Under the pieces are notes generated by a model. It did no database searches and was not told where the DNA came from. It worked only from the letters and a program-made list of their open reading frames with translations. From positions 1 to 64,000 of the forward strand of contig NZ_QOLC01000066.1 in assembly GCF_003333325.1 (NCBI RefSeq): 64,000 nucleotides of DNA, written 5' to 3'. Each line of letters opens with the position of its first letter. Positions within the stretch are counted from its first letter, which is position 1. Source of the DNA: Candidatus Ulvibacter alkanivorans (GTDB taxonomy: Bacteria > Bacteroidota > Bacteroidia > Flavobacteriales > Flavobacteriaceae). The position numbers and the translations under genes were made by a program. Shown here in pieces: positions 1 through 64,000 of this stretch.

Positions 1-32
1 CATAAATTTACAAATTATTTAAAACTAGACCA

Positions 33-170
33 TTACTTGGTGAAGTTGATGGATTGAACAATTTCATTCTTTAACATGATGAGTAATTCATAATCTCCAC
101 TTTCTAAATGATCTATGTTTAGATAGAGTTTGTTTTTTTCAAAAACTTTTTCGGTCGATTTTTCCTGCAT
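33..170 (-). CDS. possible 45-residue small protein, unrecognised
   Basis: An open frame downstream of the lipoprotein gene on the same strand. It runs from ATG at 170 to TAA at 33. Two TGA codons near 208-213 close the frame upstream. The peptide has a lysine-rich start, then a beta-like pattern (LYLNIDHLESGDYELLIML) ending in SINFTK. This GxYxLxI pattern recalls the last strands of small Bacteroidota beta-sandwich domains. I do not recognise a family. It could instead be the degenerate remains of a larger gene, or chance. Confidence 0.33.
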   Translation of the reverse strand: MQEKSTEKVFEKNKLYLNIDHLESGDYELLIMLKNEIVQSINFTK

Positions 171-216
171 TGTCACGTATTCAGTGAAGCTAATTAGTAC
201 AAAGTATCATCACCTT

Positions 217-876
217 TTAATCTATAAAGATTTCAAACTCTCCACCTTCATTTCCGTCTTGCGCACCAAATCCGAAATACCAATTCCCCGATAATTCAGC
301 TTGATTGTTCGTTTGACTTAAGGTGCCAGAGATCGAAAATTCATCATTAGAAGAATCATATGTATAATCTGCAGTAAGTACACCGTTGTTTAATTCCCAA
401 GTTCCAGATCCCACTAGGGGATTAATTCCATCATCTGCCGCTACTTCAAGTGTTCCGTCACTATTGAATTCAAACATAAAATAAAAACTGCCACTATATG
501 TTCCGGTAAAAGCGCCCTGAAAGGGATTGCTCAAGTTTATATTTGCAACCGTTTGGCCTTCGCTATTCGTGGCAATAACATTCATGTTATAATCACCGGG
601 TGCCAGCTGTCTGTTCCAGTTTAATACACCATTGGTACTGTTTAAACTTATGCCCTCGATAGAACTTGACAACGATAAAGTTCCTTGGTTACCATTCCAA
701 GAAATGGTTGGAGCTTCCGAATTTCCTGCCTCAAAAAAGGTTGCCATTAGATTGGTAGAAGGATACGTTAAGGATGGAGACATTACAGTGTCTTCATCGT
801 CATCGGTTAGTCCGCACGATAGAAACAAAGCGAAAGCACTAAGAATTAGTAAAGTTTTTAGATAAAAAAATTTCAT
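217..876 (-). CDS. secreted lipoprotein with Ig-like and lipocalin-like parts
   Basis: A 219-residue hypothetical protein. The N-terminus is a lipoprotein signal peptide whose lipobox (LFLSC) places the lipidated cysteine near residue 21, followed by an acidic DDDED stretch. Residues ~35-115 look like an immunoglobulin/cadherin-like repeat (ISLNSTNGVLNW, APGDYNMNVIATN). Residues ~120-219 resemble a small lipocalin-like beta-sheet domain (GTYSGSF, GSGTWELNNGVLTADYTY, LSGNWYFGFG). The function is unknown; a surface or periplasmic binding role is inference. It lies downstream of the hybrid regulator on the same strand, with a tandem direct repeat in its upstream gap that could be an operator. 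Confidence 0.8.
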   Translation of the reverse strand: MKFFYLKTLLILSAFALFLSCGLTDDDEDTVMSPSLTYPSTNLMATFFEAGNSEAPTISWNGNQGTLSLSSSIEGISLNSTNGVLNWNRQLAPGDYNMNVIATNSEGQTVANINLSNPFQGAFTGTYSGSFYFMFEFNSDGTLEVAADDGINPLVGSGTWELNNGVLTADYTYDSSNDEFSISGTLSQTNNQAELSGNWYFGFGAQDGNEGGEFEIFID

Positions 877-907
877 GATACATTATATTTTAATTTATTC
901 AAACGAA

Positions 908-935
908 ATGAATGCTCCTAGATGAATACTCCTAG
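908..935. repeat. tandem 14-bp direct repeat, candidate operator
   Basis: Two adjacent 14-bp units, ATGAATGCTCCTAG (908-921) and ATGAATACTCCTAG (922-935), differ at one base. They sit 32-59 bp upstream of the lipoprotein start at 876, in the 168-bp gap behind the hybrid regulator. AraC-type regulators typically bind direct repeats, and the regulator's C-terminus is an AraC domain, so this could be its operator. The rest of the gap shows no clear terminator or promoter. Confidence 0.45.
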
Positions 936-1044
936 TTTATCCATTCGAGTTATTAGTGTAAAATTATTGAAGTGTTTTTCGCTAGGCTATAAATTATGTT
1001 CCATAGCTTGTTACAAATGTTCCAAAGTAAGGATGAGTCATGAT

Positions 1045-4000
1045 TTACACCTCTTTTGAAGCAAATTCGGAAGGCGTATATCCATAGGCTTCTTTAAAAC
1101 ATCGTGCAAAATAAGAGGGAGAATTAAATCCTACAGTATAGGCAATTTCCGAAGTAGTATTATCCGATTCTTTTAATAAGCCTGCCGCTAATCTTAATCG
1201 GTGCGAACGAATAAAAGAAGAAGTACTTTTACCAACTATTGATTTTAACTTTCTGTGCAGTTGTGTTCGACTAATATTCATTAGATCCGCAAATTTTTCG
1301 CTAGTCAACTCGGGATCGGTTATATGTGTGTCGAGAACCGACTGCATTCGTTTTAGGAATTCTGTTTCTGTCGATGTTATACCGAGGTTGGGATCGATCG
1401 TAAAAGTCTTGCTAAAATGCGCTTCCACCTTTTTTCTTGTCTCAAGTAACTGTTGCACTCTTACTTTTAGTTTTTCTACACTAAAGGGTTTTGTGATATA
1501 TGCATCGGCACCCGTTTGTAGTCCTTGAATTTCTGCTTCCTCACCAACTTTAGCTGTGAGCAATATAACGGGTATATGACTAGTAAGTTCATTTGTTTTT
1601 ATAGTGTCACAAAGTTCGATTCCGCTCTTTATGGGCATCATTATGTCACTTATAATAAGATGCGGCAGGTGTTCGATGGCTAGTTCGATGCCTGCTTTGC
1701 CGTTTTCTGCTTCCAGTATATTATATTTGAGGGTGAATACGGAAACAATATATTCACGCACTTCCATGTTATCTTCCACGATCAAAAGTGTTTCTGTATT
1801 TTTGTTATCTGAAGCTGAATTTTGTATAATCTCTTCGGAAACATTCGATCTTTGTTTTATGACGTCTTCTTCATTGAAAGCTTCTTTTACCACCGGTAAG
1901 GTGACCGTGAACTGAATGCTATTATCTCCACTCGCATGTGCAATTATATTTCCATTATGAAGATTTGCTAATTCTTTTACTAACGCCAATCCTACGCCAA
2001 TGCCTTCCGAAGACTCATCTGCCTGATAGAAGCGATTGAACAACTGATTTATTTGTCCTACGTTTCTACCATCCTTCTTGTTGGTAATGGCAAAAACGAA
2101 CCAATCTTGATCTTTTTTTGCCTGCATAGTGATTGTGGTATTCTCAACTGCATACTTTATGGCATTGTTCACTAAATTTGTTACTATTTTTTCAATCACA
2201 TCTCTGTCAAACCAACAGTTCTTTAAATTATCAAATTCATATTCGAATTCAATGCGTTTGTCTTTGGCAGCATACCGGAAAGTGTTTATGATTTGCTTTA
2301 AGAATAGTTCTAGATTGCCTTGTTCAATCTTTAACTTGATCGAACCGGAATCGGTAAGGGACAGGTCTAACATCTGATTTACCAAATGAATAAGTCGATT
2401 GCTGTTTTGTTTAATAAGCGTAAGGTCCTTTTTATCTTTTTCGGTCAATTCTTCTCGTTTTAATTGGTTTTCTACCGGTCCTGATATTAGTGTCAACGGT
2501 GTGCGTATTTCATGCGATATGTTCGTGTAAAGATTTGTTTTAAACTCATCTAATTTCTTAAGTCGTTCAGTTTCTTCATGATCTTTAAGTAGTTGATTTT
2601 GAACATTCCACCGCCACTTTAAGTAGGCATAAATTCCGTACAATAGCCATAAAAATAGAATGAGGTATATCACCTTCGCCAAGTTTGTAGCGTACCACGG
2701 TTGTGCAATGGTAAACGAATAGGCTGTTGGGGTCTCATTCCAAATACCATCGTAGTTGCTCGATATAACTTGAAAGGTGTATTCGTTTGGCGGAAGGTTG
2801 GTATAGTGTGCCACATTTGTATTATTGGCAAGTATCCAATCGGTATCGTTATTAGATAATTTGTATTTGAATTTATTCCGTTCCGGCTGAGAATAATGTA
2901 AGGATGCAAATGTGAACGTAATTGTATTTTCGTTGTGATCAAATTGTTGTCCCGGAAGTAATTCGCGTTCCGTATTAAATACTTCTAAACCGGTAATAAT
3001 GGTCTTTGGGATTACGGGATTAAAAGAAAGTTGCTCAGGATGAAACCAATTTATTCCATCTAAACCACCAAAGTACAAGTTGCCTTTATCATCTTTAAAG
3101 TAAGCCCCCGTGTTGTATTCCAATGCTTGTAGTCCGTCATAATCGGTGTAATTTTCGATTGTTGCATAATACTCACCATCTATTGTGAAATTAGACAATC
3201 CTTGATTAGAACTTAGCCATAGATTTCCTTTATCGTCGGGAAGAATGCCGTAAATAACATTATTTGGCAATCCATTTTCTCTAGTGAACGCCCGTACAGA
3301 TTCGTCGATCAAATTGTATAAGATCAATCCTTTACCATTTGTGCCTACCCAAAGTTTGTTGCTTGTATAGTATAAACTTTTGATAGGCACCGAAACCGCA
3401 TCTATTTTAGTGATAATGTTAGTTTGTATATCTAATTTGAACAACCCTTTATCTTCGGTTCCAATCCAGATTATAGAACCTTTACCTTGTTCAATGGTTC
3501 GAATGTTATTGGTAGTTAATGTAGAATTTTGACGGTTAAAGGACTTTTTGATTCCAAGTTGCGGATCGAATAGAATTAGACCTTGACTTCGAGTACATAA
3601 CCAAAGTGAGTCGTTAGCGGTCTTATAAATTTTCCAAATGGTTAAACCATTGGTCTCAGGAAAGTCTTTAAAGGTTCCGGAATTCGTCAAGTATTGTAGT
3701 CCTTTATTTTGATGGCCTATCCAAAGTCCGTTCGTATCATACGACAAGCTCATTACCCGATCACCGGCCAAATCGGAATTGTCTTTTGTAAATGTTTTAA
3801 AATTTTGTTGTGATAGCTGAAGCTGTGATAATCCTTTTCCCGAGGTTCCTAACCAAATGGTCTTCTCATTTGCGGCTATCGCTCTGGTGACATCCACTTG
3901 AATACTAATAGGAAGTTGTTTATTGGTCAATACATTGAATTTTACCAAATGCTCGTCGTAATAACTTAAACCTGCACCATCTGTACCCAACCACATAGTA

Positions 4001-4962
4001 TTTGTGAAATCTTCGTAAAGACTTAAAACATCATTGTAATGCAAAGCATACGGATTGGTCTTATTGGCAACAAAATGTCGAATGGTCTCACGTTTAAAAT
4101 CAATCAAATATGCACCTTCTCCATAGGTCGCAACCCAGAGTCGATCGCGATGGTCTATTTCAAGGTCTAAGATGTTAAGGTTTGATGAAAATGGAGCTTC
4201 TTCAAACCCTTGAAATAGCGTATACTGATTCGAGTTTTCTGGTTTTATAAAAAGACCCTTTCCATAGGTGCCGGCAAACACTACCCCTTGTTTGTTTTGA
4301 GCCAGCGCACTAAATGCTGTGTTTTCGAATCCTTCAATAAGAATAAACGAATGGGTGGTTTCAGTTACTTCTAATAAGCCTTCCGAAGTAGAAAAAAGAA
4401 GCCTGTCATTTAACTCCATACTGTCGTAGAAATGCAGAGCGCCAAGCGCGGCACTTGCTACTTTAATGGGTTCGTTTTCAGAAAGGTCAGTTACATACAG
4501 TCCATCTCCATAAGTGCCAATGTAATAATGATCATTTTTATCTTGAATGACCGTACTCGCATTTTCAATGGACGAAATAGGAGAGAAGCTATCGGTTATA
4601 GAGTTATATCGCTCCAATCGACCTGTAATTGGTATGATGAATAGTTGTCCTGCCTTGTCCACATAAACTTCACCAAGTCGACTATATGTAGGTCGCGTAA
4701 CATCTTCAAACTGTTTGCTGTATTGATAAAATCTAGTACCATCATAACGGTTAAGGCCGTCTTGAGTAGCGAACCACATAAATCCAATACTGTCCTGAGC
4801 GATGCTTACAACACTGTTTTGCGAAAGTCCTTGGGCAACGGTTAATTCCCGAAATGAAAATTGTTTTTGGAATCGCCCGTTATCTTGGCACCTAGCTAAT
4901 TGAGGAATAGACCAAAAAGCCATTGCCAAGACTGCAAATGGTAACGAGATTAATTTAGGCAT
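1045..4962 (-). CDS. hybrid two-component sensor/regulator (HTCS) with AraC output
   Basis: A one-protein signalling system of about 1305 residues. In order: signal peptide, a two-component-regulator beta-propeller (~30-670; repeats such as LWVGTNGKGL and MWLGTDGAGLSYYD), a Y_Y_Y domain (~670-755), one membrane helix (~760-778), HisKA with the phospho-acceptor His in NISHEIRTPLTL (~816), HATPase, a receiver (LIVEDNMEVREY; acceptor Asp in IISDIMMP) and a C-terminal AraC helix-turn-helix (last ~85 residues). The periplasmic propeller senses a ligand and the AraC part binds DNA. I chose ATG 4962; a TTG two codons upstream is less likely. Family members usually sit beside polysaccharide-utilisation genes, but no SusCD pair or glycosidase lies nearby, so its target is unclear. 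Confidence 0.95.
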   Translation of the reverse strand: MPKLISLPFAVLAMAFWSIPQLARCQDNGRFQKQFSFRELTVAQGLSQNSVVSIAQDSIGFMWFATQDGLNRYDGTRFYQYSKQFEDVTRPTYSRLGEVYVDKAGQLFIIPITGRLERYNSITDSFSPISSIENASTVIQDKNDHYYIGTYGDGLYVTDLSENEPIKVASAALGALHFYDSMELNDRLLFSTSEGLLEVTETTHSFILIEGFENTAFSALAQNKQGVVFAGTYGKGLFIKPENSNQYTLFQGFEEAPFSSNLNILDLEIDHRDRLWVATYGEGAYLIDFKRETIRHFVANKTNPYALHYNDVLSLYEDFTNTMWLGTDGAGLSYYDEHLVKFNVLTNKQLPISIQVDVTRAIAANEKTIWLGTSGKGLSQLQLSQQNFKTFTKDNSDLAGDRVMSLSYDTNGLWIGHQNKGLQYLTNSGTFKDFPETNGLTIWKIYKTANDSLWLCTRSQGLILFDPQLGIKKSFNRQNSTLTTNNIRTIEQGKGSIIWIGTEDKGLFKLDIQTNIITKIDAVSVPIKSLYYTSNKLWVGTNGKGLILYNLIDESVRAFTRENGLPNNVIYGILPDDKGNLWLSSNQGLSNFTIDGEYYATIENYTDYDGLQALEYNTGAYFKDDKGNLYFGGLDGINWFHPEQLSFNPVIPKTIITGLEVFNTERELLPGQQFDHNENTITFTFASLHYSQPERNKFKYKLSNNDTDWILANNTNVAHYTNLPPNEYTFQVISSNYDGIWNETPTAYSFTIAQPWYATNLAKVIYLILFLWLLYGIYAYLKWRWNVQNQLLKDHEETERLKKLDEFKTNLYTNISHEIRTPLTLISGPVENQLKREELTEKDKKDLTLIKQNSNRLIHLVNQMLDLSLTDSGSIKLKIEQGNLELFLKQIINTFRYAAKDKRIEFEYEFDNLKNCWFDRDVIEKIVTNLVNNAIKYAVENTTITMQAKKDQDWFVFAITNKKDGRNVGQINQLFNRFYQADESSEGIGVGLALVKELANLHNGNIIAHASGDNSIQFTVTLPVVKEAFNEEDVIKQRSNVSEEIIQNSASDNKNTETLLIVEDNMEVREYIVSVFTLKYNILEAENGKAGIELAIEHLPHLIISDIMMPIKSGIELCDTIKTNELTSHIPVILLTAKVGEEAEIQGLQTGADAYITKPFSVEKLKVRVQQLLETRKKVEAHFSKTFTIDPNLGITSTETEFLKRMQSVLDTHITDPELTSEKFADLMNISRTQLHRKLKSIVGKSTSSFIRSHRLRLAAGLLKESDNTTSEIAYTVGFNSPSYFARCFKEAYGYTPSEFASKEV

Positions 4963-5060
4963 GTACAAAAATTCTTACTTAAAAATATAAAAGAATCTTT
5001 AAACCTCCTTAAATAAAGCGTTTATAAAGCGTTGAAAATTAATAAAATGTGAGTTCGGAC

Positions 5061-5297
5061 TTAGAACATGGCCCTAAGGATCCATTTAATGCCATTAAAT
5101 AATAGGAAAATGGTAGCGCCCATCGCTGCTATGGCTAACGGTAAGATCCAATACATGGGAATGGTGTCCTTGTTGAGAAATGTAAATGTAAATAAATACG
5201 TGGTAAGTACTAACAACGGTATTGCAAAAGCAAGTCGTTTTAGCCCTTTAATCAGTAATTTTAAATCGGTGTGTTCTTTAGGCATTTTTGTAGGCAT
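5061..5297 (-). CDS. DUF6095 family small membrane protein
   Basis: A 78-residue protein (74 if ATG 5285 is used) with two hydrophobic helices, about residues 25-45 and 50-70 (LAFAIPLLVLTTYLFTFTFL and WILPLAIAAMGATIFLLF). It resembles the DUF6095 proteins that often follow murQ in Flavobacteriia. The function is unknown. Either start overlaps the 3' end of murQ, which suggests translational coupling and a shared transcript. Confidence 0.7.
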   Translation of the reverse strand: MPTKMPKEHTDLKLLIKGLKRLAFAIPLLVLTTYLFTFTFLNKDTIPMYWILPLAIAAMGATIFLLFNGIKWILRAMF

Positions 5298-6093
5298 TAA
5301 TAGCGTTGCGAACACTTTTATGGGTGTCTAATAATTGTTTTGCTTTTTCTTCGGAAACAGCCAGGGCCTCCATGATCATTCGGGTGCCACGATCTAACAA
5401 TTTGTTGTTGCTCAATTGCATATCGACCATCTTATTACCCTTTACTCGTCCCAATTGGATCATTGCCGCTGTCGAGATCATATTTAGAACTAGTTTTTGC
5501 GCAGTCCCGGCTTTCATTCTTGAGCTTCCGGTGACAAATTCGGGTCCTACCACCACCTCGACCGGTAATTGAGCGGTTGTTGCTAACGGACTTCCTTCAT
5601 TGCAAGTTATACAGCCGGTTATTATACCGTTTTCATTGCAATGCTTTAGCGCGCCAATTACATATGGAGTGGTGCCCGAAGCAGCAATCCCAATAACAAC
5701 ATCCTTATCAGAAATCTGATGTTCCTGCAGATCATTCCAACCTTGATGGTGCGAATCTTCTGCAAACTCAACCGCTTTGCGCATCGCAGCATCCCCGCCT
5801 GCCATAAGTCCAACGACCAAGCCGTGCGGTACACCAAAAGTAGGAGGGCATTCGCTTGCATCTACGATTCCTAAGCGACCACTAGTACCGGCGCCAATAT
5901 AAAAAAGGCGTCCACCGTTCTTTAATTTTTCTGAAACGGCTTCGGAAAGTTTTGTGATCTGTGGTAGCGCTTTTTCAACAGCCTTGGGCACCTTTTTATC
6001 TTCAGAATTAATATGAACTAATAATTCTGAAACACTCATTTTTTCCAAATGATCGTAGTGTGAAGCTGCCTCTGTTGTTTTGGTAAAAGCCAT
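5278..6093 (-). CDS. murQ: N-acetylmuramic acid 6-phosphate etherase
   Basis: A 271-residue cytoplasmic SIS-domain lyase. It cleaves the lactyl ether of MurNAc 6-phosphate to GlcNAc 6-phosphate and D-lactate in muropeptide recycling. The signature FYIGAGTSGRLGIVDASE, the following CPPTFGVP and the GSSRMKAGTAQKL stretch are diagnostic. The length fits the shorter Bacteroidota form. I chose ATG 6093 because the reading begins MAFTKTTEAASHYDHLEKMS; the longer frame needs a TTG. A TAnnTTTG box lies 3 nt upstream of this ATG, so transcription may start at the start codon. DUF6095 overlaps its 3' end. Confidence 0.95.
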   Translation of the reverse strand: MAFTKTTEAASHYDHLEKMSVSELLVHINSEDKKVPKAVEKALPQITKLSEAVSEKLKNGGRLFYIGAGTSGRLGIVDASECPPTFGVPHGLVVGLMAGGDAAMRKAVEFAEDSHHQGWNDLQEHQISDKDVVIGIAASGTTPYVIGALKHCNENGIITGCITCNEGSPLATTAQLPVEVVVGPEFVTGSSRMKAGTAQKLVLNMISTAAMIQLGRVKGNKMVDMQLSNNKLLDRGTRMIMEALAVSEEKAKQLLDTHKSVRNAINAYKNA

Positions 6094-6096
6094 GTA

Positions 6097-6104
6097 CAAA
6101 TTTA
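6097..6104 (-). promoter_or_regulatory. -7 box TAAATTTG of murQ
   Basis: On the minus strand TAAATTTG matches TAnnTTTG exactly and ends 3 nt before ATG 6093. It fits in the 23-bp gap behind the DUF4249 gene. I see no clear -33 TTG. The position predicts a leaderless murQ mRNA. Confidence 0.5.
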
Positions 6105-6116
6105 CAATTTATAAGT

Positions 6117-6923
6117 TTATTGTACGGTATAACTTAATTCTGAAACTTGAGAAATTCGAAAGTAACCCAACGGAAAATTATCAGGATTGGTCTCATTTAT
6201 AATATTACCGCGTACTGTGGCAGGTTGGGTCTCAAATGGACCGTTACTTTGGTCACTACTTTGCTGAAGCAACGTAAACATAAAATTATAAAAAGGCTCG
6301 TCTACACCATGCAATCTAAACAAGACATCGTCACCTGCTTCTAGATCTTCCACAAAATAAAAACCAAAGATCTGATTGCCGTCGAAAAACTCGTCATTAA
6401 AAGCATCATAGCTATTTCCTGCTTGCGATAAGCCTTCGAAAAAATAAAAATTATCAACATTCCCCGGATCGGTAAAGAACGCCTTTAATTCGATGCTCTC
6501 ATTGTCAAATCCGCCATCATCTTCTTGCTCCACGAATTCTAATGGTACCACGGGAACAAATTGTTCGGTGGCAGCATACAATTCGTCTCGATAACGCACT
6601 TCGAGCGTATAGGATTTTGCGGGATCGATGACAAGGGGTTGGTTGTAAATACCATTTTGAAATAAGTCTAGGTTGGTCACTGTTCCATCTTCAGAGATGA
6701 CACGAACCTGTGCATCGTTCACCGCTGTTGCTTGGTTGCTGAAAAAGGGTTTGGTGAGTCGTAATTCGACACGTGCCTGACTCTGTTCTCCAATCTCTTC
6801 CACATTAAATGTGGCTTCAATTACCAAACGCGGTGCTCCTTCATTTAGATCAACATCGATCACGTCTTCACAAGAAGTGGCGATCAAAAAGTAAGTAATC
6901 AACAATAGGATCTTCTTCATCAT
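6117..6923 (-). CDS. DUF4249 family lipoprotein
   Basis: About 268 residues. The N-terminus MMKKILLLITYFLIATSC is a lipoprotein signal with the lipidated Cys at ~18. It is followed by EDVIDVDLNEGAPRLVIEA, typical of DUF4249: acidic residues after the cysteine, then beta-rich Ig-like strands (YTLEVRYRDELYAATEQFVP). The start overlaps the stop of the TonB-receptor gene by one base (TAATG), so the two are co-translated. DUF4249 proteins are commonly encoded next to TonB receptors of this kind, which suggests a surface lipoprotein partner analogous to SusD. The substrate is unknown. Either of two adjacent ATG codons (6923, 6920) could be used. Confidence 0.88.
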   Translation of the reverse strand: MMKKILLLITYFLIATSCEDVIDVDLNEGAPRLVIEATFNVEEIGEQSQARVELRLTKPFFSNQATAVNDAQVRVISEDGTVTNLDLFQNGIYNQPLVIDPAKSYTLEVRYRDELYAATEQFVPVVPLEFVEQEDDGGFDNESIELKAFFTDPGNVDNFYFFEGLSQAGNSYDAFNDEFFDGNQIFGFYFVEDLEAGDDVLFRLHGVDEPFYNFMFTLLQQSSDQSNGPFETQPATVRGNIINETNPDNFPLGYFRISQVSELSYTVQ

Positions 6924-9283
6924 TAAAATTTAAAATTATAGGTTACTGCCGGGATGATTCCGAAGATAGAAAGACGAACAGCCTCGTTTCTACCCACATC
7001 ACTATTTTCTCTAAACGAAATCGATGCTGCGTTCATTCGGTTGTATACATTGTAGACACTAAATACCCATTCACTCTTCCATCTTTTTTTAGAATTTGGT
7101 TTGGGAACCCAAGTAGCCGAGAGGTCCAAGTGATGGAAATCTGACAACCGACTGCTGTTTCGAGCCTCGTATACAGGAACTACGATGTCGTTGTAAATAT
7201 ATTGTCCGTTAGGAAATGTAAACGGTTGTCCGGTTTGATAAATAAAATTTGCCCCGAACGACCATTTTTTATTTAGTTCATACTGGCCGGTAATACTAAT
7301 ATCATGTGTTTTATCCCAGGCAGACCGGTACCATTCACCATTGTTGATTCCAATCTCTACTGGGGTTCTGCCCGGCGTTCGTTGTTCACTTCGAGAAAGT
7401 GTGTAAGCGATCCAACCTTGCAGTTTTCCTTCAGTTTTACGAAATAATACTTCTAACCCATAAGCACGTGCTTCCCCTTTAAGTAAGATCTGTTCTACGG
7501 CATTATTGGCAATAAGATCGGCGTCGTCTACATAATCTAATCGGTTTTTCACGATTTTATAGTACGATTCCACTTCTAGCGAGTAATCTTCAAAATTTTT
7601 GAAATATCCAACCGCAACCTGATCGGCTAACTGTGGATCGAGATACTTGCCACTAGGTGCATAAATATCGAAAGGGGTAGGAGAGGTCGTATTACTTATA
7701 AGATGGATGTACTGCGACATACGATTGTAGCTGGCCTTGACCGAAGAGGTCTCTGTTAATTGGTATGCAATTGCAATTCGAGGTTCAAGATTCACAAACG
7801 ACTTTATAGTTTCGTTTCGATCAAAGGAGACTGTATCTATAGGGGTTGCTTTTTGATAAATGTCTAAGGCTTCGTTATACACTATAGGATTATCATTGGC
7901 ATAAATGTTTAAAGCATCTTGCCCCAGACGATTAAAGGTGGAGAGTCGTACACCTGCCTGCACGGCTAATTTATCGGAAACCGTTACCTCGGCTTCTGCG
8001 TAGAGCGCATTTTCAAAGGCGTACTTGTTGGTCAATTTGAACGGATTGATCCCGGAGCTTTCGGTAGTGGGTTTTATACTTCCCGGATTAAATTTGTAAT
8101 AAATGCTATTTAAGCCGTAGTGTAGTTCTATTTTTTCTGAAAGATAATGGGTAAGGTCATACTTCAAGTTTCCATTGCGAATGCCACTTTCAAAATCAAA
8201 TTCTACAAAACTAAGTTCGAGTCCGTAGAAGTAATCGGAATAGATCAACGATAGATTACTAAACAACTTTTCAGAAAACAAATGGTTCCACCGTACATTG
8301 AAGGTGCTGTTTCCGAAGCTATTCGAAAAACTGTCGGATATACTAAACACATCTCTTCCGAAGTAACCCGACAAATACAGCCTATTGGTATCGTTCAAAT
8401 TGTAACTTATCTTGGTGTTTAAATCGTAGAAATACGCGACATTGTCATTATCGAACAGTGGAAGGAACAAGTGGGCATAACTGCTGCGTCCACCCACTAA
8501 GAAGGAGGCAGTGTCCTTTTTTATCGGGCCTTCCAATAACAGCCTACTGGCAACCACACCAATACCGCCATTCGCTCTAAATTCTTTTTTGTTGCCATCT
8601 TTTTGATAAATATCGAGCACCGAAGAAATTCGACCGCCATAACGTGCCGGAATTCCGCCTTTGTACAAGGTGAGGTCTTTAATGGCGTCGGGATTAAATA
8701 CGGAAAAAAACCCAAATAAATGCGATGAATTGTAAAGGGTAGCCTCATCTAAAAGCACCAAGTTTTGATCGGCAGCCCCGCCGCGAACGTTGAATCCGCT
8801 GGCCCCTTCACCGGCATTTGTGACTCCGGGAAGTAAGGTGATCGACTTAATTACATCGGTCTCTCCTAAGACCACAGGGATCTTTTTGATGGTGTTCATC
8901 GATAAGGAATTAACACTCATCTGTGGTTTTCGGATGTTGAGTTTTTCAATATCCGATTTTAAGATCACCTCATCCAGGGTTTCGGTATCAGTTTCCAAGA
9001 CCACCGACTTCACCGTATTCTTGTTCAATTCTATGGTAAAGCTTTTGGTCGTAAAACCAAGCGTACGATAAAAAACCTCATAGGAACCTTCGGGAAGCGT
9101 GATCGAATAGAAACCATATTCATTAGTAATAGCCCCCGCTTGCATAGACGGAATGATGACATTAACGCCAATTAAGGTCTCACCCGACTCAGCTTCAGCT
9201 ACAGTACCACTAAGGGTATATTTGGTTTGGGCGACTAACGAAATGCTTCCGAAGCAACACAGAAGCAGTAGAAAATATTTCAA
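6923..9283 (-). CDS. TonB-dependent outer-membrane receptor with carboxypeptidase-like N-terminal domain
   Basis: 786 residues: signal peptide (LLLLCCFGSISLVAQ), a carboxypeptidase-regulatory-like domain (~20-105; GTVAEAESGETLIGVNVII), a TonB plug (~115-225; GFNVRGGAADQNLVLLDEA) and a 22-strand-type barrel ending in an aromatic (VTYNFKF). It imports an unknown ligand using TonB/ExbBD energy. The start codon is TTG, because no ATG lies near the signal peptide. A TACTTTTA box (9294-9301) sits about 10 nt upstream. The stop overlaps the DUF4249 start (TAATG). At 786 residues it is shorter than SusC proteins (~1000), which fits the DUF4249-linked class. Confidence 0.93.
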   Translation of the reverse strand: MKYFLLLLCCFGSISLVAQTKYTLSGTVAEAESGETLIGVNVIIPSMQAGAITNEYGFYSITLPEGSYEVFYRTLGFTTKSFTIELNKNTVKSVVLETDTETLDEVILKSDIEKLNIRKPQMSVNSLSMNTIKKIPVVLGETDVIKSITLLPGVTNAGEGASGFNVRGGAADQNLVLLDEATLYNSSHLFGFFSVFNPDAIKDLTLYKGGIPARYGGRISSVLDIYQKDGNKKEFRANGGIGVVASRLLLEGPIKKDTASFLVGGRSSYAHLFLPLFDNDNVAYFYDLNTKISYNLNDTNRLYLSGYFGRDVFSISDSFSNSFGNSTFNVRWNHLFSEKLFSNLSLIYSDYFYGLELSFVEFDFESGIRNGNLKYDLTHYLSEKIELHYGLNSIYYKFNPGSIKPTTESSGINPFKLTNKYAFENALYAEAEVTVSDKLAVQAGVRLSTFNRLGQDALNIYANDNPIVYNEALDIYQKATPIDTVSFDRNETIKSFVNLEPRIAIAYQLTETSSVKASYNRMSQYIHLISNTTSPTPFDIYAPSGKYLDPQLADQVAVGYFKNFEDYSLEVESYYKIVKNRLDYVDDADLIANNAVEQILLKGEARAYGLEVLFRKTEGKLQGWIAYTLSRSEQRTPGRTPVEIGINNGEWYRSAWDKTHDISITGQYELNKKWSFGANFIYQTGQPFTFPNGQYIYNDIVVPVYEARNSSRLSDFHHLDLSATWVPKPNSKKRWKSEWVFSVYNVYNRMNAASISFRENSDVGRNEAVRLSIFGIIPAVTYNFKF

Positions 9284-9356
9284 TTTTTTTTATTAAAAGT
9301 AATGACAATTAGAGAATTAAAAAAGTGATTACTCGTGTTAATTTAAACTCTCGTAC

Positions 9357-9384
9357 TAAAAAGAGCGGGAAAAATCCCGCTCTT
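9357..9384 (-). terminator. rho-independent terminator of isocitrate dehydrogenase
   Basis: A perfect 10-bp stem, AAGAGCGGGA (9361-9370) and TCCCGCTCTT (9375-9384), with a 4-nt loop. Read on the minus strand it runs into a short U-run (9357-9360 are aaa-rich on the plus strand). It lies 20 bp past the stop of the gene at 9404. Confidence 0.85.
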
Positions 9385-9403
9385 ACTTATGGTTGTATTT
9401 GTA

Positions 9404-11671
<2,268 letters not shown>

Positions 11672-11706
11672 TTATGTATCTTCCTGTACGTAAAAACAAG
11701 GAAATG

Positions 11707-11714
11707 CAAATATA
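11707..11714 (-). promoter_or_regulatory. -7 box TATATTTG of icd
   Basis: On the minus strand TATATTTG is an exact TAnnTTTG match 74 nt before ATG 11632. No clear TTG is found at the -33 spacing. It gives a leader of roughly 70 nt. Confidence 0.45.
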
Positions 11715-12253
11715 ACTATTTGAAGAGGGTTTTAAAAGTGCGTTTACCTTATTGTTTTGTTAAGAACAACAGCCGTTAGATCGTTTTTTTGGTCTAATGT
11801 TATACTTAAGCATCGATCACACTTCCGAAGAAAACAAACACCTAAAACAAGAAAAGCCATATCAATGTACTGCTACAGTGCTATGGCTCCTTGTGAAACA
11901 CATCGTTACCAACTATCTGCTCAATGGCAGATCGAGGTGAGTTTATTAAACCCTCACAGTTGTGATCTGTTTCAAAGAGATTTGTTTTTGTATTGAACCA
12001 ATAACATAAAGTTATTCTATGTCTCAAAAAACAATCTCGAACTTCTCTTTAATCTCAACCCTAACAAATCGCTAGGACCGTTAGCGTTTCAAACGATTAA
12101 AAAAAAGTATATAAAGAACGTTGCTTTATTGTATCGTAATGACTGTTACATCATTTTGATACTGCTAATATAGAACACAATTTTTAGTACGCAAGTTTTC
12201 TATCACATTAGATACGAACAACTTATAAACCCCTATTATTAACATTTGTTCAT
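11715..12253. other. gene-free interval with successive strong hairpins; candidate structured RNA
   Basis: No convincing protein gene lies between the icd promoter and the rplS terminator. It holds four foldable units. One is TTAGATC/GGTCTAA (11776-11782 with 11791-11797). The second is a two-part stem, AGCCATA (11855-11861) with TATGGCT (11882-11888), then GTACTG with CAGTGC around a CTA loop, with a one-sided 5-nt bulge. The third is ATCTGC/GCAGAT (11915-11920 with 11927-11932). The fourth is TCAC/GTGA (11954-11965). Beyond 12000 the interval is AT-rich and shows little. No tmRNA, RNase P or SRP consensus was recognised. A plus-strand RNA could end at the bidirectional terminator at 12254-12287. 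Confidence 0.35.
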
Positions 12254-12287
12254 AAAAAAAGCAGTCGATCTCCGACTGCTTTTTTTA
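12254..12287. terminator. bidirectional terminator downstream of rplS
   Basis: GCAGTCG (12261-12267) pairs with CGACTGC (12273-12279) across a 5-nt loop. Seven A on the left and seven or more T on the right make it work in both directions. It ends rplS (minus strand) and would also end any plus-strand RNA from the gap at 11.7-12.25 kb. Confidence 0.88.
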
Positions 12288-12305
12288 TTTGTGCTAACGT
12301 AAGGT

Positions 12306-12659
12306 TTACTTGGTGTTCTTCTCTCTAATACGAGCTTTCTTACCGGTAAGTCCTCTAAAGTAGTAAATACGCTTTCTACGTACACTACCTGTTTTGTTGA
12401 TCTCAATTTTTTGCAGGGCAGGTAAATTCATTGGGAAAATACGTTCTACACCTACAGTACCAGACATTTTTCTAATGGTAAACGTTTGCGACGAACCTGT
12501 TCCTTTTAGCTGAATTACAACACCTCTAAAAAACTGGGTTCTGGTCTTATCCCCTTCGCGAATTTCATAATACACAGTGATGGTGTCACCGGCATTGAAT
12601 TTTGGAAATTCCTTCTTGGTTACAAACTCGTCTTGTACAAATTTTACTAAAGCTTCCAT
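12306..12659 (-). CDS. rplS: 50S ribosomal protein L19
   Basis: 117 residues with typical L19 sequence: FNAGDTITVYYEIREGDKTR, then QFFRGVVIQLKGTGSSQTFT, RKMSGTVGVERIFPMNLP and a basic C-terminus (RKRIYYFRGLTGKKARI). L19 sits at the interface of the ribosomal subunits. It is transcribed alone from a good promoter 75-100 bp upstream and ends at a strong terminator. trmD, often adjacent to rplS in bacteria, is 2.2 kb upstream here, beyond a peptidase gene and a repeat. Confidence 0.98.
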   Translation of the reverse strand: MEALVKFVQDEFVTKKEFPKFNAGDTITVYYEIREGDKTRTQFFRGVVIQLKGTGSSQTFTIRKMSGTVGVERIFPMNLPALQKIEINKTGSVRRKRIYYFRGLTGKKARIREKNTK

Positions 12660-12732
12660 TGCTCTTTAATTTAATGGGTTTGTTTACAACAACATACACG
12701 TACATCGCCAGAGGTTGGGGTAAAATCGAGTG

Positions 12733-12762
12733 CAAAAATACGTAATTAATAGAATGTTACAA
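12733..12762 (-). promoter_or_regulatory. rplS promoter (TTG-N19-TATTTTTG)
   Basis: On the minus strand TATTTTTG (12733-12740) matches TAnnTTTG exactly, with TTG (12760-12762) 19 nt upstream: the full Bacteroidota -33/-7 arrangement. The leader to ATG 12659 is about 70 nt, long enough for autoregulatory structure, though none is obvious. Confidence 0.75.
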
Positions 12763-12784
12763 CTTTTTATGTACTTTTTTTCTT

Positions 12785-12884
12785 GGGCGTTCCCCGCTGT
12801 GGCGGGGCGCGCTATCGGCTATATCTCTTGTTGCACAAGAGGATGCCGCCTCTACAAGCCTGCCGCAGGCAGGTCGCTAACGCA
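12785..12884. repeat. GC-rich composite intergenic repeat (REP-like)
   Basis: A ~100-bp GC-rich island in AT-rich DNA with nested hairpins. The ends GCGTT (12787-12791) and AACGC (12879-12883) pair. Inside are CCCCGC/GCGGGG (12792-12807), CTCTTG/CAAGAG (12825-12841) and CCTGCC/GGCAGG (12859-12873). The joints (GCTATCGGCTATATCT, GGATGCCGCC, GCTAACGC) match my memory of an intergenic repeat family common in Flavobacteriia genomes, where the hairpin tips vary and the joints are conserved. Only one copy is in the window. It lies between the rplS promoter and the DUF885 stop. Confidence 0.7.
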
Positions 12885-12905
12885 ACTCTTCTACTTTACG
12901 CATTG

Positions 12906-14702
12906 CTATTCGACCTCCTTTTCCGAAGCAATCCAACGTTCTATCTTATCTTCCAATAGTGCTAAAGGCACACAACCGGTTTCTAACACCTCATTGTGAT
13001 AGGTCTTAATATCGAAGGCATCACCCAACTCCTTATTTGCCATATTGCGCAATTCGCGGATCTTTAATTGTCCTATCTTATACGACAACGCCTGACCCGG
13101 ATTTGCCATATAACGCTCTATTTCTGATATAATGCTCGCTTCACTTTCGGCTTCGTTCGCCAACGAATATTCGATCGCCTCTTCGCGCGTCCAACCCTTA
13201 GCATGCATACCGGTATCTACGACCAATCGAATGGCGCGGTGCATTTCGGCACCCAACATTCCGAAGTATTGGTACGGATCGGTAAACAGCCCAAGCTCTT
13301 TTCCTAACGACTCACAATACAAGGCCCATCCCTCGCCATAACCGCTATACCATAAGGTCTTTCTAAATTGGGGCAGGTCTTCGTTCTCCTGCGTCAACGA
13401 GATCTGATAATGATGCCCGGGAATGGCTTCATGCAAGAACAACGACTCATCCGAATAGACATTATAGGTGGTCGCATCCGGAATAGGTACATAGAAAATA
13501 CCGGGTCGCGTACCGTCAAGAGAGCCCGGATTGTATTCTGCACTAGATGAATTTTCTCGGAACGCTTCGGTACGTCTTACCTCGAAAGCTGTTTTTGGTT
13601 TAAGATCGAACAAGACGTCTATCTTTGGTTTCATGCGCTCATAGATGGCATTAAAGTTTTCAATTACTTCATTTGGTTCTTGGTAGGGCATAAGCTCAGG
13701 GTTATTTCGCACATAATCGAAGAACGAACGTAGGTCTCCCTTATAACCTACTTGATTCTTTATCTTTTCCATCTCGCCGGAAATGCGCGCTACTTCATTC
13801 AATCCTAATTGGTGGATCTCCTCAGCAGTCATATTGGTGGTTGTATATTTCTTTATCTGATGCTGGTAATAAGCTGCTCCGTTCGGGATCTCGTCAATAC
13901 CTGTGCCTTCTCGAGCCTTCGGTAGATATTCATTCGCCATAAAATCGTGTACGCTTTGGTAGGCCGGGATCACTTTTTCGGTGACCATGCGTTCGTACTT
14001 TTTGGTCAACTCTTCTTTTTCTGCTTCGGAAAAATCTTGAGGAAAGATAGCAACTGGAGCATAGAACAAATGTTGCTCGACATTGGGCTCGGTCATTTCT
14101 TTTAACTGTGGTAAGATCTTCACTACTAAGGATTTTGGAAGTACATATCCTTCCTTCATCCCTTGTCGCATATTCGACTCGGCTGTTTTTAACCATACTA
14201 AATATCCGTCTACACGCTCAAGCCAATCGTTATAGTCTGCAACTGTGTTGAACGGCTGTGCACTCGCACCACTCGCCAACTGACCCATAAACAGATTTAC
14301 AGACCACATTTGATCGATCGGAAAATAGCGATTGTTCATAAAGTTCAACTCTTCCAAATGAATATCGCATTCCCATTTAAGGATGTTCTTGCTCATTAAC
14401 TGACTTTCAGAGAGTGTGTCATCCGGATAGTCGTTTAGTTGCTCCTTTATAGAAGTGTAATACGTTTCTAATTTGGCGATATAATCCTCAGATAGTGTAT
14501 TAGGAAATTGGTCGTTATAGCGATTGTCGCCCGCTGCCGTTGCCGATATCGGATCTAATTTGAGTCCTTCTTCATAATAGGTTTCAAGTAAGGTGTCAAA
14601 TGCTTCGTTGTACGAAGATTGCATAGCGGTTTCATTTTTTGGTGCATCCTTACAGGCTGAAATAATAAGAAGTAAGGAAACCATGAGAATAGATCGTTTC
14701 AT
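12906..14702 (-). CDS. DUF885 family lipoprotein, predicted metallopeptidase
   Basis: 598 residues. The lipoprotein signal MKRSILMVSLLLIISAC puts the lipidated cysteine at ~17. The rest is the DUF885 all-helical fold, with the zinc-type motif LFLHEAIPGHHYQ and a downstream GEGWALYCESLGKELG helix carrying the probable third ligand. These proteins are related to dipeptidyl or carboxy-peptidases; the substrate is unknown. It is anchored in the periplasm or at the surface. It lies between trmD and rplS with a REP-like repeat at its 3' end, and may be a lineage-specific insertion into a once contiguous trmD-rplS pair (inference). Confidence 0.9.
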   Translation of the reverse strand: MKRSILMVSLLLIISACKDAPKNETAMQSSYNEAFDTLLETYYEEGLKLDPISATAAGDNRYNDQFPNTLSEDYIAKLETYYTSIKEQLNDYPDDTLSESQLMSKNILKWECDIHLEELNFMNNRYFPIDQMWSVNLFMGQLASGASAQPFNTVADYNDWLERVDGYLVWLKTAESNMRQGMKEGYVLPKSLVVKILPQLKEMTEPNVEQHLFYAPVAIFPQDFSEAEKEELTKKYERMVTEKVIPAYQSVHDFMANEYLPKAREGTGIDEIPNGAAYYQHQIKKYTTTNMTAEEIHQLGLNEVARISGEMEKIKNQVGYKGDLRSFFDYVRNNPELMPYQEPNEVIENFNAIYERMKPKIDVLFDLKPKTAFEVRRTEAFRENSSSAEYNPGSLDGTRPGIFYVPIPDATTYNVYSDESLFLHEAIPGHHYQISLTQENEDLPQFRKTLWYSGYGEGWALYCESLGKELGLFTDPYQYFGMLGAEMHRAIRLVVDTGMHAKGWTREEAIEYSLANEAESEASIISEIERYMANPGQALSYKIGQLKIRELRNMANKELGDAFDIKTYHNEVLETGCVPLALLEDKIERWIASEKEVE

Positions 14703-14817
14703 AATAGGATAAAATTAAAATAAGAGTGTGTTAAAGATACAGATAAAAAATACTTCTTAATTCTAGATCGCTTGTACAAGGTTGTTTGATAGAGCAATAG
14801 CTTCCGAAGAAAGAATG

Positions 14818-15495
14818 CTAGTCATCCAAAAGGTCTGGGCGTATTGTTTTTGTGCGTTCTAACGCTTGGTCTTCACGCCATTCTTCTATCTTAGGGGTAT
14901 TGCCACTCAACAGGATATCGGGTACTTTCCAACCTTTGTATTCTGCGGGACGAGTATAGATGGGCGGGGCTAAAAGATTATCTTGGAAGGAGTCGGTTAA
15001 CGCACTGGTCTCATTGCCCAATACTCCGGGTAACAATCGGATGACGGCGTCACAAACGATGGCAGCGGCCAATTCTCCACCACTTAAAACAAAATCTCCT
15101 ACAGAGATTTCTCGCGTAACAAAGTGGTCGCGTACACGCTGATCGACTCCTTTGTAATGACCGCATAAAATAATAAGGTTTTGTTTGGTCGAAAGTTCAT
15201 TTGCAATTCCTTGTGTTAGGGTGTTGCCATCCGGTGTCATATAGATAATCTCATCGTAATCACGTTCATCTTTTAGTGTTGAGATACACTTGTCAATTGG
15301 TTCTATCATCATGACCATGCCGGCACCACCCCCAAATTGATAGTCGTCTATTTGCTTATAATTGTTGGTGGCATATTCTCTAAGATTGTGGGTGTGTACC
15401 TCAACCAATCCTTTTTCGATGGCGCGTTTTAGGATAGAGGCTTCGAACGGACTTTTTAATAATTCGGGGAGGACTGTTATGATATCGATACGCAT
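14818..15495 (-). CDS. trmD: tRNA (guanine-N1-)-methyltransferase
   Basis: 225 residues. It uses S-adenosylmethionine to methylate G37 of tRNAs reading CNN codons, preventing frameshifts. Diagnostic parts are [17 protein letters not shown], the knot motifs [12 protein letters not shown] and [15 protein letters not shown], and the C-terminal [20 protein letters not shown]. The start overlaps nothing: it is 2 nt after the stop of the TPR gene, so the two form an operon. The 115-bp gap to the DUF885 gene holds one copy of the TTCCGAAG octamer (14802-14809). Confidence 0.97.
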
Positions 15496-15497
15496 GT

Positions 15498-15992
15498 TTA
15501 TTGTAGGTCTTTTTTTAGTTGACAGCGTTCTATAGAATCCTTGGCGCGATTAAGTACATTCTTGTCTAAGGTTTGTAAGGCAGCTTTTTTATAATAGGAT
15601 ATGGCCTCATCAAATTTTCCAAGTTGTTCGTACATGATGCCATATTCATTGTACATGGTCGATTTGTTCACTCCGGGAATAGTAATAGCAGTGTCTAGAA
15701 GCTCTTTAAGGTCGTCGTATTTGCCTAAAGTGGACAGTAATACGGCGTAATTATAGTAGACTGCCGGATACATTGGGCTTTTCTCTAAACACAGCTTGTA
15801 TAAGGTTTCTCCTTTCTCATACTCTTTGAACTTAACCTCGTATAAATACCCTAAATGGTTGTAGGCCTTTCCAAAATCTGGGTCGATATCTAAGATCTTT
15901 TCCAATTTATTGGTCGCTTCATCGTAAGCCCCGTTTTTGATATCCGAATTTGCCCGGTCTAATAATTCTTCCAGTTTGGTGAGATGATCCAT
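15498..15992 (-). CDS. tetratricopeptide repeat protein
   Basis: About 164 residues with no signal peptide, containing three to four TPR units (for example [38 protein letters not shown] and [18 protein letters not shown]). It is a cytoplasmic protein-protein interaction scaffold of unknown partner. It is cotranscribed with trmD, with a 2-nt gap. ATG 15992 ([13 protein letters not shown]) is preferred over a GTG three codons earlier. Confidence 0.85.
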
Positions 15993-16029
15993 AGCAACCA
16001 CTTTAGGGTGTAAAAATACAGAAATCTAC

Positions 16030-16473
16030 TTACTTATTTTCCCAAGTGTAATGAAAAACCTTGGTGTCTTTCACCCATCCCAAACGCTCGTACAGTTTTT
16101 GCGCCGGATTATCACGATCGGTTTCTAAGGTGAGTCCTCGACTCCCTTCTTGTTTTGCAAATTCTTTGGCTCGTAACATTAATGCTTCTCCCACACCTTG
16201 ACCGCGAGCGGTTTTGGTTACAAATAGATCATTTAGAATATACGTGCGCTGCATACGAACCGACGAAAAACTAGGGTATAGTTGTGTAAAGCCCAAGCCA
16301 TTAGTTTCTGTATCTAGTGCGAGAAAAATAGTAGAATCCTTCTGTTTAAAACGATCCACTAAGAAATTGCGAGCGGCCAAAGGGTCTGAAGGTTGTTTGT
16401 AAAAAACTCGATATGCGTCAAAGAGTGGAATTAATTGTTCAATATTCGCAAGTGATGCCTTAATGATCTTCAT
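16030..16473 (-). CDS. GNAT family N-acetyltransferase
   Basis: 147 residues from ATG 16473 (MKIIKASLANIEQLIPLFDAYR); an earlier in-frame ATG at 16488 is less typical. The acetyl-CoA binding loop is seen as FVTKTARGQGVGEALMLRA, followed by GLTLETDRDNPAQKLYERLGW. The substrate is unknown, though the end-of-fold pattern is typical of small-molecule acetyltransferases. It is upstream of the TPR/trmD pair on the same strand, about 38 bp away, so it is possibly the first gene of the operon. Confidence 0.88.
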   Translation of the reverse strand: MKIIKASLANIEQLIPLFDAYRVFYKQPSDPLAARNFLVDRFKQKDSTIFLALDTETNGLGFTQLYPSFSSVRMQRTYILNDLFVTKTARGQGVGEALMLRAKEFAKQEGSRGLTLETDRDNPAQKLYERLGWVKDTKVFHYTWENK

Positions 16474-16555
16474 GTTGTGAAAGTACATATTTTTTAGAAA
16501 TTTTGGTTTCGAACCTGCTTGCCCTTTACTCTGGTTTTTTGAAGTTGAGGGGCAT

Positions 16556-16585
16556 AAAAAAAAGCCTGCATCAAGCAGGCTTTTT
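16556..16585. terminator. terminator downstream of GAPDH gene
   Basis: GCCTGC (16564-16569) pairs with GCAGGC (16575-16580) over loop ATCAA. Eight A precede the stem and five T follow it. It ends the minus-strand gap gene, about 30 bp past its stop. A TTCCGAAG octamer lies between stop and stem (16597-16604). Confidence 0.87.
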
Positions 16586-16615
16586 ATCGTTCAGCTTTCC
16601 GAAGAAAGCATACAA

Positions 16616-18064
16616 TTAATAATAAGTAAAGCGTCTAACTTTTGAGATGTATTTTGCCAATCGAATTACTTGATGACTGTATCCGTATTCATTGTCATAC
16701 CATACATAAAGTACCGCGTTTTTCCCATCTTCTGTTACGATGGTAGCGTTGCTGTCGAAAATAGCCGGAGCCGAAGATCCTACGATATCGCTAGAAACCA
16801 ATTCATTATTAAGCGAGTACTTAATTTGCTCAACCAAATCACCTTCCAGAGCGTATTTCTTCATAGTAGCATTCAATCCGTCCTTAGAGGTTTTGGCCTC
16901 TAATTCTAAATTTAAGATCGCTAACGAACCATTAGGAACCGGTACGCGAATCGCGTTGGAAGTTAATTTTCCGTCAAAAGAAGGCAGTGCTTTAGAAACT
17001 GCTTGGCCGGCACCGGTTTCGGTGATCACCATGTTCAATGCAGCAGCACGCCCACGTCGGTATTTCTTATGCATATTATCTACCAAGTTTTGATCGTTAG
17101 TATACGCATGTATAGTTTCTAGATGCCCGTGAATTACACCAAACGAATCTTCGATCGCCTTTAGAACCGGAGTGATGGCGTTTGTGGTACAGGATGCAGC
17201 AGAGAATATATCTACCGAGTTTGGATCGTGCTCACCGTGATTCACACCGTGTACGATATTTGGAATTCCTTTACCAGGTGCTGTTAATAATACTTTTGAA
17301 GTACCCTTAGCCGCAAGATGTCTGCTCAATGCTTCTTTATCACGAAAAGCTCCTGTATTGTCGATGACCAATGCATCTTCAATCCCATATTGAGTATAGT
17401 CGATATCCTCTGGGGCATTGGCTGAAATAATATGAACGGTAGTTCCATTGATGATCAAGGCCTTGTTCTCAAGATCAACACGAACTGTCCCCGGGAAATC
17501 ACCGTGCACAGAATCGTATTGTAACAAAGAGGCTCTTTTTTCAAGCACGGTTTGATCGATGGTTCCCCGTGTTACGATGGCTCGTAATCGCATTTGACTT
17601 CCACCTCCTGTACGCGTCATTAGTTCTCGAGCTAATAATCGGCCAATTCGACCAAACCCATATAAAACCACGTCTTTCGGGGTGATAGATGCATTTTCAT
17701 TAGCTGTTTTTAGCTTGTCGCTAACAAAAGCGATGGCATCTTCGTACTGATTGTCTTCTAAGTGGTATTCGTACGTTAATTTTCCGATATCCAATTTTGC
17801 CGGTGGCAAGTCTAATTTTTGGATGGCTTGTGCGATCTCAACAGAGTCGAAGATCGAAATTGGTTTTTGTACGAATTCACCGGCGTATTCGTGAAGGTTT
17901 AAAATTTCACTTACGTTGCGATCGATCAATTGATTTCTAAAAAGCACCAGTTCGATAGATTTGTCGTACCATAGATCGCTAACGATCTTGATAAATTCTA
18001 CAGATGCCTTTCTGCGGTCGGTTTGAAACGACAGTTCTTTTTCATAAACGTCATCAAAACTCAT
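16616..18064 (-). CDS. gap: glyceraldehyde-3-phosphate dehydrogenase, long form
   Basis: 482 residues: a ~125-residue N-terminal extension, then the classical GAPDH fold. The Rossmann start is LYGFGRIGRLLARELM. The catalytic stretch SAASCTTNAITPV puts the nucleophilic Cys near residue 292, with the catalytic His in HLETIHAYTNDQNLVDN. The C-terminal half has RGRAAALNMVITETGAGQA and WYDNEYGYSHQV. It interconverts glyceraldehyde 3-phosphate and 1,3-bisphosphoglycerate. The long form with an N-terminal helical extension occurs in Bacteroidota, sometimes beside a standard-length enzyme. The gene is monocistronic with its own promoter box and terminator. Confidence 0.95.
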   Translation of the reverse strand: MSFDDVYEKELSFQTDRRKASVEFIKIVSDLWYDKSIELVLFRNQLIDRNVSEILNLHEYAGEFVQKPISIFDSVEIAQAIQKLDLPPAKLDIGKLTYEYHLEDNQYEDAIAFVSDKLKTANENASITPKDVVLYGFGRIGRLLARELMTRTGGGSQMRLRAIVTRGTIDQTVLEKRASLLQYDSVHGDFPGTVRVDLENKALIINGTTVHIISANAPEDIDYTQYGIEDALVIDNTGAFRDKEALSRHLAAKGTSKVLLTAPGKGIPNIVHGVNHGEHDPNSVDIFSAASCTTNAITPVLKAIEDSFGVIHGHLETIHAYTNDQNLVDNMHKKYRRGRAAALNMVITETGAGQAVSKALPSFDGKLTSNAIRVPVPNGSLAILNLELEAKTSKDGLNATMKKYALEGDLVEQIKYSLNNELVSSDIVGSSAPAIFDSNATIVTEDGKNAVLYVWYDNEYGYSHQVIRLAKYISKVRRFTYY

Positions 18065-18097
18065 AGGTTGTGTGGTTTAAGGGTTTAAAATTGGGTG

Positions 18098-18105
18098 CAA
18101 AAATA
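18098..18105 (-). promoter_or_regulatory. -7 box TATTTTTG of the GAPDH gene
   Basis: An exact TAnnTTTG match on the minus strand, 33 nt before ATG 18064. No clean TTG occurs at the -33 spacing. Confidence 0.5.
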
Positions 18106-18255
18106 ACCAATTCTAACGGTATTGAGAAGAATAATTCACATTTTAAGTTCATTTTGGCATTATCAAATTGTCAGCGCATTCTCTTAGTAGAATCTACTTT
18201 TTCTTACCTAGGACGCAACCTTTTTCAAAATACTGCTCATTAGTGTACAAATCAT

Positions 18256-18263
18256 TACTTTTA
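18256..18263 (+). promoter_or_regulatory. -7-like box TACTTTTA before lipoprotein gene
   Basis: Seven of eight bases match TAnnTTTG. It ends 3 nt before ATG 18267, another case where transcription would start at the start codon. Confidence 0.4.
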
Positions 18264-18266
18264 GAT

Positions 18267-18695
18267 ATGAAAAAAACGGTATTCTTTTTATTGCTTGGAG
18301 CAATGACGCTCTTTAGTTGTTCTAATGATGACGATGCCATGGATACACAATCATGCGATGCATCTGTGTTTATTGATTCGCAACAATATGAGAACGGTGA
18401 AAGTGATAGCTTCAGTTTTAATTCGGTTGAATTAATAGGTGATTGTTTAAACTTACGTTATTCCGCCACGGGTTGTGACGGAAACAGCTGGGTAGTTCGC
18501 TTGGTCGCACACGAAGCAGTATCTGAATCGTTACCGCCTATGATGGATGTGCGATTGTTGTTAGTAAATCAGGAGGCATGCACAGCCGAAGTGTCTCAAG
18601 AGCAATCCTTTGATCTAAGTAATTTACAAGGTTCAGGTTCTTCCATAACGATACAATTGGAGGATTGGGAATCGACCATACTTTACGAATACTAA
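18267..18695 (+). CDS. small hypothetical lipoprotein
   Basis: 142 residues from ATG 18267. The reading frame opens about 100 bp earlier, but the lipoprotein signal MKKTVFFLLLGAMTLFSC fixes this start, with the lipidated cysteine at ~18, then SNDDDAMD. The mature part contains four further cysteines (QSCDAS, GDCLNL, TGCDGN, EACTAE), probably in disulfides. The function is unknown. It precedes the ECF sigma gene by 176 bp on the same strand but probably is not in its operon. Confidence 0.8.
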   Translation: MKKTVFFLLLGAMTLFSCSNDDDAMDTQSCDASVFIDSQQYENGESDSFSFNSVELIGDCLNLRYSATGCDGNSWVVRLVAHEAVSESLPPMMDVRLLLVNQEACTAEVSQEQSFDLSNLQGSGSSITIQLEDWESTILYEY

Positions 18696-18871
18696 CTGTA
18701 AAGAAAAAATAAGTTTTGCGTAAAAACATGATAAAGGATGTGTGTGGTATTCAAGATGACATTTTTTACTAATTAAAAGCGTCTTTTAACTTTTAAATCC
18801 TAGAATTATCGAATTTGTGCACAAGCTAAAGTTAAGCAATGCAATCGATCTAATTATACACTAAACAATAT

Positions 18872-19414
18872 TTGAAGGAAACTACACTTATTCAAAAATG
18901 TATCGAAAATGATAGGGAAGCCCAAGGGGAGTTATACCGTAGGTATAAGGACCATTTGTTTCGCCTTTGCTTAAAATATTGTAAAAACAGAACTGAAGCA
19001 GAAGATACTTTACAGGAAAGTTTTCTAACCATCTTTAGCAAGATTGAACAGTATAATGGAAAAGGCTCTTTTGAGGGTTGGATGACCCGAATTACAATCA
19101 ATAAGGCCATTGCTAAATATCACAAGTTTAGGTTTACATTGCCCATTAAAGAAGATATCGTTGAGCAGCCAATAATGGAAGTTAAAAAGTTGACCCATTC
19201 GTTAGATGAGGTTCTTACGCTTGTTCAGCAGTTACCCGATCGGTATCGTCTGGTTTTTAGCTTGTATTGCCTCGATGGTTATTCGCACAAGGAGATCGCC
19301 AAATTGCTAAATATTTCTGTTGGCACTTCCAAATCTAATCTACACCGAGCCAAACAATTTTTAAAAGAACGATTGATGGAAATCGAGAAAAAAGGCAACC
19401 GCTATGGATCATAA
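18872..19414 (+). CDS. ECF-type RNA polymerase sigma factor
   Basis: 180 residues with sigma-70 region 2 (GELYRRYKDHLFRLCLKYC, then TEAEDTLQESFLTIFSKIEQY and the WMTRITINKAI helix) and region 4 (QLPDRYRLVFSLYCLDGYSH, then KEIAKLLNISVGTSKSNLHR). The start is TTG 18872; no ATG lies close to the conserved N-terminus. A box-like AATATTTG overlaps that codon. Its 3' end overlaps the next gene by 11 nt, so the product of that gene probably controls it. Confidence 0.93.
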   Translation: MKETTLIQKCIENDREAQGELYRRYKDHLFRLCLKYCKNRTEAEDTLQESFLTIFSKIEQYNGKGSFEGWMTRITINKAIAKYHKFRFTLPIKEDIVEQPIMEVKKLTHSLDEVLTLVQQLPDRYRLVFSLYCLDGYSHKEIAKLLNISVGTSKSNLHRAKQFLKERLMEIEKKGNRYGS

Positions 19415-20861
19415 AGAAGAAATAGGAAAGGCTTTTAAAGAAAAGCTCGATCAATTAGACGCGTCTCCCGATCCGGCAGTATGGACAGCAATTTCTGAAA
19501 AGCTTGATAAACAAGATAAGGAGCGACGAATTTTGGTTATACCGCTTTGGTGGAAACTTGGCGGTGTTGCCGCTATCATAGCCTTAATGTTTACCTTAGG
19601 ATTAAAATATGTGGGTTCAAGTGATGGAACTGTTACCAATACAAATTCTGAAATTGTTACCAATGCTTCAGATTCACTGCCCGAGAACGAGTTGTTGAAG
19701 CTTTCCGAGAATCCAACGCCAATTAGTACCACCGATAACAAGGAAGAATCCTCGCAGTCAATACCAAAATATAGTAACACTCCTAAAAATGACAGGTTGG
19801 ATGTTGCCAATGAGACTTCCGATGATCTAAATCATTCCAACAGAGTAGCGACAGAAGACGTTTCAGAAATAAAAGAGAAAGAGGTAAATACTGAATTAGA
19901 ACAATCGAATAATTTTCCAACGCCTAAGTCACAAGCTGATCAAGCTAACAAATCAATTTCGGAACGTATTGCTTTTGAAAAACAACAACAGAAGATACTG
20001 GGCGATTCCATGTTCATAGAGAAAACTAATGGTGTGGTATCGCCTATCGCTTCTAACGAACAAATTAATCAGGAAGCAATCGATAACGATTCGATAGTAG
20101 CAATAAGCACAACGCCAATCAACAAAGACATTCTTGAAGAAATTCAACAGATCCAAAATGCAAAAGATAGTGTCATAGCTGCCGATGGCAACTCGCGATG
20201 GACAGTTTCAACCTATGTCGCTCCTGTCTATTACAATTCACTTACACAAGGCTCTTCTTTAGATCCTAGCTTGGAATCGAATGCGCGAGAAGGTGGCGTT
20301 AATATAAGTTTTGGCATACGAGCACAATATGGGGTGTCAAGTAAAATTGCAATACGCGGTGGTGTTAATAGGACAAAGTTAGCCTACACGACAAATGATG
20401 GTCTTGTTGTTTCTGCAGAATCGAATATATTCTTGTCCGGAGTAGCCATTGATAATAACGAACTTGAGATTCCCATATCGAATGATGGTAGTAGCTCAGA
20501 TTTTGACCTTACTCAAGAGATCACGTATGTTGAATTACCTTTTGAGCTGGCGTATCGTGTAGTTGATAATCGTTTTGGCCTGACATTAATTGGCGGGATG
20601 AGTCTATTTGTTTTAGATTCAAACGATGTGTTTATATCGAACAAGGAATCTGAACGTATGCGCTTCGGAAGCGCCACTAATCTAAATTCGGTTTCGTATA
20701 GTAGCAATTTTGGTCTTGGGTTTACCTACGATTTAGGAAGTTCATTTCAATTCAACCTTGAGCCTATGCTGAAGATTCAATGGAATACGTATACCAATGA
20801 TACCAGCACTTTTAAACCTTATGTGCTCGGAGTTTATAGTGGGTTTAGTTATCAATTCTGA
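19404..20861 (+). CDS. membrane-anchored protein with C-terminal outer-membrane-type beta-barrel, possible sigma regulator
   Basis: 485 residues. Residues 1-42 are charged and soluble (SPDPAVWTAISEKLDKQDK). A membrane helix covers ~46-67 (VIPLWWKLGGVAAIIALMFT). Residues ~68-265 are a low-complexity Ser/Asn/Glu-rich linker. Residues ~265-485 have alternating hydrophobic strands and end in F (VYSGFSYQF), like a small outer-membrane barrel. The short N-terminal part resembles regions found downstream of ECF factors in Bacteroidota. The 11-nt overlap with the sigma gene implies paired function. If both ends insert, the protein spans the periplasm; this topology is inference. Confidence 0.8.
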   Translation: MDHKEEIGKAFKEKLDQLDASPDPAVWTAISEKLDKQDKERRILVIPLWWKLGGVAAIIALMFTLGLKYVGSSDGTVTNTNSEIVTNASDSLPENELLKLSENPTPISTTDNKEESSQSIPKYSNTPKNDRLDVANETSDDLNHSNRVATEDVSEIKEKEVNTELEQSNNFPTPKSQADQANKSISERIAFEKQQQKILGDSMFIEKTNGVVSPIASNEQINQEAIDNDSIVAISTTPINKDILEEIQQIQNAKDSVIAADGNSRWTVSTYVAPVYYNSLTQGSSLDPSLESNAREGGVNISFGIRAQYGVSSKIAIRGGVNRTKLAYTTNDGLVVSAESNIFLSGVAIDNNELEIPISNDGSSSDFDLTQEITYVELPFELAYRVVDNRFGLTLIGGMSLFVLDSNDVFISNKESERMRFGSATNLNSVSYSSNFGLGFTYDLGSSFQFNLEPMLKIQWNTYTNDTSTFKPYVLGVYSGFSYQF

Positions 20862-20873
20862 AGCACTAAAAAC

Positions 20874-20910
20874 AAAATACCCTTTTCAAAAATTTGAAAA
20901 GGGTATTTTT
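20874..20910. terminator. bidirectional terminator between convergent genes
   Basis: A perfect inverted repeat: AAAATACCCTTTTCAAA (20874-20890), 2-nt centre, TTTGAAAAGGGTATTTT. It serves the barrel gene (plus strand, ends 20861) and the protease gene (minus strand, ends 20927). Confidence 0.9.
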
Positions 20911-20926
20911 CTTCAGAAGGAACAAA

Positions 20927-22333
20927 CTACCTGAAGATGAACGAGTTTATTTCACCACGTTGGTCAACAAATGTCATTTTAATTGGGTCATTAAAATCCC
21001 GACGCGACATAATGCGTTTGGCATCGTCGATATCTTTTACAGGTTCATCATTAATTTTTGTAATTATGATGCCTTTTAGATTGTATCGACCCAGGTCTTG
21101 AGACAGTGCTTGAGTAACCTCGACACCATACGAAACGCCTCGGCGTTTTAAATCGCTAGGATCGGCGTTCTTTACTTCTAAGCCAACATCCTTAATTTGA
21201 TAGGTCTCAAGTTTGATCAAGGTCACCGGAACTACTTTTTTGCGACCTTCTCTTAATATGGTTACATCCACCACGTCGTTGGGGCGTTTTGAACCAAGAT
21301 ATCCGGTCAAGTCTGAAAATTTTCCAACTTTGTATCCGTCAACTTGTTTAATAATATCTCCTTTTTTCAGGCCGCTTTTATCGGCACCGCTACCTCTTTC
21401 GATCTCACCTACAAATACACCTTCGGTTTCGGTAGTTCCCAACAATTCGGCTGTTTTAGAGTTTAAGTTGCTTCCTTGGATTCCTAGAATACCGCGTTGT
21501 ACGTTTCCAAATTCCATAATGTCCTCTATCACTTTACGTGCGTTGTTCGATGGGACCGCGAACGAATACCCTACATACGAACCTGTTTCCGAAGTAATGG
21601 CCGTATTTATACCAACCAATTCTCCTTTGGTATTCACTAAAGCCCCTCCGCTATTACCGCGATTTACCGCAGCATCGGTTTGAATGAACGATTGTGGGTT
21701 ACCGTCAAACTGATTAAGATCGCGTGCTTTAGCACTAATGATCCCCGCTGTAACGGTTGAGGTCAAATTAAATGGGTTCCCTACGGCTAATACCCATTCT
21801 CCAATTTTTACTTCATTGGAATCTCCGAAGGTTACAAAAGGGAGTTCTTCTTCAGAGTCAATTTTAATTAGAGCAATATCTGTTTTGGGATCGGTTCCAA
21901 TGAGTTCTGCTTCGTAGATACGATTATTGTTTAGAGTAACTTCTAGTTGTGAGGCATTTGCGATCACGTGATTGTTGGTAATAATATATCCGTCGGGTGA
22001 AATGATCACACCACTTCCGGCTCCAACCATTGCTTTTGGTTGTCCACCACCATAGAAATACTCCATGATATTACTAGGCTGTCTGCTAATAGTGGTGTTT
22101 TTAACGTGCACGACGGCATGAACTGTTCTTTCGGCAGCATCGGTAAAATCGATACCCTCGGCAGCTGCACTATAGGCGTTGGTATACGTTGTTGATGTAG
22201 GAATAAAGGATGTATCCTTTTCCGGTGAGAGGAAGGCTATATCCGTATTCGATGATTCAAAATATTTATAACCTCCTAATGTGATGGCTCCTGCGACCAG
22301 GGCCACGAGAAATAAACGAACTGTCTGTTTCAT
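20927..22333 (-). CDS. Do/DegQ-family periplasmic serine protease
   Basis: 468 residues from ATG 22333, where the membrane or signal segment starts (MKQTVRLFLVALVAGAITLG). The trypsin-like domain has the triad His in GYIITNNHVIA, Asp in TDPKTDIALIKID and Ser in AAVNRGNSGGALVN. Two PDZ domains follow (~GILGIQGSNLNSK and ~GVEVTQALSQDLGRYNLKG). It degrades or chaperones misfolded envelope proteins. It is transcribed divergently from dapF and ends at a shared terminator. The longer open frame upstream has no support. Confidence 0.94.
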   Translation of the reverse strand: MKQTVRLFLVALVAGAITLGGYKYFESSNTDIAFLSPEKDTSFIPTSTTYTNAYSAAAEGIDFTDAAERTVHAVVHVKNTTISRQPSNIMEYFYGGGQPKAMVGAGSGVIISPDGYIITNNHVIANASQLEVTLNNNRIYEAELIGTDPKTDIALIKIDSEEELPFVTFGDSNEVKIGEWVLAVGNPFNLTSTVTAGIISAKARDLNQFDGNPQSFIQTDAAVNRGNSGGALVNTKGELVGINTAITSETGSYVGYSFAVPSNNARKVIEDIMEFGNVQRGILGIQGSNLNSKTAELLGTTETEGVFVGEIERGSGADKSGLKKGDIIKQVDGYKVGKFSDLTGYLGSKRPNDVVDVTILREGRKKVVPVTLIKLETYQIKDVGLEVKNADPSDLKRRGVSYGVEVTQALSQDLGRYNLKGIIITKINDEPVKDIDDAKRIMSRRDFNDPIKMTFVDQRGEINSFIFR

Positions 22334-22430
22334 AGGTTTTATTTTTAAGTTATACGTTAAGTAACATTTAGATGACGACAATTATTACAAAGTATTTCTG
22401 TTTTAACGTCCATTTAACAGCTTACAACCG

Positions 22431-22461
22431 TTGAAAGGCCGTTTTGCTTTTCCTATCTTTG
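22431..22461 (+). promoter_or_regulatory. dapF promoter (TTG-N20-TATCTTTG)
   Basis: TTG (22431-22433), 20 nt, then TATCTTTG (22454-22461): a complete Bacteroidota -33/-7 promoter. It ends 5 nt before ATG 22467, so the predicted transcript has essentially no 5' leader. Confidence 0.78.
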
Positions 22462-22466
22462 CAATT

Positions 22467-23240
22467 ATGCAAGTGGCATTTAGCAAATATCAAGGAACGG
22501 GAAACGATTTTGTATTAATTGATAATCGTCAACACACATTCTCCAAAAACAATACCAAAATAATTGCACGTATGTGTGATCGAAGGTTTGGCATTGGAGC
22601 CGACGGTTTAATTCTGTTAGAAAATCACGATTCCTTAGATTTTAAGATGGTTTATTTTAATTCTGACGGGAAAGAAAGCAGTATGTGTGGAAACGGGGGA
22701 CGCTGTATCGTGAAATTTGCAAATGCCTTAGGTATTATTGAGGACTCGGCACAGTTCGAGGCCATTGATGGCTTGCACGAAGCTACTATTCATGGGGAAT
22801 CCGTGCGCTTAAAAATGAGTGATGTAGCCCAGGTCGATATAACAACGACACATGCCTTTTTGAATACAGGATCACCGCATCATGTTACTATGGAAAGTAA
22901 TGTTGAACAGGTAAATGTAAAAGAACAAGGTGCGGAAATTCGGTATGGAACATACGGCAGTGAAGGAGCGAACATCAATTTTGTACAGAAAACCGGGGAT
23001 GCCATTTTTTCAGTTCGCACTTACGAACGTGGTGTAGAAGATGAAACATTATCTTGTGGTACCGGTGTAACTGCCGTAGCTATAGCGATGTATGAAATGA
23101 AGCAGACTTCAGAAAAGGAAGTGATCTTAGATACACCTGGTGGAAAGTTGATCGTTCGGTTTGACAAAGAAGACGATCGTTTTACAAATATTTATTTAGA
23201 AGGACCGGCGAATTTCGTTTTTAAAGGTGTTTGGCAATGA
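22467..23240 (+). CDS. dapF: diaminopimelate epimerase
   Basis: 257 residues from ATG 22467 (MQVAFSKYQGTGNDFVLIDN). The frame is open to a TTG at 22431, but that codon is the -33 element of the promoter. DapF interconverts LL- and meso-diaminopimelate for lysine and peptidoglycan synthesis. Both catalytic cysteines are present: SSMCGNGGRCIVKFA and ETLSCGTGVTAVA. Its stop overlaps the next ATG (ATGA). With the GNAT gene and mltG it forms a cell-wall-related operon; dapA is ~15 kb away. Confidence 0.96.
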   Translation: MQVAFSKYQGTGNDFVLIDNRQHTFSKNNTKIIARMCDRRFGIGADGLILLENHDSLDFKMVYFNSDGKESSMCGNGGRCIVKFANALGIIEDSAQFEAIDGLHEATIHGESVRLKMSDVAQVDITTTHAFLNTGSPHHVTMESNVEQVNVKEQGAEIRYGTYGSEGANINFVQKTGDAIFSVRTYERGVEDETLSCGTGVTAVAIAMYEMKQTSEKEVILDTPGGKLIVRFDKEDDRFTNIYLEGPANFVFKGVWQ

Positions 23241-23770
23241 AAACACTAAAAGGGAATAAAATACATTTGCGTGCACTGGAATTAGAAGATCTGGATTATT
23301 TGTACGCACTTGAGAACGATGAATCGATTTGGGAAGTGAGCAATACCACGACACCTTACTCGAGGTTCGTATTGAAACAATATTTGGAGAATGCACATCG
23401 CGATATTTTTGAAGTAAAACAATTGCGACTTGTAATCTGTACGAACGATGAGCAACGGCCTGTCGGATTTATTGATCTTTTCGATTTTGAGCCGAAACAC
23501 CGTCGCGTAGGCGTAGGGATACTAATTTTTTCTGAAGGCGATCGCGGGAAGGGTTTTGCTTCCGAAGCATTAAAAATGACGATCCAATATGCCTTTAAAT
23601 ATTTAGAGGTACACCAGTTATTCGCGAATATTTCCGAAGGAAATGACCGAAGTATGCAGCTATTCGAGTCTATCGGATTTAAAAACAATGGTTGTAAAAA
23701 AGACTGGATCGCTTCCGAAGAAGGATTTAAAAATGAATTTATTTATCAGTTGATACATCATGTACATTAA
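23237..23770 (+). CDS. GNAT family N-acetyltransferase (RimJ/SpeG-like)
   Basis: 177 residues from ATG 23237, which overlaps the dapF stop by 4 nt (ATGA). It starts with KIHLRALELEDLDYLYALEN, a RimJ/SpeG-type opening. The acetyl-CoA loop is EGDRGKGFASEALKMTIQYA, followed by LFANISEGNDRSMQLFESIG. The substrate is unknown; relatives acetylate polyamines or protein N-termini. Its 3' end overlaps mltG by 11 nt. Confidence 0.9.
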   Translation: MKTLKGNKIHLRALELEDLDYLYALENDESIWEVSNTTTPYSRFVLKQYLENAHRDIFEVKQLRLVICTNDEQRPVGFIDLFDFEPKHRRVGVGILIFSEGDRGKGFASEALKMTIQYAFKYLEVHQLFANISEGNDRSMQLFESIGFKNNGCKKDWIASEEGFKNEFIYQLIHHVH

Positions 23771-24803
23771 AAAGATAGTAATTGCCGTCCTGCTATTAGG
23801 ATTGGTTGGAATGGGAATTTTTGCTTGGTACGTTTACGACACCATCTTTGCTCCAAACACAGCATTTAATAATTCAGAGGCCCATGTGTACATTCCTACC
23901 AATGCCAGTTTCGACAAGGTAGTGGCAGAATTGGAGCCCTTGTTACAAGATGTGGCATCGTTTAAAGTAGTAGCTGAAAAAAAAGAATATATTTCTAACA
24001 TCAAGCCGGGACACTTTATCTTAAAGCCCGGAATGAGCAATAACGATATCATTAACACCATACGAAGCAGGAATGTTCCTATTATGGTAAAGTTTAATAA
24101 TCAAGAGCGTCTCGAAAATTTAGCGGGGCACCTCTCAAGACAAATAGAACCCGATAGTCTAACCTTATTAAAGGTCTTTAGAGACGAAGCATTTTTAGAT
24201 TCGACCGGTTTTTCGAAGGAGACGGCTCTGGGAATGTACATTCCAAACACCTACGAATTTTATTGGAATACGACTGCTTCCGATTTCCGTGATCGAATGC
24301 AAACCGAGTACGATCGGTTTTGGAATGAGACCAGAGTAGAAAAGGCGAAAGCACTTGGACTCACAAAAAATGAAGTATTGTCACTTGCTGCCATAGTTCA
24401 AAAAGAAACGGCCAAAGTGGAAGAGCGTCCCAGAGTGGCCGGGGTGTATATAAATCGGATACAATTAGGGATGCCGCTACAAGCCGATCCAACGGTGATC
24501 TATGCAAAGAAACTTGCCGAAAATGATTTCGATCAAATAATAAAACGAGTGTTATATGTGGACCTGGCTTTAGATTCACCCTATAATACGTATAAAGTGA
24601 AAGGAGTTCCTCCGGGACCTATTAGCATGCCCGATATCTCTTCTATCGATGCAGTACTCAACTACGAAGACCACGATTACTTGTACTTTGTCGCCGATGT
24701 GACGAACTTTGGTTATCATAAATTTGCCAAGACATTGGCGCAACACAACCGCAATAAGGCAGCCTATGTTCAATGGGTTAATAGCCAGGGCGTAAATCGT
24801 TAA
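23760..24803 (+). CDS. mltG: endolytic murein transglycosylase
   Basis: 347 residues. The N-terminal membrane helix is IVIAVLLLGLVGMGIFAWYV, then a LysM-like small domain (~35-110) and the YceG-type catalytic domain. The catalytic glutamate lies in LAAIVQKETAKVEERP (~216), followed by GVYINRIQLGMPLQADPTV and KGVPPGPISMPD. It cleaves nascent glycan strands in the periplasm and helps set their length. It is the last gene of the dapF operon. Two lysozyme-like genes follow on the same strand, which extends the cell-wall theme. Confidence 0.94.
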   Translation: MYIKKIVIAVLLLGLVGMGIFAWYVYDTIFAPNTAFNNSEAHVYIPTNASFDKVVAELEPLLQDVASFKVVAEKKEYISNIKPGHFILKPGMSNNDIINTIRSRNVPIMVKFNNQERLENLAGHLSRQIEPDSLTLLKVFRDEAFLDSTGFSKETALGMYIPNTYEFYWNTTASDFRDRMQTEYDRFWNETRVEKAKALGLTKNEVLSLAAIVQKETAKVEERPRVAGVYINRIQLGMPLQADPTVIYAKKLAENDFDQIIKRVLYVDLALDSPYNTYKVKGVPPGPISMPDISSIDAVLNYEDHDYLYFVADVTNFGYHKFAKTLAQHNRNKAAYVQWVNSQGVNR

Positions 24804-24956
24804 ACCTTTCAAAAACACCCAGTTAAAGAGTGTTAATTGCTTTTTAAGACTGCCTATTCTTGGTATATTCTTTGCAAAGATCAGTTCCGCAAGCGAATTG
24901 GTCTATGACAATATTACGTTCATTGAAATTACGAAATACAATTCATAAGACCTTTT

Positions 24957-25007
24957 AGCAAATGAAAGTTTGCTTTGAAGAATATTTCGTCATAGCACGA
25001 GGCTATG
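24957..25007. other. two adjacent hairpins upstream of the lysozyme-like gene
   Basis: AGCAAA/TTTGCT (24957-24962 with 24969-24974, 6-nt loop) and CATAGC/GCTATG (24991-24996 with 25002-25007, 5-nt loop) lie 35-85 nt before ATG 25042 in a 238-bp gap. No U-run follows, so they are not simple terminators. They could be leader RNA structure or operators. The remaining gap shows only a weak box-like TATTCTTTG and no small gene. Confidence 0.35.
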
Positions 25008-25041
25008 GCGCAATAATTATAATTCTTAAACTAAGTAGAAC

Positions 25042-25683
25042 ATGCGAAAACGTTTTATGAAATTGTCTGTGCTGCTACTGATAGCCGCTTTTGTGGTATC
25101 AGGTTTCTCTTTAACCAAAGAGACGAATAGCAGTTCTATATTTACGACGGAAATCGAAGGAGAACTCGCCTATGTTCCCTTTGAATATGAAGTAAATATG
25201 AATCCCCAACAAAGAATCCCTTTTGTTGGAAAGTCGTTCCTAGGCTTTTGTGAAGACCTCGGCTTTAGTGAAAGCAGTGGTAACTATCGAGCTGTTAATC
25301 GATTGGGTTATTTAGGCAAATACCAGTTTGGCTGGACTACCCTTAATTGGGTAGGTATTTTCAATAAATCAACTTTCTTAAATTCCCCCTTGTTACAGGA
25401 AAAGGCGTTCGAAACGCTACTTTCCAAAAACAAGTGGGTGCTAAGAGATTATATTGAAGAATATGACGGTCAAACAATTAACGGTATTCAGATAACCGAA
25501 TCGGGATTATTAGCCGCAGCTCATCTGGGAGGAGCTGGAAATGTAATGAAGTTTCTAAGCTCAAATGGTGATGATGTGTTTGCAGACGCGAACAATGTAC
25601 CTATCACTAAGTACATGAAGAAGTTTGCAAATTACGATGTATCATCAATTCTGCCAGATAACAACGCCAGAGCGACATTATAA
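25042..25683 (+). CDS. secreted lysozyme/transglycosylase-like protein, paralogue A
   Basis: 213 residues with an N-terminal signal peptide (FMKLSVLLLIAAFVVSGFS). The core has SESSGNYRAVNRLGYLGKYQ, with Glu77 placed like the catalytic acid of SLT-type transglycosylases (E-S-x-x-x-Y-x-A-V-N ... G-x-Y-Q-F). It is followed by ESGLLAAAHLGGAGNVMKFL, which resembles the end of the lysozyme-like fold. This points to peptidoglycan cleavage or binding, not proven. The next gene is a divergent paralogue with the same layout; both lie behind mltG. A strong terminator follows. Confidence 0.78.
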   Translation: MRKRFMKLSVLLLIAAFVVSGFSLTKETNSSSIFTTEIEGELAYVPFEYEVNMNPQQRIPFVGKSFLGFCEDLGFSESSGNYRAVNRLGYLGKYQFGWTTLNWVGIFNKSTFLNSPLLQEKAFETLLSKNKWVLRDYIEEYDGQTINGIQITESGLLAAAHLGGAGNVMKFLSSNGDDVFADANNVPITKYMKKFANYDVSSILPDNNARATL

Positions 25684-25689
25684 TTATTG

Positions 25690-25720
25690 AAAAAGTCAGG
25701 TTGACAAACCTGACTTTTTT
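25690..25720. terminator. terminator between the two lysozyme-like genes
   Basis: AAAAGTCAGGTT (25691-25702) pairs with AACCTGACTTTT around GACA, followed by TT. It separates the two paralogues, so each has its own transcript. Confidence 0.88.
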
Positions 25721-25769
25721 CATTTAACACTTTTTAACATCCTGCAAATCAAATTAATAGAATTTTTCG

Positions 25770-25777
25770 TATCTTTG
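25770..25777 (+). promoter_or_regulatory. -7 box TATCTTTG of paralogue B
   Basis: An exact TAnnTTTG match about 50 nt before ATG 25828. No clear TTG at -33. It implies a leader of ~46 nt. Confidence 0.55.
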
Positions 25778-25827
25778 CGCGCTGAAATGCAAGGTGCGAG
25801 AATTCGTACTTTATAATTTTAAATTAA

Positions 25828-26472
25828 ATGAAAAAAAGGTATTACTTAATTGTTGCATTACTTATCGCAACCGTAATGGTTGCAACAGGTTTTTCTTCGG
25901 AAAAGCAATACGACCTTTCTCATTACAAACTGAATGGAATGGAACTGTGTTACGATGTTCCTAATGAAGAAGAAATACTAACGGTCATACAACCAAAAGT
26001 ATCGTACAGTTTGTTTTTGGGTAAAACCTATGTCGGATTTAAAGAAGCATTGGGTTTTAAAGAATCAAGAGGTGAATACTCTGTAGTGAATGAATACGGA
26101 TACATGGGGAAATATCAATTCTCCAAAGGAACTTTGAAGCTTATCGGGATCTATAATCCGGATAGCTTTCTAAACGATTCACGACTTCAGGAATCTGCGT
26201 TTACAGCCAATGCGGCTCGTAACAAATGGATCTTACGTCGTGATATAAAACGCTTTAAAGGCCGGTATGTAGGTGGTGTGAAAATCACCGAGTCCGGAAT
26301 TTTAGCGGCGGCGCATCTAGCGGGTCCCGGAAACGTAAAGAAATATCTACGAAGTGGTGGAGTACAAGTGTTTAACGATGCTTTTGGAACTTCTATCAAA
26401 CATTATTTACGTAAATTTTCCGGATACGATACGTCGCACATCGTTCCAAACAGAAAAGCAAGAGTATTGTAA
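25828..26472 (+). CDS. secreted lysozyme/transglycosylase-like protein, paralogue B
   Basis: 214 residues with a signal peptide (YLIVALLIATVMVATGFS). It shares with paralogue A the segment KESRGEYSVVNEYGYMGKYQ (candidate acid Glu79) and ESGILAAAHLAGPGNVKKYL. It also shares the closing pattern YDTSHIVPNRKARVL. It is more basic than A. It was probably produced by tandem duplication followed by divergence, each copy keeping its own promoter and terminator. A role in peptidoglycan turnover is inferred from the fold motifs and from mltG nearby. Confidence 0.78.
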   Translation: MKKRYYLIVALLIATVMVATGFSSEKQYDLSHYKLNGMELCYDVPNEEEILTVIQPKVSYSLFLGKTYVGFKEALGFKESRGEYSVVNEYGYMGKYQFSKGTLKLIGIYNPDSFLNDSRLQESAFTANAARNKWILRRDIKRFKGRYVGGVKITESGILAAAHLAGPGNVKKYLRSGGVQVFNDAFGTSIKHYLRKFSGYDTSHIVPNRKARVL

Positions 26473-26481
26473 CTTTTTAAA

Positions 26482-27195
26482 TTATTTTTGAAGTATAAAC
26501 AAGGTGGGTCTTTTATTAAGATCCACCTTTATTTTTTTCCAGGTAGCCGCTGTGGCTGTTTTTATATACTCGGTAGGCAACGTTATATCGCAAGCAATAC
26601 AGAGTTGTGTTTCTTGATGTAGGGTTGCTAACAGGCTTTCTAATAATTGGTTGTTCCTATACGGAGTTTCAATAAACAATTGCGATTGTCCTTGCTCTCC
26701 CGACAGTCGTTCTAGACGCTTGATCTCTGTTTTTCGTTCTCGTTTGTCAATGGGCAAGTAGCCGTTGAATGCAAAATTTTGTCCATTTAATCCACTGGCC
26801 ATAAGCGCCATTAAAATAGACGAAGGCCCCACTAATGGCACTACTTTTATACCTCGTGCATGGGCTTGTTGTACTACTTCCGAACCGGGATCTGCAATTC
26901 CGGGACAGCCAGCATCACTAATAATACCAATATCATTTCCTGCATAACACGGATCCAACATAGGAGGGATTTCGCTCGGATCGGTAAATTTATTAATGAG
27001 TTGAATATTTAGGTCGGGCTGTGACTTCTTAGGCACAATGCTCTTTATAAATCGCCTTGCATTCTTTTCGTTTTCAACAATATAATAATCTATATGTTCC
27101 ACGGCTTTCTTTACCAGTAGCGGTAACACCTCTAAGGGTGGTGTTTCTCCTAACGTACAGGGAATTAAATAGACATTTCCTTTTTCTACGATCAT
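26482..27195 (-). CDS. RsmI-like SAM-dependent methyltransferase (tetrapyrrole-methylase fold)
   Basis: 237 residues. N-terminal GNVYLIPCTLGETPPLEVLP resembles YraL/RsmI openings. The SAM site is seen as IGIISDAGCPGIADPGSEVV, then VVPLVGPSSILMALMASGLN and QLFIETPYRNNQLLESLL. Family members methylate the 2'-O of 16S rRNA C1402. This shorter Bacteroidota version probably coexists with a full-length RsmI, so its target is uncertain. It lies immediately after the sugar dehydrogenase gene (stop to start within 1 bp) in the dnaA-phosphatase-methyltransferase neighbourhood. Confidence 0.88.
   Translation of the reverse strand: MIVEKGNVYLIPCTLGETPPLEVLPLLVKKAVEHIDYYIVENEKNARRFIKSIVPKKSQPDLNIQLINKFTDPSEIPPMLDPCYAGNDIGIISDAGCPGIADPGSEVVQQAHARGIKVVPLVGPSSILMALMASGLNGQNFAFNGYLPIDKRERKTEIKRLERLSGEQGQSQLFIETPYRNNQLLESLLATLHQETQLCIACDITLPTEYIKTATAATWKKIKVDLNKRPTLFILQK
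26501..26538 (+). terminator. terminator inside the 3' end of the convergent methyltransferase gene
   Basis: AAGGTGGGTCTT (26501-26512) pairs with AAGATCCACCTT (26518-26529), with one G-U pair, followed by TATTTTTTT. It suits termination of paralogue B (stop 26472), although the DNA also codes the last residues of the minus-strand gene. On the minus strand no U-run follows. Confidence 0.55.
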
Positions 27196-28593
27196 TTAGT
27201 TAATAAGTAGTTTTTTGATACTGGTTTCTCCTCCTTCCGAAGTAATACGTACAAGATATAAACCATTAGATAGGCCGTTAACGGCTATATTTTTTTCTGA
27301 AGTCGATAGTGCAGATGCCTCATACACAATACTTCCGCGAATATCGGTGATAACGATACTATTAATGGTATCGCTCGTCATGGCAATTGTAATTGCTTCG
27401 GAAGCAGGATTAGGGGTCATGCTAATGTCTAGGCTCGTTGAATGTTCGGGCGTAGTTAACACACTTCCCTTAATACTGTATATATCACCATCAAGATCTA
27501 CAATATACAGTTCGTTATTCACGTCTTGTCCGAAACTTACCCAAGTACCGTTAAAGTCTCCTTGATCCATTTGGTTATTCGACTGGTCTACAGTTCCTAT
27601 CATTCCACTACAGGTATCGGCAAATAAATAGATGCCTTGTAGATCATCATATACATTTCCTCGGTATACATAACCGCCGACAATAGAACAATTACCTCCG
27701 GCGTGCGTATATTCGGCAACTGGGAAGGTAAGTTCACTCGGATCAGGACAATTTGCTGTATTAAATGGTTGCGAACCTTCGTAGCATCGCCACCCGTAGT
27801 TTAATCCGGCTTCGGTGATCCCGGCTCTGTCAACTTCTTCAATATTATTTTGACCAACATCACCAATCCATACCTCTTCCTCTACAAAATCGAAGGAGAA
27901 ACGAAACGGATTTCGTAATCCGTAGGCCCAAATTTCTTCTGCATCAACACCACTTCCTGCAAAAGGGTTGTCTGCTGGTATACCGTAATTGTCTCCTCCA
28001 GACGGATTGTCAACGTCTATTCGCAGTAATTTTCCTAACAAAAGTGTCGTATTTTGAGCACGATTTCCCGGGTCGCCACCGCTACCACCATCGCCCGATG
28101 CGATGTATAAAAAGCCATCGGGCCCAAAGGCTAGTGCACCACCATTGTGGTTTCCGAAGGGCTGGCTATAGCTAATAATTTCTAGTTCAGAGCCTGGAAA
28201 GGCAATTTCCGGATTACCCGGGTCGACAGTAAATCTAGATACTTGTGTATCTCCACTGTTGTTGATATAGTTCACATAAAAATAGCCATTGGTGGCATAA
28301 TCGGGATGAAATGCAAGACCTAGTAGCCCTCTCTCATCAAACGGACTGGTTGGGTCGAATACTCTGTTGTCAATATTGAGATAAGGAACATCGTTAATCG
28401 TTCCATCCGTTTTTAATATTTTAATGATTCCTGCTTTTTCAACTACAAAAAGGCGATCGTCTCCGGCATTCTGTAGATCGACAGGCGAATCGAAAGTGAC
28501 CGAATCATCGTTGAATTTTTCAATGGAAACAGTTTGAGAGATTGCTGTCAAGCCTAAGAATAGCGACAGTAGGAGGGTAGTAGTGATTTTCAT
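27196..28593 (-). CDS. secreted glucose/sorbosone dehydrogenase-like protein with T9SS sorting domain
   Basis: 465 residues: signal peptide (ITTTLLLSLFLGLTAISQ), a six-bladed beta-propeller of the soluble PQQ glucose dehydrogenase class (ERGLLGLAFHPDYATNGYFY, NHNGGALAFGPDGFLYIASG, EIWAYGLRNPFRFSFD, CSIVGGYVYRGNVYDDLQG) and a C-terminal type IX sorting domain from ~391 (MTPNPASEAITIA, ending GETSIKKLLIN). It is exported across the outer membrane and probably anchored to the surface. Catalysis with PQQ is not certain, since Bacteroidota homologues may only bind sugars. Confidence 0.92.
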   Translation of the reverse strand: MKITTTLLLSLFLGLTAISQTVSIEKFNDDSVTFDSPVDLQNAGDDRLFVVEKAGIIKILKTDGTINDVPYLNIDNRVFDPTSPFDERGLLGLAFHPDYATNGYFYVNYINNSGDTQVSRFTVDPGNPEIAFPGSELEIISYSQPFGNHNGGALAFGPDGFLYIASGDGGSGGDPGNRAQNTTLLLGKLLRIDVDNPSGGDNYGIPADNPFAGSGVDAEEIWAYGLRNPFRFSFDFVEEEVWIGDVGQNNIEEVDRAGITEAGLNYGWRCYEGSQPFNTANCPDPSELTFPVAEYTHAGGNCSIVGGYVYRGNVYDDLQGIYLFADTCSGMIGTVDQSNNQMDQGDFNGTWVSFGQDVNNELYIVDLDGDIYSIKGSVLTTPEHSTSLDISMTPNPASEAITIAMTSDTINSIVITDIRGSIVYEASALSTSEKNIAVNGLSNGLYLVRITSEGGETSIKKLLIN

Positions 28594-28644
28594 AACTTTT
28601 TTTTGAATTACTACTAAAGTAATGAAAATAGGGCAGAATATAAA

Positions 28645-29097
28645 TTATATTCGCTTGGCGATCGACGTGCACGCTTTATCGAGCATGTTATACACCTGCT
28701 CAAAACCGTCATTTCCACCATAATAAGGGTCTGGAACATCGACATTTTCACCCGGAAATAGTTCGTCGAGGATGAGCTGTACTTTTTCTTTATCCGATTC
28801 TGATTCAGCAAGTTCTATCACGTCGCTATAATTAGAACTATCCATGACAAAAATGTAATCGAACTCATTAAAATCAGCAGGTTTAAACTGTCTTCCACGC
28901 TGTTGTGTAATATCTAATCCTTTTTGTTTTGCAATAGCGATACTACGAGGATCGGGTTGTTCGCCAACATGCCAGCCTCCTGTACCCGCCGAGGTAACCT
29001 CTACCTTTTCTGGATCGACCTTAGCTGCTAACAAGCCTTCTGCCAAAGGAGAACGACAAATGTTTCCTAAGCAAACCATAAGCACTTTTGTTTTCAT
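28645..29097 (-). CDS. low-molecular-weight protein-tyrosine phosphatase
   Basis: 150 residues with the signature CLGNICRS near the N-terminus (nucleophilic Cys9, Arg15) and the general-acid loop VPDPYYGG near the C-terminus. It is cytoplasmic and removes phosphate from tyrosine, or possibly arginine. It lies 40 bp downstream of dnaA on the same strand, an order familiar in Flavobacteriia. No cognate tyrosine kinase is in the window. Confidence 0.95.
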   Translation of the reverse strand: MKTKVLMVCLGNICRSPLAEGLLAAKVDPEKVEVTSAGTGGWHVGEQPDPRSIAIAKQKGLDITQQRGRQFKPADFNEFDYIFVMDSSNYSDVIELAESESDKEKVQLILDELFPGENVDVPDPYYGGNDGFEQVYNMLDKACTSIAKRI

Positions 29098-29136
29098 ATT
29101 TAGAGATAAAAAATCCGGCGAAGGGCCGGAGGTAAA

Positions 29137-30564
29137 TTATAAGGTTAATTTTTTGTTGAGGTCTTCTACATACTTTCTGAATTGCTTATCGGTACTCGAC
29201 AAGTTGTCGACGGTTTTACAAGCATGGAGAACGGTAGCGTGATCTCGCTGGCCAATTTGAGAACCTATAGATGCCAAAGAGGCCTTTGTAAATTTCTTTG
29301 CAAAGAACATGGCTAATTGTCTAGCCTGAACAATATGACGTTTTCGCGTCTTCGATTGTAATGTATCCACATCCATTTGAAAATATTCACTTACCACTTT
29401 TTGAATATAATCGATAGAAACTTCGCGTTTGGTGTGTTTTACATAATTATCGACTATCTTTTTGGCGAGTTCGATAGTGATCTCACGTTTATTGAACGAA
29501 GAATGTGCAATAAGCGAAATTATGGCACCTTCCAATTCTCGGATATTGGTTTTTATGTTGTTCGCTAAGAACTCGATGATATCTTCCGGCATATCAACGC
29601 CGTCTCTATACAATTTGTTCTTTATGATCGCAACACGAGTGTCGTAATCGGGATGGTTTAGCTCGGCAGAAAGGCCCCATTTAAACCGGGACAGTAGCCG
29701 TTGCTCTATATCGATCATATCTACCGGCGCCTTGTCACTGGTTAAAATGACTTGTTTGCCGTTTTGATGTAGGTGATTAAAGATATGGAAGAACACATCT
29801 TGTGTTCCTGCTTTTCCTGACAGCAATTGAATGTCGTCTACGATCAGCACATCGATGATTTGATAGAAATGAATAAAATCGTTTCTATTATTCTTTTTAA
29901 CCGATTCGATATACTGCTGGGTAAATTTTTCAGCAGAGATATACAAGACGGTCTTTTCAGGATATTTGTCTTTTATTTCAACACCGATGGCATGTGCCAG
30001 GTGTGTTTTTCCTAATCCAACACCTCCGAAGATAAGCAATGGATTAAAAGAAGTGCCACCGGGTTTGTTAGCAACCGCTAATCCGGCCGATCGTGCTAAA
30101 CGATTCGATTCACCTTCAAGAAAACTTTCAAAATTGTAACTCGGATTCAGTTGCGATTCGATCTTAACATTGCGAATGCCAGGGATCACAAAAGGATTTT
30201 TAAGTTCGGGACTTTTATTCTTTAAGGGAACATCGACTTCCTGCGATTTTACTTGAGAACGGTTGGAACTTGGAATACGCTCGGTAAATGGTTGCTTGTT
30301 ACCATAGGTGTTCTCCATTTTAATGATGTACACCAATTTAGCAGTGGTTCCTAATTCTTTGGTGAGTGCAACTTTTAATAACTTCACATAATGCTCTTCG
30401 AGCCACTCGTAAAAAAACTTGCTGGGAACTTGGATGCTCAACGCGTTTTCAGAGAGTTTAACTGCCTTGATAGGTTCGAACCAGGTTTTGTATGCTTGCG
30501 AAGTTATATTATCTTCAATAAAGGACAAACAATTTTCCCAAACCGATTCCGCAGTTTTGCTCAT
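29137..30564 (-). CDS. dnaA: chromosomal replication initiator DnaA
   Basis: 475 residues with all four domains. Domain I is the N-terminus (VWENCLSFIEDNITSQAYKT), then a short domain II linker. Domain III is the AAA+ ATPase with Walker A FGGVGLGKTHLAHAIG, Walker B DVLIVDDIQLL and sensor SRFKWGLSAEL. Domain IV is the DNA-binding part with VQARQLAMFFAKKFTKASLA and QRDHATVLHACKTV. It opens oriC. I found no DnaA-box cluster (TTATCCACA type) in the 204-bp upstream gap, so oriC probably lies elsewhere. Confidence 0.98.
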   Translation of the reverse strand: MSKTAESVWENCLSFIEDNITSQAYKTWFEPIKAVKLSENALSIQVPSKFFYEWLEEHYVKLLKVALTKELGTTAKLVYIIKMENTYGNKQPFTERIPSSNRSQVKSQEVDVPLKNKSPELKNPFVIPGIRNVKIESQLNPSYNFESFLEGESNRLARSAGLAVANKPGGTSFNPLLIFGGVGLGKTHLAHAIGVEIKDKYPEKTVLYISAEKFTQQYIESVKKNNRNDFIHFYQIIDVLIVDDIQLLSGKAGTQDVFFHIFNHLHQNGKQVILTSDKAPVDMIDIEQRLLSRFKWGLSAELNHPDYDTRVAIIKNKLYRDGVDMPEDIIEFLANNIKTNIRELEGAIISLIAHSSFNKREITIELAKKIVDNYVKHTKREVSIDYIQKVVSEYFQMDVDTLQSKTRKRHIVQARQLAMFFAKKFTKASLASIGSQIGQRDHATVLHACKTVDNLSSTDKQFRKYVEDLNKKLTL

Positions 30565-30768
30565 AGTTAAAGTTGAAGTTTAATTAGTTTAAAAGATGCG
30601 GTTAAAAAAAGTGAAAAAGAGTTTTCTATAACATTTTCTTAACACTGCAAATATGTGAACAAATAATTGAAAAAAAAAATGGATTGGCTATTGAATTTGT
30701 AGTTTTTTTTTCCCATACTATAGCTCACCCAAACATACGAAAAAAGTTCCCCTTTTACGGTTTAATTC

Positions 30769-31167
30769 ATGAAAAAAAATCTTACAAAATTAAGAGTACG
30801 TTATGGAGAGACCGATCAAATGGGTGTGGTCTACTACGGAAATTACGCACAATATTTAGAACAGGGAAGGACCGAATGGCTGCGTGAATTGGGCTTTAGC
30901 TACAAATGGATGGAAGCCAACAATATCCACCTGCCTGTCGTAAATCTCAACATCGACTATAAACAACCGGCCTTGTACGATGACCTCATTACCATTACTA
31001 CGACCCTTAGGAAAATTCCTACTATTAAAATTGAGTTTGATTACCAAATACACAACGAATCGGGTGAACTTTTAGTGAATGCTTCCACAACTTTGGTCTT
31101 TATAAATAGCATCACAAAAAAAATTACAAAAGCCCCCGAATATCTGTTGAATAAATTAGCCGAATAG
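30769..31167 (+). CDS. acyl-CoA thioesterase (hotdog fold, YbgC/FadM type)
   Basis: 132 residues. The 4-hydroxybenzoyl-CoA thioesterase motif is VRYGETDQMGVVYYGNYAQY, with the catalytic Asp in TDQMG and the YYGNY helix start. It hydrolyses acyl-CoA or acyl-ACP thioesters; the chain preference is unknown. It is transcribed divergently from dnaA and converges with the IMPACT gene, with only 5 bp between stop codons and no terminator hairpin. Confidence 0.93.
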   Translation: MKKNLTKLRVRYGETDQMGVVYYGNYAQYLEQGRTEWLRELGFSYKWMEANNIHLPVVNLNIDYKQPALYDDLITITTTLRKIPTIKIEFDYQIHNESGELLVNASTTLVFINSITKKITKAPEYLLNKLAE

Positions 31168-31172
31168 TTAAA

Positions 31173-31790
31173 CTAATTTTCCAGTTTTTTGATATTCACC
31201 TTGTATGTGTTTGTAAAAAGCGAATAGATGCGATCTGCTTCCTTTTCTCTTACCGAAATTTGTATTTTACATCCTATAGTCAACGCTTGCGAAACAATTT
31301 TCAATTTCGCTTCTTTTATCATGCGCATGACCATGCTCATTTCGGGATATTCGAAGGTAAGCACAAAATCAACATTAATTGTTCGTTTTACGATGGGGGC
31401 AGCCTCTAGTGCTAATTGTGCCGCTGTTTTGTAGGCTTGTATCAATCCGCCTACGCCCAATTTCGTTCCGCCAAAATAGCGAACTACTACTACCAACACA
31501 TTGGTAACATCGAACGATTGCAATTGTCCGTAGATGGGCATTCCGGCACTATTAGAGGGCTCTCCGTCATCATTGGCACGATAGCGGTCGTAGCGCATTC
31601 CCAATTGCCAGGCGTAGCACCAATGTCGTGCGGTATGGTGCTGTTGCTTCAGTAATTCCAACTGTTCCTTGATCTGTTCTTCGGAAGTTACCGGGAATGC
31701 ATAGCCATAGAATTTACTGTCTTTTTCTTTGTACAGCACTTCTTCTGAAGGGTTACGTATGGTTTTATAAGTGTCTTTTTCCGAAGCCAT
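31173..31790 (-). CDS. YigZ/IMPACT family protein
   Basis: 205 residues from ATG 31790. The UPF0029 N-terminal domain has KDSKFYGYAFPVTSEEQIKE, ARHWCYAWQLG, then RANDDGEPSNSAGMPIYGQL and VVRYFGGTKLGVGGLIQAYK; a small DUF1949-like C-terminal domain follows. The family is linked to translation control (IMPACT) but its bacterial function is unclear. The start overlaps the DMT-transporter stop by one base (TAATG), so it is the last gene of the ribD-transporter-yigZ operon. Confidence 0.93.
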   Translation of the reverse strand: MASEKDTYKTIRNPSEEVLYKEKDSKFYGYAFPVTSEEQIKEQLELLKQQHHTARHWCYAWQLGMRYDRYRANDDGEPSNSAGMPIYGQLQSFDVTNVLVVVVRYFGGTKLGVGGLIQAYKTAAQLALEAAPIVKRTINVDFVLTFEYPEMSMVMRMIKEAKLKIVSQALTIGCKIQISVREKEADRIYSLFTNTYKVNIKKLEN

Positions 31791-32662
31791 TACCACTTTC
31801 CTAATGCAACTAAAAATATACTAATAACGGCCAGTACGATCCCAATCCAATTCTTCCGAAGCAATCGCTCTCTAAATAACACAATTCCGGTCAAGGTAGA
31901 GAGCATCACTATGGCAACGTTGTTAACCGTAAAGATCCCGGAGCTCTCAAGAACGCCACTTCGCAGCGCTAACACCAAAAAATAGATGGAAAAATAATTG
32001 GGAATTCCCAATACAACTCCTCCTAGAATGTTCTTCCATCGAAATTGAAACGCGCCTCGAATTTTTTGAACGACCAAAACCATCACGCCTATGGTGGCGG
32101 CAGCCGAAAATATTGTGGCCGAAAATAAGGGGACATCATTGGCTGCAACAAACGAATCTTCTAGATATTTAATGCTGGTATCAATGATACCACTGCCTAA
32201 AAAGACCAACAAAGGAAAAATGATATTTCTTTTTCGAACGGTAAGTCCGTCTTTCGTTTTTATCGAGGCTAAGTATACAGCGACCAAGGCCAATATGATC
32301 CCGCTGGCCTTAATAAATCCAAGGCTTTCATGGTAATAGACCAGTCCGAACACCACAGGTATCACGACACTCATTTTCGTAGCAACCGATACGACCGAAA
32401 GCCCGCTGCGCTGTGTAGTGATGGCCATTAGATTAAAAACAATAATAAATAATGCACCAAGACCTAGCGTGTAATAGAACCAATCGTATTGTGGGATCTT
32501 CGCAACTTCAATGCTACCATTATACCCTATGACTCCACAAATACAAGCGATAAAGTAGTTGATCACAATAGCGTGGAGCGTATTAATTTTAAATCGGTCG
32601 TACAATTTAAAAACGACAAATATGAGTGTCGATGAAATAACACTTAACAGCAGATAGATCAA
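31790..32662 (-). CDS. EamA/DMT superfamily transporter
   Basis: 290 residues with about ten membrane helices in two EamA repeats (for example FYYTLGLGALFIIVFNLMAI and YFSIYFLVLALRSGVLESSG, ending LRKNWIGIVLAVISIFLVAL). It is an inner-membrane metabolite exporter or importer of unknown substrate. It starts at TTG 32662, whose bases overlap the ribD stop as TTGA, so translation is coupled. Its place after ribD raises the possibility of a flavin-related substrate, but coupling alone is weak evidence. Confidence 0.88.
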   Translation of the reverse strand: MIYLLLSVISSTLIFVVFKLYDRFKINTLHAIVINYFIACICGVIGYNGSIEVAKIPQYDWFYYTLGLGALFIIVFNLMAITTQRSGLSVVSVATKMSVVIPVVFGLVYYHESLGFIKASGIILALVAVYLASIKTKDGLTVRKRNIIFPLLVFLGSGIIDTSIKYLEDSFVAANDVPLFSATIFSAAATIGVMVLVVQKIRGAFQFRWKNILGGVVLGIPNYFSIYFLVLALRSGVLESSGIFTVNNVAIVMLSTLTGIVLFRERLLRKNWIGIVLAVISIFLVALGKW

Positions 32663-33711
32663 GAATTCTTGTTTTTAAAGATTTGTAATCGGTCGTTTTT
32701 TATCTGTTCTTCGGAAGCTTCCTCAACAGAAAGCACGGGAGCTTTAACCCCTTCGTCAAATGTACAGTTTCCTGTAAATACTAGCGCCTCATCCCACAAA
32801 TTTTCATCAATAAACGATTGAAGGGTTCTAGTGCCACCCTCAATGATCACCGATTGTATTTCTTTAGCATGAAGTGATTCACAAATCTGTTTCGGAACCG
32901 ATCTCGAGAAATCGATCGTTTCAAAGGTATTGGTGGTGGTCCCTTCTTTGTGCTGCTCGGTGATAACAAGCGTGGGTGCCGCTGTGTCGAAAACAGAAGC
33001 ACTATTGGGTACCTTTAACGATCTATCTATCACCACGCGTAATGGTGAGGGACCGTCCCAGTCTCGTGTTGTAAGACTAGGGTGGTCATCTAAGACCGTT
33101 TGGGTACCTACCAATATCGCTTGTTCCTGAGCTCTCAATTGGTGTACTCGCTGCCGTGAAAACGTATTGGTGATCCATACCGGTTTTTTATCTGCAGATC
33201 GCACGGTTTTAGTCGGTGCTATAAAATGATCGACCGATTGTGCCCACTTTAGGATAATATACGGCCGCTTCCTCGTGTGAAAGGTGATAAATCGCTTATT
33301 GAGCGCATCGCAGGATTCGCTTAATACACCAACAGTCACGTCACAACCGGCTTCTATGAGTCGTTTAATACCACGCCCGGCAACCTGCGGATTTACATCG
33401 GTGCTTCCAATTATAACCTGAGGGATCTTATGCTCGATTATCAAATCGGCACAAGGCGGCGTCTTGCCATAATGGCTACAGGGCTCTAACGAAACATAGA
33501 GTGTTGCCTCCTTTAGTTTAGACTTGTCACTAACACTTTGTACGGCAAGTACTTCGGCATGAGGTTCTCCAGCTTTGCGATGCCAGCCTTCTCCAATTAT
33601 GGTGTCGTTGTGAACAATGACGCTGCCTACCATCGGATTTGGGTAGGTGGTTCCCAGTCCATTTTTGGCCAATTCGATGCAGCGCATCATGTATTTTTCA
33701 TGTATCTTCAC
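32659..33711 (-). CDS. ribD: bifunctional riboflavin biosynthesis deaminase/reductase
   Basis: About 350 residues from GTG 33711 (KIHEKYMMRCIELAKNGLG). The open frame runs 59 codons further upstream but that part is not RibD-like and overlaps the divergent GNAT gene. The N-terminal deaminase has zinc ligands in AGEPHAEVLAV and LEPCSHYGKTPPCADLI. The C-terminal reductase has PYIILKWAQSVD, FSRQRVHQLRAQEQAILVGT and IIEGGTRTLQSFID. It catalyses the deamination and reduction steps from the GTP-derived pyrimidine towards riboflavin. It is first in an operon with a transporter and YigZ. Confidence 0.94.
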   Translation of the reverse strand: MKIHEKYMMRCIELAKNGLGTTYPNPMVGSVIVHNDTIIGEGWHRKAGEPHAEVLAVQSVSDKSKLKEATLYVSLEPCSHYGKTPPCADLIIEHKIPQVIIGSTDVNPQVAGRGIKRLIEAGCDVTVGVLSESCDALNKRFITFHTRKRPYIILKWAQSVDHFIAPTKTVRSADKKPVWITNTFSRQRVHQLRAQEQAILVGTQTVLDDHPSLTTRDWDGPSPLRVVIDRSLKVPNSASVFDTAAPTLVITEQHKEGTTTNTFETIDFSRSVPKQICESLHAKEIQSVIIEGGTRTLQSFIDENLWDEALVFTGNCTFDEGVKAPVLSVEEASEEQIKNDRLQIFKNKNS

Positions 33712-33738
33712 AGCGTAAAAATACAATGAATTGCTTAG

Positions 33739-34224
33739 ATGGACATACCCTTGATCAGACCGATCGAAAAAAAAGACAATCCGCACATTGCAGCAGTGAT
33801 TCGTAGCGTGCTCATTGATTTTGGTGTACCCAAAAAAGGCACGGCTTATGCCGATGCCGCATTGGATGCCATGTTCGAAACCTACCAAGAAGAACGCTCG
33901 GCCTATTTTGTTGTAGAAGAGGACGGGAAAATAATAGGTGGGGCAGGAGTCGCACCCTTGGCAAACTATAATGGAAACGTGTGCGAACTACAAAAGATGT
34001 ATTACCTGCCTGAGGCTAGAAAACGCGGAATTGGAACACATATGATCAATTTATGCCTTATTAAAGCGCGAGAATTTAATTTTGATCAGTGTTATCTTGA
34101 AACCATGCCTTATATGACGGCCGCGCAAAAACTGTACGAACGTTCCGGCTTCCGATTTATCGATGGTCCAATGGGCGATACGGGACATTACTCATGCCCG
34201 GTACATATGCTAATAGACCTATAA
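33739..34224 (+). CDS. GNAT family N-acetyltransferase
   Basis: 161 residues. It opens with PLIRPIEKKDNPHIAAVIRS. The acetyl-CoA loop is YYLPEARKRGIGTHMINLCL, followed by CYLETMPYMTAAQKLYERSG. The substrate is unknown; the sequence recalls the MarR-associated or PhnO-like N-acetyltransferases of Bacteroidota. It is transcribed away from ribD with 27 bp between starts and leads the prmC operon (20-bp gap). Confidence 0.9.
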   Translation: MDIPLIRPIEKKDNPHIAAVIRSVLIDFGVPKKGTAYADAALDAMFETYQEERSAYFVVEEDGKIIGGAGVAPLANYNGNVCELQKMYYLPEARKRGIGTHMINLCLIKAREFNFDQCYLETMPYMTAAQKLYERSGFRFIDGPMGDTGHYSCPVHMLIDL

Positions 34225-34244
34225 TTATAATTGGTAAAGAACTA

Positions 34245-35123
34245 GTGACCCTCAAGGAACTTCAACATACATTCCAGGCTGAATTAGCAGCATTGTATCC
34301 TTCAGAAGAAGTTAGGTCTTTCTTTAATTTGCTTACCGATGCTTACTTCGGAATGTCACCGGTGGAGATCGTCCTTAACGGTACCAAAGAACTTTCCGAA
34401 GTAGAAATAAATCCATTCTTTGCTGCCATACAACGTTTGAAGCAGTACGAGCCCATCCAATATATAATAGGTGAAACTGAATTTTATGGAGCACTATTTT
34501 CGGTAAACAAACACACCTTAATTCCACGCCCTGAAACCGAAGAACTGGTAGCGTGGATCCTTTCAGATTGTCGAACAATAGAAAGTGACACATCAACACT
34601 AAACACACAAGACGCTAGCATTTCCATTTTAGATATAGGTACAGGAACGGGTTGTATTGCGATCACTTTAGCTTCACAGTTGCCTAATTCCGAGGTTACC
34701 GCCATCGATGTTTCCGAAGATACCTTGAAAATAGCTTCAAAAAATGCGAATCAGCTTGCGGTTTCGGTAAACTTTGTACAAGAGGATATACTGTCGGCAA
34801 CAGAACTTCCTGCGAAATACGATGTGATCGTTTCAAATCCGCCTTATGTGAGGGACTTGGAAAAAGATGCGATGTCGCCAAATGTGTTAGCCCACGAACC
34901 TGCTACCGCTTTATTTGTTTCTAACGATGACCCTTTGGTGTTTTATCGTGCGATTGCCAAATTGGCTGCAAAACACTTGAAGCCACAAGGTTCACTTTAC
35001 TTCGAGATTAATGAGTATCTTAGTAGTGAAATGGAACAACTAATGAAGCAGGAAGGGTTTGCAGATATTGTGTTGAAGAAAGATGGCTTCGGAAAGTTCC
35101 GAATGTTACGATGTTGCTTATGA
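34245..35123 (+). CDS. prmC: peptide chain release factor N5-glutamine methyltransferase
   Basis: About 292 residues from GTG 34245 (TLKELQHTFQAELAALYP); an ATG at 34194 would overlap the previous gene. PrmC methylates the GGQ glutamine of release factors. The SAM motif is ILDIGTGTGCIAITLA and the catalytic motif is VIVSNPPYVRDLE. The stop overlaps the next ATG (ATGA), so it is cotranslated with the LOG-family gene. Confidence 0.95.
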   Translation: MTLKELQHTFQAELAALYPSEEVRSFFNLLTDAYFGMSPVEIVLNGTKELSEVEINPFFAAIQRLKQYEPIQYIIGETEFYGALFSVNKHTLIPRPETEELVAWILSDCRTIESDTSTLNTQDASISILDIGTGTGCIAITLASQLPNSEVTAIDVSEDTLKIASKNANQLAVSVNFVQEDILSATELPAKYDVIVSNPPYVRDLEKDAMSPNVLAHEPATALFVSNDDPLVFYRAIAKLAAKHLKPQGSLYFEINEYLSSEMEQLMKQEGFADIVLKKDGFGKFRMLRCCL

Positions 35124-35710
35124 CCAAACTAAAGAAAATATGTGTGTTTTGCGGAAGCAGCGATGGGAATGACGCCAACATTACGAAAGCAGCGACCCAT
35201 TTGGGAACCGTCTTGGCCGAAAGAGAGATCAGCTTAGTATACGGTGCGGCTAAGATTGGAGTTATGGGTACGGTGGCCAAAGCAGTACTCGAGCAAAAGG
35301 GCACAGTGATCGGCATTATTCCAAACTTCTTAAAGAAAAAGGAAGTAGTACATTTGGGATTAACAGAGCTTATTACCACCGACAATATGCACGATCGCAA
35401 ATTGAAGATGCAGGAAATTAGCGACGGATTTATCGCATTACCGGGTGGATTTGGAACCTTAGAAGAACTTTTTGAAATCATCACGTGGCTTCAGTTAGGG
35501 CTGCATGCTAAACCCATCGGGCTTTTGAACGTGAACCATTTTTACGATCCTTTACTGGAACTACTTGAAAACATGGTTCGTAATGGCTTTATTACTATGG
35601 AAAGCTACGAGTTGTTATTAGTTGCGACTACTTCCGAAGCACTGCTTGAAAAAATGGAACAGTTTAAACCGCCAAAATTCCCGCATTGGTTAAACGAAGA
35701 ACGCACCTAG
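35120..35710 (+). CDS. LOG family protein (TIGR00730), predicted nucleotide phosphoribohydrolase
   Basis: 196 residues from ATG 35120, which overlaps the prmC stop by 4 nt (ATGA). The Rossmann fold opens with ICVFCGSSDGNDANITKAA, and the family motif is IALPGGFGTLEELFEIITW. Relatives release the base from nucleoside 5'-monophosphates (cytokinin activation in plants; AMP or other nucleotides in bacteria). The physiological role is unknown here. Confidence 0.92.
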   Translation: MTKLKKICVFCGSSDGNDANITKAATHLGTVLAEREISLVYGAAKIGVMGTVAKAVLEQKGTVIGIIPNFLKKKEVVHLGLTELITTDNMHDRKLKMQEISDGFIALPGGFGTLEELFEIITWLQLGLHAKPIGLLNVNHFYDPLLELLENMVRNGFITMESYELLLVATTSEALLEKMEQFKPPKFPHWLNEERT

Positions 35711-35736
35711 AAGAATGTTTATAAACTGTGTTCTGA

Positions 35737-37770
<2,034 letters not shown>

Positions 37771-37827
37771 ACTTCAGCAAAAAACAGTCGAAAAATGTAT
37801 TTTTGTAGTCTAGGTTGATACGTATTC

Positions 37828-38343
37828 ATGTTAAAGAAAATAAAGCTTTCCTCCTTAAAAAAACGAAAAGAGAAGAACCTTGAACAACGGGATTTTTCGG
37901 AAGTGAATGCTCCTTTACGTACCCTTGGATTCTTAGTGAACGAAAATGAGTTTCAGGATTTTGAGCGATTGTACGATTTTTCGAAGGGTTTAGGAATCCT
38001 TCGGAAGGATGTTAAGGTGTTTTCTTTTTTAGAATCACGTCGGAAACTTCCCTCGTTACGAAACAATCAGATCTATAACAAGGACTTTTCGTGGTCGGGT
38101 GAAATCACCAATCAAAATGCACGTGAATTTTTAGAAATGCCTTTTGATGTGTTGGTGGGATTGTACGAAGAGAAAAATGTGTTTCTAGATCTGTTGGTCT
38201 CTACCAGCAATGCGAAATTTAAAGTTGGATGTAAAGGAAGCGACGAACGTTTATTCGACCTTATTATTCAACTTTCACCTACCGCAATAGGTGATTTTGA
38301 AACGGAATTAAAAAAATATTTAAAAATTTTAAACAAAATATAA
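37828..38343 (+). CDS. DUF6913-like conserved flavobacterial protein
   Basis: 171 residues with a basic N-terminus (LKKIKLSSLKKRKEKN) and no signal peptide. Conserved-looking stretches are RTLGFLVNENEFQDFERLYD and FSWSGEITNQNAREFLEMPF, then a C-terminal LVSTSNAKFKVGCKG. I associate it with the DUF6913 family, whose function is unknown. It ends 1 bp before the dapA start, an arrangement suggesting an operon with dapA. Confidence 0.75.
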   Translation: MLKKIKLSSLKKRKEKNLEQRDFSEVNAPLRTLGFLVNENEFQDFERLYDFSKGLGILRKDVKVFSFLESRRKLPSLRNNQIYNKDFSWSGEITNQNAREFLEMPFDVLVGLYEEKNVFLDLLVSTSNAKFKVGCKGSDERLFDLIIQLSPTAIGDFETELKKYLKILNKI

Positions 38344-39222
38344 ATGAAAGAACTTATTGGTACCGGTGTTGCGTTAATTACCCCCTTTACAAAAGATTTA
38401 CAGGTAGATGTGGACGGATTAAAACGCGTTGTCGATTTTAATATTACCAATGGGATCGATTATTTGGTGGTATTGGGAACCACAGCCGAAAGTGCAACCC
38501 TTACAGATAATGAGAAAGCGTTGGTTGTTAAGACAATTCAAGAAGCGAATGCAGGCAGGGTTCCGTTAGTATTGGGAATTGGTGGAAACAACACGCAAGC
38601 GATTATCGATGAGCTTCAAAGCAAGGACCTTAGTGCATTTGCGGCGATCTTGTCGGTATCACCTATGTATAACAAACCTACCCAAGAAGGTATTTGTCAA
38701 CATTTTGCGGCCATCGCAAAAGCGAGTCCGAAACCCATTATTTTGTACAATGTTCCCGGACGAACAGCCTCTAATATGTTGCCCGAAACGGTGATACGGC
38801 TGGCCAAGGACTTTGAGAACATTGTAGGGATCAAAGAAGCGGCAGGAGACATGGTACAAGCCATGCGATTGCTGCGCGATTGCCCAAGCGATTTCTTGGT
38901 GATCTCCGGCGATGATATGGTTACACTTCCTATGGTTTTAGCAGGTGGAGCAGGTGTGATCTCTGTAATAGGGGAAGGGTTTCCAGCCGAATTTTCAAAA
39001 ATGGTGCGATTAGGACGGGAACGCAAGGTGGACGAAGCTTATAAAATACACAATTCGCTAATGCCCGCGATCGATTTTATATTTGCAGAAGGGAATCCTG
39101 CCGGCATTAAAGCAGTATTTAAGAAGCTCGGTATTTGCGGCGATACGGTACGCTTGCCACTTGTGGGGGTCACCGACTCATTGCGCAATAAGATCGATGC
39201 ATTTGTGGACCAAATGTACTAA
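38344..39222 (+). CDS. dapA: 4-hydroxy-tetrahydrodipicolinate synthase
   Basis: 292 residues, the normal length. It condenses pyruvate and aspartate semialdehyde, the entry to the lysine/diaminopimelate pathway that dapF completes. The Schiff-base lysine is Lys164 in [11 protein letters not shown]. The catalytic Tyr135 is in [13 protein letters not shown], and Thr47 lies in [11 protein letters not shown]. It directly follows the DUF6913 gene. An inverted repeat without a T-run lies downstream. Confidence 0.97.
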
Positions 39223-39259
39223 GCTGGGATTGGCAGCGTTTAATAGTGTCGAACATAGA

Positions 39260-39287
39260 CAAACGATCAATACACATCGATTGTTTG
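39260..39287. repeat. inverted repeat between dapA and bamD
   Basis: CAAACGATC (39260-39268) pairs with GATTGTTTG (39279-39287), one G-U pair, 10-nt loop. No U-run follows, so it is a weak terminator candidate for dapA or a processing site. It lies just upstream of the bamD promoter. Confidence 0.4.
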
Positions 39288-39302
39288 CATAATAATAAGT
39301 TT

Positions 39303-39331
39303 TTGTAATCAGGTATAATTCACTACTTTTG
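39303..39331 (+). promoter_or_regulatory. bamD promoter (TTG-N18-TACTTTTG)
   Basis: TTG (39303-39305), 18 nt, then TACTTTTG (39324-39331), ending 4 nt before ATG 39336. If the signal peptide instead starts at the in-frame ATG 39351, the leader would be about 15 nt. Confidence 0.7.
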
Positions 39332-39335
39332 CACG

Positions 39336-40166
39336 ATGTTTTTTAAATCTATGAGAGCGAGTCTATTAGTTATCGTTGGGAGTCTTTTGGTATTAACCTC
39401 ATGTAGCGAGTATCAGAAGGTGTTGAGCTCTGATGATAACTCCAAAAAATACGCGGTTGCCGATTCTTTATATAAGGTTGGTAAATACCGAAAAGCGCTT
39501 AAGCTAATGGAACAGATCGTTCCTGCTTATCGTGGAAAACCACAGGCACAGCGATTAATGTTTATCTACGCCAATACCTTTTACGAGTTAGAAGATTATT
39601 ATTTGGCAGGATATCAGTTCGAGCGTTTCGAACAATCGTATCCTTCGAGTGATAGTGTTGAGGTGGCGGCTTATCGTTCGGCTCGAAGTTTCTACGAACT
39701 CTCTCCTCGTTATTCATTAGATCAAGAAGACACCTATACGGCCTTAGAGAAATTACAAAAATATCTCAACAAGTATCCCGAAACTGAATATAGAAGTGAA
39801 GCCAATGTATTGGTTGCAGAGCTTCGTGAAAAGTTAGAGAAGAAAGATATTGAGATCGCACGTCAGCATTTAAAGACGGCTCAGACCTTCGGAAGTTATA
39901 AGCCTGCGATTGAAGCATTCGATAATTTTATCACAGATCATCCGGGATCTATCTATAGAAAAGATGCGTTCTTCGGAAGATTTAAAGCAGCCTATTTACA
40001 AGCTATTAATAGTATACCATCACTTGTTGATGAACGTTTGGTCGCTGCGCGAGGGTACTACAATAACTTTGCAAAGTACTATAGCGAAACCGAGCTAAAA
40101 GAAGAAGCAGACGAGCTATTAGAAGACATCAACGCCCGATTAAAAGAAAAAGAACCTACAAGTTAA
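39336..40166 (+). CDS. bamD: outer membrane assembly lipoprotein BamD
   Basis: 276 residues. The lipoprotein signal ends LLVLTSC (lipidated Cys ~23), followed by SEYQKVLSSDDNSKKYAVAD, a typical flavobacterial BamD start. TPR-like helices follow (ADSLYKVGKYRKALKLMEQI, LAGYQFERFEQSYPSS, AIEAFDNFITDHPGS). BamD is the essential partner of BamA in inserting outer-membrane barrels. It leads the run rpoZ-coaBC-porD. ATG 39351 (MRASLLV) is a possible alternative start. Confidence 0.93.
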   Translation: MFFKSMRASLLVIVGSLLVLTSCSEYQKVLSSDDNSKKYAVADSLYKVGKYRKALKLMEQIVPAYRGKPQAQRLMFIYANTFYELEDYYLAGYQFERFEQSYPSSDSVEVAAYRSARSFYELSPRYSLDQEDTYTALEKLQKYLNKYPETEYRSEANVLVAELREKLEKKDIEIARQHLKTAQTFGSYKPAIEAFDNFITDHPGSIYRKDAFFGRFKAAYLQAINSIPSLVDERLVAARGYYNNFAKYYSETELKEEADELLEDINARLKEKEPTS

Positions 40167-40176
40167 ATTTGCACCT

Positions 40177-40512
40177 ATGAGCGATATTAAGAACAGTGAA
40201 GCACCTATCAATACGACTACTATTGATAAAAATCTAGTAGATGCGCCTACCAATAACATTTATGAGGCGATCTCTATTATTGCAAAAAGAGCCAATCAGA
40301 TCAATAGCGATATCAAGAAAGAATTGCTAGAGAAATTGGATGAGTTCGCTACCTATAACGACAGTTTAGAGGAGATCTTCGAGAATAAAGAACAGATAGA
40401 GGTTTCTAAGTTCTACGAAAAGCTTCCGAAGCCACACGCTTTAGCTGTACAAGAATGGTTAGAGAACAATATCTACTACCGCAATACAAAAGATGAAGAA
40501 ATAGAACAATAA
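40177..40512 (+). CDS. rpoZ: RNA polymerase omega subunit (Rpb6-type)
   Basis: 111 residues. It contains NIYEAISIIAKRANQINSDI, the omega/Rpb6 core helix motif, followed by an acidic Bacteroidota-type C-terminal extension ending in EEIEQ. It helps assemble and stabilise RNA polymerase. It lies 10 bp behind bamD and 3 bp ahead of coaBC, so it is cotranscribed with both. Confidence 0.85.
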   Translation: MSDIKNSEAPINTTTIDKNLVDAPTNNIYEAISIIAKRANQINSDIKKELLEKLDEFATYNDSLEEIFENKEQIEVSKFYEKLPKPHALAVQEWLENNIYYRNTKDEEIEQ

Positions 40513-40515
40513 GAA

Positions 40516-41727
40516 ATGTCGGTACTAAGCGGTAAACATATCTTGCTTGGCGTTACTGCCGGCATCGCCGCTTACAAATCGGCTTTTTTAGTTCGTTTAC
40601 TGGTCAAAAAAGGGGCGAAAGTAAAGGTGGTTATGACACCTGCTGCGAAAGATTTCATTACACCCTTGACCTTATCTACATTATCAAAGAATGAAGTTTT
40701 CTCTTCGTTTACCAATGAAGAAGATGAAAATGCCCAATGGAATAACCACGTTGCGTTAGCCCTTTGGGCAGATTTGTTTATAATCGCCCCGGCCACAGCC
40801 AATACACTCTCTAAAATGGCAACAGGCAATAGCGATAACCTACTCCTCGCGACTTATTTATCGGCCAAATGTCCTGTGTATTACGCTCCGGCGATGGACT
40901 TAGATATGTACAAACATCCAAGTACCGATGCTACGTTTAAGAAGTTGAATGACTTCGGAAACATCCAGATCCCGGCCGAACATGGCGAATTAGCCAGTGG
41001 CTTAAGTGGACAAGGACGAATGGCCGAACCGGAACATATTGTTACATTTCTAGAAAATGACCTCCTTCAACAATTACCATTGCGTGGAAAAAAAGTGCTA
41101 ATTACAGCGGGGCCCACCTTTGAAGCGATCGATCCGGTACGCTTTATTGGTAACCATTCCAGCGGGAAGATGGGATATGCCTTAGCAACCGTAGCGGCCA
41201 ATTTAGGAGCCGAAGTTGTATTGGTATCCGGTCCCGTGGGATTAACAATAGAACACACCTTAGTAAAGGTTATACATGTCACCGCTGCGGCTGAAATGTA
41301 CGACGCAGCGCACCAGCATTTTGAATCGGCAGATATTGCTATTTTGAGTGCTGCGGTAGCCGACTACCGACCTAACGCTATAGCAGATCAAAAAATAAAA
41401 AAGAAGGATACCGAATTAACGTTGACCCTTGAAAAAACAAAGGATATTTTAGCCTCTTTAGGCGAGATCAAAAAAGACCAGTATTTGGTTGGATTCGCAT
41501 TAGAGACCGAAAATGAAATTGAAAATGCAAAATCCAAACTCAAAAAAAAGAATTTAGACTTAATTGTATTAAATTCGCTGAACGACAAAGGAGCCGGCTT
41601 TAAAGGGGATACCAATAAGGTGACCTTGATCACAGCAGACAATAAAGTAGTTCCCTTTTCAGTTAAACCTAAGATCGATGTGGCAAACGACATCATGCAA
41701 CATATCATAAAACAAATTCATGCGTAG
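40516..41727 (+). CDS. coaBC: phosphopantothenoylcysteine decarboxylase/synthetase
   Basis: 403 residues. The N-terminal flavin-dependent decarboxylase (CoaC) starts KHILLGVTAGIAAYKSAFLV, with the active His in WNNHVALALWAD and the PASANT-like motif IIAPATANTLSKMATG. The C-terminal synthetase (CoaB) starts VLITAGPTFEAIDPVRFIGN and continues SSGKMGYALA and AAVADYRP. It makes 4'-phosphopantetheine for CoA; coaE, the last step, is ~9 kb downstream. It overlaps porD by 8 bp. Confidence 0.97.
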   Translation: MSVLSGKHILLGVTAGIAAYKSAFLVRLLVKKGAKVKVVMTPAAKDFITPLTLSTLSKNEVFSSFTNEEDENAQWNNHVALALWADLFIIAPATANTLSKMATGNSDNLLLATYLSAKCPVYYAPAMDLDMYKHPSTDATFKKLNDFGNIQIPAEHGELASGLSGQGRMAEPEHIVTFLENDLLQQLPLRGKKVLITAGPTFEAIDPVRFIGNHSSGKMGYALATVAANLGAEVVLVSGPVGLTIEHTLVKVIHVTAAAEMYDAAHQHFESADIAILSAAVADYRPNAIADQKIKKKDTELTLTLEKTKDILASLGEIKKDQYLVGFALETENEIENAKSKLKKKNLDLIVLNSLNDKGAGFKGDTNKVTLITADNKVVPFSVKPKIDVANDIMQHIIKQIHA

Positions 41728-42610
41728 ATTTTTAACAACACTAACGTTTCTATTTTTAGCGATTTCGCTACAGGCACAAGAGTTGAACTGTTCTATAACT
41801 GTAGATGCCGAACAAACAGGGCAGCCCAATTTGCAAGTTTTTAGAACGCTCCAACAACAACTTACTGAATTTGTAAATAATACAAAGTGGACCAATAAAG
41901 TATACAAGAATCAGGAGCGTATCGATTGTAATATGTCGATCGTAATTTCTGAATACAGCTCAGATCTTTTTACGGCAACCATACAAATTCAATCTTCTCG
42001 TCCGGCTTTCGACTCGACCTACGACAGTCCGGTGTACAACTACAACGATCGTCAGTTTTCTTTCGATTATATAGAATTTCAACCACTTAACTTTAATATA
42101 AACTCTTTCGATTCTAACTTGATCTCTGTGATCGCGTATCATGTTTATACCATCATTGGTTTGGACGCCGATACCTACGAATTGAACGGTGGCGCCGAAT
42201 ACTTCGGAATCGCTAAACAAATTGTGAATACGGCCTCTTCCAGTAACTTCGCCGGCTGGAAAGCAACCGATGGAACACAATCCCGTTACCAATACAACGA
42301 CGCCTTATTGTCGAGTGTTTATAGAGAGTTTCACAAGGTCTTATACGATTACCATCGCAAAGGGATCGATAACATGGCCGACGATACTAAAAAAGGTAAA
42401 GAAGCAGTTGCTAAGGCGATCAACGACCTTAGAAGCATTAACGATAGGCGACCAAACTCATTCTTATTACGTACGTTCTTCGACGCTAAAAGCGATGAGA
42501 TACAAGCCATCTTTAGCGGTGGCCCTAATGTAGATATCGCAACCTTGGTCGATAATTTAAATCGTATGGCTCCTACCAAACGCAGCAATTGGAGCGAGAT
42601 CAAATTTTAG
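41720..42610 (+). CDS. porD: type IX secretion system protein PorD (DUF4835)
   Basis: 296 residues with signal peptide (FLTTLTFLFLAISLQAQ), then ELNCSITVDAEQTGQPNLQV, QIQSSRPAFDSTYDSPVYNY, QFSFDYIEFQPLNFN and YAHVYTIIGLDAD-like stretches (seen as IAYHVYTIIGLDADTYEL), all typical of DUF4835. Established knowledge links PorD to the T9SS that exports the sorting-domain proteins at 27196 and 45429. It overlaps coaBC by 8 bp. The order coaBC-porD-recN is common in Flavobacteriia. Confidence 0.9.
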   Translation: MRRFLTTLTFLFLAISLQAQELNCSITVDAEQTGQPNLQVFRTLQQQLTEFVNNTKWTNKVYKNQERIDCNMSIVISEYSSDLFTATIQIQSSRPAFDSTYDSPVYNYNDRQFSFDYIEFQPLNFNINSFDSNLISVIAYHVYTIIGLDADTYELNGGAEYFGIAKQIVNTASSSNFAGWKATDGTQSRYQYNDALLSSVYREFHKVLYDYHRKGIDNMADDTKKGKEAVAKAINDLRSINDRRPNSFLLRTFFDAKSDEIQAIFSGGPNVDIATLVDNLNRMAPTKRSNWSEIKF

Positions 42611-42630
42611 TAAAACAACCACTTATTTAC

Positions 42631-42661
42631 TTGCAGGGTTAGCAAAAGGCTGTTATTTTTA
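42631..42661 (+). promoter_or_regulatory. recN promoter (TTG-N20-TATTTTTA)
   Basis: TTG (42631-42633), 20 nt, then TATTTTTA (42654-42661, one mismatch to TAnnTTTG). It gives a leader of ~17 nt to GTG 42683. Confidence 0.6.
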
Positions 42662-42682
42662 AATGCAATAAATCACTAGGCT

Positions 42683-44335
42683 GTGCTTACCACCCTTTCA
42701 ATAAAAAATTACGCACTAATCGAAGATATTCGTGTGGAATTGTCGTCCGGTATGACCATCATCACCGGAGAGACAGGGGCCGGTAAATCGATCTTACTAG
42801 GAGCACTTGCGCTATTGCTAGGAAAGCGGGCCGATGCAAGCAGCGTAAAAGATGCTTCAAAGAAATGTGTGATCGAAGCAGAATTTTCACTAGCCGACTA
42901 CGGCCTTCAAGACGTATTCGAAGAGAATGATCTTGATTACGAACCTCATACGATAATTAGGCGTGAACTACTACCCAGTGGTAAATCTAGAGCCTTTGTA
43001 AACGATACCCCGGTCACTGTTGGGCAGCTTCAGGTGTTAGGGGTGCATTTGGTCGATATTCATAGTCAGCATGAGACCTTGGCGCTTTCTTCGGAAACCT
43101 ATCAGTTAGAGGTGATCGATGCGCTTGCAGGACATTCTTCCTTACTAAAACAATATTCACAGCAGTATAACGCCTACACTGAAGCTTCCGAAGCACTTTC
43201 AGAAATGAAGGCGAAAAAACAAGAGGCGATCAAAGAATTAGATTATCAAACCTTTTTGTTTGAAGAACTCGAACAAGCCAAACTCGATGGATTGGATCAA
43301 ATGGAGTTGGAAGAAACCTATGAAAAACTATCCAATTCCGAAGCCATACAAGAAAACCTGGCAACGATCGATCAACTTTTTAGCGAAGAACAAATTGGCA
43401 CCATAGAGACCGCTAAAACAGCCAGAACCGCATTGGGGAAGGTACGCGGATTTGCTTCGGAATATGAGGCGTTGTGGAATCGCTTGAACAGTGCAATTAT
43501 TGAATTAGAAGATATTGCAGAGACAGTTTCTCAGGCTGCCGGCGATATAGAAGCAGATCCACAACAACTGTTTCAACTCAATGAAAAACTGCAGACAATT
43601 CACAAATTGCAATTAAAGCATTCGGTGGCTAGTGTTGAGGAATTGTTAGAAATTAAAGCAGCACTTGGTTCGCAAATAGACGGGACACAGCAGTTGGACG
43701 ATCGCATTGCCGAACTAGAAAACAAAGTAATAAACCTTGAGGAACAAACCACTAAAACCGCTTCCGAATTACACCAGGGTCGAGAAAAGGTCATCCCGAC
43801 CTTAAAAGAAAAGTTAGAATCCTTTTTAGGTGCCTTGGGATTGCCAAATGCAAAGTTTCAATTTGAGATTGAGAAGCAGGATACCTTCAGAAAAAATGGA
43901 AAAGATACCTTAGCCTTGCTTTTTACAGCCAACAAGGGACTTCCGTTTGGTTCGTTAAAGAAGATTGCTTCCGGCGGTGAAATGAGTCGAATCATGCTGG
44001 CGGTAAAGGCCGTGTTATCCCAATATAAGAAATTGCCAACCATCATCTTCGATGAAATAGACACGGGTGTGTCTGGTGAAATTGCTCATGCCATGGCGTC
44101 GATCATGAGTGCGATGAGTGAAGAGATGCAGTTGTTAAGCATCACACATTTGCCACAAATTGCAGCAAAAGGTGAACACCATATTAAGATTTACAAAGAG
44201 GATGTGAACGAAGTGACCGTTACAAGGTTGCGCCCGTTGGCCGGAGAAGAACGTATTATCGAGATTGCCCAAATGATTGGTGGAAAGCAAGTCTCTGATG
44301 TTGCGATTGCCAATGCGAAAGAATTACTGAATTAA
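42683..44335 (+). CDS. recN: DNA repair protein RecN
   Basis: 550 residues, an SMC-like ATPase. The N-terminal half-site is SIKNYALIEDIRVELSSG with Walker A TGETGAGKSILLGALALL. A long coiled coil covers ~150-370. The C-terminal half-site has signature LKKIASGGEMSRIMLAVK and Walker B PTIIFDEIDTGVSGEIAHAM. It acts in double-strand break repair. The start is GTG 42683, supported by the promoter just upstream. It sits behind porD and ahead of fabI. Confidence 0.97.
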   Translation: MLTTLSIKNYALIEDIRVELSSGMTIITGETGAGKSILLGALALLLGKRADASSVKDASKKCVIEAEFSLADYGLQDVFEENDLDYEPHTIIRRELLPSGKSRAFVNDTPVTVGQLQVLGVHLVDIHSQHETLALSSETYQLEVIDALAGHSSLLKQYSQQYNAYTEASEALSEMKAKKQEAIKELDYQTFLFEELEQAKLDGLDQMELEETYEKLSNSEAIQENLATIDQLFSEEQIGTIETAKTARTALGKVRGFASEYEALWNRLNSAIIELEDIAETVSQAAGDIEADPQQLFQLNEKLQTIHKLQLKHSVASVEELLEIKAALGSQIDGTQQLDDRIAELENKVINLEEQTTKTASELHQGREKVIPTLKEKLESFLGALGLPNAKFQFEIEKQDTFRKNGKDTLALLFTANKGLPFGSLKKIASGGEMSRIMLAVKAVLSQYKKLPTIIFDEIDTGVSGEIAHAMASIMSAMSEEMQLLSITHLPQIAAKGEHHIKIYKEDVNEVTVTRLRPLAGEERIIEIAQMIGGKQVSDVAIANAKELLN

Positions 44336-44339
44336 AATG

Positions 44340-44347
44340 TATCTTTG
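44340..44347 (+). promoter_or_regulatory. -7 box TATCTTTG in front of fabI
   Basis: An exact TAnnTTTG match directly after the recN stop (44335). It would give a ~95-nt leader to fabI (ATG 44446). No TTG at -33. Confidence 0.5.
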
Positions 44348-44445
44348 TTTTGTGCTTGTTGCCTGCACTTGCATTAGACCATAACCATGCTGGCGACAAC
44401 TAAGACTTAAGAATAATTACACAACCAACTATAAAAATAGAACGA

Positions 44446-45261
44446 ATGTCATACAATTTATTAAAGGGAAAACGAGGAATTATTTTTGGGGCCTTAGATG
44501 AAAATTCGATTGCCTGGAAAACAGCCGAACGCGTACATGAAGAAGGAGGTCGCTTTGTGCTAACTAACGCACCCATCGCAATGCGAATGGGGCAAATTAA
44601 TGAGTTGGCCGAAAAAACGGGTTCTGAGATCATACCGGCAGACGCAACAAATCTGGAAGACCTAGAAAATTTAGTTGATAAAGCAACCGAGATCTTAGGT
44701 GGAAAATTAGATTTTGTACTTCATTCTATTGGGATGTCGGTGAACGTGCGAAAAGGAAAAAAATATACCGATCAGAATTACGATTGGACCCACAAAGGAT
44801 GGGATGTGTCGGCAGTATCATTTCACAAGACGATGCAGACCTTGTATAAAAAAGACGCCATGAACGAATGGGGAAGTATCGTTGCCCTTACGTATATGGC
44901 GGCGCAACGCGTATTTCCAGACTACAACGACATGGCCGATAACAAAGCTTATTTGGAATCGATCGCGCGTAGTTTTGGTTATTTCTTCGGAAAAGATAAA
45001 AAAGTGCGTGTAAATACGATCTCTCAATCACCTACACCTACTACAGCAGGGCAAGGCGTAAAAGGTTTTGATGGCTTTATTGCCTATGCCGAAAAGATGT
45101 CGCCATTAGGGAATGCGTCTGCGATGGATTGTGCCAATTATACGGTTACTCTTTTTAGTGATCTCACCAAACGTGTAACCTTACAGAATCTTTACAATGA
45201 TGGTGGCTTTTCTAACGTTGGTGTAAGCAACGAAGTAATGGAAGCTTTTATGAAAGAATAA
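44446..45261 (+). CDS. fabI: enoyl-[acyl-carrier-protein] reductase (NADH)
   Basis: 271 residues. It reduces trans-2-enoyl-ACP in fatty acid elongation. It opens LLKGKRGIIFGALDENSIAW (the FabI NAD site) and has FVLHSIGMSVNVRKG. The catalytic pair is Tyr160 and Lys167 in FPDYNDMADNKAY, spaced Y-x6-K as in FabI, with SPTPTTAGQGVKGF in the substrate loop. A terminator follows, so it is monocistronic. Confidence 0.96.
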   Translation: MSYNLLKGKRGIIFGALDENSIAWKTAERVHEEGGRFVLTNAPIAMRMGQINELAEKTGSEIIPADATNLEDLENLVDKATEILGGKLDFVLHSIGMSVNVRKGKKYTDQNYDWTHKGWDVSAVSFHKTMQTLYKKDAMNEWGSIVALTYMAAQRVFPDYNDMADNKAYLESIARSFGYFFGKDKKVRVNTISQSPTPTTAGQGVKGFDGFIAYAEKMSPLGNASAMDCANYTVTLFSDLTKRVTLQNLYNDGGFSNVGVSNEVMEAFMKE

Positions 45262-45288
45262 GTGCAAATTTTTTAAAGTAATTTTGAG

Positions 45289-45326
45289 CCTCTTTTCAAT
45301 ATAGTTTGAAGAGAGGCTTTCTTTTT
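45289..45326 (+). terminator. terminator downstream of fabI
   Basis: GCCTCTTTTCAA (45289-45300) pairs with TTGAAGAGAGGC (45306-45317), one G-U pair, then TTTCTTTTT. Confidence 0.88.
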
Positions 45327-45367
45327 GGACTTTAATCTCTTAAAAGCCGCAACTCATCGAAATATTT

Positions 45368-45398
45368 TTGGCGCTACGATTCTTTTTTGATACTTTTA
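45368..45398 (+). promoter_or_regulatory. promoter of the T9SS cargo gene (TTG-N20-TACTTTTA)
   Basis: TTG (45368-45370), 20 nt, then TACTTTTA (45391-45398, one mismatch to TAnnTTTG). The leader is ~27 nt to ATG 45429. Confidence 0.65.
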
Positions 45399-45428
45399 AG
45401 GGAATATTAACTAATCTTTAAAATTATT

Positions 45429-48400
45429 ATGAAAAAAACTACGATTATGTGGTGCTTCGTGATGTGCTGTATTGGACTCACGTATGCGCAAACACCTCAG
45501 AATAATGATGAGGCAGAGTTGGCAGCATACAATGCTTCCAAACAATCCACCACGACATCCTCTATTGATGTGTTACTGAATAAATTAGCAGCATTAGAGG
45601 ACCACAACGGAAACTTTCTTGATCACTTCACAGCTGCAGAAGCAGAAATTCTTAGAAGTTATTTCAAGCAACAAAACCGGTCTTCTGCAATGGCAGACTT
45701 TATTCCTACCGCAGGGGCGACAGAAACGTTTACTCCTACAGTAGGTGACTTCTTTTTTGATCCAGGAGGACCAGGAGGAAGTACAACGGGAGGATCACCC
45801 GGAAATTACCCGAACTGTAATTGTACTACAACTACAACTCTTGCAGGAGTAACTGAAATTGACTTTTTGTATTATAGTATCAATAATACATTTGATTTTC
45901 TAATGATTTACGATGGGGTAGATAATACTGCTCCGTTAATTTTTGATAGTGTACCAGGCGATATTGATGATCTAGCAGAATTGATGGCTGCAAACGGAGG
46001 CTCTTCTGTATTTACAGGTACTTCAGGAAATATTACTTTTGAATTTTTTGCTTCTGGAGTAGTAGATTACGGCGGATGGGAAGTTGAAATTCTTGCAGCA
46101 GGACCACCACCGGCATTCCCGGCACCGTATTGCGGGCCACTTGACTTTCCAGTTGATGTAGAGCCTATCACTTTAGTAGACGTTGCAGGTATCAGTAATG
46201 TAACAGATCCAGTCGTGAACGGTACTCCGGCTCACGAAGATTTTACAGCGATTTCTGGAGATGTTGAACAAGGTATGAGTTATACAATCGCCTTAGAAGG
46301 TAACACGGCAGGTAATTTTACCAATCGCTTTGCTGTATTTATCGACTGGGATCAAAATGATATCCTAGATGATGCAGGCGAAGTTTATGAAATTACCCAA
46401 ACAATTGTTAACTCAAATGGAACTGATGGTCAACAAGCTATTGGGACCATCGATGTACCAATGGGTGCTCTTGAAGGAACCACACGTATGCGTGTTAAGA
46501 AAATTTTTGGTACTTCCAATTATTTAGACCCATGTTCAGGCGCAAGTTTTGGACAAGCCGAAGACTATTCTATTAACGTAACTGCCGGAGGTGGCGGAGG
46601 TTTAGGCCCTGCAACTGCCTATGCAGTTGATAATTCACAAGTGTTATTTGGAAGTTTTGATACTACCATGCCAGCTGTATTTAATGCAATTGGTCCATCA
46701 CCGGACCCAGCACCGGATTTCGAAGGAGCAGGAGCTGTTGATATCGATGGAAATGCATATGCTTTAGTGAATACAGGTGATTTCTACAGTGTAGATATCG
46801 ATACTGGTGTATATACATTATTAGGAACCTTAGCTCCACCAGCTGGTGAGACTTGGGTTGGATTAGAATTTGATTCTTCCACAGGAACACTTTATGGTGT
46901 GTCTGGAGTTATCAATTCTGGATCTACATTAAGTACGATCGATATTGGAGCACTTACTGCAACACCTGTGGGTGCCACAGGAATGTTAGGTGCTGTTGCT
47001 TTCGCCATTGATGGTGCTAGTGTTGGATATGCATTCGATATTGTAGATGATCAGATATATTCTATCGATCTTACTACCGGTGCAGCTACCGCATTAGGAC
47101 CTGCCGGATTTAATGGTAACTTTGGTCAAGGAATGGGGTACGATATCAATTCTGATACTGTATTTATGACAGCATTCAATGCAACCGTATTCGATTCAGA
47201 ATTCCGTTCTGTAAATACAACTACGGGTGCAACAACGCTCGTAGATCAAATGGAGCCTGCAGCCCTTACACAATACGCTTGGGTAGGTATTCCTGAAGTA
47301 AGAGATAACGATCTTTGTGATGACGCCATGGCAGTAGCTTGTGGTGATGTTGTTTCTGATGATACTTCAGACGGAAATACCGATTCTAACGGAGACGGTT
47401 CTCCAGATGAGTGGTATTCGTACACAGGAACAGGTGATCCTCAAATTGTAACCGTTTCACTTTGTGGCTCGTCTTTCGATACAATCCTTACAGTTTATGA
47501 AGACTGTACATTAGCAAATGAAATTGTTTCTAACGACGATTCTTGTGGATTGCAGTCTGAAGTTTCTTTCTACGCAGATGGAACATCTACTTACTATATA
47601 GCTGTTGATGGTTTTGGAGGTGCAAGTGGTGCTTTCGATCTAGCGGTTACTTGTGTTGATCCGTTACCAAACGATGTTTGTGATACGGCCGAAGCTATTT
47701 CTTGTGGTGATACCGTAATGGGAACTACGATCATGGCAACAGACGATGATAATGCATCAGAATGTGGAACAACAATTTCTGCTCCAGGAGTTTGGTACGT
47801 ATATGAAGATACTACAAACCTAGTAACAGATATTAATGTTTCTACTTGTAGTGCAAATACCGATTACGACACTAAGATCAATGTGTATACAGGAGATGAC
47901 TGTGGTAACTTGATTTGTGTAGCTGGTAATGATGATTCTCCTAACTGTACAAATTTCCAGTCGGAAGTTGATTTCCAAAGTGATGGAAACTCTACCTACT
48001 ATATCTTAGTACAAGGATTTGGAGGGGCTACCGGTAACTTCGAGTTGAGTATGAACTGTATTCCGGTTCCTCCACCAAACGATATGATCGCAAACTCTAT
48101 CGATGTGGATGAAATTGGATTCCCTTATACCGATCCAGATGTAGCAATGCCTGCGGCAACAGTGGAAGCTGGAAACCCAACAGGATGTAACATCGACGGT
48201 GCATTAGGAGTATGGTATAACTTTGTTTCTGAAGGTGACGGTGAGGTAACTGCTTCAATTGTTACTCCAGCAGGACCAAGCTCTGTAACGTTCTACTACG
48301 CACCAGATGAGAATGCAACTGAATCTGATCTAGAATTAGTGTTGCAAAACTCTAACCAGTGTGTGTCCGGTACATCAGCAATGATCACCACCGATCCTGG

Positions 48401-48719
48401 TCAAGCGTATTATGTGTACGTTGTGAACCAAGGCGGAAGAACGGATATTACTATCGACGGAGTAAACCTTGGAACCGATGAGAACACTATAGAAGGATTC
48501 TCATTCTATCCAAACCCTGCCGATACTACGCTTAATTTACGCGCAGTAGATAATATTGAAACGGTAGCATTGTACAATATCTTAGGTCAAAAAGTAATTG
48601 ACCAAACGATAGGTGCAACAAGCTCAGAGATCAATATTGCTTCTCTCGCAGCAGGAACCTACGTAATGAAGGTTACTGTAAATGGAGAGACAGGAACTTA
48701 CAAGGTTCTTAAGAAGTAA
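45429..48719 (+). CDS. large secreted multidomain protein with T9SS sorting domain
   Basis: 1096 residues: signal peptide (WCFVMCCIGLTYAQ), an unrecognised region, a CUB-like part (~110-230; FLYYSINNTFDFLMIYDGVD), a GEVED domain (~235-385; NRFAVFIDWDQNDILDDAGE and SFGQAEDYSINV), a DUF4394-like region (~390-625; YALVNTGDFYSVDIDTGVYT), three related beta-domains starting ~625, ~745 and ~880 (CDDAMAVACGD, CDTAEAISCGD, PPNDMIANSIDV) and a type IX sorting domain (~1020-1096; FYPNPADTTLNL ... TYKVLKK). It is exported and surface-attached or released. The role is unknown; adhesion is a guess. It is transcribed alone. Confidence 0.9.
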   Translation: MKKTTIMWCFVMCCIGLTYAQTPQNNDEAELAAYNASKQSTTTSSIDVLLNKLAALEDHNGNFLDHFTAAEAEILRSYFKQQNRSSAMADFIPTAGATETFTPTVGDFFFDPGGPGGSTTGGSPGNYPNCNCTTTTTLAGVTEIDFLYYSINNTFDFLMIYDGVDNTAPLIFDSVPGDIDDLAELMAANGGSSVFTGTSGNITFEFFASGVVDYGGWEVEILAAGPPPAFPAPYCGPLDFPVDVEPITLVDVAGISNVTDPVVNGTPAHEDFTAISGDVEQGMSYTIALEGNTAGNFTNRFAVFIDWDQNDILDDAGEVYEITQTIVNSNGTDGQQAIGTIDVPMGALEGTTRMRVKKIFGTSNYLDPCSGASFGQAEDYSINVTAGGGGGLGPATAYAVDNSQVLFGSFDTTMPAVFNAIGPSPDPAPDFEGAGAVDIDGNAYALVNTGDFYSVDIDTGVYTLLGTLAPPAGETWVGLEFDSSTGTLYGVSGVINSGSTLSTIDIGALTATPVGATGMLGAVAFAIDGASVGYAFDIVDDQIYSIDLTTGAATALGPAGFNGNFGQGMGYDINSDTVFMTAFNATVFDSEFRSVNTTTGATTLVDQMEPAALTQYAWVGIPEVRDNDLCDDAMAVACGDVVSDDTSDGNTDSNGDGSPDEWYSYTGTGDPQIVTVSLCGSSFDTILTVYEDCTLANEIVSNDDSCGLQSEVSFYADGTSTYYIAVDGFGGASGAFDLAVTCVDPLPNDVCDTAEAISCGDTVMGTTIMATDDDNASECGTTISAPGVWYVYEDTTNLVTDINVSTCSANTDYDTKINVYTGDDCGNLICVAGNDDSPNCTNFQSEVDFQSDGNSTYYILVQGFGGATGNFELSMNCIPVPPPNDMIANSIDVDEIGFPYTDPDVAMPAATVEAGNPTGCNIDGALGVWYNFVSEGDGEVTASIVTPAGPSSVTFYYAPDENATESDLELVLQNSNQCVSGTSAMITTDPGQAYYVYVVNQGGRTDITIDGVNLGTDENTIEGFSFYPNPADTTLNLRAVDNIETVALYNILGQKVIDQTIGATSSEINIASLAAGTYVMKVTVNGETGTYKVLKK

Positions 48720-48740
48720 TTTTTTCATAGTAAATTGTGT

Positions 48741-48777
48741 AAAAGCCATCTGCGTTTCGCAGGTGGCTTTTTCTTTT
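48741..48777 (+). terminator. terminator downstream of the T9SS cargo gene
   Basis: GCCATCTGCG (48745-48754) pairs with CGCAGGTGGC (48758-48767), one G-U pair, followed by TTTTTCTTTTT. It runs directly into the promoter box of the next gene. Confidence 0.88.
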
Positions 48778-48780
48778 TAG

Positions 48781-48788
48781 TACCTTTG
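48781..48788 (+). promoter_or_regulatory. -7 box TACCTTTG of the glycosyltransferase gene
   Basis: An exact TAnnTTTG match, ending 4 nt before ATG 48793. The -33 region falls in the preceding terminator hairpin and has no TTG. Confidence 0.5.
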
Positions 48789-48792
48789 CGTA

Positions 48793-49794
48793 ATGTCGCT
48801 TATGTACTCTTTTGTAATACCCGTCTACAATCGCCCCGAGGAGATCCAAGAACTGTTAGAAAGTTTTTTGGCCCTTACCTATACAAAACCGTATGAGATC
48901 GTAATTGTTGAGGATGGCTCTTCGGAAACTTCCGAAGAAATAGTGAAAAAGTATAAAGATAAACTACCCATTTCGTACTATTTTAAACCGAATTCAGGTC
49001 CCGGTCCGTCAAGAAATTATGGAATGCAACGGGCAAAAGGGAACTACTTTATTATTTTAGACAGTGACTGTTTGCTGCCCCCTCATTATTTATCGACAGT
49101 AGCTAAATACTTGGAAAACGACTATTACGATTGTTACGGCGGAGCCGATGCTGCCCACAGCAGCTTTACAGCATTACAGAAAGCCATAAACTATGTAATG
49201 ACCTCATTTCTTACTACAGGGGGCATACGTGGCAAAAGCAAGCAAGTTCACCATTTTGAGCCACGTAGTTTTAATATGGGTATTTCGAAAATAGCTTTTG
49301 AGAAAACGGCTGGCTTCGGAAAAATTCATCCTGGGGAGGACCCTGATCTATCGCAACGTATCGAAAAGAACGGTTTTAAAACGACCTTTATCCCTAATGC
49401 CTTTGTATATCACAAACGCAGAATCTCTTGGAAAAAATTCTATACGCAAGTGAAAAAATTTGGATTGGTTCGACCCATACTAACTACTTGGCATCCAAAT
49501 TCTGCAAAAATCACATTTTGGTTTCCAAGTGTATTTGTGTTGTTCTCTATGGCTTCAGTAGTGTTCGCTATTGCAGTGCATTGGATGTTTATCCTGCCTT
49601 TACTGTTGTACGTAGGTGCTATAGGCATCGATTCAACCTTCAAAAATAAAAGTGCCTATATTGGCCTTTTATCTATGTTCGCTGTGTTTGTACAGTTTTT
49701 TGGCTACGGACTCGCTTTTCTACAAGCTACATTTTTTATACGGCTCCTTAAAAAGAATCCGCAACAACAGTATCCGAAGTTGTTTTTTGACTAA
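48793..49794 (+). CDS. family 2 glycosyltransferase with C-terminal membrane helices
   Basis: 333 residues. The GT-A fold opens MYSFVIPVYNRPEEIQELLE, with EIVIVEDGSSE, then the metal/nucleotide motif NYFIILDSDCLLPP and the GEDPDLSQRIEKNGFKT acceptor region. Two hydrophobic segments follow (VFVLFSMASVVFAIAVHWMF; YIGLLSMFAVFVQFFGYGLA). It probably adds a sugar to a lipid-linked or envelope acceptor from the cytoplasmic side. The product is unknown. ATG 48802 is an alternative start. It precedes YbbR-coaE by 23 bp. Confidence 0.9.
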   Translation: MSLMYSFVIPVYNRPEEIQELLESFLALTYTKPYEIVIVEDGSSETSEEIVKKYKDKLPISYYFKPNSGPGPSRNYGMQRAKGNYFIILDSDCLLPPHYLSTVAKYLENDYYDCYGGADAAHSSFTALQKAINYVMTSFLTTGGIRGKSKQVHHFEPRSFNMGISKIAFEKTAGFGKIHPGEDPDLSQRIEKNGFKTTFIPNAFVYHKRRISWKKFYTQVKKFGLVRPILTTWHPNSAKITFWFPSVFVLFSMASVVFAIAVHWMFILPLLLYVGAIGIDSTFKNKSAYIGLLSMFAVFVQFFGYGLAFLQATFFIRLLKKNPQQQYPKLFFD

Positions 49795-49817
49795 CTTCCC
49801 TTTATATTGGACATTTC

Positions 49818-50768
49818 ATGGCAACACCTAAAAAAAGAAACTATAAAACTACCAAACTGAGGTCTTTCTTGTTCTTCATTTTGATAGCAGTATTGTTTTG
49901 GGTGCTTACTAAGTTTTCTAAAGAATATACTGCCACGGTAAGTGCTACCCTACAGTACGTATCTCTTCCCAACACCACACTTTTAGCCGAAGACAACCGG
50001 AAAACCATTTCTTTTGATCTTACTGCAAACGGCTTCGAATTTCTGTTTCACAAGCTCAACGAACCTATTATACAAATAGAAGTAGCCGAATATTATACAG
50101 AAGGAGCATCTGTTGCAACGGTCCCGAAAGAAGAATTGGGACGCCTTATTACCAATCAGTTGGATAAAAGTGTTTCGGTCAAGAATATTTCAATTAATGA
50201 ACTCACCATTCAACTAAATGTGATCGTGGTAAAAAAAGTTCCAGTGCTCGTAAATAGTGACCTCACTTTCAAAAAAGGATTTATGAGCGTGGATAGTATT
50301 AGAATTACCCCCGATTCGGTTCAAATTTCCGGTCCTACGCCTTTGCTGGATTCGATTCAAGCGGTAGAGACTGAATTGATAAGCGGTTCGGAAATTGAAA
50401 ACGATATTGAACAAAAAGTAGCTATAGCACCCATTAAGAGCGAAGAGCTTTCTATTATGCCTTCGGAAGTAACGATTGCGATACATGTTGAAGAATTTGC
50501 CGAAAAACAGTTACAATTACCTGTTGAAGTTATCAATCTTCCCGAATCGATCGAGTTGCAGTTAATACCCAATACGGTAACAGTTACATTTAATGTTTCG
50601 ATAACAGATTTTAATGCGATCACTGCAAAGAACTTTAAACTTATTTGTGATTATACAGAACGTAATGAAGGTGACAATTTTATGGTTGCGAAACTTTCAG
50701 AAAAACCAAACGACATCCTAGACGTTGAACTAGGTACAAAAAAAATTAATTATCTAATATTTAAATGA
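49818..50768 (+). CDS. YbbR-like domain protein
   Basis: 316 residues with one N-terminal membrane helix (FLFFILIAVLFWVLTKFS) and an extracytoplasmic part containing YbbR-like beta repeats (PNTTLLAEDNRKTISFDLTA; VDSIRITPDSVQISGPTPLL; LPESIELQLIPNTVTVTFNV). YbbR (CdaR) proteins regulate diadenylate cyclase in Firmicutes. Here no cdaA is adjacent, so that role is not shown. It overlaps coaE by 4 nt (ATGA). Confidence 0.85.
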   Translation: MATPKKRNYKTTKLRSFLFFILIAVLFWVLTKFSKEYTATVSATLQYVSLPNTTLLAEDNRKTISFDLTANGFEFLFHKLNEPIIQIEVAEYYTEGASVATVPKEELGRLITNQLDKSVSVKNISINELTIQLNVIVVKKVPVLVNSDLTFKKGFMSVDSIRITPDSVQISGPTPLLDSIQAVETELISGSEIENDIEQKVAIAPIKSEELSIMPSEVTIAIHVEEFAEKQLQLPVEVINLPESIELQLIPNTVTVTFNVSITDFNAITAKNFKLICDYTERNEGDNFMVAKLSEKPNDILDVELGTKKINYLIFK

Positions 50769-51352
50769 AAATTGTCGGACTAACAGGAGGAATAGGAAGC
50801 GGTAAAAGTACTGTGGCCAATATGTTCGCCGAACTTGGGGTGCCGGTTTATATTGCCGACAAAGAAGCACGACGTCTTACAAATACCTCGAAAATCATTC
50901 GAAAGAAAGTAGAAAAGTTATTTGGAGCACAAGCGTATGTTGATGATAAACTTGATCGTGAATTCATTGCAAGCATTGTTTTTAAAGATGCAGACAAATT
51001 AGCGCAACTAAATGAAATTATCCACCCAAAGGTCGCGGCTCATTTTGCGCGATGGATTAAAAAGCAAGAAGGTCTCTATTGCATTAAAGAAGCTGCGATA
51101 TTATTTGAAAACGGAGGTTACAAGAAATGTGATAAGACTATTTTGGTAACGGCTCCTAAACAAGAACGAATTCGACGGGTTATGGAACGAGATGCCGTAA
51201 GTCGAGAGTCGGTAGAAAGCAGAATGCAACACCAATGGAGTGACAAAGAAAAGAGCGCCTTATCCGATCTGATCATCGAAAATATCTCGCTAGAACAGAC
51301 TGCAAAAGAAGTGAGATCCACCCATAATTACCTGTTAAATTTATACGCATAA
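50765..51352 (+). CDS. coaE: dephospho-CoA kinase
   Basis: 195 residues. The P-loop GLTGGIGSGKST (~5-16), the VPVYIADKEARRLTNTS substrate region and the lid with RRVMERDAVSRESVESRMQHQ are standard CoaE. It phosphorylates the ribose 3'-OH of dephospho-CoA, the last step of CoA synthesis. It starts inside the YbbR stop (ATGA), so translation is coupled. It is followed by a two-component pair with its own promoter. Confidence 0.96.
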   Translation: MKIVGLTGGIGSGKSTVANMFAELGVPVYIADKEARRLTNTSKIIRKKVEKLFGAQAYVDDKLDREFIASIVFKDADKLAQLNEIIHPKVAAHFARWIKKQEGLYCIKEAAILFENGGYKKCDKTILVTAPKQERIRRVMERDAVSRESVESRMQHQWSDKEKSALSDLIIENISLEQTAKEVRSTHNYLLNLYA

Positions 51353-51414
51353 TACCCATTACGTCATTTTGTTAACATTTGGTTAAACACATAGAACCCT
51401 AAATGTTAAAATCT

Positions 51415-51422
51415 TACTTTTG
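51415..51422 (+). promoter_or_regulatory. -7 box TACTTTTG of the sensor kinase gene
   Basis: An exact TAnnTTTG match, ending 4 nt before ATG 51427. It argues against the in-frame ATG at 51403 and predicts a leaderless mRNA. Confidence 0.6.
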
Positions 51423-51426
51423 GGTC

Positions 51427-52992
51427 ATGAATAAAAAGCTTTTTGCTTTACTAATCGCCCTAATGTCCCTCTCGTTATTGGGAATTATTTTTGTTCAAGG
51501 GTATTGGATCGCAAATTCGTATCAAACAAAGGATGATCAGTTTAAAATTAATGTACGTCAAATTCTTAGTTCGGTAGCAAAGAAAATACAAGTAAGGGAG
51601 GCGGAAGATTACTATAATCTTTATAGTGGTTTGATCGATAGCGCGAACATTCCAGACAATGTCACTATGAGCGAATTGATCTATAAAACACAGAACGATC
51701 GCACCAAAGAAACCGTCATATTTTCGGATGGGATTCTCGCCGAAGATTACAAACTTTCTTCTAGCTTTTTAGACCTTGAAGAAACCGATAGTATACAGTT
51801 TAAAAAGTTAACGAATCGAAAAAGTACGACCACCTTCAAAGAAGGCGTCGACGGCGGTGGCATAACAAAAAGTTATAATGAGTCGTTTAGCCGATTAACC
51901 GACTACGAGCGGAGTCATTTCGAACACTTCTTTAAGAATATCTCGGCCAAACAACCGTTACATAAAAGAGTAGAAGCCGAAGAAATTGAAGCGAACATAC
52001 AAAATGAACTGGAGAATTACGGATTGAAGTCGAAGTTCGAATTCGCGGTGTATAGCAACGGACTGGCGACCAAAGTGCGTTCAAGGAATTTTAATTTGAA
52101 TCCAGACACGACCTACGATGTCCCCCTTTTTGTGAACGATGAAGCCGATACCAGCTATACGCTGTATGTGAATTTCTTCGAAAAGGAGAAATTAGTATTG
52201 AATTCTATTCTCGGAATGGCTATTTTATCGCTGGTATTTACAGGAGTGATCGTCTTGGCCTACGCCAATGCACTCTCCCAAATATTTAAGCAACGACAGA
52301 TATCACAAATTAAAAGTGATTTCATTAACAATATGACGCATGAGTTTAAAACACCAATTGCGACCATAAACCTAGCTTTAGATGCGCTTAAGAATCCTAA
52401 GGTAAAAGACAATAAAGAGTTTTTATCGCGCTACTTAGGCATGATCCGAGACGAGAACAGACGCATGCACGCTCAAGTGGAAAATGTATTGCGAATCTCT
52501 AAATTAGAGAAGAACGAGTTGGACCTGCCCAAGGAACGTATTAAACTGCATGAGGTAGTAGAAGATGCGATCACGCACATTAGTTTAATTGTTGAAGATC
52601 GTGGCGGGTATGTAAAGACGCATTTCGGTGCCTTGAAATCGTCGGTATTGGGGAATGAGTCCCACTTGACCAATGTAGTAGTGAATTTATTGGATAATGC
52701 GATCAAATATTCCGAAGGACCACCGAAGATAGACGTGTTTACAGAGAATGTAAAGAATAGCATTATATTAAAGATCCGTGACCAAGGAATTGGTATGAGT
52801 AAAACGGTTCAGAAAAAAATATTTGAAAAATTTTATCGAGAACATACAGGAGACATTCACAATGTGAAAGGACATGGGCTTGGACTAGCCTATGTAAAAC
52901 GTATTCTCGATGATCACGATGCGCAAGTATACGTGGAAAGCGAAAAAGACAAAGGCAGCACCTTTATTATAAAACTACACTTAATATCTTAA
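51427..52992 (+). CDS. sensor histidine kinase (RprX-like)
   Basis: 521 residues from ATG 51427. Membrane helices: ~5-28 (LFALLIALMSLSLLGIIFVQ) and ~255-280 (ILGMAILSLVFTGVIVLAYA), enclosing a ~225-residue periplasmic sensor region. HisKA carries the acceptor His in INNMTHEFKTPIATINLALD (~305). The ATPase has VNLLDNAIKYSEGPPKID, IRDQGIGMSKT and NVKGHGLGLAYVKRILDD. It pairs with the response regulator 4 bp downstream. The arrangement resembles RprX/RprY of Bacteroides; the signal is unknown. Confidence 0.93.
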   Translation: MNKKLFALLIALMSLSLLGIIFVQGYWIANSYQTKDDQFKINVRQILSSVAKKIQVREAEDYYNLYSGLIDSANIPDNVTMSELIYKTQNDRTKETVIFSDGILAEDYKLSSSFLDLEETDSIQFKKLTNRKSTTTFKEGVDGGGITKSYNESFSRLTDYERSHFEHFFKNISAKQPLHKRVEAEEIEANIQNELENYGLKSKFEFAVYSNGLATKVRSRNFNLNPDTTYDVPLFVNDEADTSYTLYVNFFEKEKLVLNSILGMAILSLVFTGVIVLAYANALSQIFKQRQISQIKSDFINNMTHEFKTPIATINLALDALKNPKVKDNKEFLSRYLGMIRDENRRMHAQVENVLRISKLEKNELDLPKERIKLHEVVEDAITHISLIVEDRGGYVKTHFGALKSSVLGNESHLTNVVVNLLDNAIKYSEGPPKIDVFTENVKNSIILKIRDQGIGMSKTVQKKIFEKFYREHTGDIHNVKGHGLGLAYVKRILDDHDAQVYVESEKDKGSTFIIKLHLIS

Positions 52993-52996
52993 AATT

Positions 52997-53713
52997 ATGG
53001 AAACTGAAAACAAAAAAATCCTTTTAGTAGAAGACGATCCCAACTTTGGGACGGTTTTAAAAGACTATCTGGCAATGAACGATTACGATGTAACCCATGC
53101 AAAAAACGGTATGGAAGGCTTCGAAAAGTTTAAAAAAGACGACTACGATCTTTGTATCCTAGACGTTATGATGCCGTATAAAGATGGTTTCACCCTCGCC
53201 AAAGAGATACGAGAAAAAAATGAAGATGTGCCAATCATCTTCTTAACCGCTAAAGCGATGAAAGAAGATGTATTAAAAGGCTACAAGGTGGGCGCCGATG
53301 ATTACCTGAACAAACCTTTTGATAGCGAAGTGTTATTAATGAAGATCAAGGCGATCATTCAACGCAAAGCCACCGACTCTATTGCAGATAGCAAACAATT
53401 TGAATTTGAGATTGGAAACTTCTTTTTAAACTCGAAGCTTCGTTTCTTGACCTATAAAAAAGAGGACCCGATAAAATTATCTCCAAAAGAGAATGAATTA
53501 CTTCGCTTGTTGGCCTTACATAAGAACGATCTAATGCCTAGAGAATTGGCACTTACTAAGATCTGGCGCGATGACAACTACTTCACCTCAAGAAGTATGG
53601 ATGTATATATCGCTAAACTGCGTAAATACCTAAGTAAGGACGACGGTGTTGAGATCATCAACATTCACGGTGAAGGATTTCGATTGGTCGTTAAAGACGA
53701 AGTAGACAACTAA
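52997..53713 (+). CDS. OmpR-type response regulator (RprY-like)
   Basis: 238 residues. The receiver opens KKILLVEDDPNFGTVLKDYL, with the phospho-acceptor Asp56 in DLCILDVMMPYKDGFTLAKE and the conserved lysine in GADDYLNKPFD (~105). The winged-helix output has KLSPKENELLRLLALHKNDL and FTSRSMDVYIAKLRKYL. It regulates transcription in answer to the adjacent kinase. The terminator that follows overlaps the end of the convergent miaA gene. Confidence 0.95.
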   Translation: METENKKILLVEDDPNFGTVLKDYLAMNDYDVTHAKNGMEGFEKFKKDDYDLCILDVMMPYKDGFTLAKEIREKNEDVPIIFLTAKAMKEDVLKGYKVGADDYLNKPFDSEVLLMKIKAIIQRKATDSIADSKQFEFEIGNFFLNSKLRFLTYKKEDPIKLSPKENELLRLLALHKNDLMPRELALTKIWRDDNYFTSRSMDVYIAKLRKYLSKDDGVEIINIHGEGFRLVVKDEVDN

Positions 53714-53741
53714 TTTTTAGGATACATAAAGTGTAGAAAGC

Positions 53742-53763
53742 GCCCTTTTTTAGGGCGTTTTTT
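53742..53763 (+). terminator. terminator of the two-component operon, overlapping the miaA stop
   Basis: CGCCCT/AGGGCG stem around a T-rich loop, followed by a run of six T. The loop contains the miaA stop codon (53750-53752), so the same bases encode the last MiaA residues. Confidence 0.75.
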
Positions 53764-54658
53764 GCTTTTTTAGAACAGCTAGTACATCGCTTACTGCAAC
53801 CGGGGCCTCAAACCACCTTATGGCGTCGTTCTTGCGAAACCAGGTTCCTTGACGTTTGGCAAAGCGGCGGGTATTCTTCTTTATTTCTGAAACTGCAGTT
53901 TCCAGAGGATACTCACCATCTAAATAGGCGAATAATTCTTTATAACCAACCGTTTGTAATGCATTCACTTCGCGATGCGGGTATAGTTCTTTTGCTTCGG
54001 AAAGCAAACCGGACTGCATCATAAGGTCGACACGCTTGTTGATGCGTTCGTAGACGATAGGGCGATCGGCTTTGATGCCTATGTATTCAGTTCGAAATTT
54101 TCGAGCTACCGATTTCTTTTTCAAAAATGAAGAGAATGGTCTTCCTGTTCCTCTAATGATCTCAAGCGCGCGTATTATTCGATGTGGGTTTTGAATGTCA
54201 GCTTTTTTGTAATATTCAGGGTCTGCTGCCTTTAATTCGTTTTGAAGCACTTCAATACCATGGTTCGTTAATACATTTTGTAGTTCTTGACGTATTAATG
54301 AAGACACTTCCGGAAAATTGTCCAATCCGTTGGTTACAGCATCTACATACAAACCGGAACCACCAACTAATATAACGACTGGGTGTTTTTTAAACAATTC
54401 GTCCAGCTTCAGTAGGGCTTCCCGTTCAAAATCACCTACGGTAAACGATTCGAAGATGCTTTTATTTTGAATAAAATGATGAGGTGCAGCAGCTAGTTCT
54501 TCCGAAGTAGGAACCGCTGTACCAATAGTCATTTCTTTATAGAATTGCCGCGAATCGGCCGAAATGATCTCAGTATTAAACGCCTTCGCTAATTCGATAG
54601 CCAAGTTGGTTTTTCCAATTGCCGTAGGGCCTACAACACAAATTAACAGTGGTTTCAA
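53750..54658 (-). CDS. miaA: tRNA dimethylallyltransferase
   Basis: About 302 residues from TTG 54658 (KPLLICVVGPTAIGKTNLAI); upstream codons are unconserved. It transfers dimethylallyl to A37 of tRNAs reading UNN codons. The P-loop VGPTAIGKTNLA, the EIISADSRQFYKEMTIGTAV motif and the C-terminal QTVGYKELFAYLDGEYPLET and NTRRFAKRQGTWFRKN are diagnostic. It lies 14 bp behind the channel gene on the same strand. The stop lies in the terminator loop of the convergent operon. Confidence 0.95.
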   Translation of the reverse strand: MKPLLICVVGPTAIGKTNLAIELAKAFNTEIISADSRQFYKEMTIGTAVPTSEELAAAPHHFIQNKSIFESFTVGDFEREALLKLDELFKKHPVVILVGGSGLYVDAVTNGLDNFPEVSSLIRQELQNVLTNHGIEVLQNELKAADPEYYKKADIQNPHRIIRALEIIRGTGRPFSSFLKKKSVARKFRTEYIGIKADRPIVYERINKRVDLMMQSGLLSEAKELYPHREVNALQTVGYKELFAYLDGEYPLETAVSEIKKNTRRFAKRQGTWFRKNDAIRWFEAPVAVSDVLAVLKKQKTP

Positions 54659-54672
54659 AATAGAGAATTTAG

Positions 54673-55527
54673 TTATCCTAATGGGTGTAAAGGAGAACCG
54701 CAGCGATGACAAAATTCTGCATCATCACGATGGCGTGATGCCGAACAGTTTCTACAAGATTGTGAATTTACATGTACATAATTGTCATCTTCTACACTGG
54801 GCTTTGCCGTTTTCTTTGTGTACTCGGCACTTACAATTCCCGTAGGTACCGCTATGATACCATAACCCATGATCATTATTATAGCAGCCAAAAATTGCCC
54901 CAAGGGTGTTACCGGTGCGATATCACCAAAGCCAACCGTTGTCAAGGTTACGATACACCAGTAAACACTTACAGGAATGCTTTTGAAGCCACTCTCTTCT
55001 CCTTCTATAAGGTACATTAGTGTTCCTGCGATGATACAGACAATCAATACGGCGAAGAGAAAAACCAAGATCTTTGGTCTACTGTCTTTTAGCGCATTCT
55101 TTAATTTATTCGATTCGCCTATGTACCTAGTGATCTTTAAAATTCTAAAAACTCGTAGTAAACGCAAGGCACGAACTGTAAGCAGATAGTTACTTCCAAC
55201 GAGAATAAACGACAGGTATAATGGAATGGTTGAAAGCAGGTCGATAATACCGTAAAAACTAAAAATGTAATTGGAGGGTTTCTTGACCGTGACGATTCGT
55301 GCGATATACTCAAAAGTGAAGAATATGGTAATGACCCATTCGCCGTAATAGAGTAGATCGTACACTTGTTCGGAAAGTCCTCGAACACTTTCTACCATCA
55401 CAAATAATACGCTCAGTAAAATAAGGATCAGCAGTACAATGTCGAACAGCTTGCCCATGGGCGTATCTGCTTCATAGATGATCTCGTGCAGTTTTCTGCG
55501 CCAATAGATATTATGTGGTTTGGTCAA
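54673..55527 (-). CDS. voltage-sensor-type potassium channel with C-terminal zinc ribbon
   Basis: 284 residues. Membrane helices S1-S4 cover ~28-135, with the arginine-rich S4 (TVRALRLLRVFRILKITR, 117-134). S5 is ~152-174. The pore holds the selectivity filter TVGFGD (197-202), and S6 is ~211-236. The C-terminus has a four-cysteine ribbon (Cys258, 261, 273, 276: CRNCSA ... CHRCGS) that may bind zinc. It is an inner-membrane K+ channel; gating is not known. It starts at TTG 55527, the only start near the conserved N-terminus. It is cotranscribed with miaA. Confidence 0.92.
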   Translation of the reverse strand: MTKPHNIYWRRKLHEIIYEADTPMGKLFDIVLLILILLSVLFVMVESVRGLSEQVYDLLYYGEWVITIFFTFEYIARIVTVKKPSNYIFSFYGIIDLLSTIPLYLSFILVGSNYLLTVRALRLLRVFRILKITRYIGESNKLKNALKDSRPKILVFLFAVLIVCIIAGTLMYLIEGEESGFKSIPVSVYWCIVTLTTVGFGDIAPVTPLGQFLAAIIMIMGYGIIAVPTGIVSAEYTKKTAKPSVEDDNYVHVNSQSCRNCSASRHRDDAEFCHRCGSPLHPLG

Positions 55528-55568
55528 CTAATAACTGTTTATGGTTTGATAAAAATAAGCAAGTTTCA

Positions 55569-56948
55569 CTAATTTACCGTATCCTTCGCCAACTTTACAG
55601 TCTTTAGCACTTTGCCTTTCCGAAGAAACGATTGTATAATATGTTGTGCATCTCGATTGTTCTGCATCGGATTAATGATCGATCTCAATATTTCAAGATT
55701 GTTAATTTGGTGGTTTAGGTTGTAATATCCAAATCCTTTGTACTCGCCATTCTCAATAAGTATGACCGAGCGCTCGTCTACATCTCTTCCTTTGTCGATA
55801 AGTAGCATATGCTGGTTTTCATAGCTGTGATCGTTTAAAAAGTCACGAACACGTTCGTTGTACGCATCAAAAGGTTCTTTTAGTATACATGCGCCATGAC
55901 ACTCTTTTATGCTGTAGCTAAAACAACTTCCGTCTACCGAATGCAGCCCGGTCAGTTTTTGACAAAGGCTGTATTTTTCGGTGATAGCGAACAAGGTAGA
56001 TTTTGCTTGTTGGAGATTGGTAAATGTTGTGATTGGAGCTGTTTTGCCGGTTGCTTTAACAATTTTCAAATTAATATAACCCTCATCATCAGTAAAGGAA
56101 ATCAACTTATGTGAATATAGTTTTTTTCGCAATGCGCGGTTATACACCGGATTGTTACTCTTTATTTCGGCACTCTCCTTTAACAGTGCGATCAATTCAC
56201 TTCCTGTAGTCTCATAACTTACGTCTGTAACCTCTAGTTGTATCTTTTTCGACTTGCGGTTATCACTGGTAAAATGTTGAATAAGTCGTTTCTGTATGTT
56301 CTTACTTTTACCAATATAAATCACCTCTCCGGCCTTGTTGTGCATATAATATACACCCGTATCGGTAGGAGCGGCATCAATGATCTCCAATAATTTTGGC
56401 TCTAGTTGTCGCTTTGGGTCTTTTTTGATCGACTTGGTAATGATCTCTTTCTTACTATCCTTGTTCAGTAACATTTTGAACAACGCTACCGTTGCCTTGG
56501 CATCTCCTTGTGCTCTGTGGCGATCGCTTAGTGGGATTCCTAACGAGCGTACTAATTTCCCTAAACTGTAGGAGGGAAGATCGGGAATCAACTTCTTAGC
56601 CAATTCTACGGTACAGAGGGTGTCTTTTTCGAACGGATATCCGAGTCGGTCGAATTCGGTGGTTAGGATTCGGTTATCGAATTTAGCATTATGGGCCACA
56701 ATGATACAACCGTCGGTAATTTCGATGATTCGCTTAGCAACCTCGTAAAATTTTGGAGCATTTCGTAGCATCTCGCTATTAATGCCGGTGAGGTTTACAA
56801 CGAAGGGTTGGATCTTACGTTCCGGATTGATGAGGCTTGCAAATTGATCGACGACTTTTTGTCCGTCGAAGCGGTAAATTGCAATTTCAGTAATGCCTTC
56901 TTCATTGTATTTTCCTCCCGTCGTTTCTATATCTAAAATTGCGTACAT
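55569..56948 (-). CDS. DnaQ-like exonuclease fused to GIY-YIG nuclease
   Basis: 459 residues. The N-terminal 3'-5' exonuclease (~1-165) has ExoI MYAILDIETTGG (DxE), ExoII IIVAHNAKFDNRIL and ExoIII HRAQGDAKAT. The GIY-YIG domain (~195-280) has TGVYYMHNKAGEVIYIGKSK and NIQKRLIQHF, like the UvrC N-terminus. The C-terminal part resembles the rest of such Cho/epsilon-type fusions. It probably acts in DNA repair or degradation. It is not a PolC or DnaE partner by itself. The order is conserved with yggS upstream. Confidence 0.9.
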   Translation of the reverse strand: MYAILDIETTGGKYNEEGITEIAIYRFDGQKVVDQFASLINPERKIQPFVVNLTGINSEMLRNAPKFYEVAKRIIEITDGCIIVAHNAKFDNRILTTEFDRLGYPFEKDTLCTVELAKKLIPDLPSYSLGKLVRSLGIPLSDRHRAQGDAKATVALFKMLLNKDSKKEIITKSIKKDPKRQLEPKLLEIIDAAPTDTGVYYMHNKAGEVIYIGKSKNIQKRLIQHFTSDNRKSKKIQLEVTDVSYETTGSELIALLKESAEIKSNNPVYNRALRKKLYSHKLISFTDDEGYINLKIVKATGKTAPITTFTNLQQAKSTLFAITEKYSLCQKLTGLHSVDGSCFSYSIKECHGACILKEPFDAYNERVRDFLNDHSYENQHMLLIDKGRDVDERSVILIENGEYKGFGYYNLNHQINNLEILRSIINPMQNNRDAQHIIQSFLRKGKVLKTVKLAKDTVN

Positions 56949-56986
56949 CTATCTATTCTAATTCCTGTAAGGTATAAAAAGTTTTA

Positions 56987-57637
56987 TTAATAATTGCGTT
57001 CACCAAATATGGCACTACCCACTCGAATCATGGTACTCCCATTGTCTATGGCGATCTTATAATCACCACTCATCCCCATGGAAAGCGTTGTAAAACCGTA
57101 GGTTTCTTTAAGTCGGTCATAGCATTTTTTTAGTTTCTGAAACTCTTCGGTTAGTTGCTTGCTATCTTCTGTAAATGTGGCCATACCCATTAATCCTTGA
57201 ATGCGTATATGCTGAAAGTTTGCTGTGGTTTCTGAAGCCAAGAGCGTTTCGGCATCGGCTTCACTCATGCCGTATTTACTTTCTTCTTCTGCGATCTTGA
57301 TTTGAAGCAAACATGAAATCACTCGGTCGTTTTTCTTGGCTTGTTTATTTATTTCTTTAAGCAGACGTGGACTATCAACTGCATGAATCAAACTTACAAA
57401 AGGCGCCATGTATTTTACTTTATTTCGCTGTACATGCCCGATCATATGCCACTGTATATCGTCGGGAGTCTCCTCCCATTTGGACTCCATCTCTTTCACC
57501 TTGTTTTCTCCAAATATGCGATGTCCGGCTTTATACGCTTCCATAATATCGGCTACCGGCTTGGTTTTCGATACCGCTACCAAGTCGACATGTGAAGGAA
57601 TTTCATTTTGAAGTTTTTTTATATTTTCTGAAATCAT
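56987..57637 (-). CDS. yggS: YggS family pyridoxal phosphate homeostasis protein
   Basis: 216 residues, PLP-bound TIM-barrel fold. The PLP lysine lies in VDLVAVSKTKPVADIMEAYK, followed by IFGENKVKEMESK, WHMIGHVQRNKVKYM and LSMGMSGDYKIAIDNGSTMI. It binds and buffers pyridoxal 5'-phosphate and influences amino-acid pools. An inverted repeat lies 22-40 bp upstream. The gene lies 38 bp ahead of the exonuclease fusion on the same strand. Confidence 0.96.
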   Translation of the reverse strand: MISENIKKLQNEIPSHVDLVAVSKTKPVADIMEAYKAGHRIFGENKVKEMESKWEETPDDIQWHMIGHVQRNKVKYMAPFVSLIHAVDSPRLLKEINKQAKKNDRVISCLLQIKIAEEESKYGMSEADAETLLASETTANFQHIRIQGLMGMATFTEDSKQLTEEFQKLKKCYDRLKETYGFTTLSMGMSGDYKIAIDNGSTMIRVGSAIFGERNY

Positions 57638-57658
57638 AGCGTTTTAATTTTTACCCAT

Positions 57659-57677
57659 GTTGCACAATTTATGCAAC
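57659..57677. promoter_or_regulatory. inverted repeat upstream of yggS, possible operator
   Basis: GTTGCA (57659-57664) and TGCAAC (57672-57677) form a perfect 6-bp inverted repeat with a 7-nt spacer, 22-40 bp before ATG 57637. It resembles a dimeric-regulator site. The box TAnnTTTG is not seen nearby. Confidence 0.35.
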
Positions 57678-57762
57678 CGTGTCTCTTATAACTTACAAAG
57701 CCCAATTGTTCTAAAAAAATTGATCGCCTTTAAATTAGTAGGTTGTTTTGTCTTGAAAACTA

Positions 57763-59001
57763 TTAGAACTCATAGATCGTAACACCACTACGTAATTTTG
57801 GTTCGATATAAGTGCTTTTTGGAGGCATTTTCAACCCTTCATCTGCGATCTGTTTCATTTCTTCTGTGGTGATTGGCAGCAAACCAAATCCAACTTTAAA
57901 TTCTCCGGTATCGACGGCTGTTTTTACAAAGGCCAAATCGTTCTTACCATGCGAGTAGGCGATTCGTTTGTCATTCCGAAGATCTTCTATTCCTAACACT
58001 GGTTTTAAGATGGTCTTATAGAGTATTTGAGGGTCTAAGGCATCAAGCGCATTTTCTATAGGATACCTCTGTTTCCGAAGGTATAACGAATAGAACGATC
58101 CGTCGAGATACATACTAAAATGGTGCTTTTTAGAAGGCTTGTAATATTCTTGCCCCCGTTTTTCGATGCGGAACATTGCATCTAACTGAATCAAGAACTC
58201 TTCTTTGCTCAACCCGTTTAGATCTTTCACCAACCTGTTGAACTCATAGATCTTTAAGTCACTTTCCGGAATAAGAAAACTCATAAAATAATGATACGAG
58301 TTTTTGGAGTTTGAGTTTGTAGCGTTTAGTTCTTCATCTTTTGCCAAAAGATATGAGGATGCCGACCTATGATGCCCATCGGCAATATACAAGGTATTCA
58401 TGCCTTTAAAAATGTTCTTGATCTTCTTGACCAATTCGGCATCGCTAACATTCCACAAATAATGCGTATCTCGATAGGTGGTGGTAAATTCGTATTCGGC
58501 CCTTGACTCCATTTGCGTCGCAATGATTTGTTCGAGCTCCGCGTGATCGGGATAGGTTAACAATACCGGTTCAGCGTTAAAACCAACAGTCTTTAAATAT
58601 TCCTTAAAGATGATCTCTCTAAATTCTAACGTCTCTTCGTGTTTCTTGATCACATCTTTTTCATAATCGCTAGCACTTGCCGCTGCAACTACACCGTTAA
58701 ATTCGAGTCCGTCACGATTTACAATTCTATAGAAATAGAACGAAGGCGTATCGTCTTGCATAAAAATACCATCCTCCTTAAATTCTTGATAGCGATTTCG
58801 TACCAAGGTATAACGAGCACGACCCGAAATTTCTTTTTCGTATTTATATCCCGGATTTATAATATGTAAAAAGGAAAACGGATTATCCCTAAGTCTAGCT
58901 TCTACTTGAGCAGTGGAGTAGCTGTCGTACGAACGGGACGCGATCAAACTTACCTTGTCGCGTGTAGGTCGTACGGCTTTAAAAGGAATAATCGTTGCCA
59001 T
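57763..59001 (-). CDS. DUF1015 family protein
   Basis: 412 residues. It opens MATIIPFKAVRPTRDKVSLI, with SYSTAQVEARLRDNPFSFLH, FYFYRIVNRDGLEFNGVVAA, the motif TLYIADGHHRSASSYLLAKD and YSHGKNDLAFVKTAVDTGEF. This family has an unknown function, sometimes fused to serine kinase-like (SbnI/SerK) domains. The DGHHR motif is characteristic of the family and probably forms the active site. It lies 6 bp behind the hydroxyacyl-CoA dehydrogenase. Confidence 0.92.
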   Translation of the reverse strand: MATIIPFKAVRPTRDKVSLIASRSYDSYSTAQVEARLRDNPFSFLHIINPGYKYEKEISGRARYTLVRNRYQEFKEDGIFMQDDTPSFYFYRIVNRDGLEFNGVVAAASASDYEKDVIKKHEETLEFREIIFKEYLKTVGFNAEPVLLTYPDHAELEQIIATQMESRAEYEFTTTYRDTHYLWNVSDAELVKKIKNIFKGMNTLYIADGHHRSASSYLLAKDEELNATNSNSKNSYHYFMSFLIPESDLKIYEFNRLVKDLNGLSKEEFLIQLDAMFRIEKRGQEYYKPSKKHHFSMYLDGSFYSLYLRKQRYPIENALDALDPQILYKTILKPVLGIEDLRNDKRIAYSHGKNDLAFVKTAVDTGEFKVGFGLLPITTEEMKQIADEGLKMPPKSTYIEPKLRSGVTIYEF

Positions 59002-59007
59002 ACCTAA

Positions 59008-59895
59008 TTATGAGAATTGTGCTGCTACCTTTTCTGCTCGACGGCTTTCTCTGTAGTCGTAAAAGCCTTCGCCGCTCTTAACACCCATTTTACCGGCCAT
59101 TACCATATTTACGAGTAGAGGACACGGCGCGTATTTCGGATTCTTAAATCCGTCGTACATTACATGTAAAATAGATAAGCATACATCTAGACCAATAAAA
59201 TCGGCAAGTTGTAGCGGCCCCATAGGGTGAGCCATTCCGAGTTTCATAACAGTATCGATCTCCTCAACACCGGCGACGCCATTATACAAGGTCTCGATCG
59301 CTTCGTTGATCATAGGCATTAAAATACGATTGGCGACAAATCCTGGATAATCATTTACCTCAACAGGGACTTTATTTAATTTCTTAGACAGCTCGGCAAC
59401 GGTAGCGTAGGTTTCATCGCTTGTGCTATACCCTTTTATGATCTCTACTAACTTCATTACCGGCACCGGATTCATAAAATGCATGCCTATTACCATTTCC
59501 GGACGTGATGTTTGAGCCGCAATTTGTGTGATAGAAATAGAGGACGTATTGCTGGCCAAGATAGTGTCATCCGGACAAAAAGCGTCTAGATCTTTAAAAA
59601 TCTTAAGTTTTAGATCTACATTCTCGGTGGCCGCTTCAACCACTAGTCCGGCATATTCTACTCCCTCTTCTAGGTTGGTATAGGTAGTGATATTGCTGAG
59701 CGTTCGCTGCTTATCTTCTTCACTAATCTTTTCTTTAGCGACCATGCGATCTAGATTCTTCGCTATGGTAGCCATTCCTTTGTCGAGGGAAGCTTGTGAA
59801 ATATCAATTAATTGAACTTTATAATCATATTGAGCAAAGGTGTGGGCAATTCCGTTTCCCATAGTACCGGCTCCAATTACGGCTATGTTTTTCAT
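59008..59895 (-). CDS. 3-hydroxybutyryl/3-hydroxyacyl-CoA dehydrogenase
   Basis: 295 residues. The Rossmann start is IAVIGAGTMGNGIAHTFAQ. The substrate side has SNTSSISITQIAAQTSRPEM, the catalytic His in VIGMHFMNPVPVMKLVEII, then VNDYPGFVANRILMPMINEA. The C-terminal dimer domain has DTVMKLGMAHPMGPLQLADF. It oxidises 3-hydroxyacyl-CoA with NAD+ in fatty or amino-acid breakdown. It lies in the run Gfo/Idh/MocA-HBD-DUF1015 with 6-11 bp gaps, probably one operon. Confidence 0.95.
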   Translation of the reverse strand: MKNIAVIGAGTMGNGIAHTFAQYDYKVQLIDISQASLDKGMATIAKNLDRMVAKEKISEEDKQRTLSNITTYTNLEEGVEYAGLVVEAATENVDLKLKIFKDLDAFCPDDTILASNTSSISITQIAAQTSRPEMVIGMHFMNPVPVMKLVEIIKGYSTSDETYATVAELSKKLNKVPVEVNDYPGFVANRILMPMINEAIETLYNGVAGVEEIDTVMKLGMAHPMGPLQLADFIGLDVCLSILHVMYDGFKNPKYAPCPLLVNMVMAGKMGVKSGEGFYDYRESRRAEKVAAQFS

Positions 59896-59906
59896 TGTAT
59901 GTTGAA

Positions 59907-60875
59907 TTATAAGTGCTTAAATTTTTTTATGATCTGCATGGCAACTCGCAAGGCTTCTGCTCCTTGTTCTAGGGTCACAATAGGAGTTGATCTGTTGTGG
60001 ATGGCATCAGCAAACGCGTTTAACTCATCCAAAATAGCGTTGTTGTTATCTATCTCCGGGTTATCGAAATAAATTTGTTTCTTGATCCCTTCGGCGTTGG
60101 TAAGTATCATGGCGAAGTCATCGGGATTTTCCGGGGCATCCTTCATCTTTACCACTTCACATTTCTTTTCGAGAAAATCTACCGAAATATAGGCGTCTCT
60201 TTGAAAAAATCGTGCTTTACGCATTTTTTTCATCGAAATTCGACTTGCCGTAAGGTTGGCAACACATCCATTTTCGAACTCGATACGGGCGTTAGCAATG
60301 TCCGGTGTTTCACTAATTACTGAAACCCCACTCGCATTGATCTTACTAACTTTCGAATCGACCACACTTAAGATAGCATCGATGTCGTGGATCATTAGAT
60401 CGAGGACTACCGAAACATCGGTGCCGCGCGGATTGAATTCAGCGAGGCGATGTGCCTCAATGAACATTGGGTTGTCTATCTTTTCGTGAACCGCCATAAA
60501 GGCCGGGTTAAAGCGTTCGACATGTCCCACTTGTCCCATCATGCCTTTTTCTTTGGCTAAGCGCAGTAGTTCGTTCGCCTCATCTACGGTATGGGTAATC
60601 GGCTTTTCGATAAAGAGGTGTTTACCGGCAGCAATTACTTGTTTTGCACATTCAAAATGATAGATGGTAGGTGTGACCACATCTATCATATCGCAGGCTT
60701 CGATCAATGCTTCCATCGTCGGAAAGCTCTTGTAACCCAATTCTGCTTCAATCGTTGCAGAAGCTTCTTTGTCTCTATCGTAAAATCCAACCAGTTCATA
60801 TTGGTTCGATTGGTTCAATAATTTTAAGTGAATTTTTCCGAGGTGACCAGCACCCAGCACGCCTGCTTTTAGCAT
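59907..60875 (-). CDS. Gfo/Idh/MocA family oxidoreductase
   Basis: 322 residues. The NAD(P) site is KAGVLGAGHLGKIHLKLL, the catalytic-type motif is GKHLFIEKPITHTVDEANEL (EKP), and the C-terminal part has the beta-sheet of the family (FNPRGTDVSVVLDLMIHDID). The substrate is unknown; many members act on sugars or inositols. It leads the operon with the dehydrogenase and DUF1015 and has a -7 box 16 nt upstream. Confidence 0.92.
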   Translation of the reverse strand: MLKAGVLGAGHLGKIHLKLLNQSNQYELVGFYDRDKEASATIEAELGYKSFPTMEALIEACDMIDVVTPTIYHFECAKQVIAAGKHLFIEKPITHTVDEANELLRLAKEKGMMGQVGHVERFNPAFMAVHEKIDNPMFIEAHRLAEFNPRGTDVSVVLDLMIHDIDAILSVVDSKVSKINASGVSVISETPDIANARIEFENGCVANLTASRISMKKMRKARFFQRDAYISVDFLEKKCEVVKMKDAPENPDDFAMILTNAEGIKKQIYFDNPEIDNNNAILDELNAFADAIHNRSTPIVTLEQGAEALRVAMQIIKKFKHL

Positions 60876-60891
60876 TGAAATCTGTTTTTCA

Positions 60892-60899
60892 CAAAGGTA
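60892..60899 (-). promoter_or_regulatory. -7 box TACCTTTG of the Gfo/Idh/MocA operon
   Basis: An exact TAnnTTTG match on the minus strand, 16 nt before ATG 60875. No clear -33 TTG. It predicts a leader of about 12 nt. Confidence 0.5.
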
Positions 60900-61003
60900 C
60901 GTGTTTCATTAGAATTATCGAAGCGTGGCTACCGATTTAGAAATTGCTGTTTTTTAAAGTTGAGGTTTGTAATTTGGAACATCATTTCCGTTCTTTGTTA
61001 CCC

Positions 61004-61645
61004 ATGAAAGATACATTTACCCATAAAGGAATGCGCAAGCGGCTGGTAACGACGCTTCAGCAAAAAGGAATCACCAACAAAGCGGTTCTGGCGGCGATCA
61101 ATGCCATACCACGACATTTTTTTATGGACTCAGGTTTTGTAGATCATGCTTATGTCGATAAGGCATTTCCTATCGCAGCCGATCAAACCATTTCGCAGCC
61201 TTATACCGTCGCACGACAGTCTGAGTTATTGGAGATCGAAAAAGGCGATAAGGTGTTAGAAATAGGTACCGGGAGCGGTTACCAAACTGCTGTGCTACTT
61301 GAAATGGGCGCCGTAGTCTACACGATTGAGAGACAAAACGAATTGTTTAAAAAGACAAAACTATTCTTATCAAAGCTTGGCTATAGACCAAAACGATTAA
61401 TTTTTGGCGATGGTTATAAAGGATTAGAGGAAGAAGCACCATTCGACGGCATCATTGTAACAGCGGGTGCGCCATACGTGCCTAAGCCATTACTAGCGCA
61501 ATTACAAGTAGGAGGGAAATTGGTTATTCCCGTAGGCGAAGATGTACAGATCATGACAGTATTTACGCGTACCGCTGAAACTGAGTTTGAGAAAGAAGAA
61601 TTTGGCGAATTCCGATTTGTACCGTTGTTAGAAGATAAGAACTAA
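61004..61645 (+). CDS. pcm: protein-L-isoaspartate O-methyltransferase
   Basis: 213 residues from ATG 61004 (KDTFTHKGMRKRLVTTLQQK), the usual length. The longer open frame to 60944 is unlikely. SAM motif I is DKVLEIGTGSGYQTAVL. Substrate-side residues lie in FVDHAYVDKAFPIAADQTIS, with QPYTVARQSELLEI and FDGIIVTAGAPYVPKPLLAQ. It repairs isoaspartyl damage in proteins. A TTG and a GTTCTTTG box lie just upstream (~60967-60999). It converges with the lipocalin-like gene, 23 bp away. Confidence 0.95.
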   Translation: MKDTFTHKGMRKRLVTTLQQKGITNKAVLAAINAIPRHFFMDSGFVDHAYVDKAFPIAADQTISQPYTVARQSELLEIEKGDKVLEIGTGSGYQTAVLLEMGAVVYTIERQNELFKKTKLFLSKLGYRPKRLIFGDGYKGLEEEAPFDGIIVTAGAPYVPKPLLAQLQVGGKLVIPVGEDVQIMTVFTRTAETEFEKEEFGEFRFVPLLEDKN

Positions 61646-61668
61646 CAACTCACAGTAGTTTTCTATCG

Positions 61669-62046
61669 TTATTCACTCACGAACGTTAGTCGAGGTCCAT
61701 CCAATTCGGGCATGTCCTCTAGATACAAGGTGTCATTTTCAAAATAATAATCGAAGGTCATTCCATCGACACTAAGTGTGGTCTCTGTTTGTTCAAGCGT
61801 GTAGGTGCCAGTTGCTAAAATTTGTAGGTCGTCTTCTACATTGTTGATCACTTCCAGTTCATTTTCGGCCAGTTTAAAGGTCCAAACATGATCGCCAACG
61901 TCATAGTTGCCGGGTTCGCATAGGCAGGTAACATGTATCAAATTCCAAGTTCCATTTAATTCGAGTGTCGTGTCTCCTTGACTATCATCGCTCGTACATG
62001 ATATTAATAAGGGAACAAAAAGAAGTAAAGTATATACAGTTTTCAT
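61669..62046 (-). CDS. lipocalin-like lipoprotein
   Basis: 125 residues from ATG 62046. The lipoprotein signal MKTVYTLLLFVPLLISC gives the lipidated Cys ~17 (an earlier in-frame start at 62103 lacks support and overlaps the next gene). The mature part resembles a lipocalin-like/DUF4923-type beta-barrel (LNGTWNLIHVTCLCEPGNYD, GTYTLEQTETTLSVDGMTFD). Two extra cysteines lie in TCLCEP. The ligand is unknown. It follows the DUF5686 gene by 49 bp on the same strand. Confidence 0.8.
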   Translation of the reverse strand: MKTVYTLLLFVPLLISCTSDDSQGDTTLELNGTWNLIHVTCLCEPGNYDVGDHVWTFKLAENELEVINNVEDDLQILATGTYTLEQTETTLSVDGMTFDYYFENDTLYLEDMPELDGPRLTFVSE

Positions 62047-62095
62047 GGTAGTTGTTTTCCTTATGACATGAGAAATTAAAAAGGTTGCGTGCTTC

Positions 62096-64000
62096 TTATT
62101 CAATAATATTCAAAAACTTTAGTCCAAATATGAATGCACCTTCACTTGTACCGTGATAGAAATTACGAACGTAATCTAAACGTAGCAGTCGGTATTTTCC
62201 AATACCCAAATTGTCTATTCCTATTGATACTTCAGTGTAGGGCTTATTGTCGGCAATGCTTAAGGCATGCGCGCCTAGAATGAGATTAAAATTAAGTTGG
62301 TTCAATCCCGGGATCTTTCCGAGGAAAAACCCTTTAAAATCATGCTCTATATGACCTTCAAAATAGCTTTTATTGGTGCTTAGTGCATAATATGGCAACA
62401 AGTTAAAAGAATTTGTATAATTAGGTGTGGTGCCAACTCGTGTTTGGTTGCCGTTAAAATGTTGATAGTCCACGAACGAAATAGCATCCCCATTAAAAAA
62501 GGTACCGCCTTTTAGCCGGTATCTAAAATCGCCTTTATTGCCAAGCGTAATTCGTTGGTATAAACTTGCTCGTAACTGGCTGTAATTATAGCCGTCTTCG
62601 GAAGCTGCTGTCCCATTTTCAAATGTGATCTGCAACGCGGGATAATCGCCACTACCTAAATTGTACTTTCCGTCAGGATAAGTCATGTATTTTTGATCGA
62701 AGGTGATGTTGGCTGTGATATTGGATTTGAAAATAGTATGTTCTAGTATAGCTGCGCTGTTTTCTTCGGAAGGGTTTAATGGATTGTTAGACGTGAAGGA
62801 TACATCATCATTTGGAATGGTCACATAGTCTGTATTATTAAAAAGGGGCTTTCGTTCTTCATAACTAAAATTTGTGAACAGTCGCAGTCCATTAAATACC
62901 TCTTGACTATATCCGAAGCCGCCGTAATTCATTTCATATACCTTCATATAATTTCGTTCAAAAAACAGTGTGGCAATCGAATTGATCAACGGTGATATTG
63001 GTGCTGCTGCATTAAATTGTTGTACCGTGCTTCCGCCGTACAACGATAAGCGAAGACGGTTGGTTCGATTAAAGTTTTTAACGATACCCCCGGTAAGTCG
63101 CAGTCGGTCGTCGGCGATACCATAGGTAGCTCTCGAATATACCTGTAACCATTTTGTCTGATTCTCATCGTACCATTTAAAATACGACAATCCGGCGCTA
63201 CCATTCCACCCTTGCACCGTATTGAACTGGATCCCGGGGAGTGGACCTTCGTATCGAATACGCCATTGGTCGTAACTATTTTGATAGGTGTAACCGGTAA
63301 ATGGGTCGAGCAGTTGTAATCGGTTTTGTTTCGCATCGATAGAATCTAAATATACCTTAGATTTTCGAAGTGTTTGGATGCTGTCTTTTTTTATGTAATC
63401 ATTTAATTCTTCGTCGGTAAGTGGAACCGGACGAGTACCTTTCCAAAACAGGCTGTCTTTTTTATTTGCGGCTTCGGCAAAGGATAGGACTTCATTGGTA
63501 AAGGAACCTTTATTAAATTCGGGCGTAAAATCGTAGTTGCTATATACGGCTATAAAGCGGCCGTCGCCTTCCACACCAAAAAATCCAAAACTAAAATCGA
63601 TCGTTTGCGAGATCTTGATCCAAAAGTTAGTCTGTTCGTCGTATTTAAAATTCTGTTTAAACACCAAGGTATTGATAAATGGAACTTGAATTGCATCTCC
63701 GTTAGTAGTTAACTCCACACCGTACAACTGCCAATCATCTTCTACGATATACAAATAGCCTTCCCAGACTCGGTCCTTGGGTCGACGTGGCGTCACTTTG
63801 ATCTTATTAATAAGCTTGTCTTCTTCGTAAAAAACACCATCTAGATTGTATTGATAATAACTTAAGGCGTTATTGGCGATAGGGGAAACGATCGCGGCAT
63901 TTAGGTCTAGGGTGTTCTCGTAAAAAGAAAAATTGGCCTCTTGGGCACTGTTAAAACTAAATCCGTTGTCATTGCCACTTACCTTACTGGCGATGATCTT
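62096..64000 (-). CDS. DUF5686 family protein (5' part cut by window end)
   Basis: 635 codons are in the window and the frame stays open to its last base, so the start lies beyond it. The upstream part includes NSAQEANFSFYENTLDLNAA, SPIANNALSYYQYNLDGVF and INKIKVTPRRPKDRVWEGY; the rest is a large barrel-like C-terminus (LRLSLYGGSTVQQFN, FKGFFLGKIPGLNQLNFN, LRLDYVRNFYHGTS) ending GLKFLNIIE. This matches the DUF5686/carboxypeptidase-regulatory-like proteins of Bacteroidota, predicted outer-membrane barrels of unknown function. The missing N-terminus should carry a signal peptide and a CarboxypepD_reg domain. Confidence 0.88.
   Translation of the reverse strand, partial: KIIASKVSGNDNGFSFNSAQEANFSFYENTLDLNAAIVSPIANNALSYYQYNLDGVFYEEDKLINKIKVTPRRPKDRVWEGYLYIVEDDWQLYGVELTTNGDAIQVPFINTLVFKQNFKYDEQTNFWIKISQTIDFSFGFFGVEGDGRFIAVYSNYDFTPEFNKGSFTNEVLSFAEAANKKDSLFWKGTRPVPLTDEELNDYIKKDSIQTLRKSKVYLDSIDAKQNRLQLLDPFTGYTYQNSYDQWRIRYEGPLPGIQFNTVQGWNGSAGLSYFKWYDENQTKWLQVYSRATYGIADDRLRLTGGIVKNFNRTNRLRLSLYGGSTVQQFNAAAPISPLINSIATLFFERNYMKVYEMNYGGFGYSQEVFNGLRLFTNFSYEERKPLFNNTDYVTIPNDDVSFTSNNPLNPSEENSAAILEHTIFKSNITANITFDQKYMTYPDGKYNLGSGDYPALQITFENGTAASEDGYNYSQLRASLYQRITLGNKGDFRYRLKGGTFFNGDAISFVDYQHFNGNQTRVGTTPNYTNSFNLLPYYALSTNKSYFEGHIEHDFKGFFLGKIPGLNQLNFNLILGAHALSIADNKPYTEVSIGIDNLGIGKYRLLRLDYVRNFYHGTSEGAFIFGLKFLNIIE

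Follow-up and report, generated by a model that had tools for sequence, protein, structure and literature searches.

A polar, A-flanked octamer iterated in Flavobacteriaceae chromosomes as a candidate DNA uptake sequence

The octamer TTCCGAAG, iterated along the chromosomes of certain marine bacteria with an A-rich tract of about 15 bp downstream of it, may be the genomic trace of a system for sequence-specific DNA uptake (self-recognition) in some Flavobacteriaceae lineages, a reading to which we give roughly even odds (about 0.5). The word was analyzed in a 64-kb stretch of DNA (the window), which is ordinary core chromosome of this family, and in related genomes. It is highly iterated and polar, is independent of replication, transcription and codon choice, turns over between species and is placed permissively. 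From this combination, a role in uptake appears plausible, with transformation as the putative driving force.

In the window, TTCCGAAG occurs 59 times (33 sites on the plus and 26 on the minus strand; Table 1), from a first site at 1147 to a final one at 62764-62771. Markov models of order 1 and order 2 predict 2.5 and 4.1 copies, in agreement with the initial annotation, which had seen nearly 60 copies against about two expected. The word is the commonest 8-mer of the window and the top-enriched one once synonymous codons are shuffled; a maximal-order Markov model predicts 52.7 copies, because the heptamers within it are enriched too. The shorter TTCCGAA is found 70 times, 11 of them without the final G; such directional sites had been noticed initially, although their number was put at about eight. 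The core is nearly an odd palindrome, and CTTCCGAAG is present in 26 copies. The excess is also genome-wide in relatives, where the count proposed for the complete genome was run with the reversed word as a control: Ulvibacter antarcticus carries 2,678 copies in 3.8 Mb (reversed word, 245), and a second relative 2,187 in 3.2 Mb.

Table 1. Positions of TTCCGAAG in the window, by strand
Position	Strand	Remark
1147..1154	+	
2005..2012	+	
4381..4388	+	
6958..6965	+	
8311..8318	+	
8356..8363	+	
9247..9254	+	
11823..11830	+	
12921..12928	+	
13259..13266	+	
14802..14809	+	outside called genes
16597..16604	+	outside called genes
21587..21594	+	
23560..23567	+	
23632..23639	+	
23713..23720	+	
27235..27242	+	
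28152..28159	+	
31779..31786	+	
31854..31861	+	
34394..34401	+	
34712..34719	+	
35632..35639	+	
37449..37456	+	
40424..40431	+	
43186..43193	+	
43336..43343	+	
48930..48937	+	right half of divergent inverted pair within gene
52710..52717	+	
54500..54507	+	
55618..55625	+	
57974..57981	+	
58073..58080	+	
1833..1840	-	
5349..5356	-	
5940..5947	-	
9469..9476	-	
14024..14031	-	
20663..20670	-	
25895..25902	-	
27396..27403	-	
31679..31686	-	
32709..32716	-	
34346..34353	-	
35087..35094	-	
37999..38006	-	
39887..39894	-	
39971..39978	-	
40953..40960	-	
42202..42209	-	
43089..43096	-	
43455..43462	-	
44985..44992	-	
48920..48927	-	left half of divergent inverted pair within gene
49314..49321	-	
50461..50468	-	
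53995..54002	-	
62596..62603	-	
62764..62771	-	

The octamer originally described is real, but the word is longer: about 15 A-rich bases adjoin it on one side, at sense, antisense and intergenic sites. Over positions +8 to +22, the A fraction is 0.457 in Ulvibacter against 0.335 at 21 one-off words (p = 1e-22), 0.400 against 0.300 in genome G103 (p = 3e-13) and 0.408 against 0.298 in the window (p = 1e-4); taking all 24 one-off words as the control gives much the same picture. With Ulvibacter and the window pooled, it is 0.508 at sense (n = 155), 0.379 at antisense (n = 161) and 0.523 at intergenic sites (n = 26). Aequorivita loci show a weak tract (0.372 vs 0.333, p = 0.016; p = 0.052 against all 24 words), as does genome G243 (0.353 vs 0.304, p = 0.019; p = 0.041 against all 24 words). 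An AT-rich flank of the USS type is strong in Ulvibacter, G103, the window and P. burtonensis. The core is polar as well: TTCCGAAG is not self-complementary, and in Ulvibacter it occurs 283 times against 119 for CTTCCGAA. Across 30 bases on each side of the Ulvibacter sites, information is at most 0.08 bits per position upstream of -2 and past +22. This lack of similarity well past the core excludes a dispersed repeat such as a REP element or an IS remnant.

The orientation of TTCCGAAG does not depend on replication or transcription. In the only complete-looking chromosome sampled, that of G103, 78 sites are leading and 70 lagging (p = 0.57), a count that omits one stretch (L147, 10 sites) close to the inferred origin; the ratio is 79:79 when all G103 stretches are used, each signed by its own skew. 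Orientation is similarly balanced along one 1.04-Mb Ulvibacter contig (143:140). Sense and antisense sites number 131 and 128 in Ulvibacter and 75 and 72 in G103. The comparison around origin and terminus that the initial annotation had proposed, run on relatives, therefore revealed no strand bias, and the absence of origin-to-terminus polarity excludes KOPS or another replication-orientation motif.

Individual sites turn over between species while their density persists. Only 52 of 428 site comparisons are conserved in place, and the orthologues in relatives carry 182 sites. Placement is permissive, the word sitting at poorly conserved codons (0.497 amino-acid identity at the codons it covers against a gene mean of 0.639, p = 5.5e-4, 23 sites). 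The count for genomic islands comprises two 20-kb defence stretches, both selected as the poorest in sites: one with Ssp genes holds a single site and one with Hachiman genes holds two.

Among 397 Flavobacteriaceae genomes, 41 (tallied by hand) are at least twofold enriched for TTCCGAAG, and they belong to several separate lineages. Enrichment is graded rather than all-or-none, close relatives ranging from 1.1 to 2.0 times the control; the comparison set of 24 enriched and 24 unenriched genomes was hand-picked and omits ratios between 1.1 and 2. LigA trees place most strongly enriched genomes within one large clade. When the tree was enlarged by eight loci (mostly intermediates) and the window, the minimum went up from 3 changes to 8, with weak genomes (1.1 and 1.5) inside the main clade and G078 and G289 outside it. 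A single-gene tree therefore does not fix the number of gains and losses. Some genomes of the family carry a true 14-bp palindrome as an iterated word. In the search for a dominant word in other lineages, none above z 10 was found in six of 12 samples (G061, G017, G405, G409, G267 and G195); pools of homologous loci were not mined for words, because gene sequence held in common inflates word counts in them.

Within the window, 57 of the 59 sites lie in called genes and two in gaps, where copies had also been reported initially. All six frame and orientation classes are occupied (sense 22, 1 and 1; antisense 15, 13 and 5), in line with the at least three reading frames first claimed. That codon or codon-pair preference generates the word as a by-product is scarcely credible. 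Most window sites do encode Ser-Glu or Phe-Gly, but synonymous-codon shuffling within genes yields 5.0 ± 2.2 coding copies against the 57 in the window, and 14.6 against 132 in Ulvibacter, which refutes codon or dipeptide preference as the cause. The intergenic excess is equally large, the ratio to an order-2 model being 13.9 in Ulvibacter (24 sites), 6.3 in G103 (11 sites) and 25 in the window (2 sites), so that enrichment in gaps is about that in genes; sense and antisense sites are also nearly equal in Ulvibacter and G103. According to the initial annotation, a count no higher than codon use predicts, without any surplus in intergenic DNA, would speak against a functional motif; TTCCGAAG withstands this test.

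The close inverted pair at 48920/48930, recognized from the start, is genuine; it sits inside a glycosyltransferase gene (48793-49794) and is therefore not an intergenic terminator. The window, Ulvibacter and G103 samples together hold 13 inverted pairs less than 60 bp apart, 12 divergent and one convergent. Because 12 of the 13 are intragenic, a terminator role was rejected. Ulvibacter sites are clustered above random, with 19 neighbours less than 60 bp apart against 10.9 expected.

Several other explanations were weighed against uptake. One, unlikely but the strongest of them, is that TTCCGAAG is bound by an abundant protein that structures the chromosome or otherwise binds DNA and has no part in uptake, the density of the word being under direct selection. 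Many such proteins suit an A-rich tract beside a GC-containing core, and most strongly enriched genomes fall in the one large LigA clade; position turnover, permissive placement and the lack of orientation order, however, suit accumulation by drive. It is quite improbable that the word is a Chi-like site, read by an AddAB/RecBCD nuclease during the repair of double-strand breaks and built up over time through the protection it gives chromosomal DNA. Like Chi, it is a dense, polar, iterated octamer, and AddAB-like nucleases are present in 23 of 23 carriers, where PDDEXK_1 (PF12705) matches lie in two large ORFs (~910-940 and ~1,050-1,080 aa) about 5 kb apart, an arrangement like that of AddAB; it is also scarce in the two defence islands, both picked as poorest in sites. 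The strand bias of Chi in E. coli is 75%, however, and the 78:70 count of the one G103 chromosome rejects a bias of this size (p = 5e-9), in accordance with the balance of the Ulvibacter contig. Furthermore, we know of no Chi site with an adjoining A-rich tract.

Very doubtful, too, is a HIP-like word arising from biased mismatch repair linked to a methyltransferase, the origin proposed for HIP1 of cyanobacteria. HIP1 and the alternate HIPs of cyanobacteria are likewise dominant iterated words in genes and gaps, and the nearly palindromic core, the 26 copies of CTTCCGAAG and the 14-bp palindrome of some Flavobacteriaceae would fit this origin; Elhai 2015 (PMC4390886) links HIPs to methyltransferases. 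TTCCGAAG is, however, non-palindromic and strongly polar in Ulvibacter (283:119), its A tract is one-sided, and its C-to-T and G-to-A neighbours are not strongly depleted (observed/expected: TTTCGAAG 1.0, TTCTGAAG 5.4, TTCCAAAG 1.0, TTCCGAAA 0.8). These four words also argue against very-short-patch repair of deaminated C, which would deplete them strongly; among the remaining four transition neighbours one is low (CTCCGAAG, 2 vs 9). Taken together, the evidence rules out codon bias, KOPS and dispersed repeats, and it speaks against Chi and HIP. Because the strand balance counts against Chi and replication motifs and the one-sided tract against a palindrome, a DNA uptake sequence is the best fit among the four candidate classes between which the initial annotation had left the choice open.

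The proposed check for competence genes found ComEC, DprA and a DUF5689 pair in relatives, with or without the word. The ComEC, DprA and DUF5689 families each occur in 47 of the 48 relatives searched (24 of 24 genomes without the word and 23 of 24 carriers), and being equally common in both groups they do not discriminate. Trees of the DUF5689 protein and its operon partner, built from 46 of the 48 rows (G166, whose neighbour was not recognized, and G204, with no match, were omitted), require 7 and 5 label changes; the LigA tree requires 3 for 48 rows and 4 for the same 46 rows in the larger tree. The pair shows no sign of tracking the word and was rejected as its reader. The T2SS/T4P ATPase family (PF00437) belongs to the machines known to read such tags. 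Searched, like PF12705, in all enriched genomes of the set but G204 (23 of 24), it gave a strong match in four carriers and a fifth barely above the cut-off (25.4 bits); 19 of 23 had no strong match, and Ulvibacter G281 had none.

Known uptake sequences resemble TTCCGAAG in several respects. The USS of H. influenzae (Pasteurellaceae) is also a short word in more than 1,000 copies with AT-rich segments beside its core, but the core is unrelated, the flavobacterial tract is one weak continuous A-rich segment, and most carriers searched lack a strong match to the ATPase. The DUS of Neisseria is similar in copy number to TTCCGAAG in relatives; its inverted pairs frequently act as terminators, whereas close TTCCGAAG pairs are nearly all intragenic. 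One study, to judge by its title, reportedly identified ICEs from the way DUS dialects are distributed in genomes, and here the two defence islands, chosen for that poverty, are poor in the word. Published counts put the USS core at 1,465 copies in H. influenzae and the DUS at 1,892 in N. meningitidis (PMC7811141); the reader of the DUS is ComP, a type IV minor pilin (PMC12616744).

If TTCCGAAG is an uptake sequence, an envelope or surface competence protein would bind core and tract on external double-stranded DNA, and this binding would favour uptake of that DNA. ComEC, DprA and RecA would then import and recombine it, and over evolutionary time this preference in uptake would let the word accumulate at positions where the encoded protein tolerates it. 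To our knowledge, DUS and USS are known solely from Neisseriaceae and Pasteurellaceae. We tentatively suggest that this could be the first DNA uptake sequence beyond these families, in Bacteroidota, served by a machine that shows no type IV pilus motor in most carriers searched and using the same octamer in several separate lineages. Within a literature search whose scope left out most subscription journals and all preprints, we found neither an uptake word for flavobacteria nor any mention of these words, and no carrier species had an experiment on uptake on record.

Should the uptake reading be correct, self-DNA marking would have arisen anew in Bacteroidota, and the uptake machine would probably be a different one. 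In competition tests (PMC7965970), the flavobacterium Riemerella columbina was transformed preferentially by its own DNA, a preference that would gain a sequence to look for. The word would also offer a genetic handle for environmental flavobacteria, since adding it to donor DNA should raise transformation.

The octamer TTCCGAAG has 33 copies on the + strand of the window and 26 on the − strand, against expectations of 2.5 copies under an order-1 model and 4.1 under an order-2 model, bearing out the count of about 60 copies, far above chance, in the initial annotation. The annotation had also proposed a check against codon use and for an excess in gaps, and both parts of it came out in favor of a functional motif. 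Coding copies of the word number 57, versus 5.0 ± 2.2 (largest 13) in 100 shuffles that left the protein sequences and the codon usage of every gene unchanged, and no other 8-mer in the window comes close to this coding excess. Gaps show no smaller an excess than genes: with an order-2 model trained separately for each compartment, the ratio is 13.9 in gaps versus 11.0 in genes for Ulvibacter, 6.3 versus 5.5 for genome G103, and 25 (2 sites) versus 14.2 for the window. Gene calling used a plain longest-ORF criterion.

These 64 kb belong to the ordinary core chromosome of a member of the Flavobacteriaceae and carry dnaA, ligA, recN, coaBC, mltG and a GAPDH gene together with further housekeeping genes and two genes for T9SS-sorted proteins. 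The encoded LigA shares 85% identity with its counterpart in an Altibacter MAG and 84% with the Aequorivita protein, and all whole-genome figures for the word refer to relatives' genomes. Individual features are listed in the table.

Located features of the window
Feature	Position	Strand
Flavobacteria L19 ribosomal-protein leader RNA (Rfam RF03130)	12690-12717	-
Inverted pair of the octamer	34346/34394	
Inverted pair of the octamer	48920/48930	

The word is longer than eight bases and polar. In a flank profile of 283 Ulvibacter sites in 400 kb, A is raised downstream from +8 to about +22 and near background further out, while upstream only −1 (T/C) and, weakly, −2 are distinct. With Ulvibacter and window sites pooled, the A fraction of this tract is 0.508 at sense, 0.379 at antisense and 0.523 at intergenic sites (Ulvibacter base 0.316), so coding does not produce it. 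The tract is also richer in A next to the word than next to octamers one letter away from it: 0.457 versus 0.335 in Ulvibacter (p 1e-22), 0.400 versus 0.300 in G103 (p 3e-13), 0.408 versus 0.298 in the window (p 1e-4) and 0.531 versus 0.373 in Psychroserpens burtonensis (p 1e-5); the difference is small in genome G243 (p 0.019) and in Aequorivita loci (p 0.016). The fourth position of the word is by far the most variable (Ulvibacter, window). A second word, TTCAGAA with A-rich sequence behind it, is enriched less strongly in Ulvibacter and G103 (stretches L085-L104 and L135-L154); within the window only TTCAGAAA of this type is enriched (20 versus 5). Another octamer one letter off the word, TTCCGCAG, has 27 coding copies in G243 (L220-L226), versus 4.9 in synonymous shuffles. 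Among 13 inverted pairs less than 60 bp apart (L087-L152 and the window), 12 diverge, with tracts outward, and 1 converges.

Copy numbers in relatives, forward plus reverse, were compared with those of the reversed word as a control. The word and its control number 1,495 and 187 in Cochleicola gelatinilyticus, 2,187 and 322 in Altibacter sp. HG106, 1,060 and 173 in P. burtonensis, and 2,678 and 245 in Ulvibacter antarcticus. By hand tally, 41 of 397 family genomes reach 200 or more copies together with a twofold or greater excess over the control; a few smaller cases exceed twice the control with fewer than 200 copies (e.g., G374, 174 versus 5), and most others of the 397, judged by eye, lie at or below it. 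In the Aquimarina, Winogradskyella and Algibacter genomes searched, the word reached 0.3 to 1.1 times the control.

Quick, single-gene trees were used to place this enrichment. On a LigA tree of 48 hand-picked genomes (24 enriched more than twofold, 24 at about 1.0 or below), the enriched genomes fall into three groups, namely 19 in one clade, a trio that includes P. burtonensis, and the pair G243/G395, with 3 label changes. A larger LigA tree added eight loci, mostly intermediates, and the window, which falls within the main clade (97% SH-aLRT). Weakly enriched genomes sit in this clade too (Luteirhabdus, L017, 1.5; Aureisphaera, L014, 1.5; L016, 1.1; L012, 2.0), G078 and G289 leave it, and at least 8 changes are needed. 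Word enrichment is therefore graded and found in several lineages, and one gene is not enough to fix its history.

To assess turnover, genes of the window were set against their orthologues in 24 of 80 loci; 22 genes had at least one orthologue. The word was kept in place in 52 of 428 site comparisons (12%), compared with 3 to 8% for any 8-mer, and the relatives' orthologues carry 182 word sites in total. Word positions shift and density largely persists. Over 23 sites, amino-acid identity at motif codons is 0.497, compared with 0.639 averaged across the genes (p 5.5e-4). For Ser-Glu, Phe-Gly and Ser-Gly pairs lacking the word, 75 in all, identity is 0.726 (gene mean 0.689).

Orientation is balanced with respect to both replication and transcription. 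In twenty 20-kb stretches along a 3.14-Mb contig of G103, whose genome totals 3.2 Mb, with replichores taken from GC-skew blocks and the inferred-origin stretch left out, no strand bias was found (78 leading, 70 lagging), and signing each stretch by its own skew gave 79:79; along one 1.04-Mb Ulvibacter contig the two orientations stand at 143:140. Sense and antisense sites are about equal in Ulvibacter (131:128) and G103 (75:72), and number 24:33 in the window. Such strand balance is not expected of a translocase site, a Chi site biased by fork repair or a site read in RNA. AddAB-like ORF pairs are present in 23 of 23 enriched genomes. We consider it quite improbable that the word is Chi. A site for another DNA-binding protein is an unlikely reading, and a methylation-linked word a very improbable one.

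ComEC, DprA and DUF5689 families each occur in 47 of 48 genomes, enriched or not; G204, a 2.2-Mb MAG, is without all three. A strong match to the pilus/T2SS ATPase family was found in 4 of 23 enriched genomes. A similar ORF lies upstream of the DUF5689 gene in 46 of 47 genomes, and the two such partners checked have a DUF5689 domain, with neither matching a TonB receptor. The trees of this pair's proteins give 7 and 5 label changes versus 3 or 4 for LigA, so there is no sign that the pair reads the word. Both proteins are nearly identical on the trees between L126 (G245) and L128 (G003) despite LigA end branches of 0.11 and 0.14, which suggests that the pair may have been exchanged between these genomes. 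The domain occurs two or three times per protein in L105 (G007), L108 (G049), L121 (G116), L122 (G286) and L129 (G078), in open frames of 690-903 aa.

A distinct iterated word, the 14-bp perfect palindrome GCTTTCGCGAAAGC, was observed in L067 and in Dokdonia sp. MAG-87 (G407; L232-L239). Its sites number 578 in G014, 408 in G192, 857 in G208, 664 in G244 and 609 in G396, while the remaining 392 genomes of the 397 have no more than 19 each; the reversed control reaches at most 1 per strand. In G407, CTTTCGCGAA has 57 coding copies versus 1.1 in synonymous shuffles. LigA placement covered G014, G244, G396 and G407, leaving out G192 and G208: the first three group with G407 on one tree, but not on the larger one. 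CTTTCGCGAAAG had no match in the literature searched, a scope that excluded most subscription journals and all preprints.

Taken together, the word's density and polarity, its A-rich flank, the way it disregards strand and frame, its turnover and its permissive placement make up the profile of an uptake sequence. Scarcity in islands adds a hint: the two site-poorest stretches, picked in hindsight and constituting the whole island result, are L150, which carries the SspB, SspC and SspD defence genes and has 1 site over 20 kb, and L104, which carries Hachiman HamA/HamB and has 2 sites over the same length. The A-rich flank resembles the Haemophilus influenzae USS, whose AT-rich flanks contribute to uptake (PMC7811141). 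Riemerella columbina shows a preference for its own DNA, and the k-mer lists given in that study contain A/T-rich words only (PMC7965970). As stated in a 2025 paper, discrimination of this kind is known only from Neisseriaceae and Pasteurellaceae (PMC12616744). From the genomic footprint to uptake is a step that we infer; of the readings considered, a flavobacterial uptake sequence is the likeliest for the word with its tract, with a probability of roughly one half.
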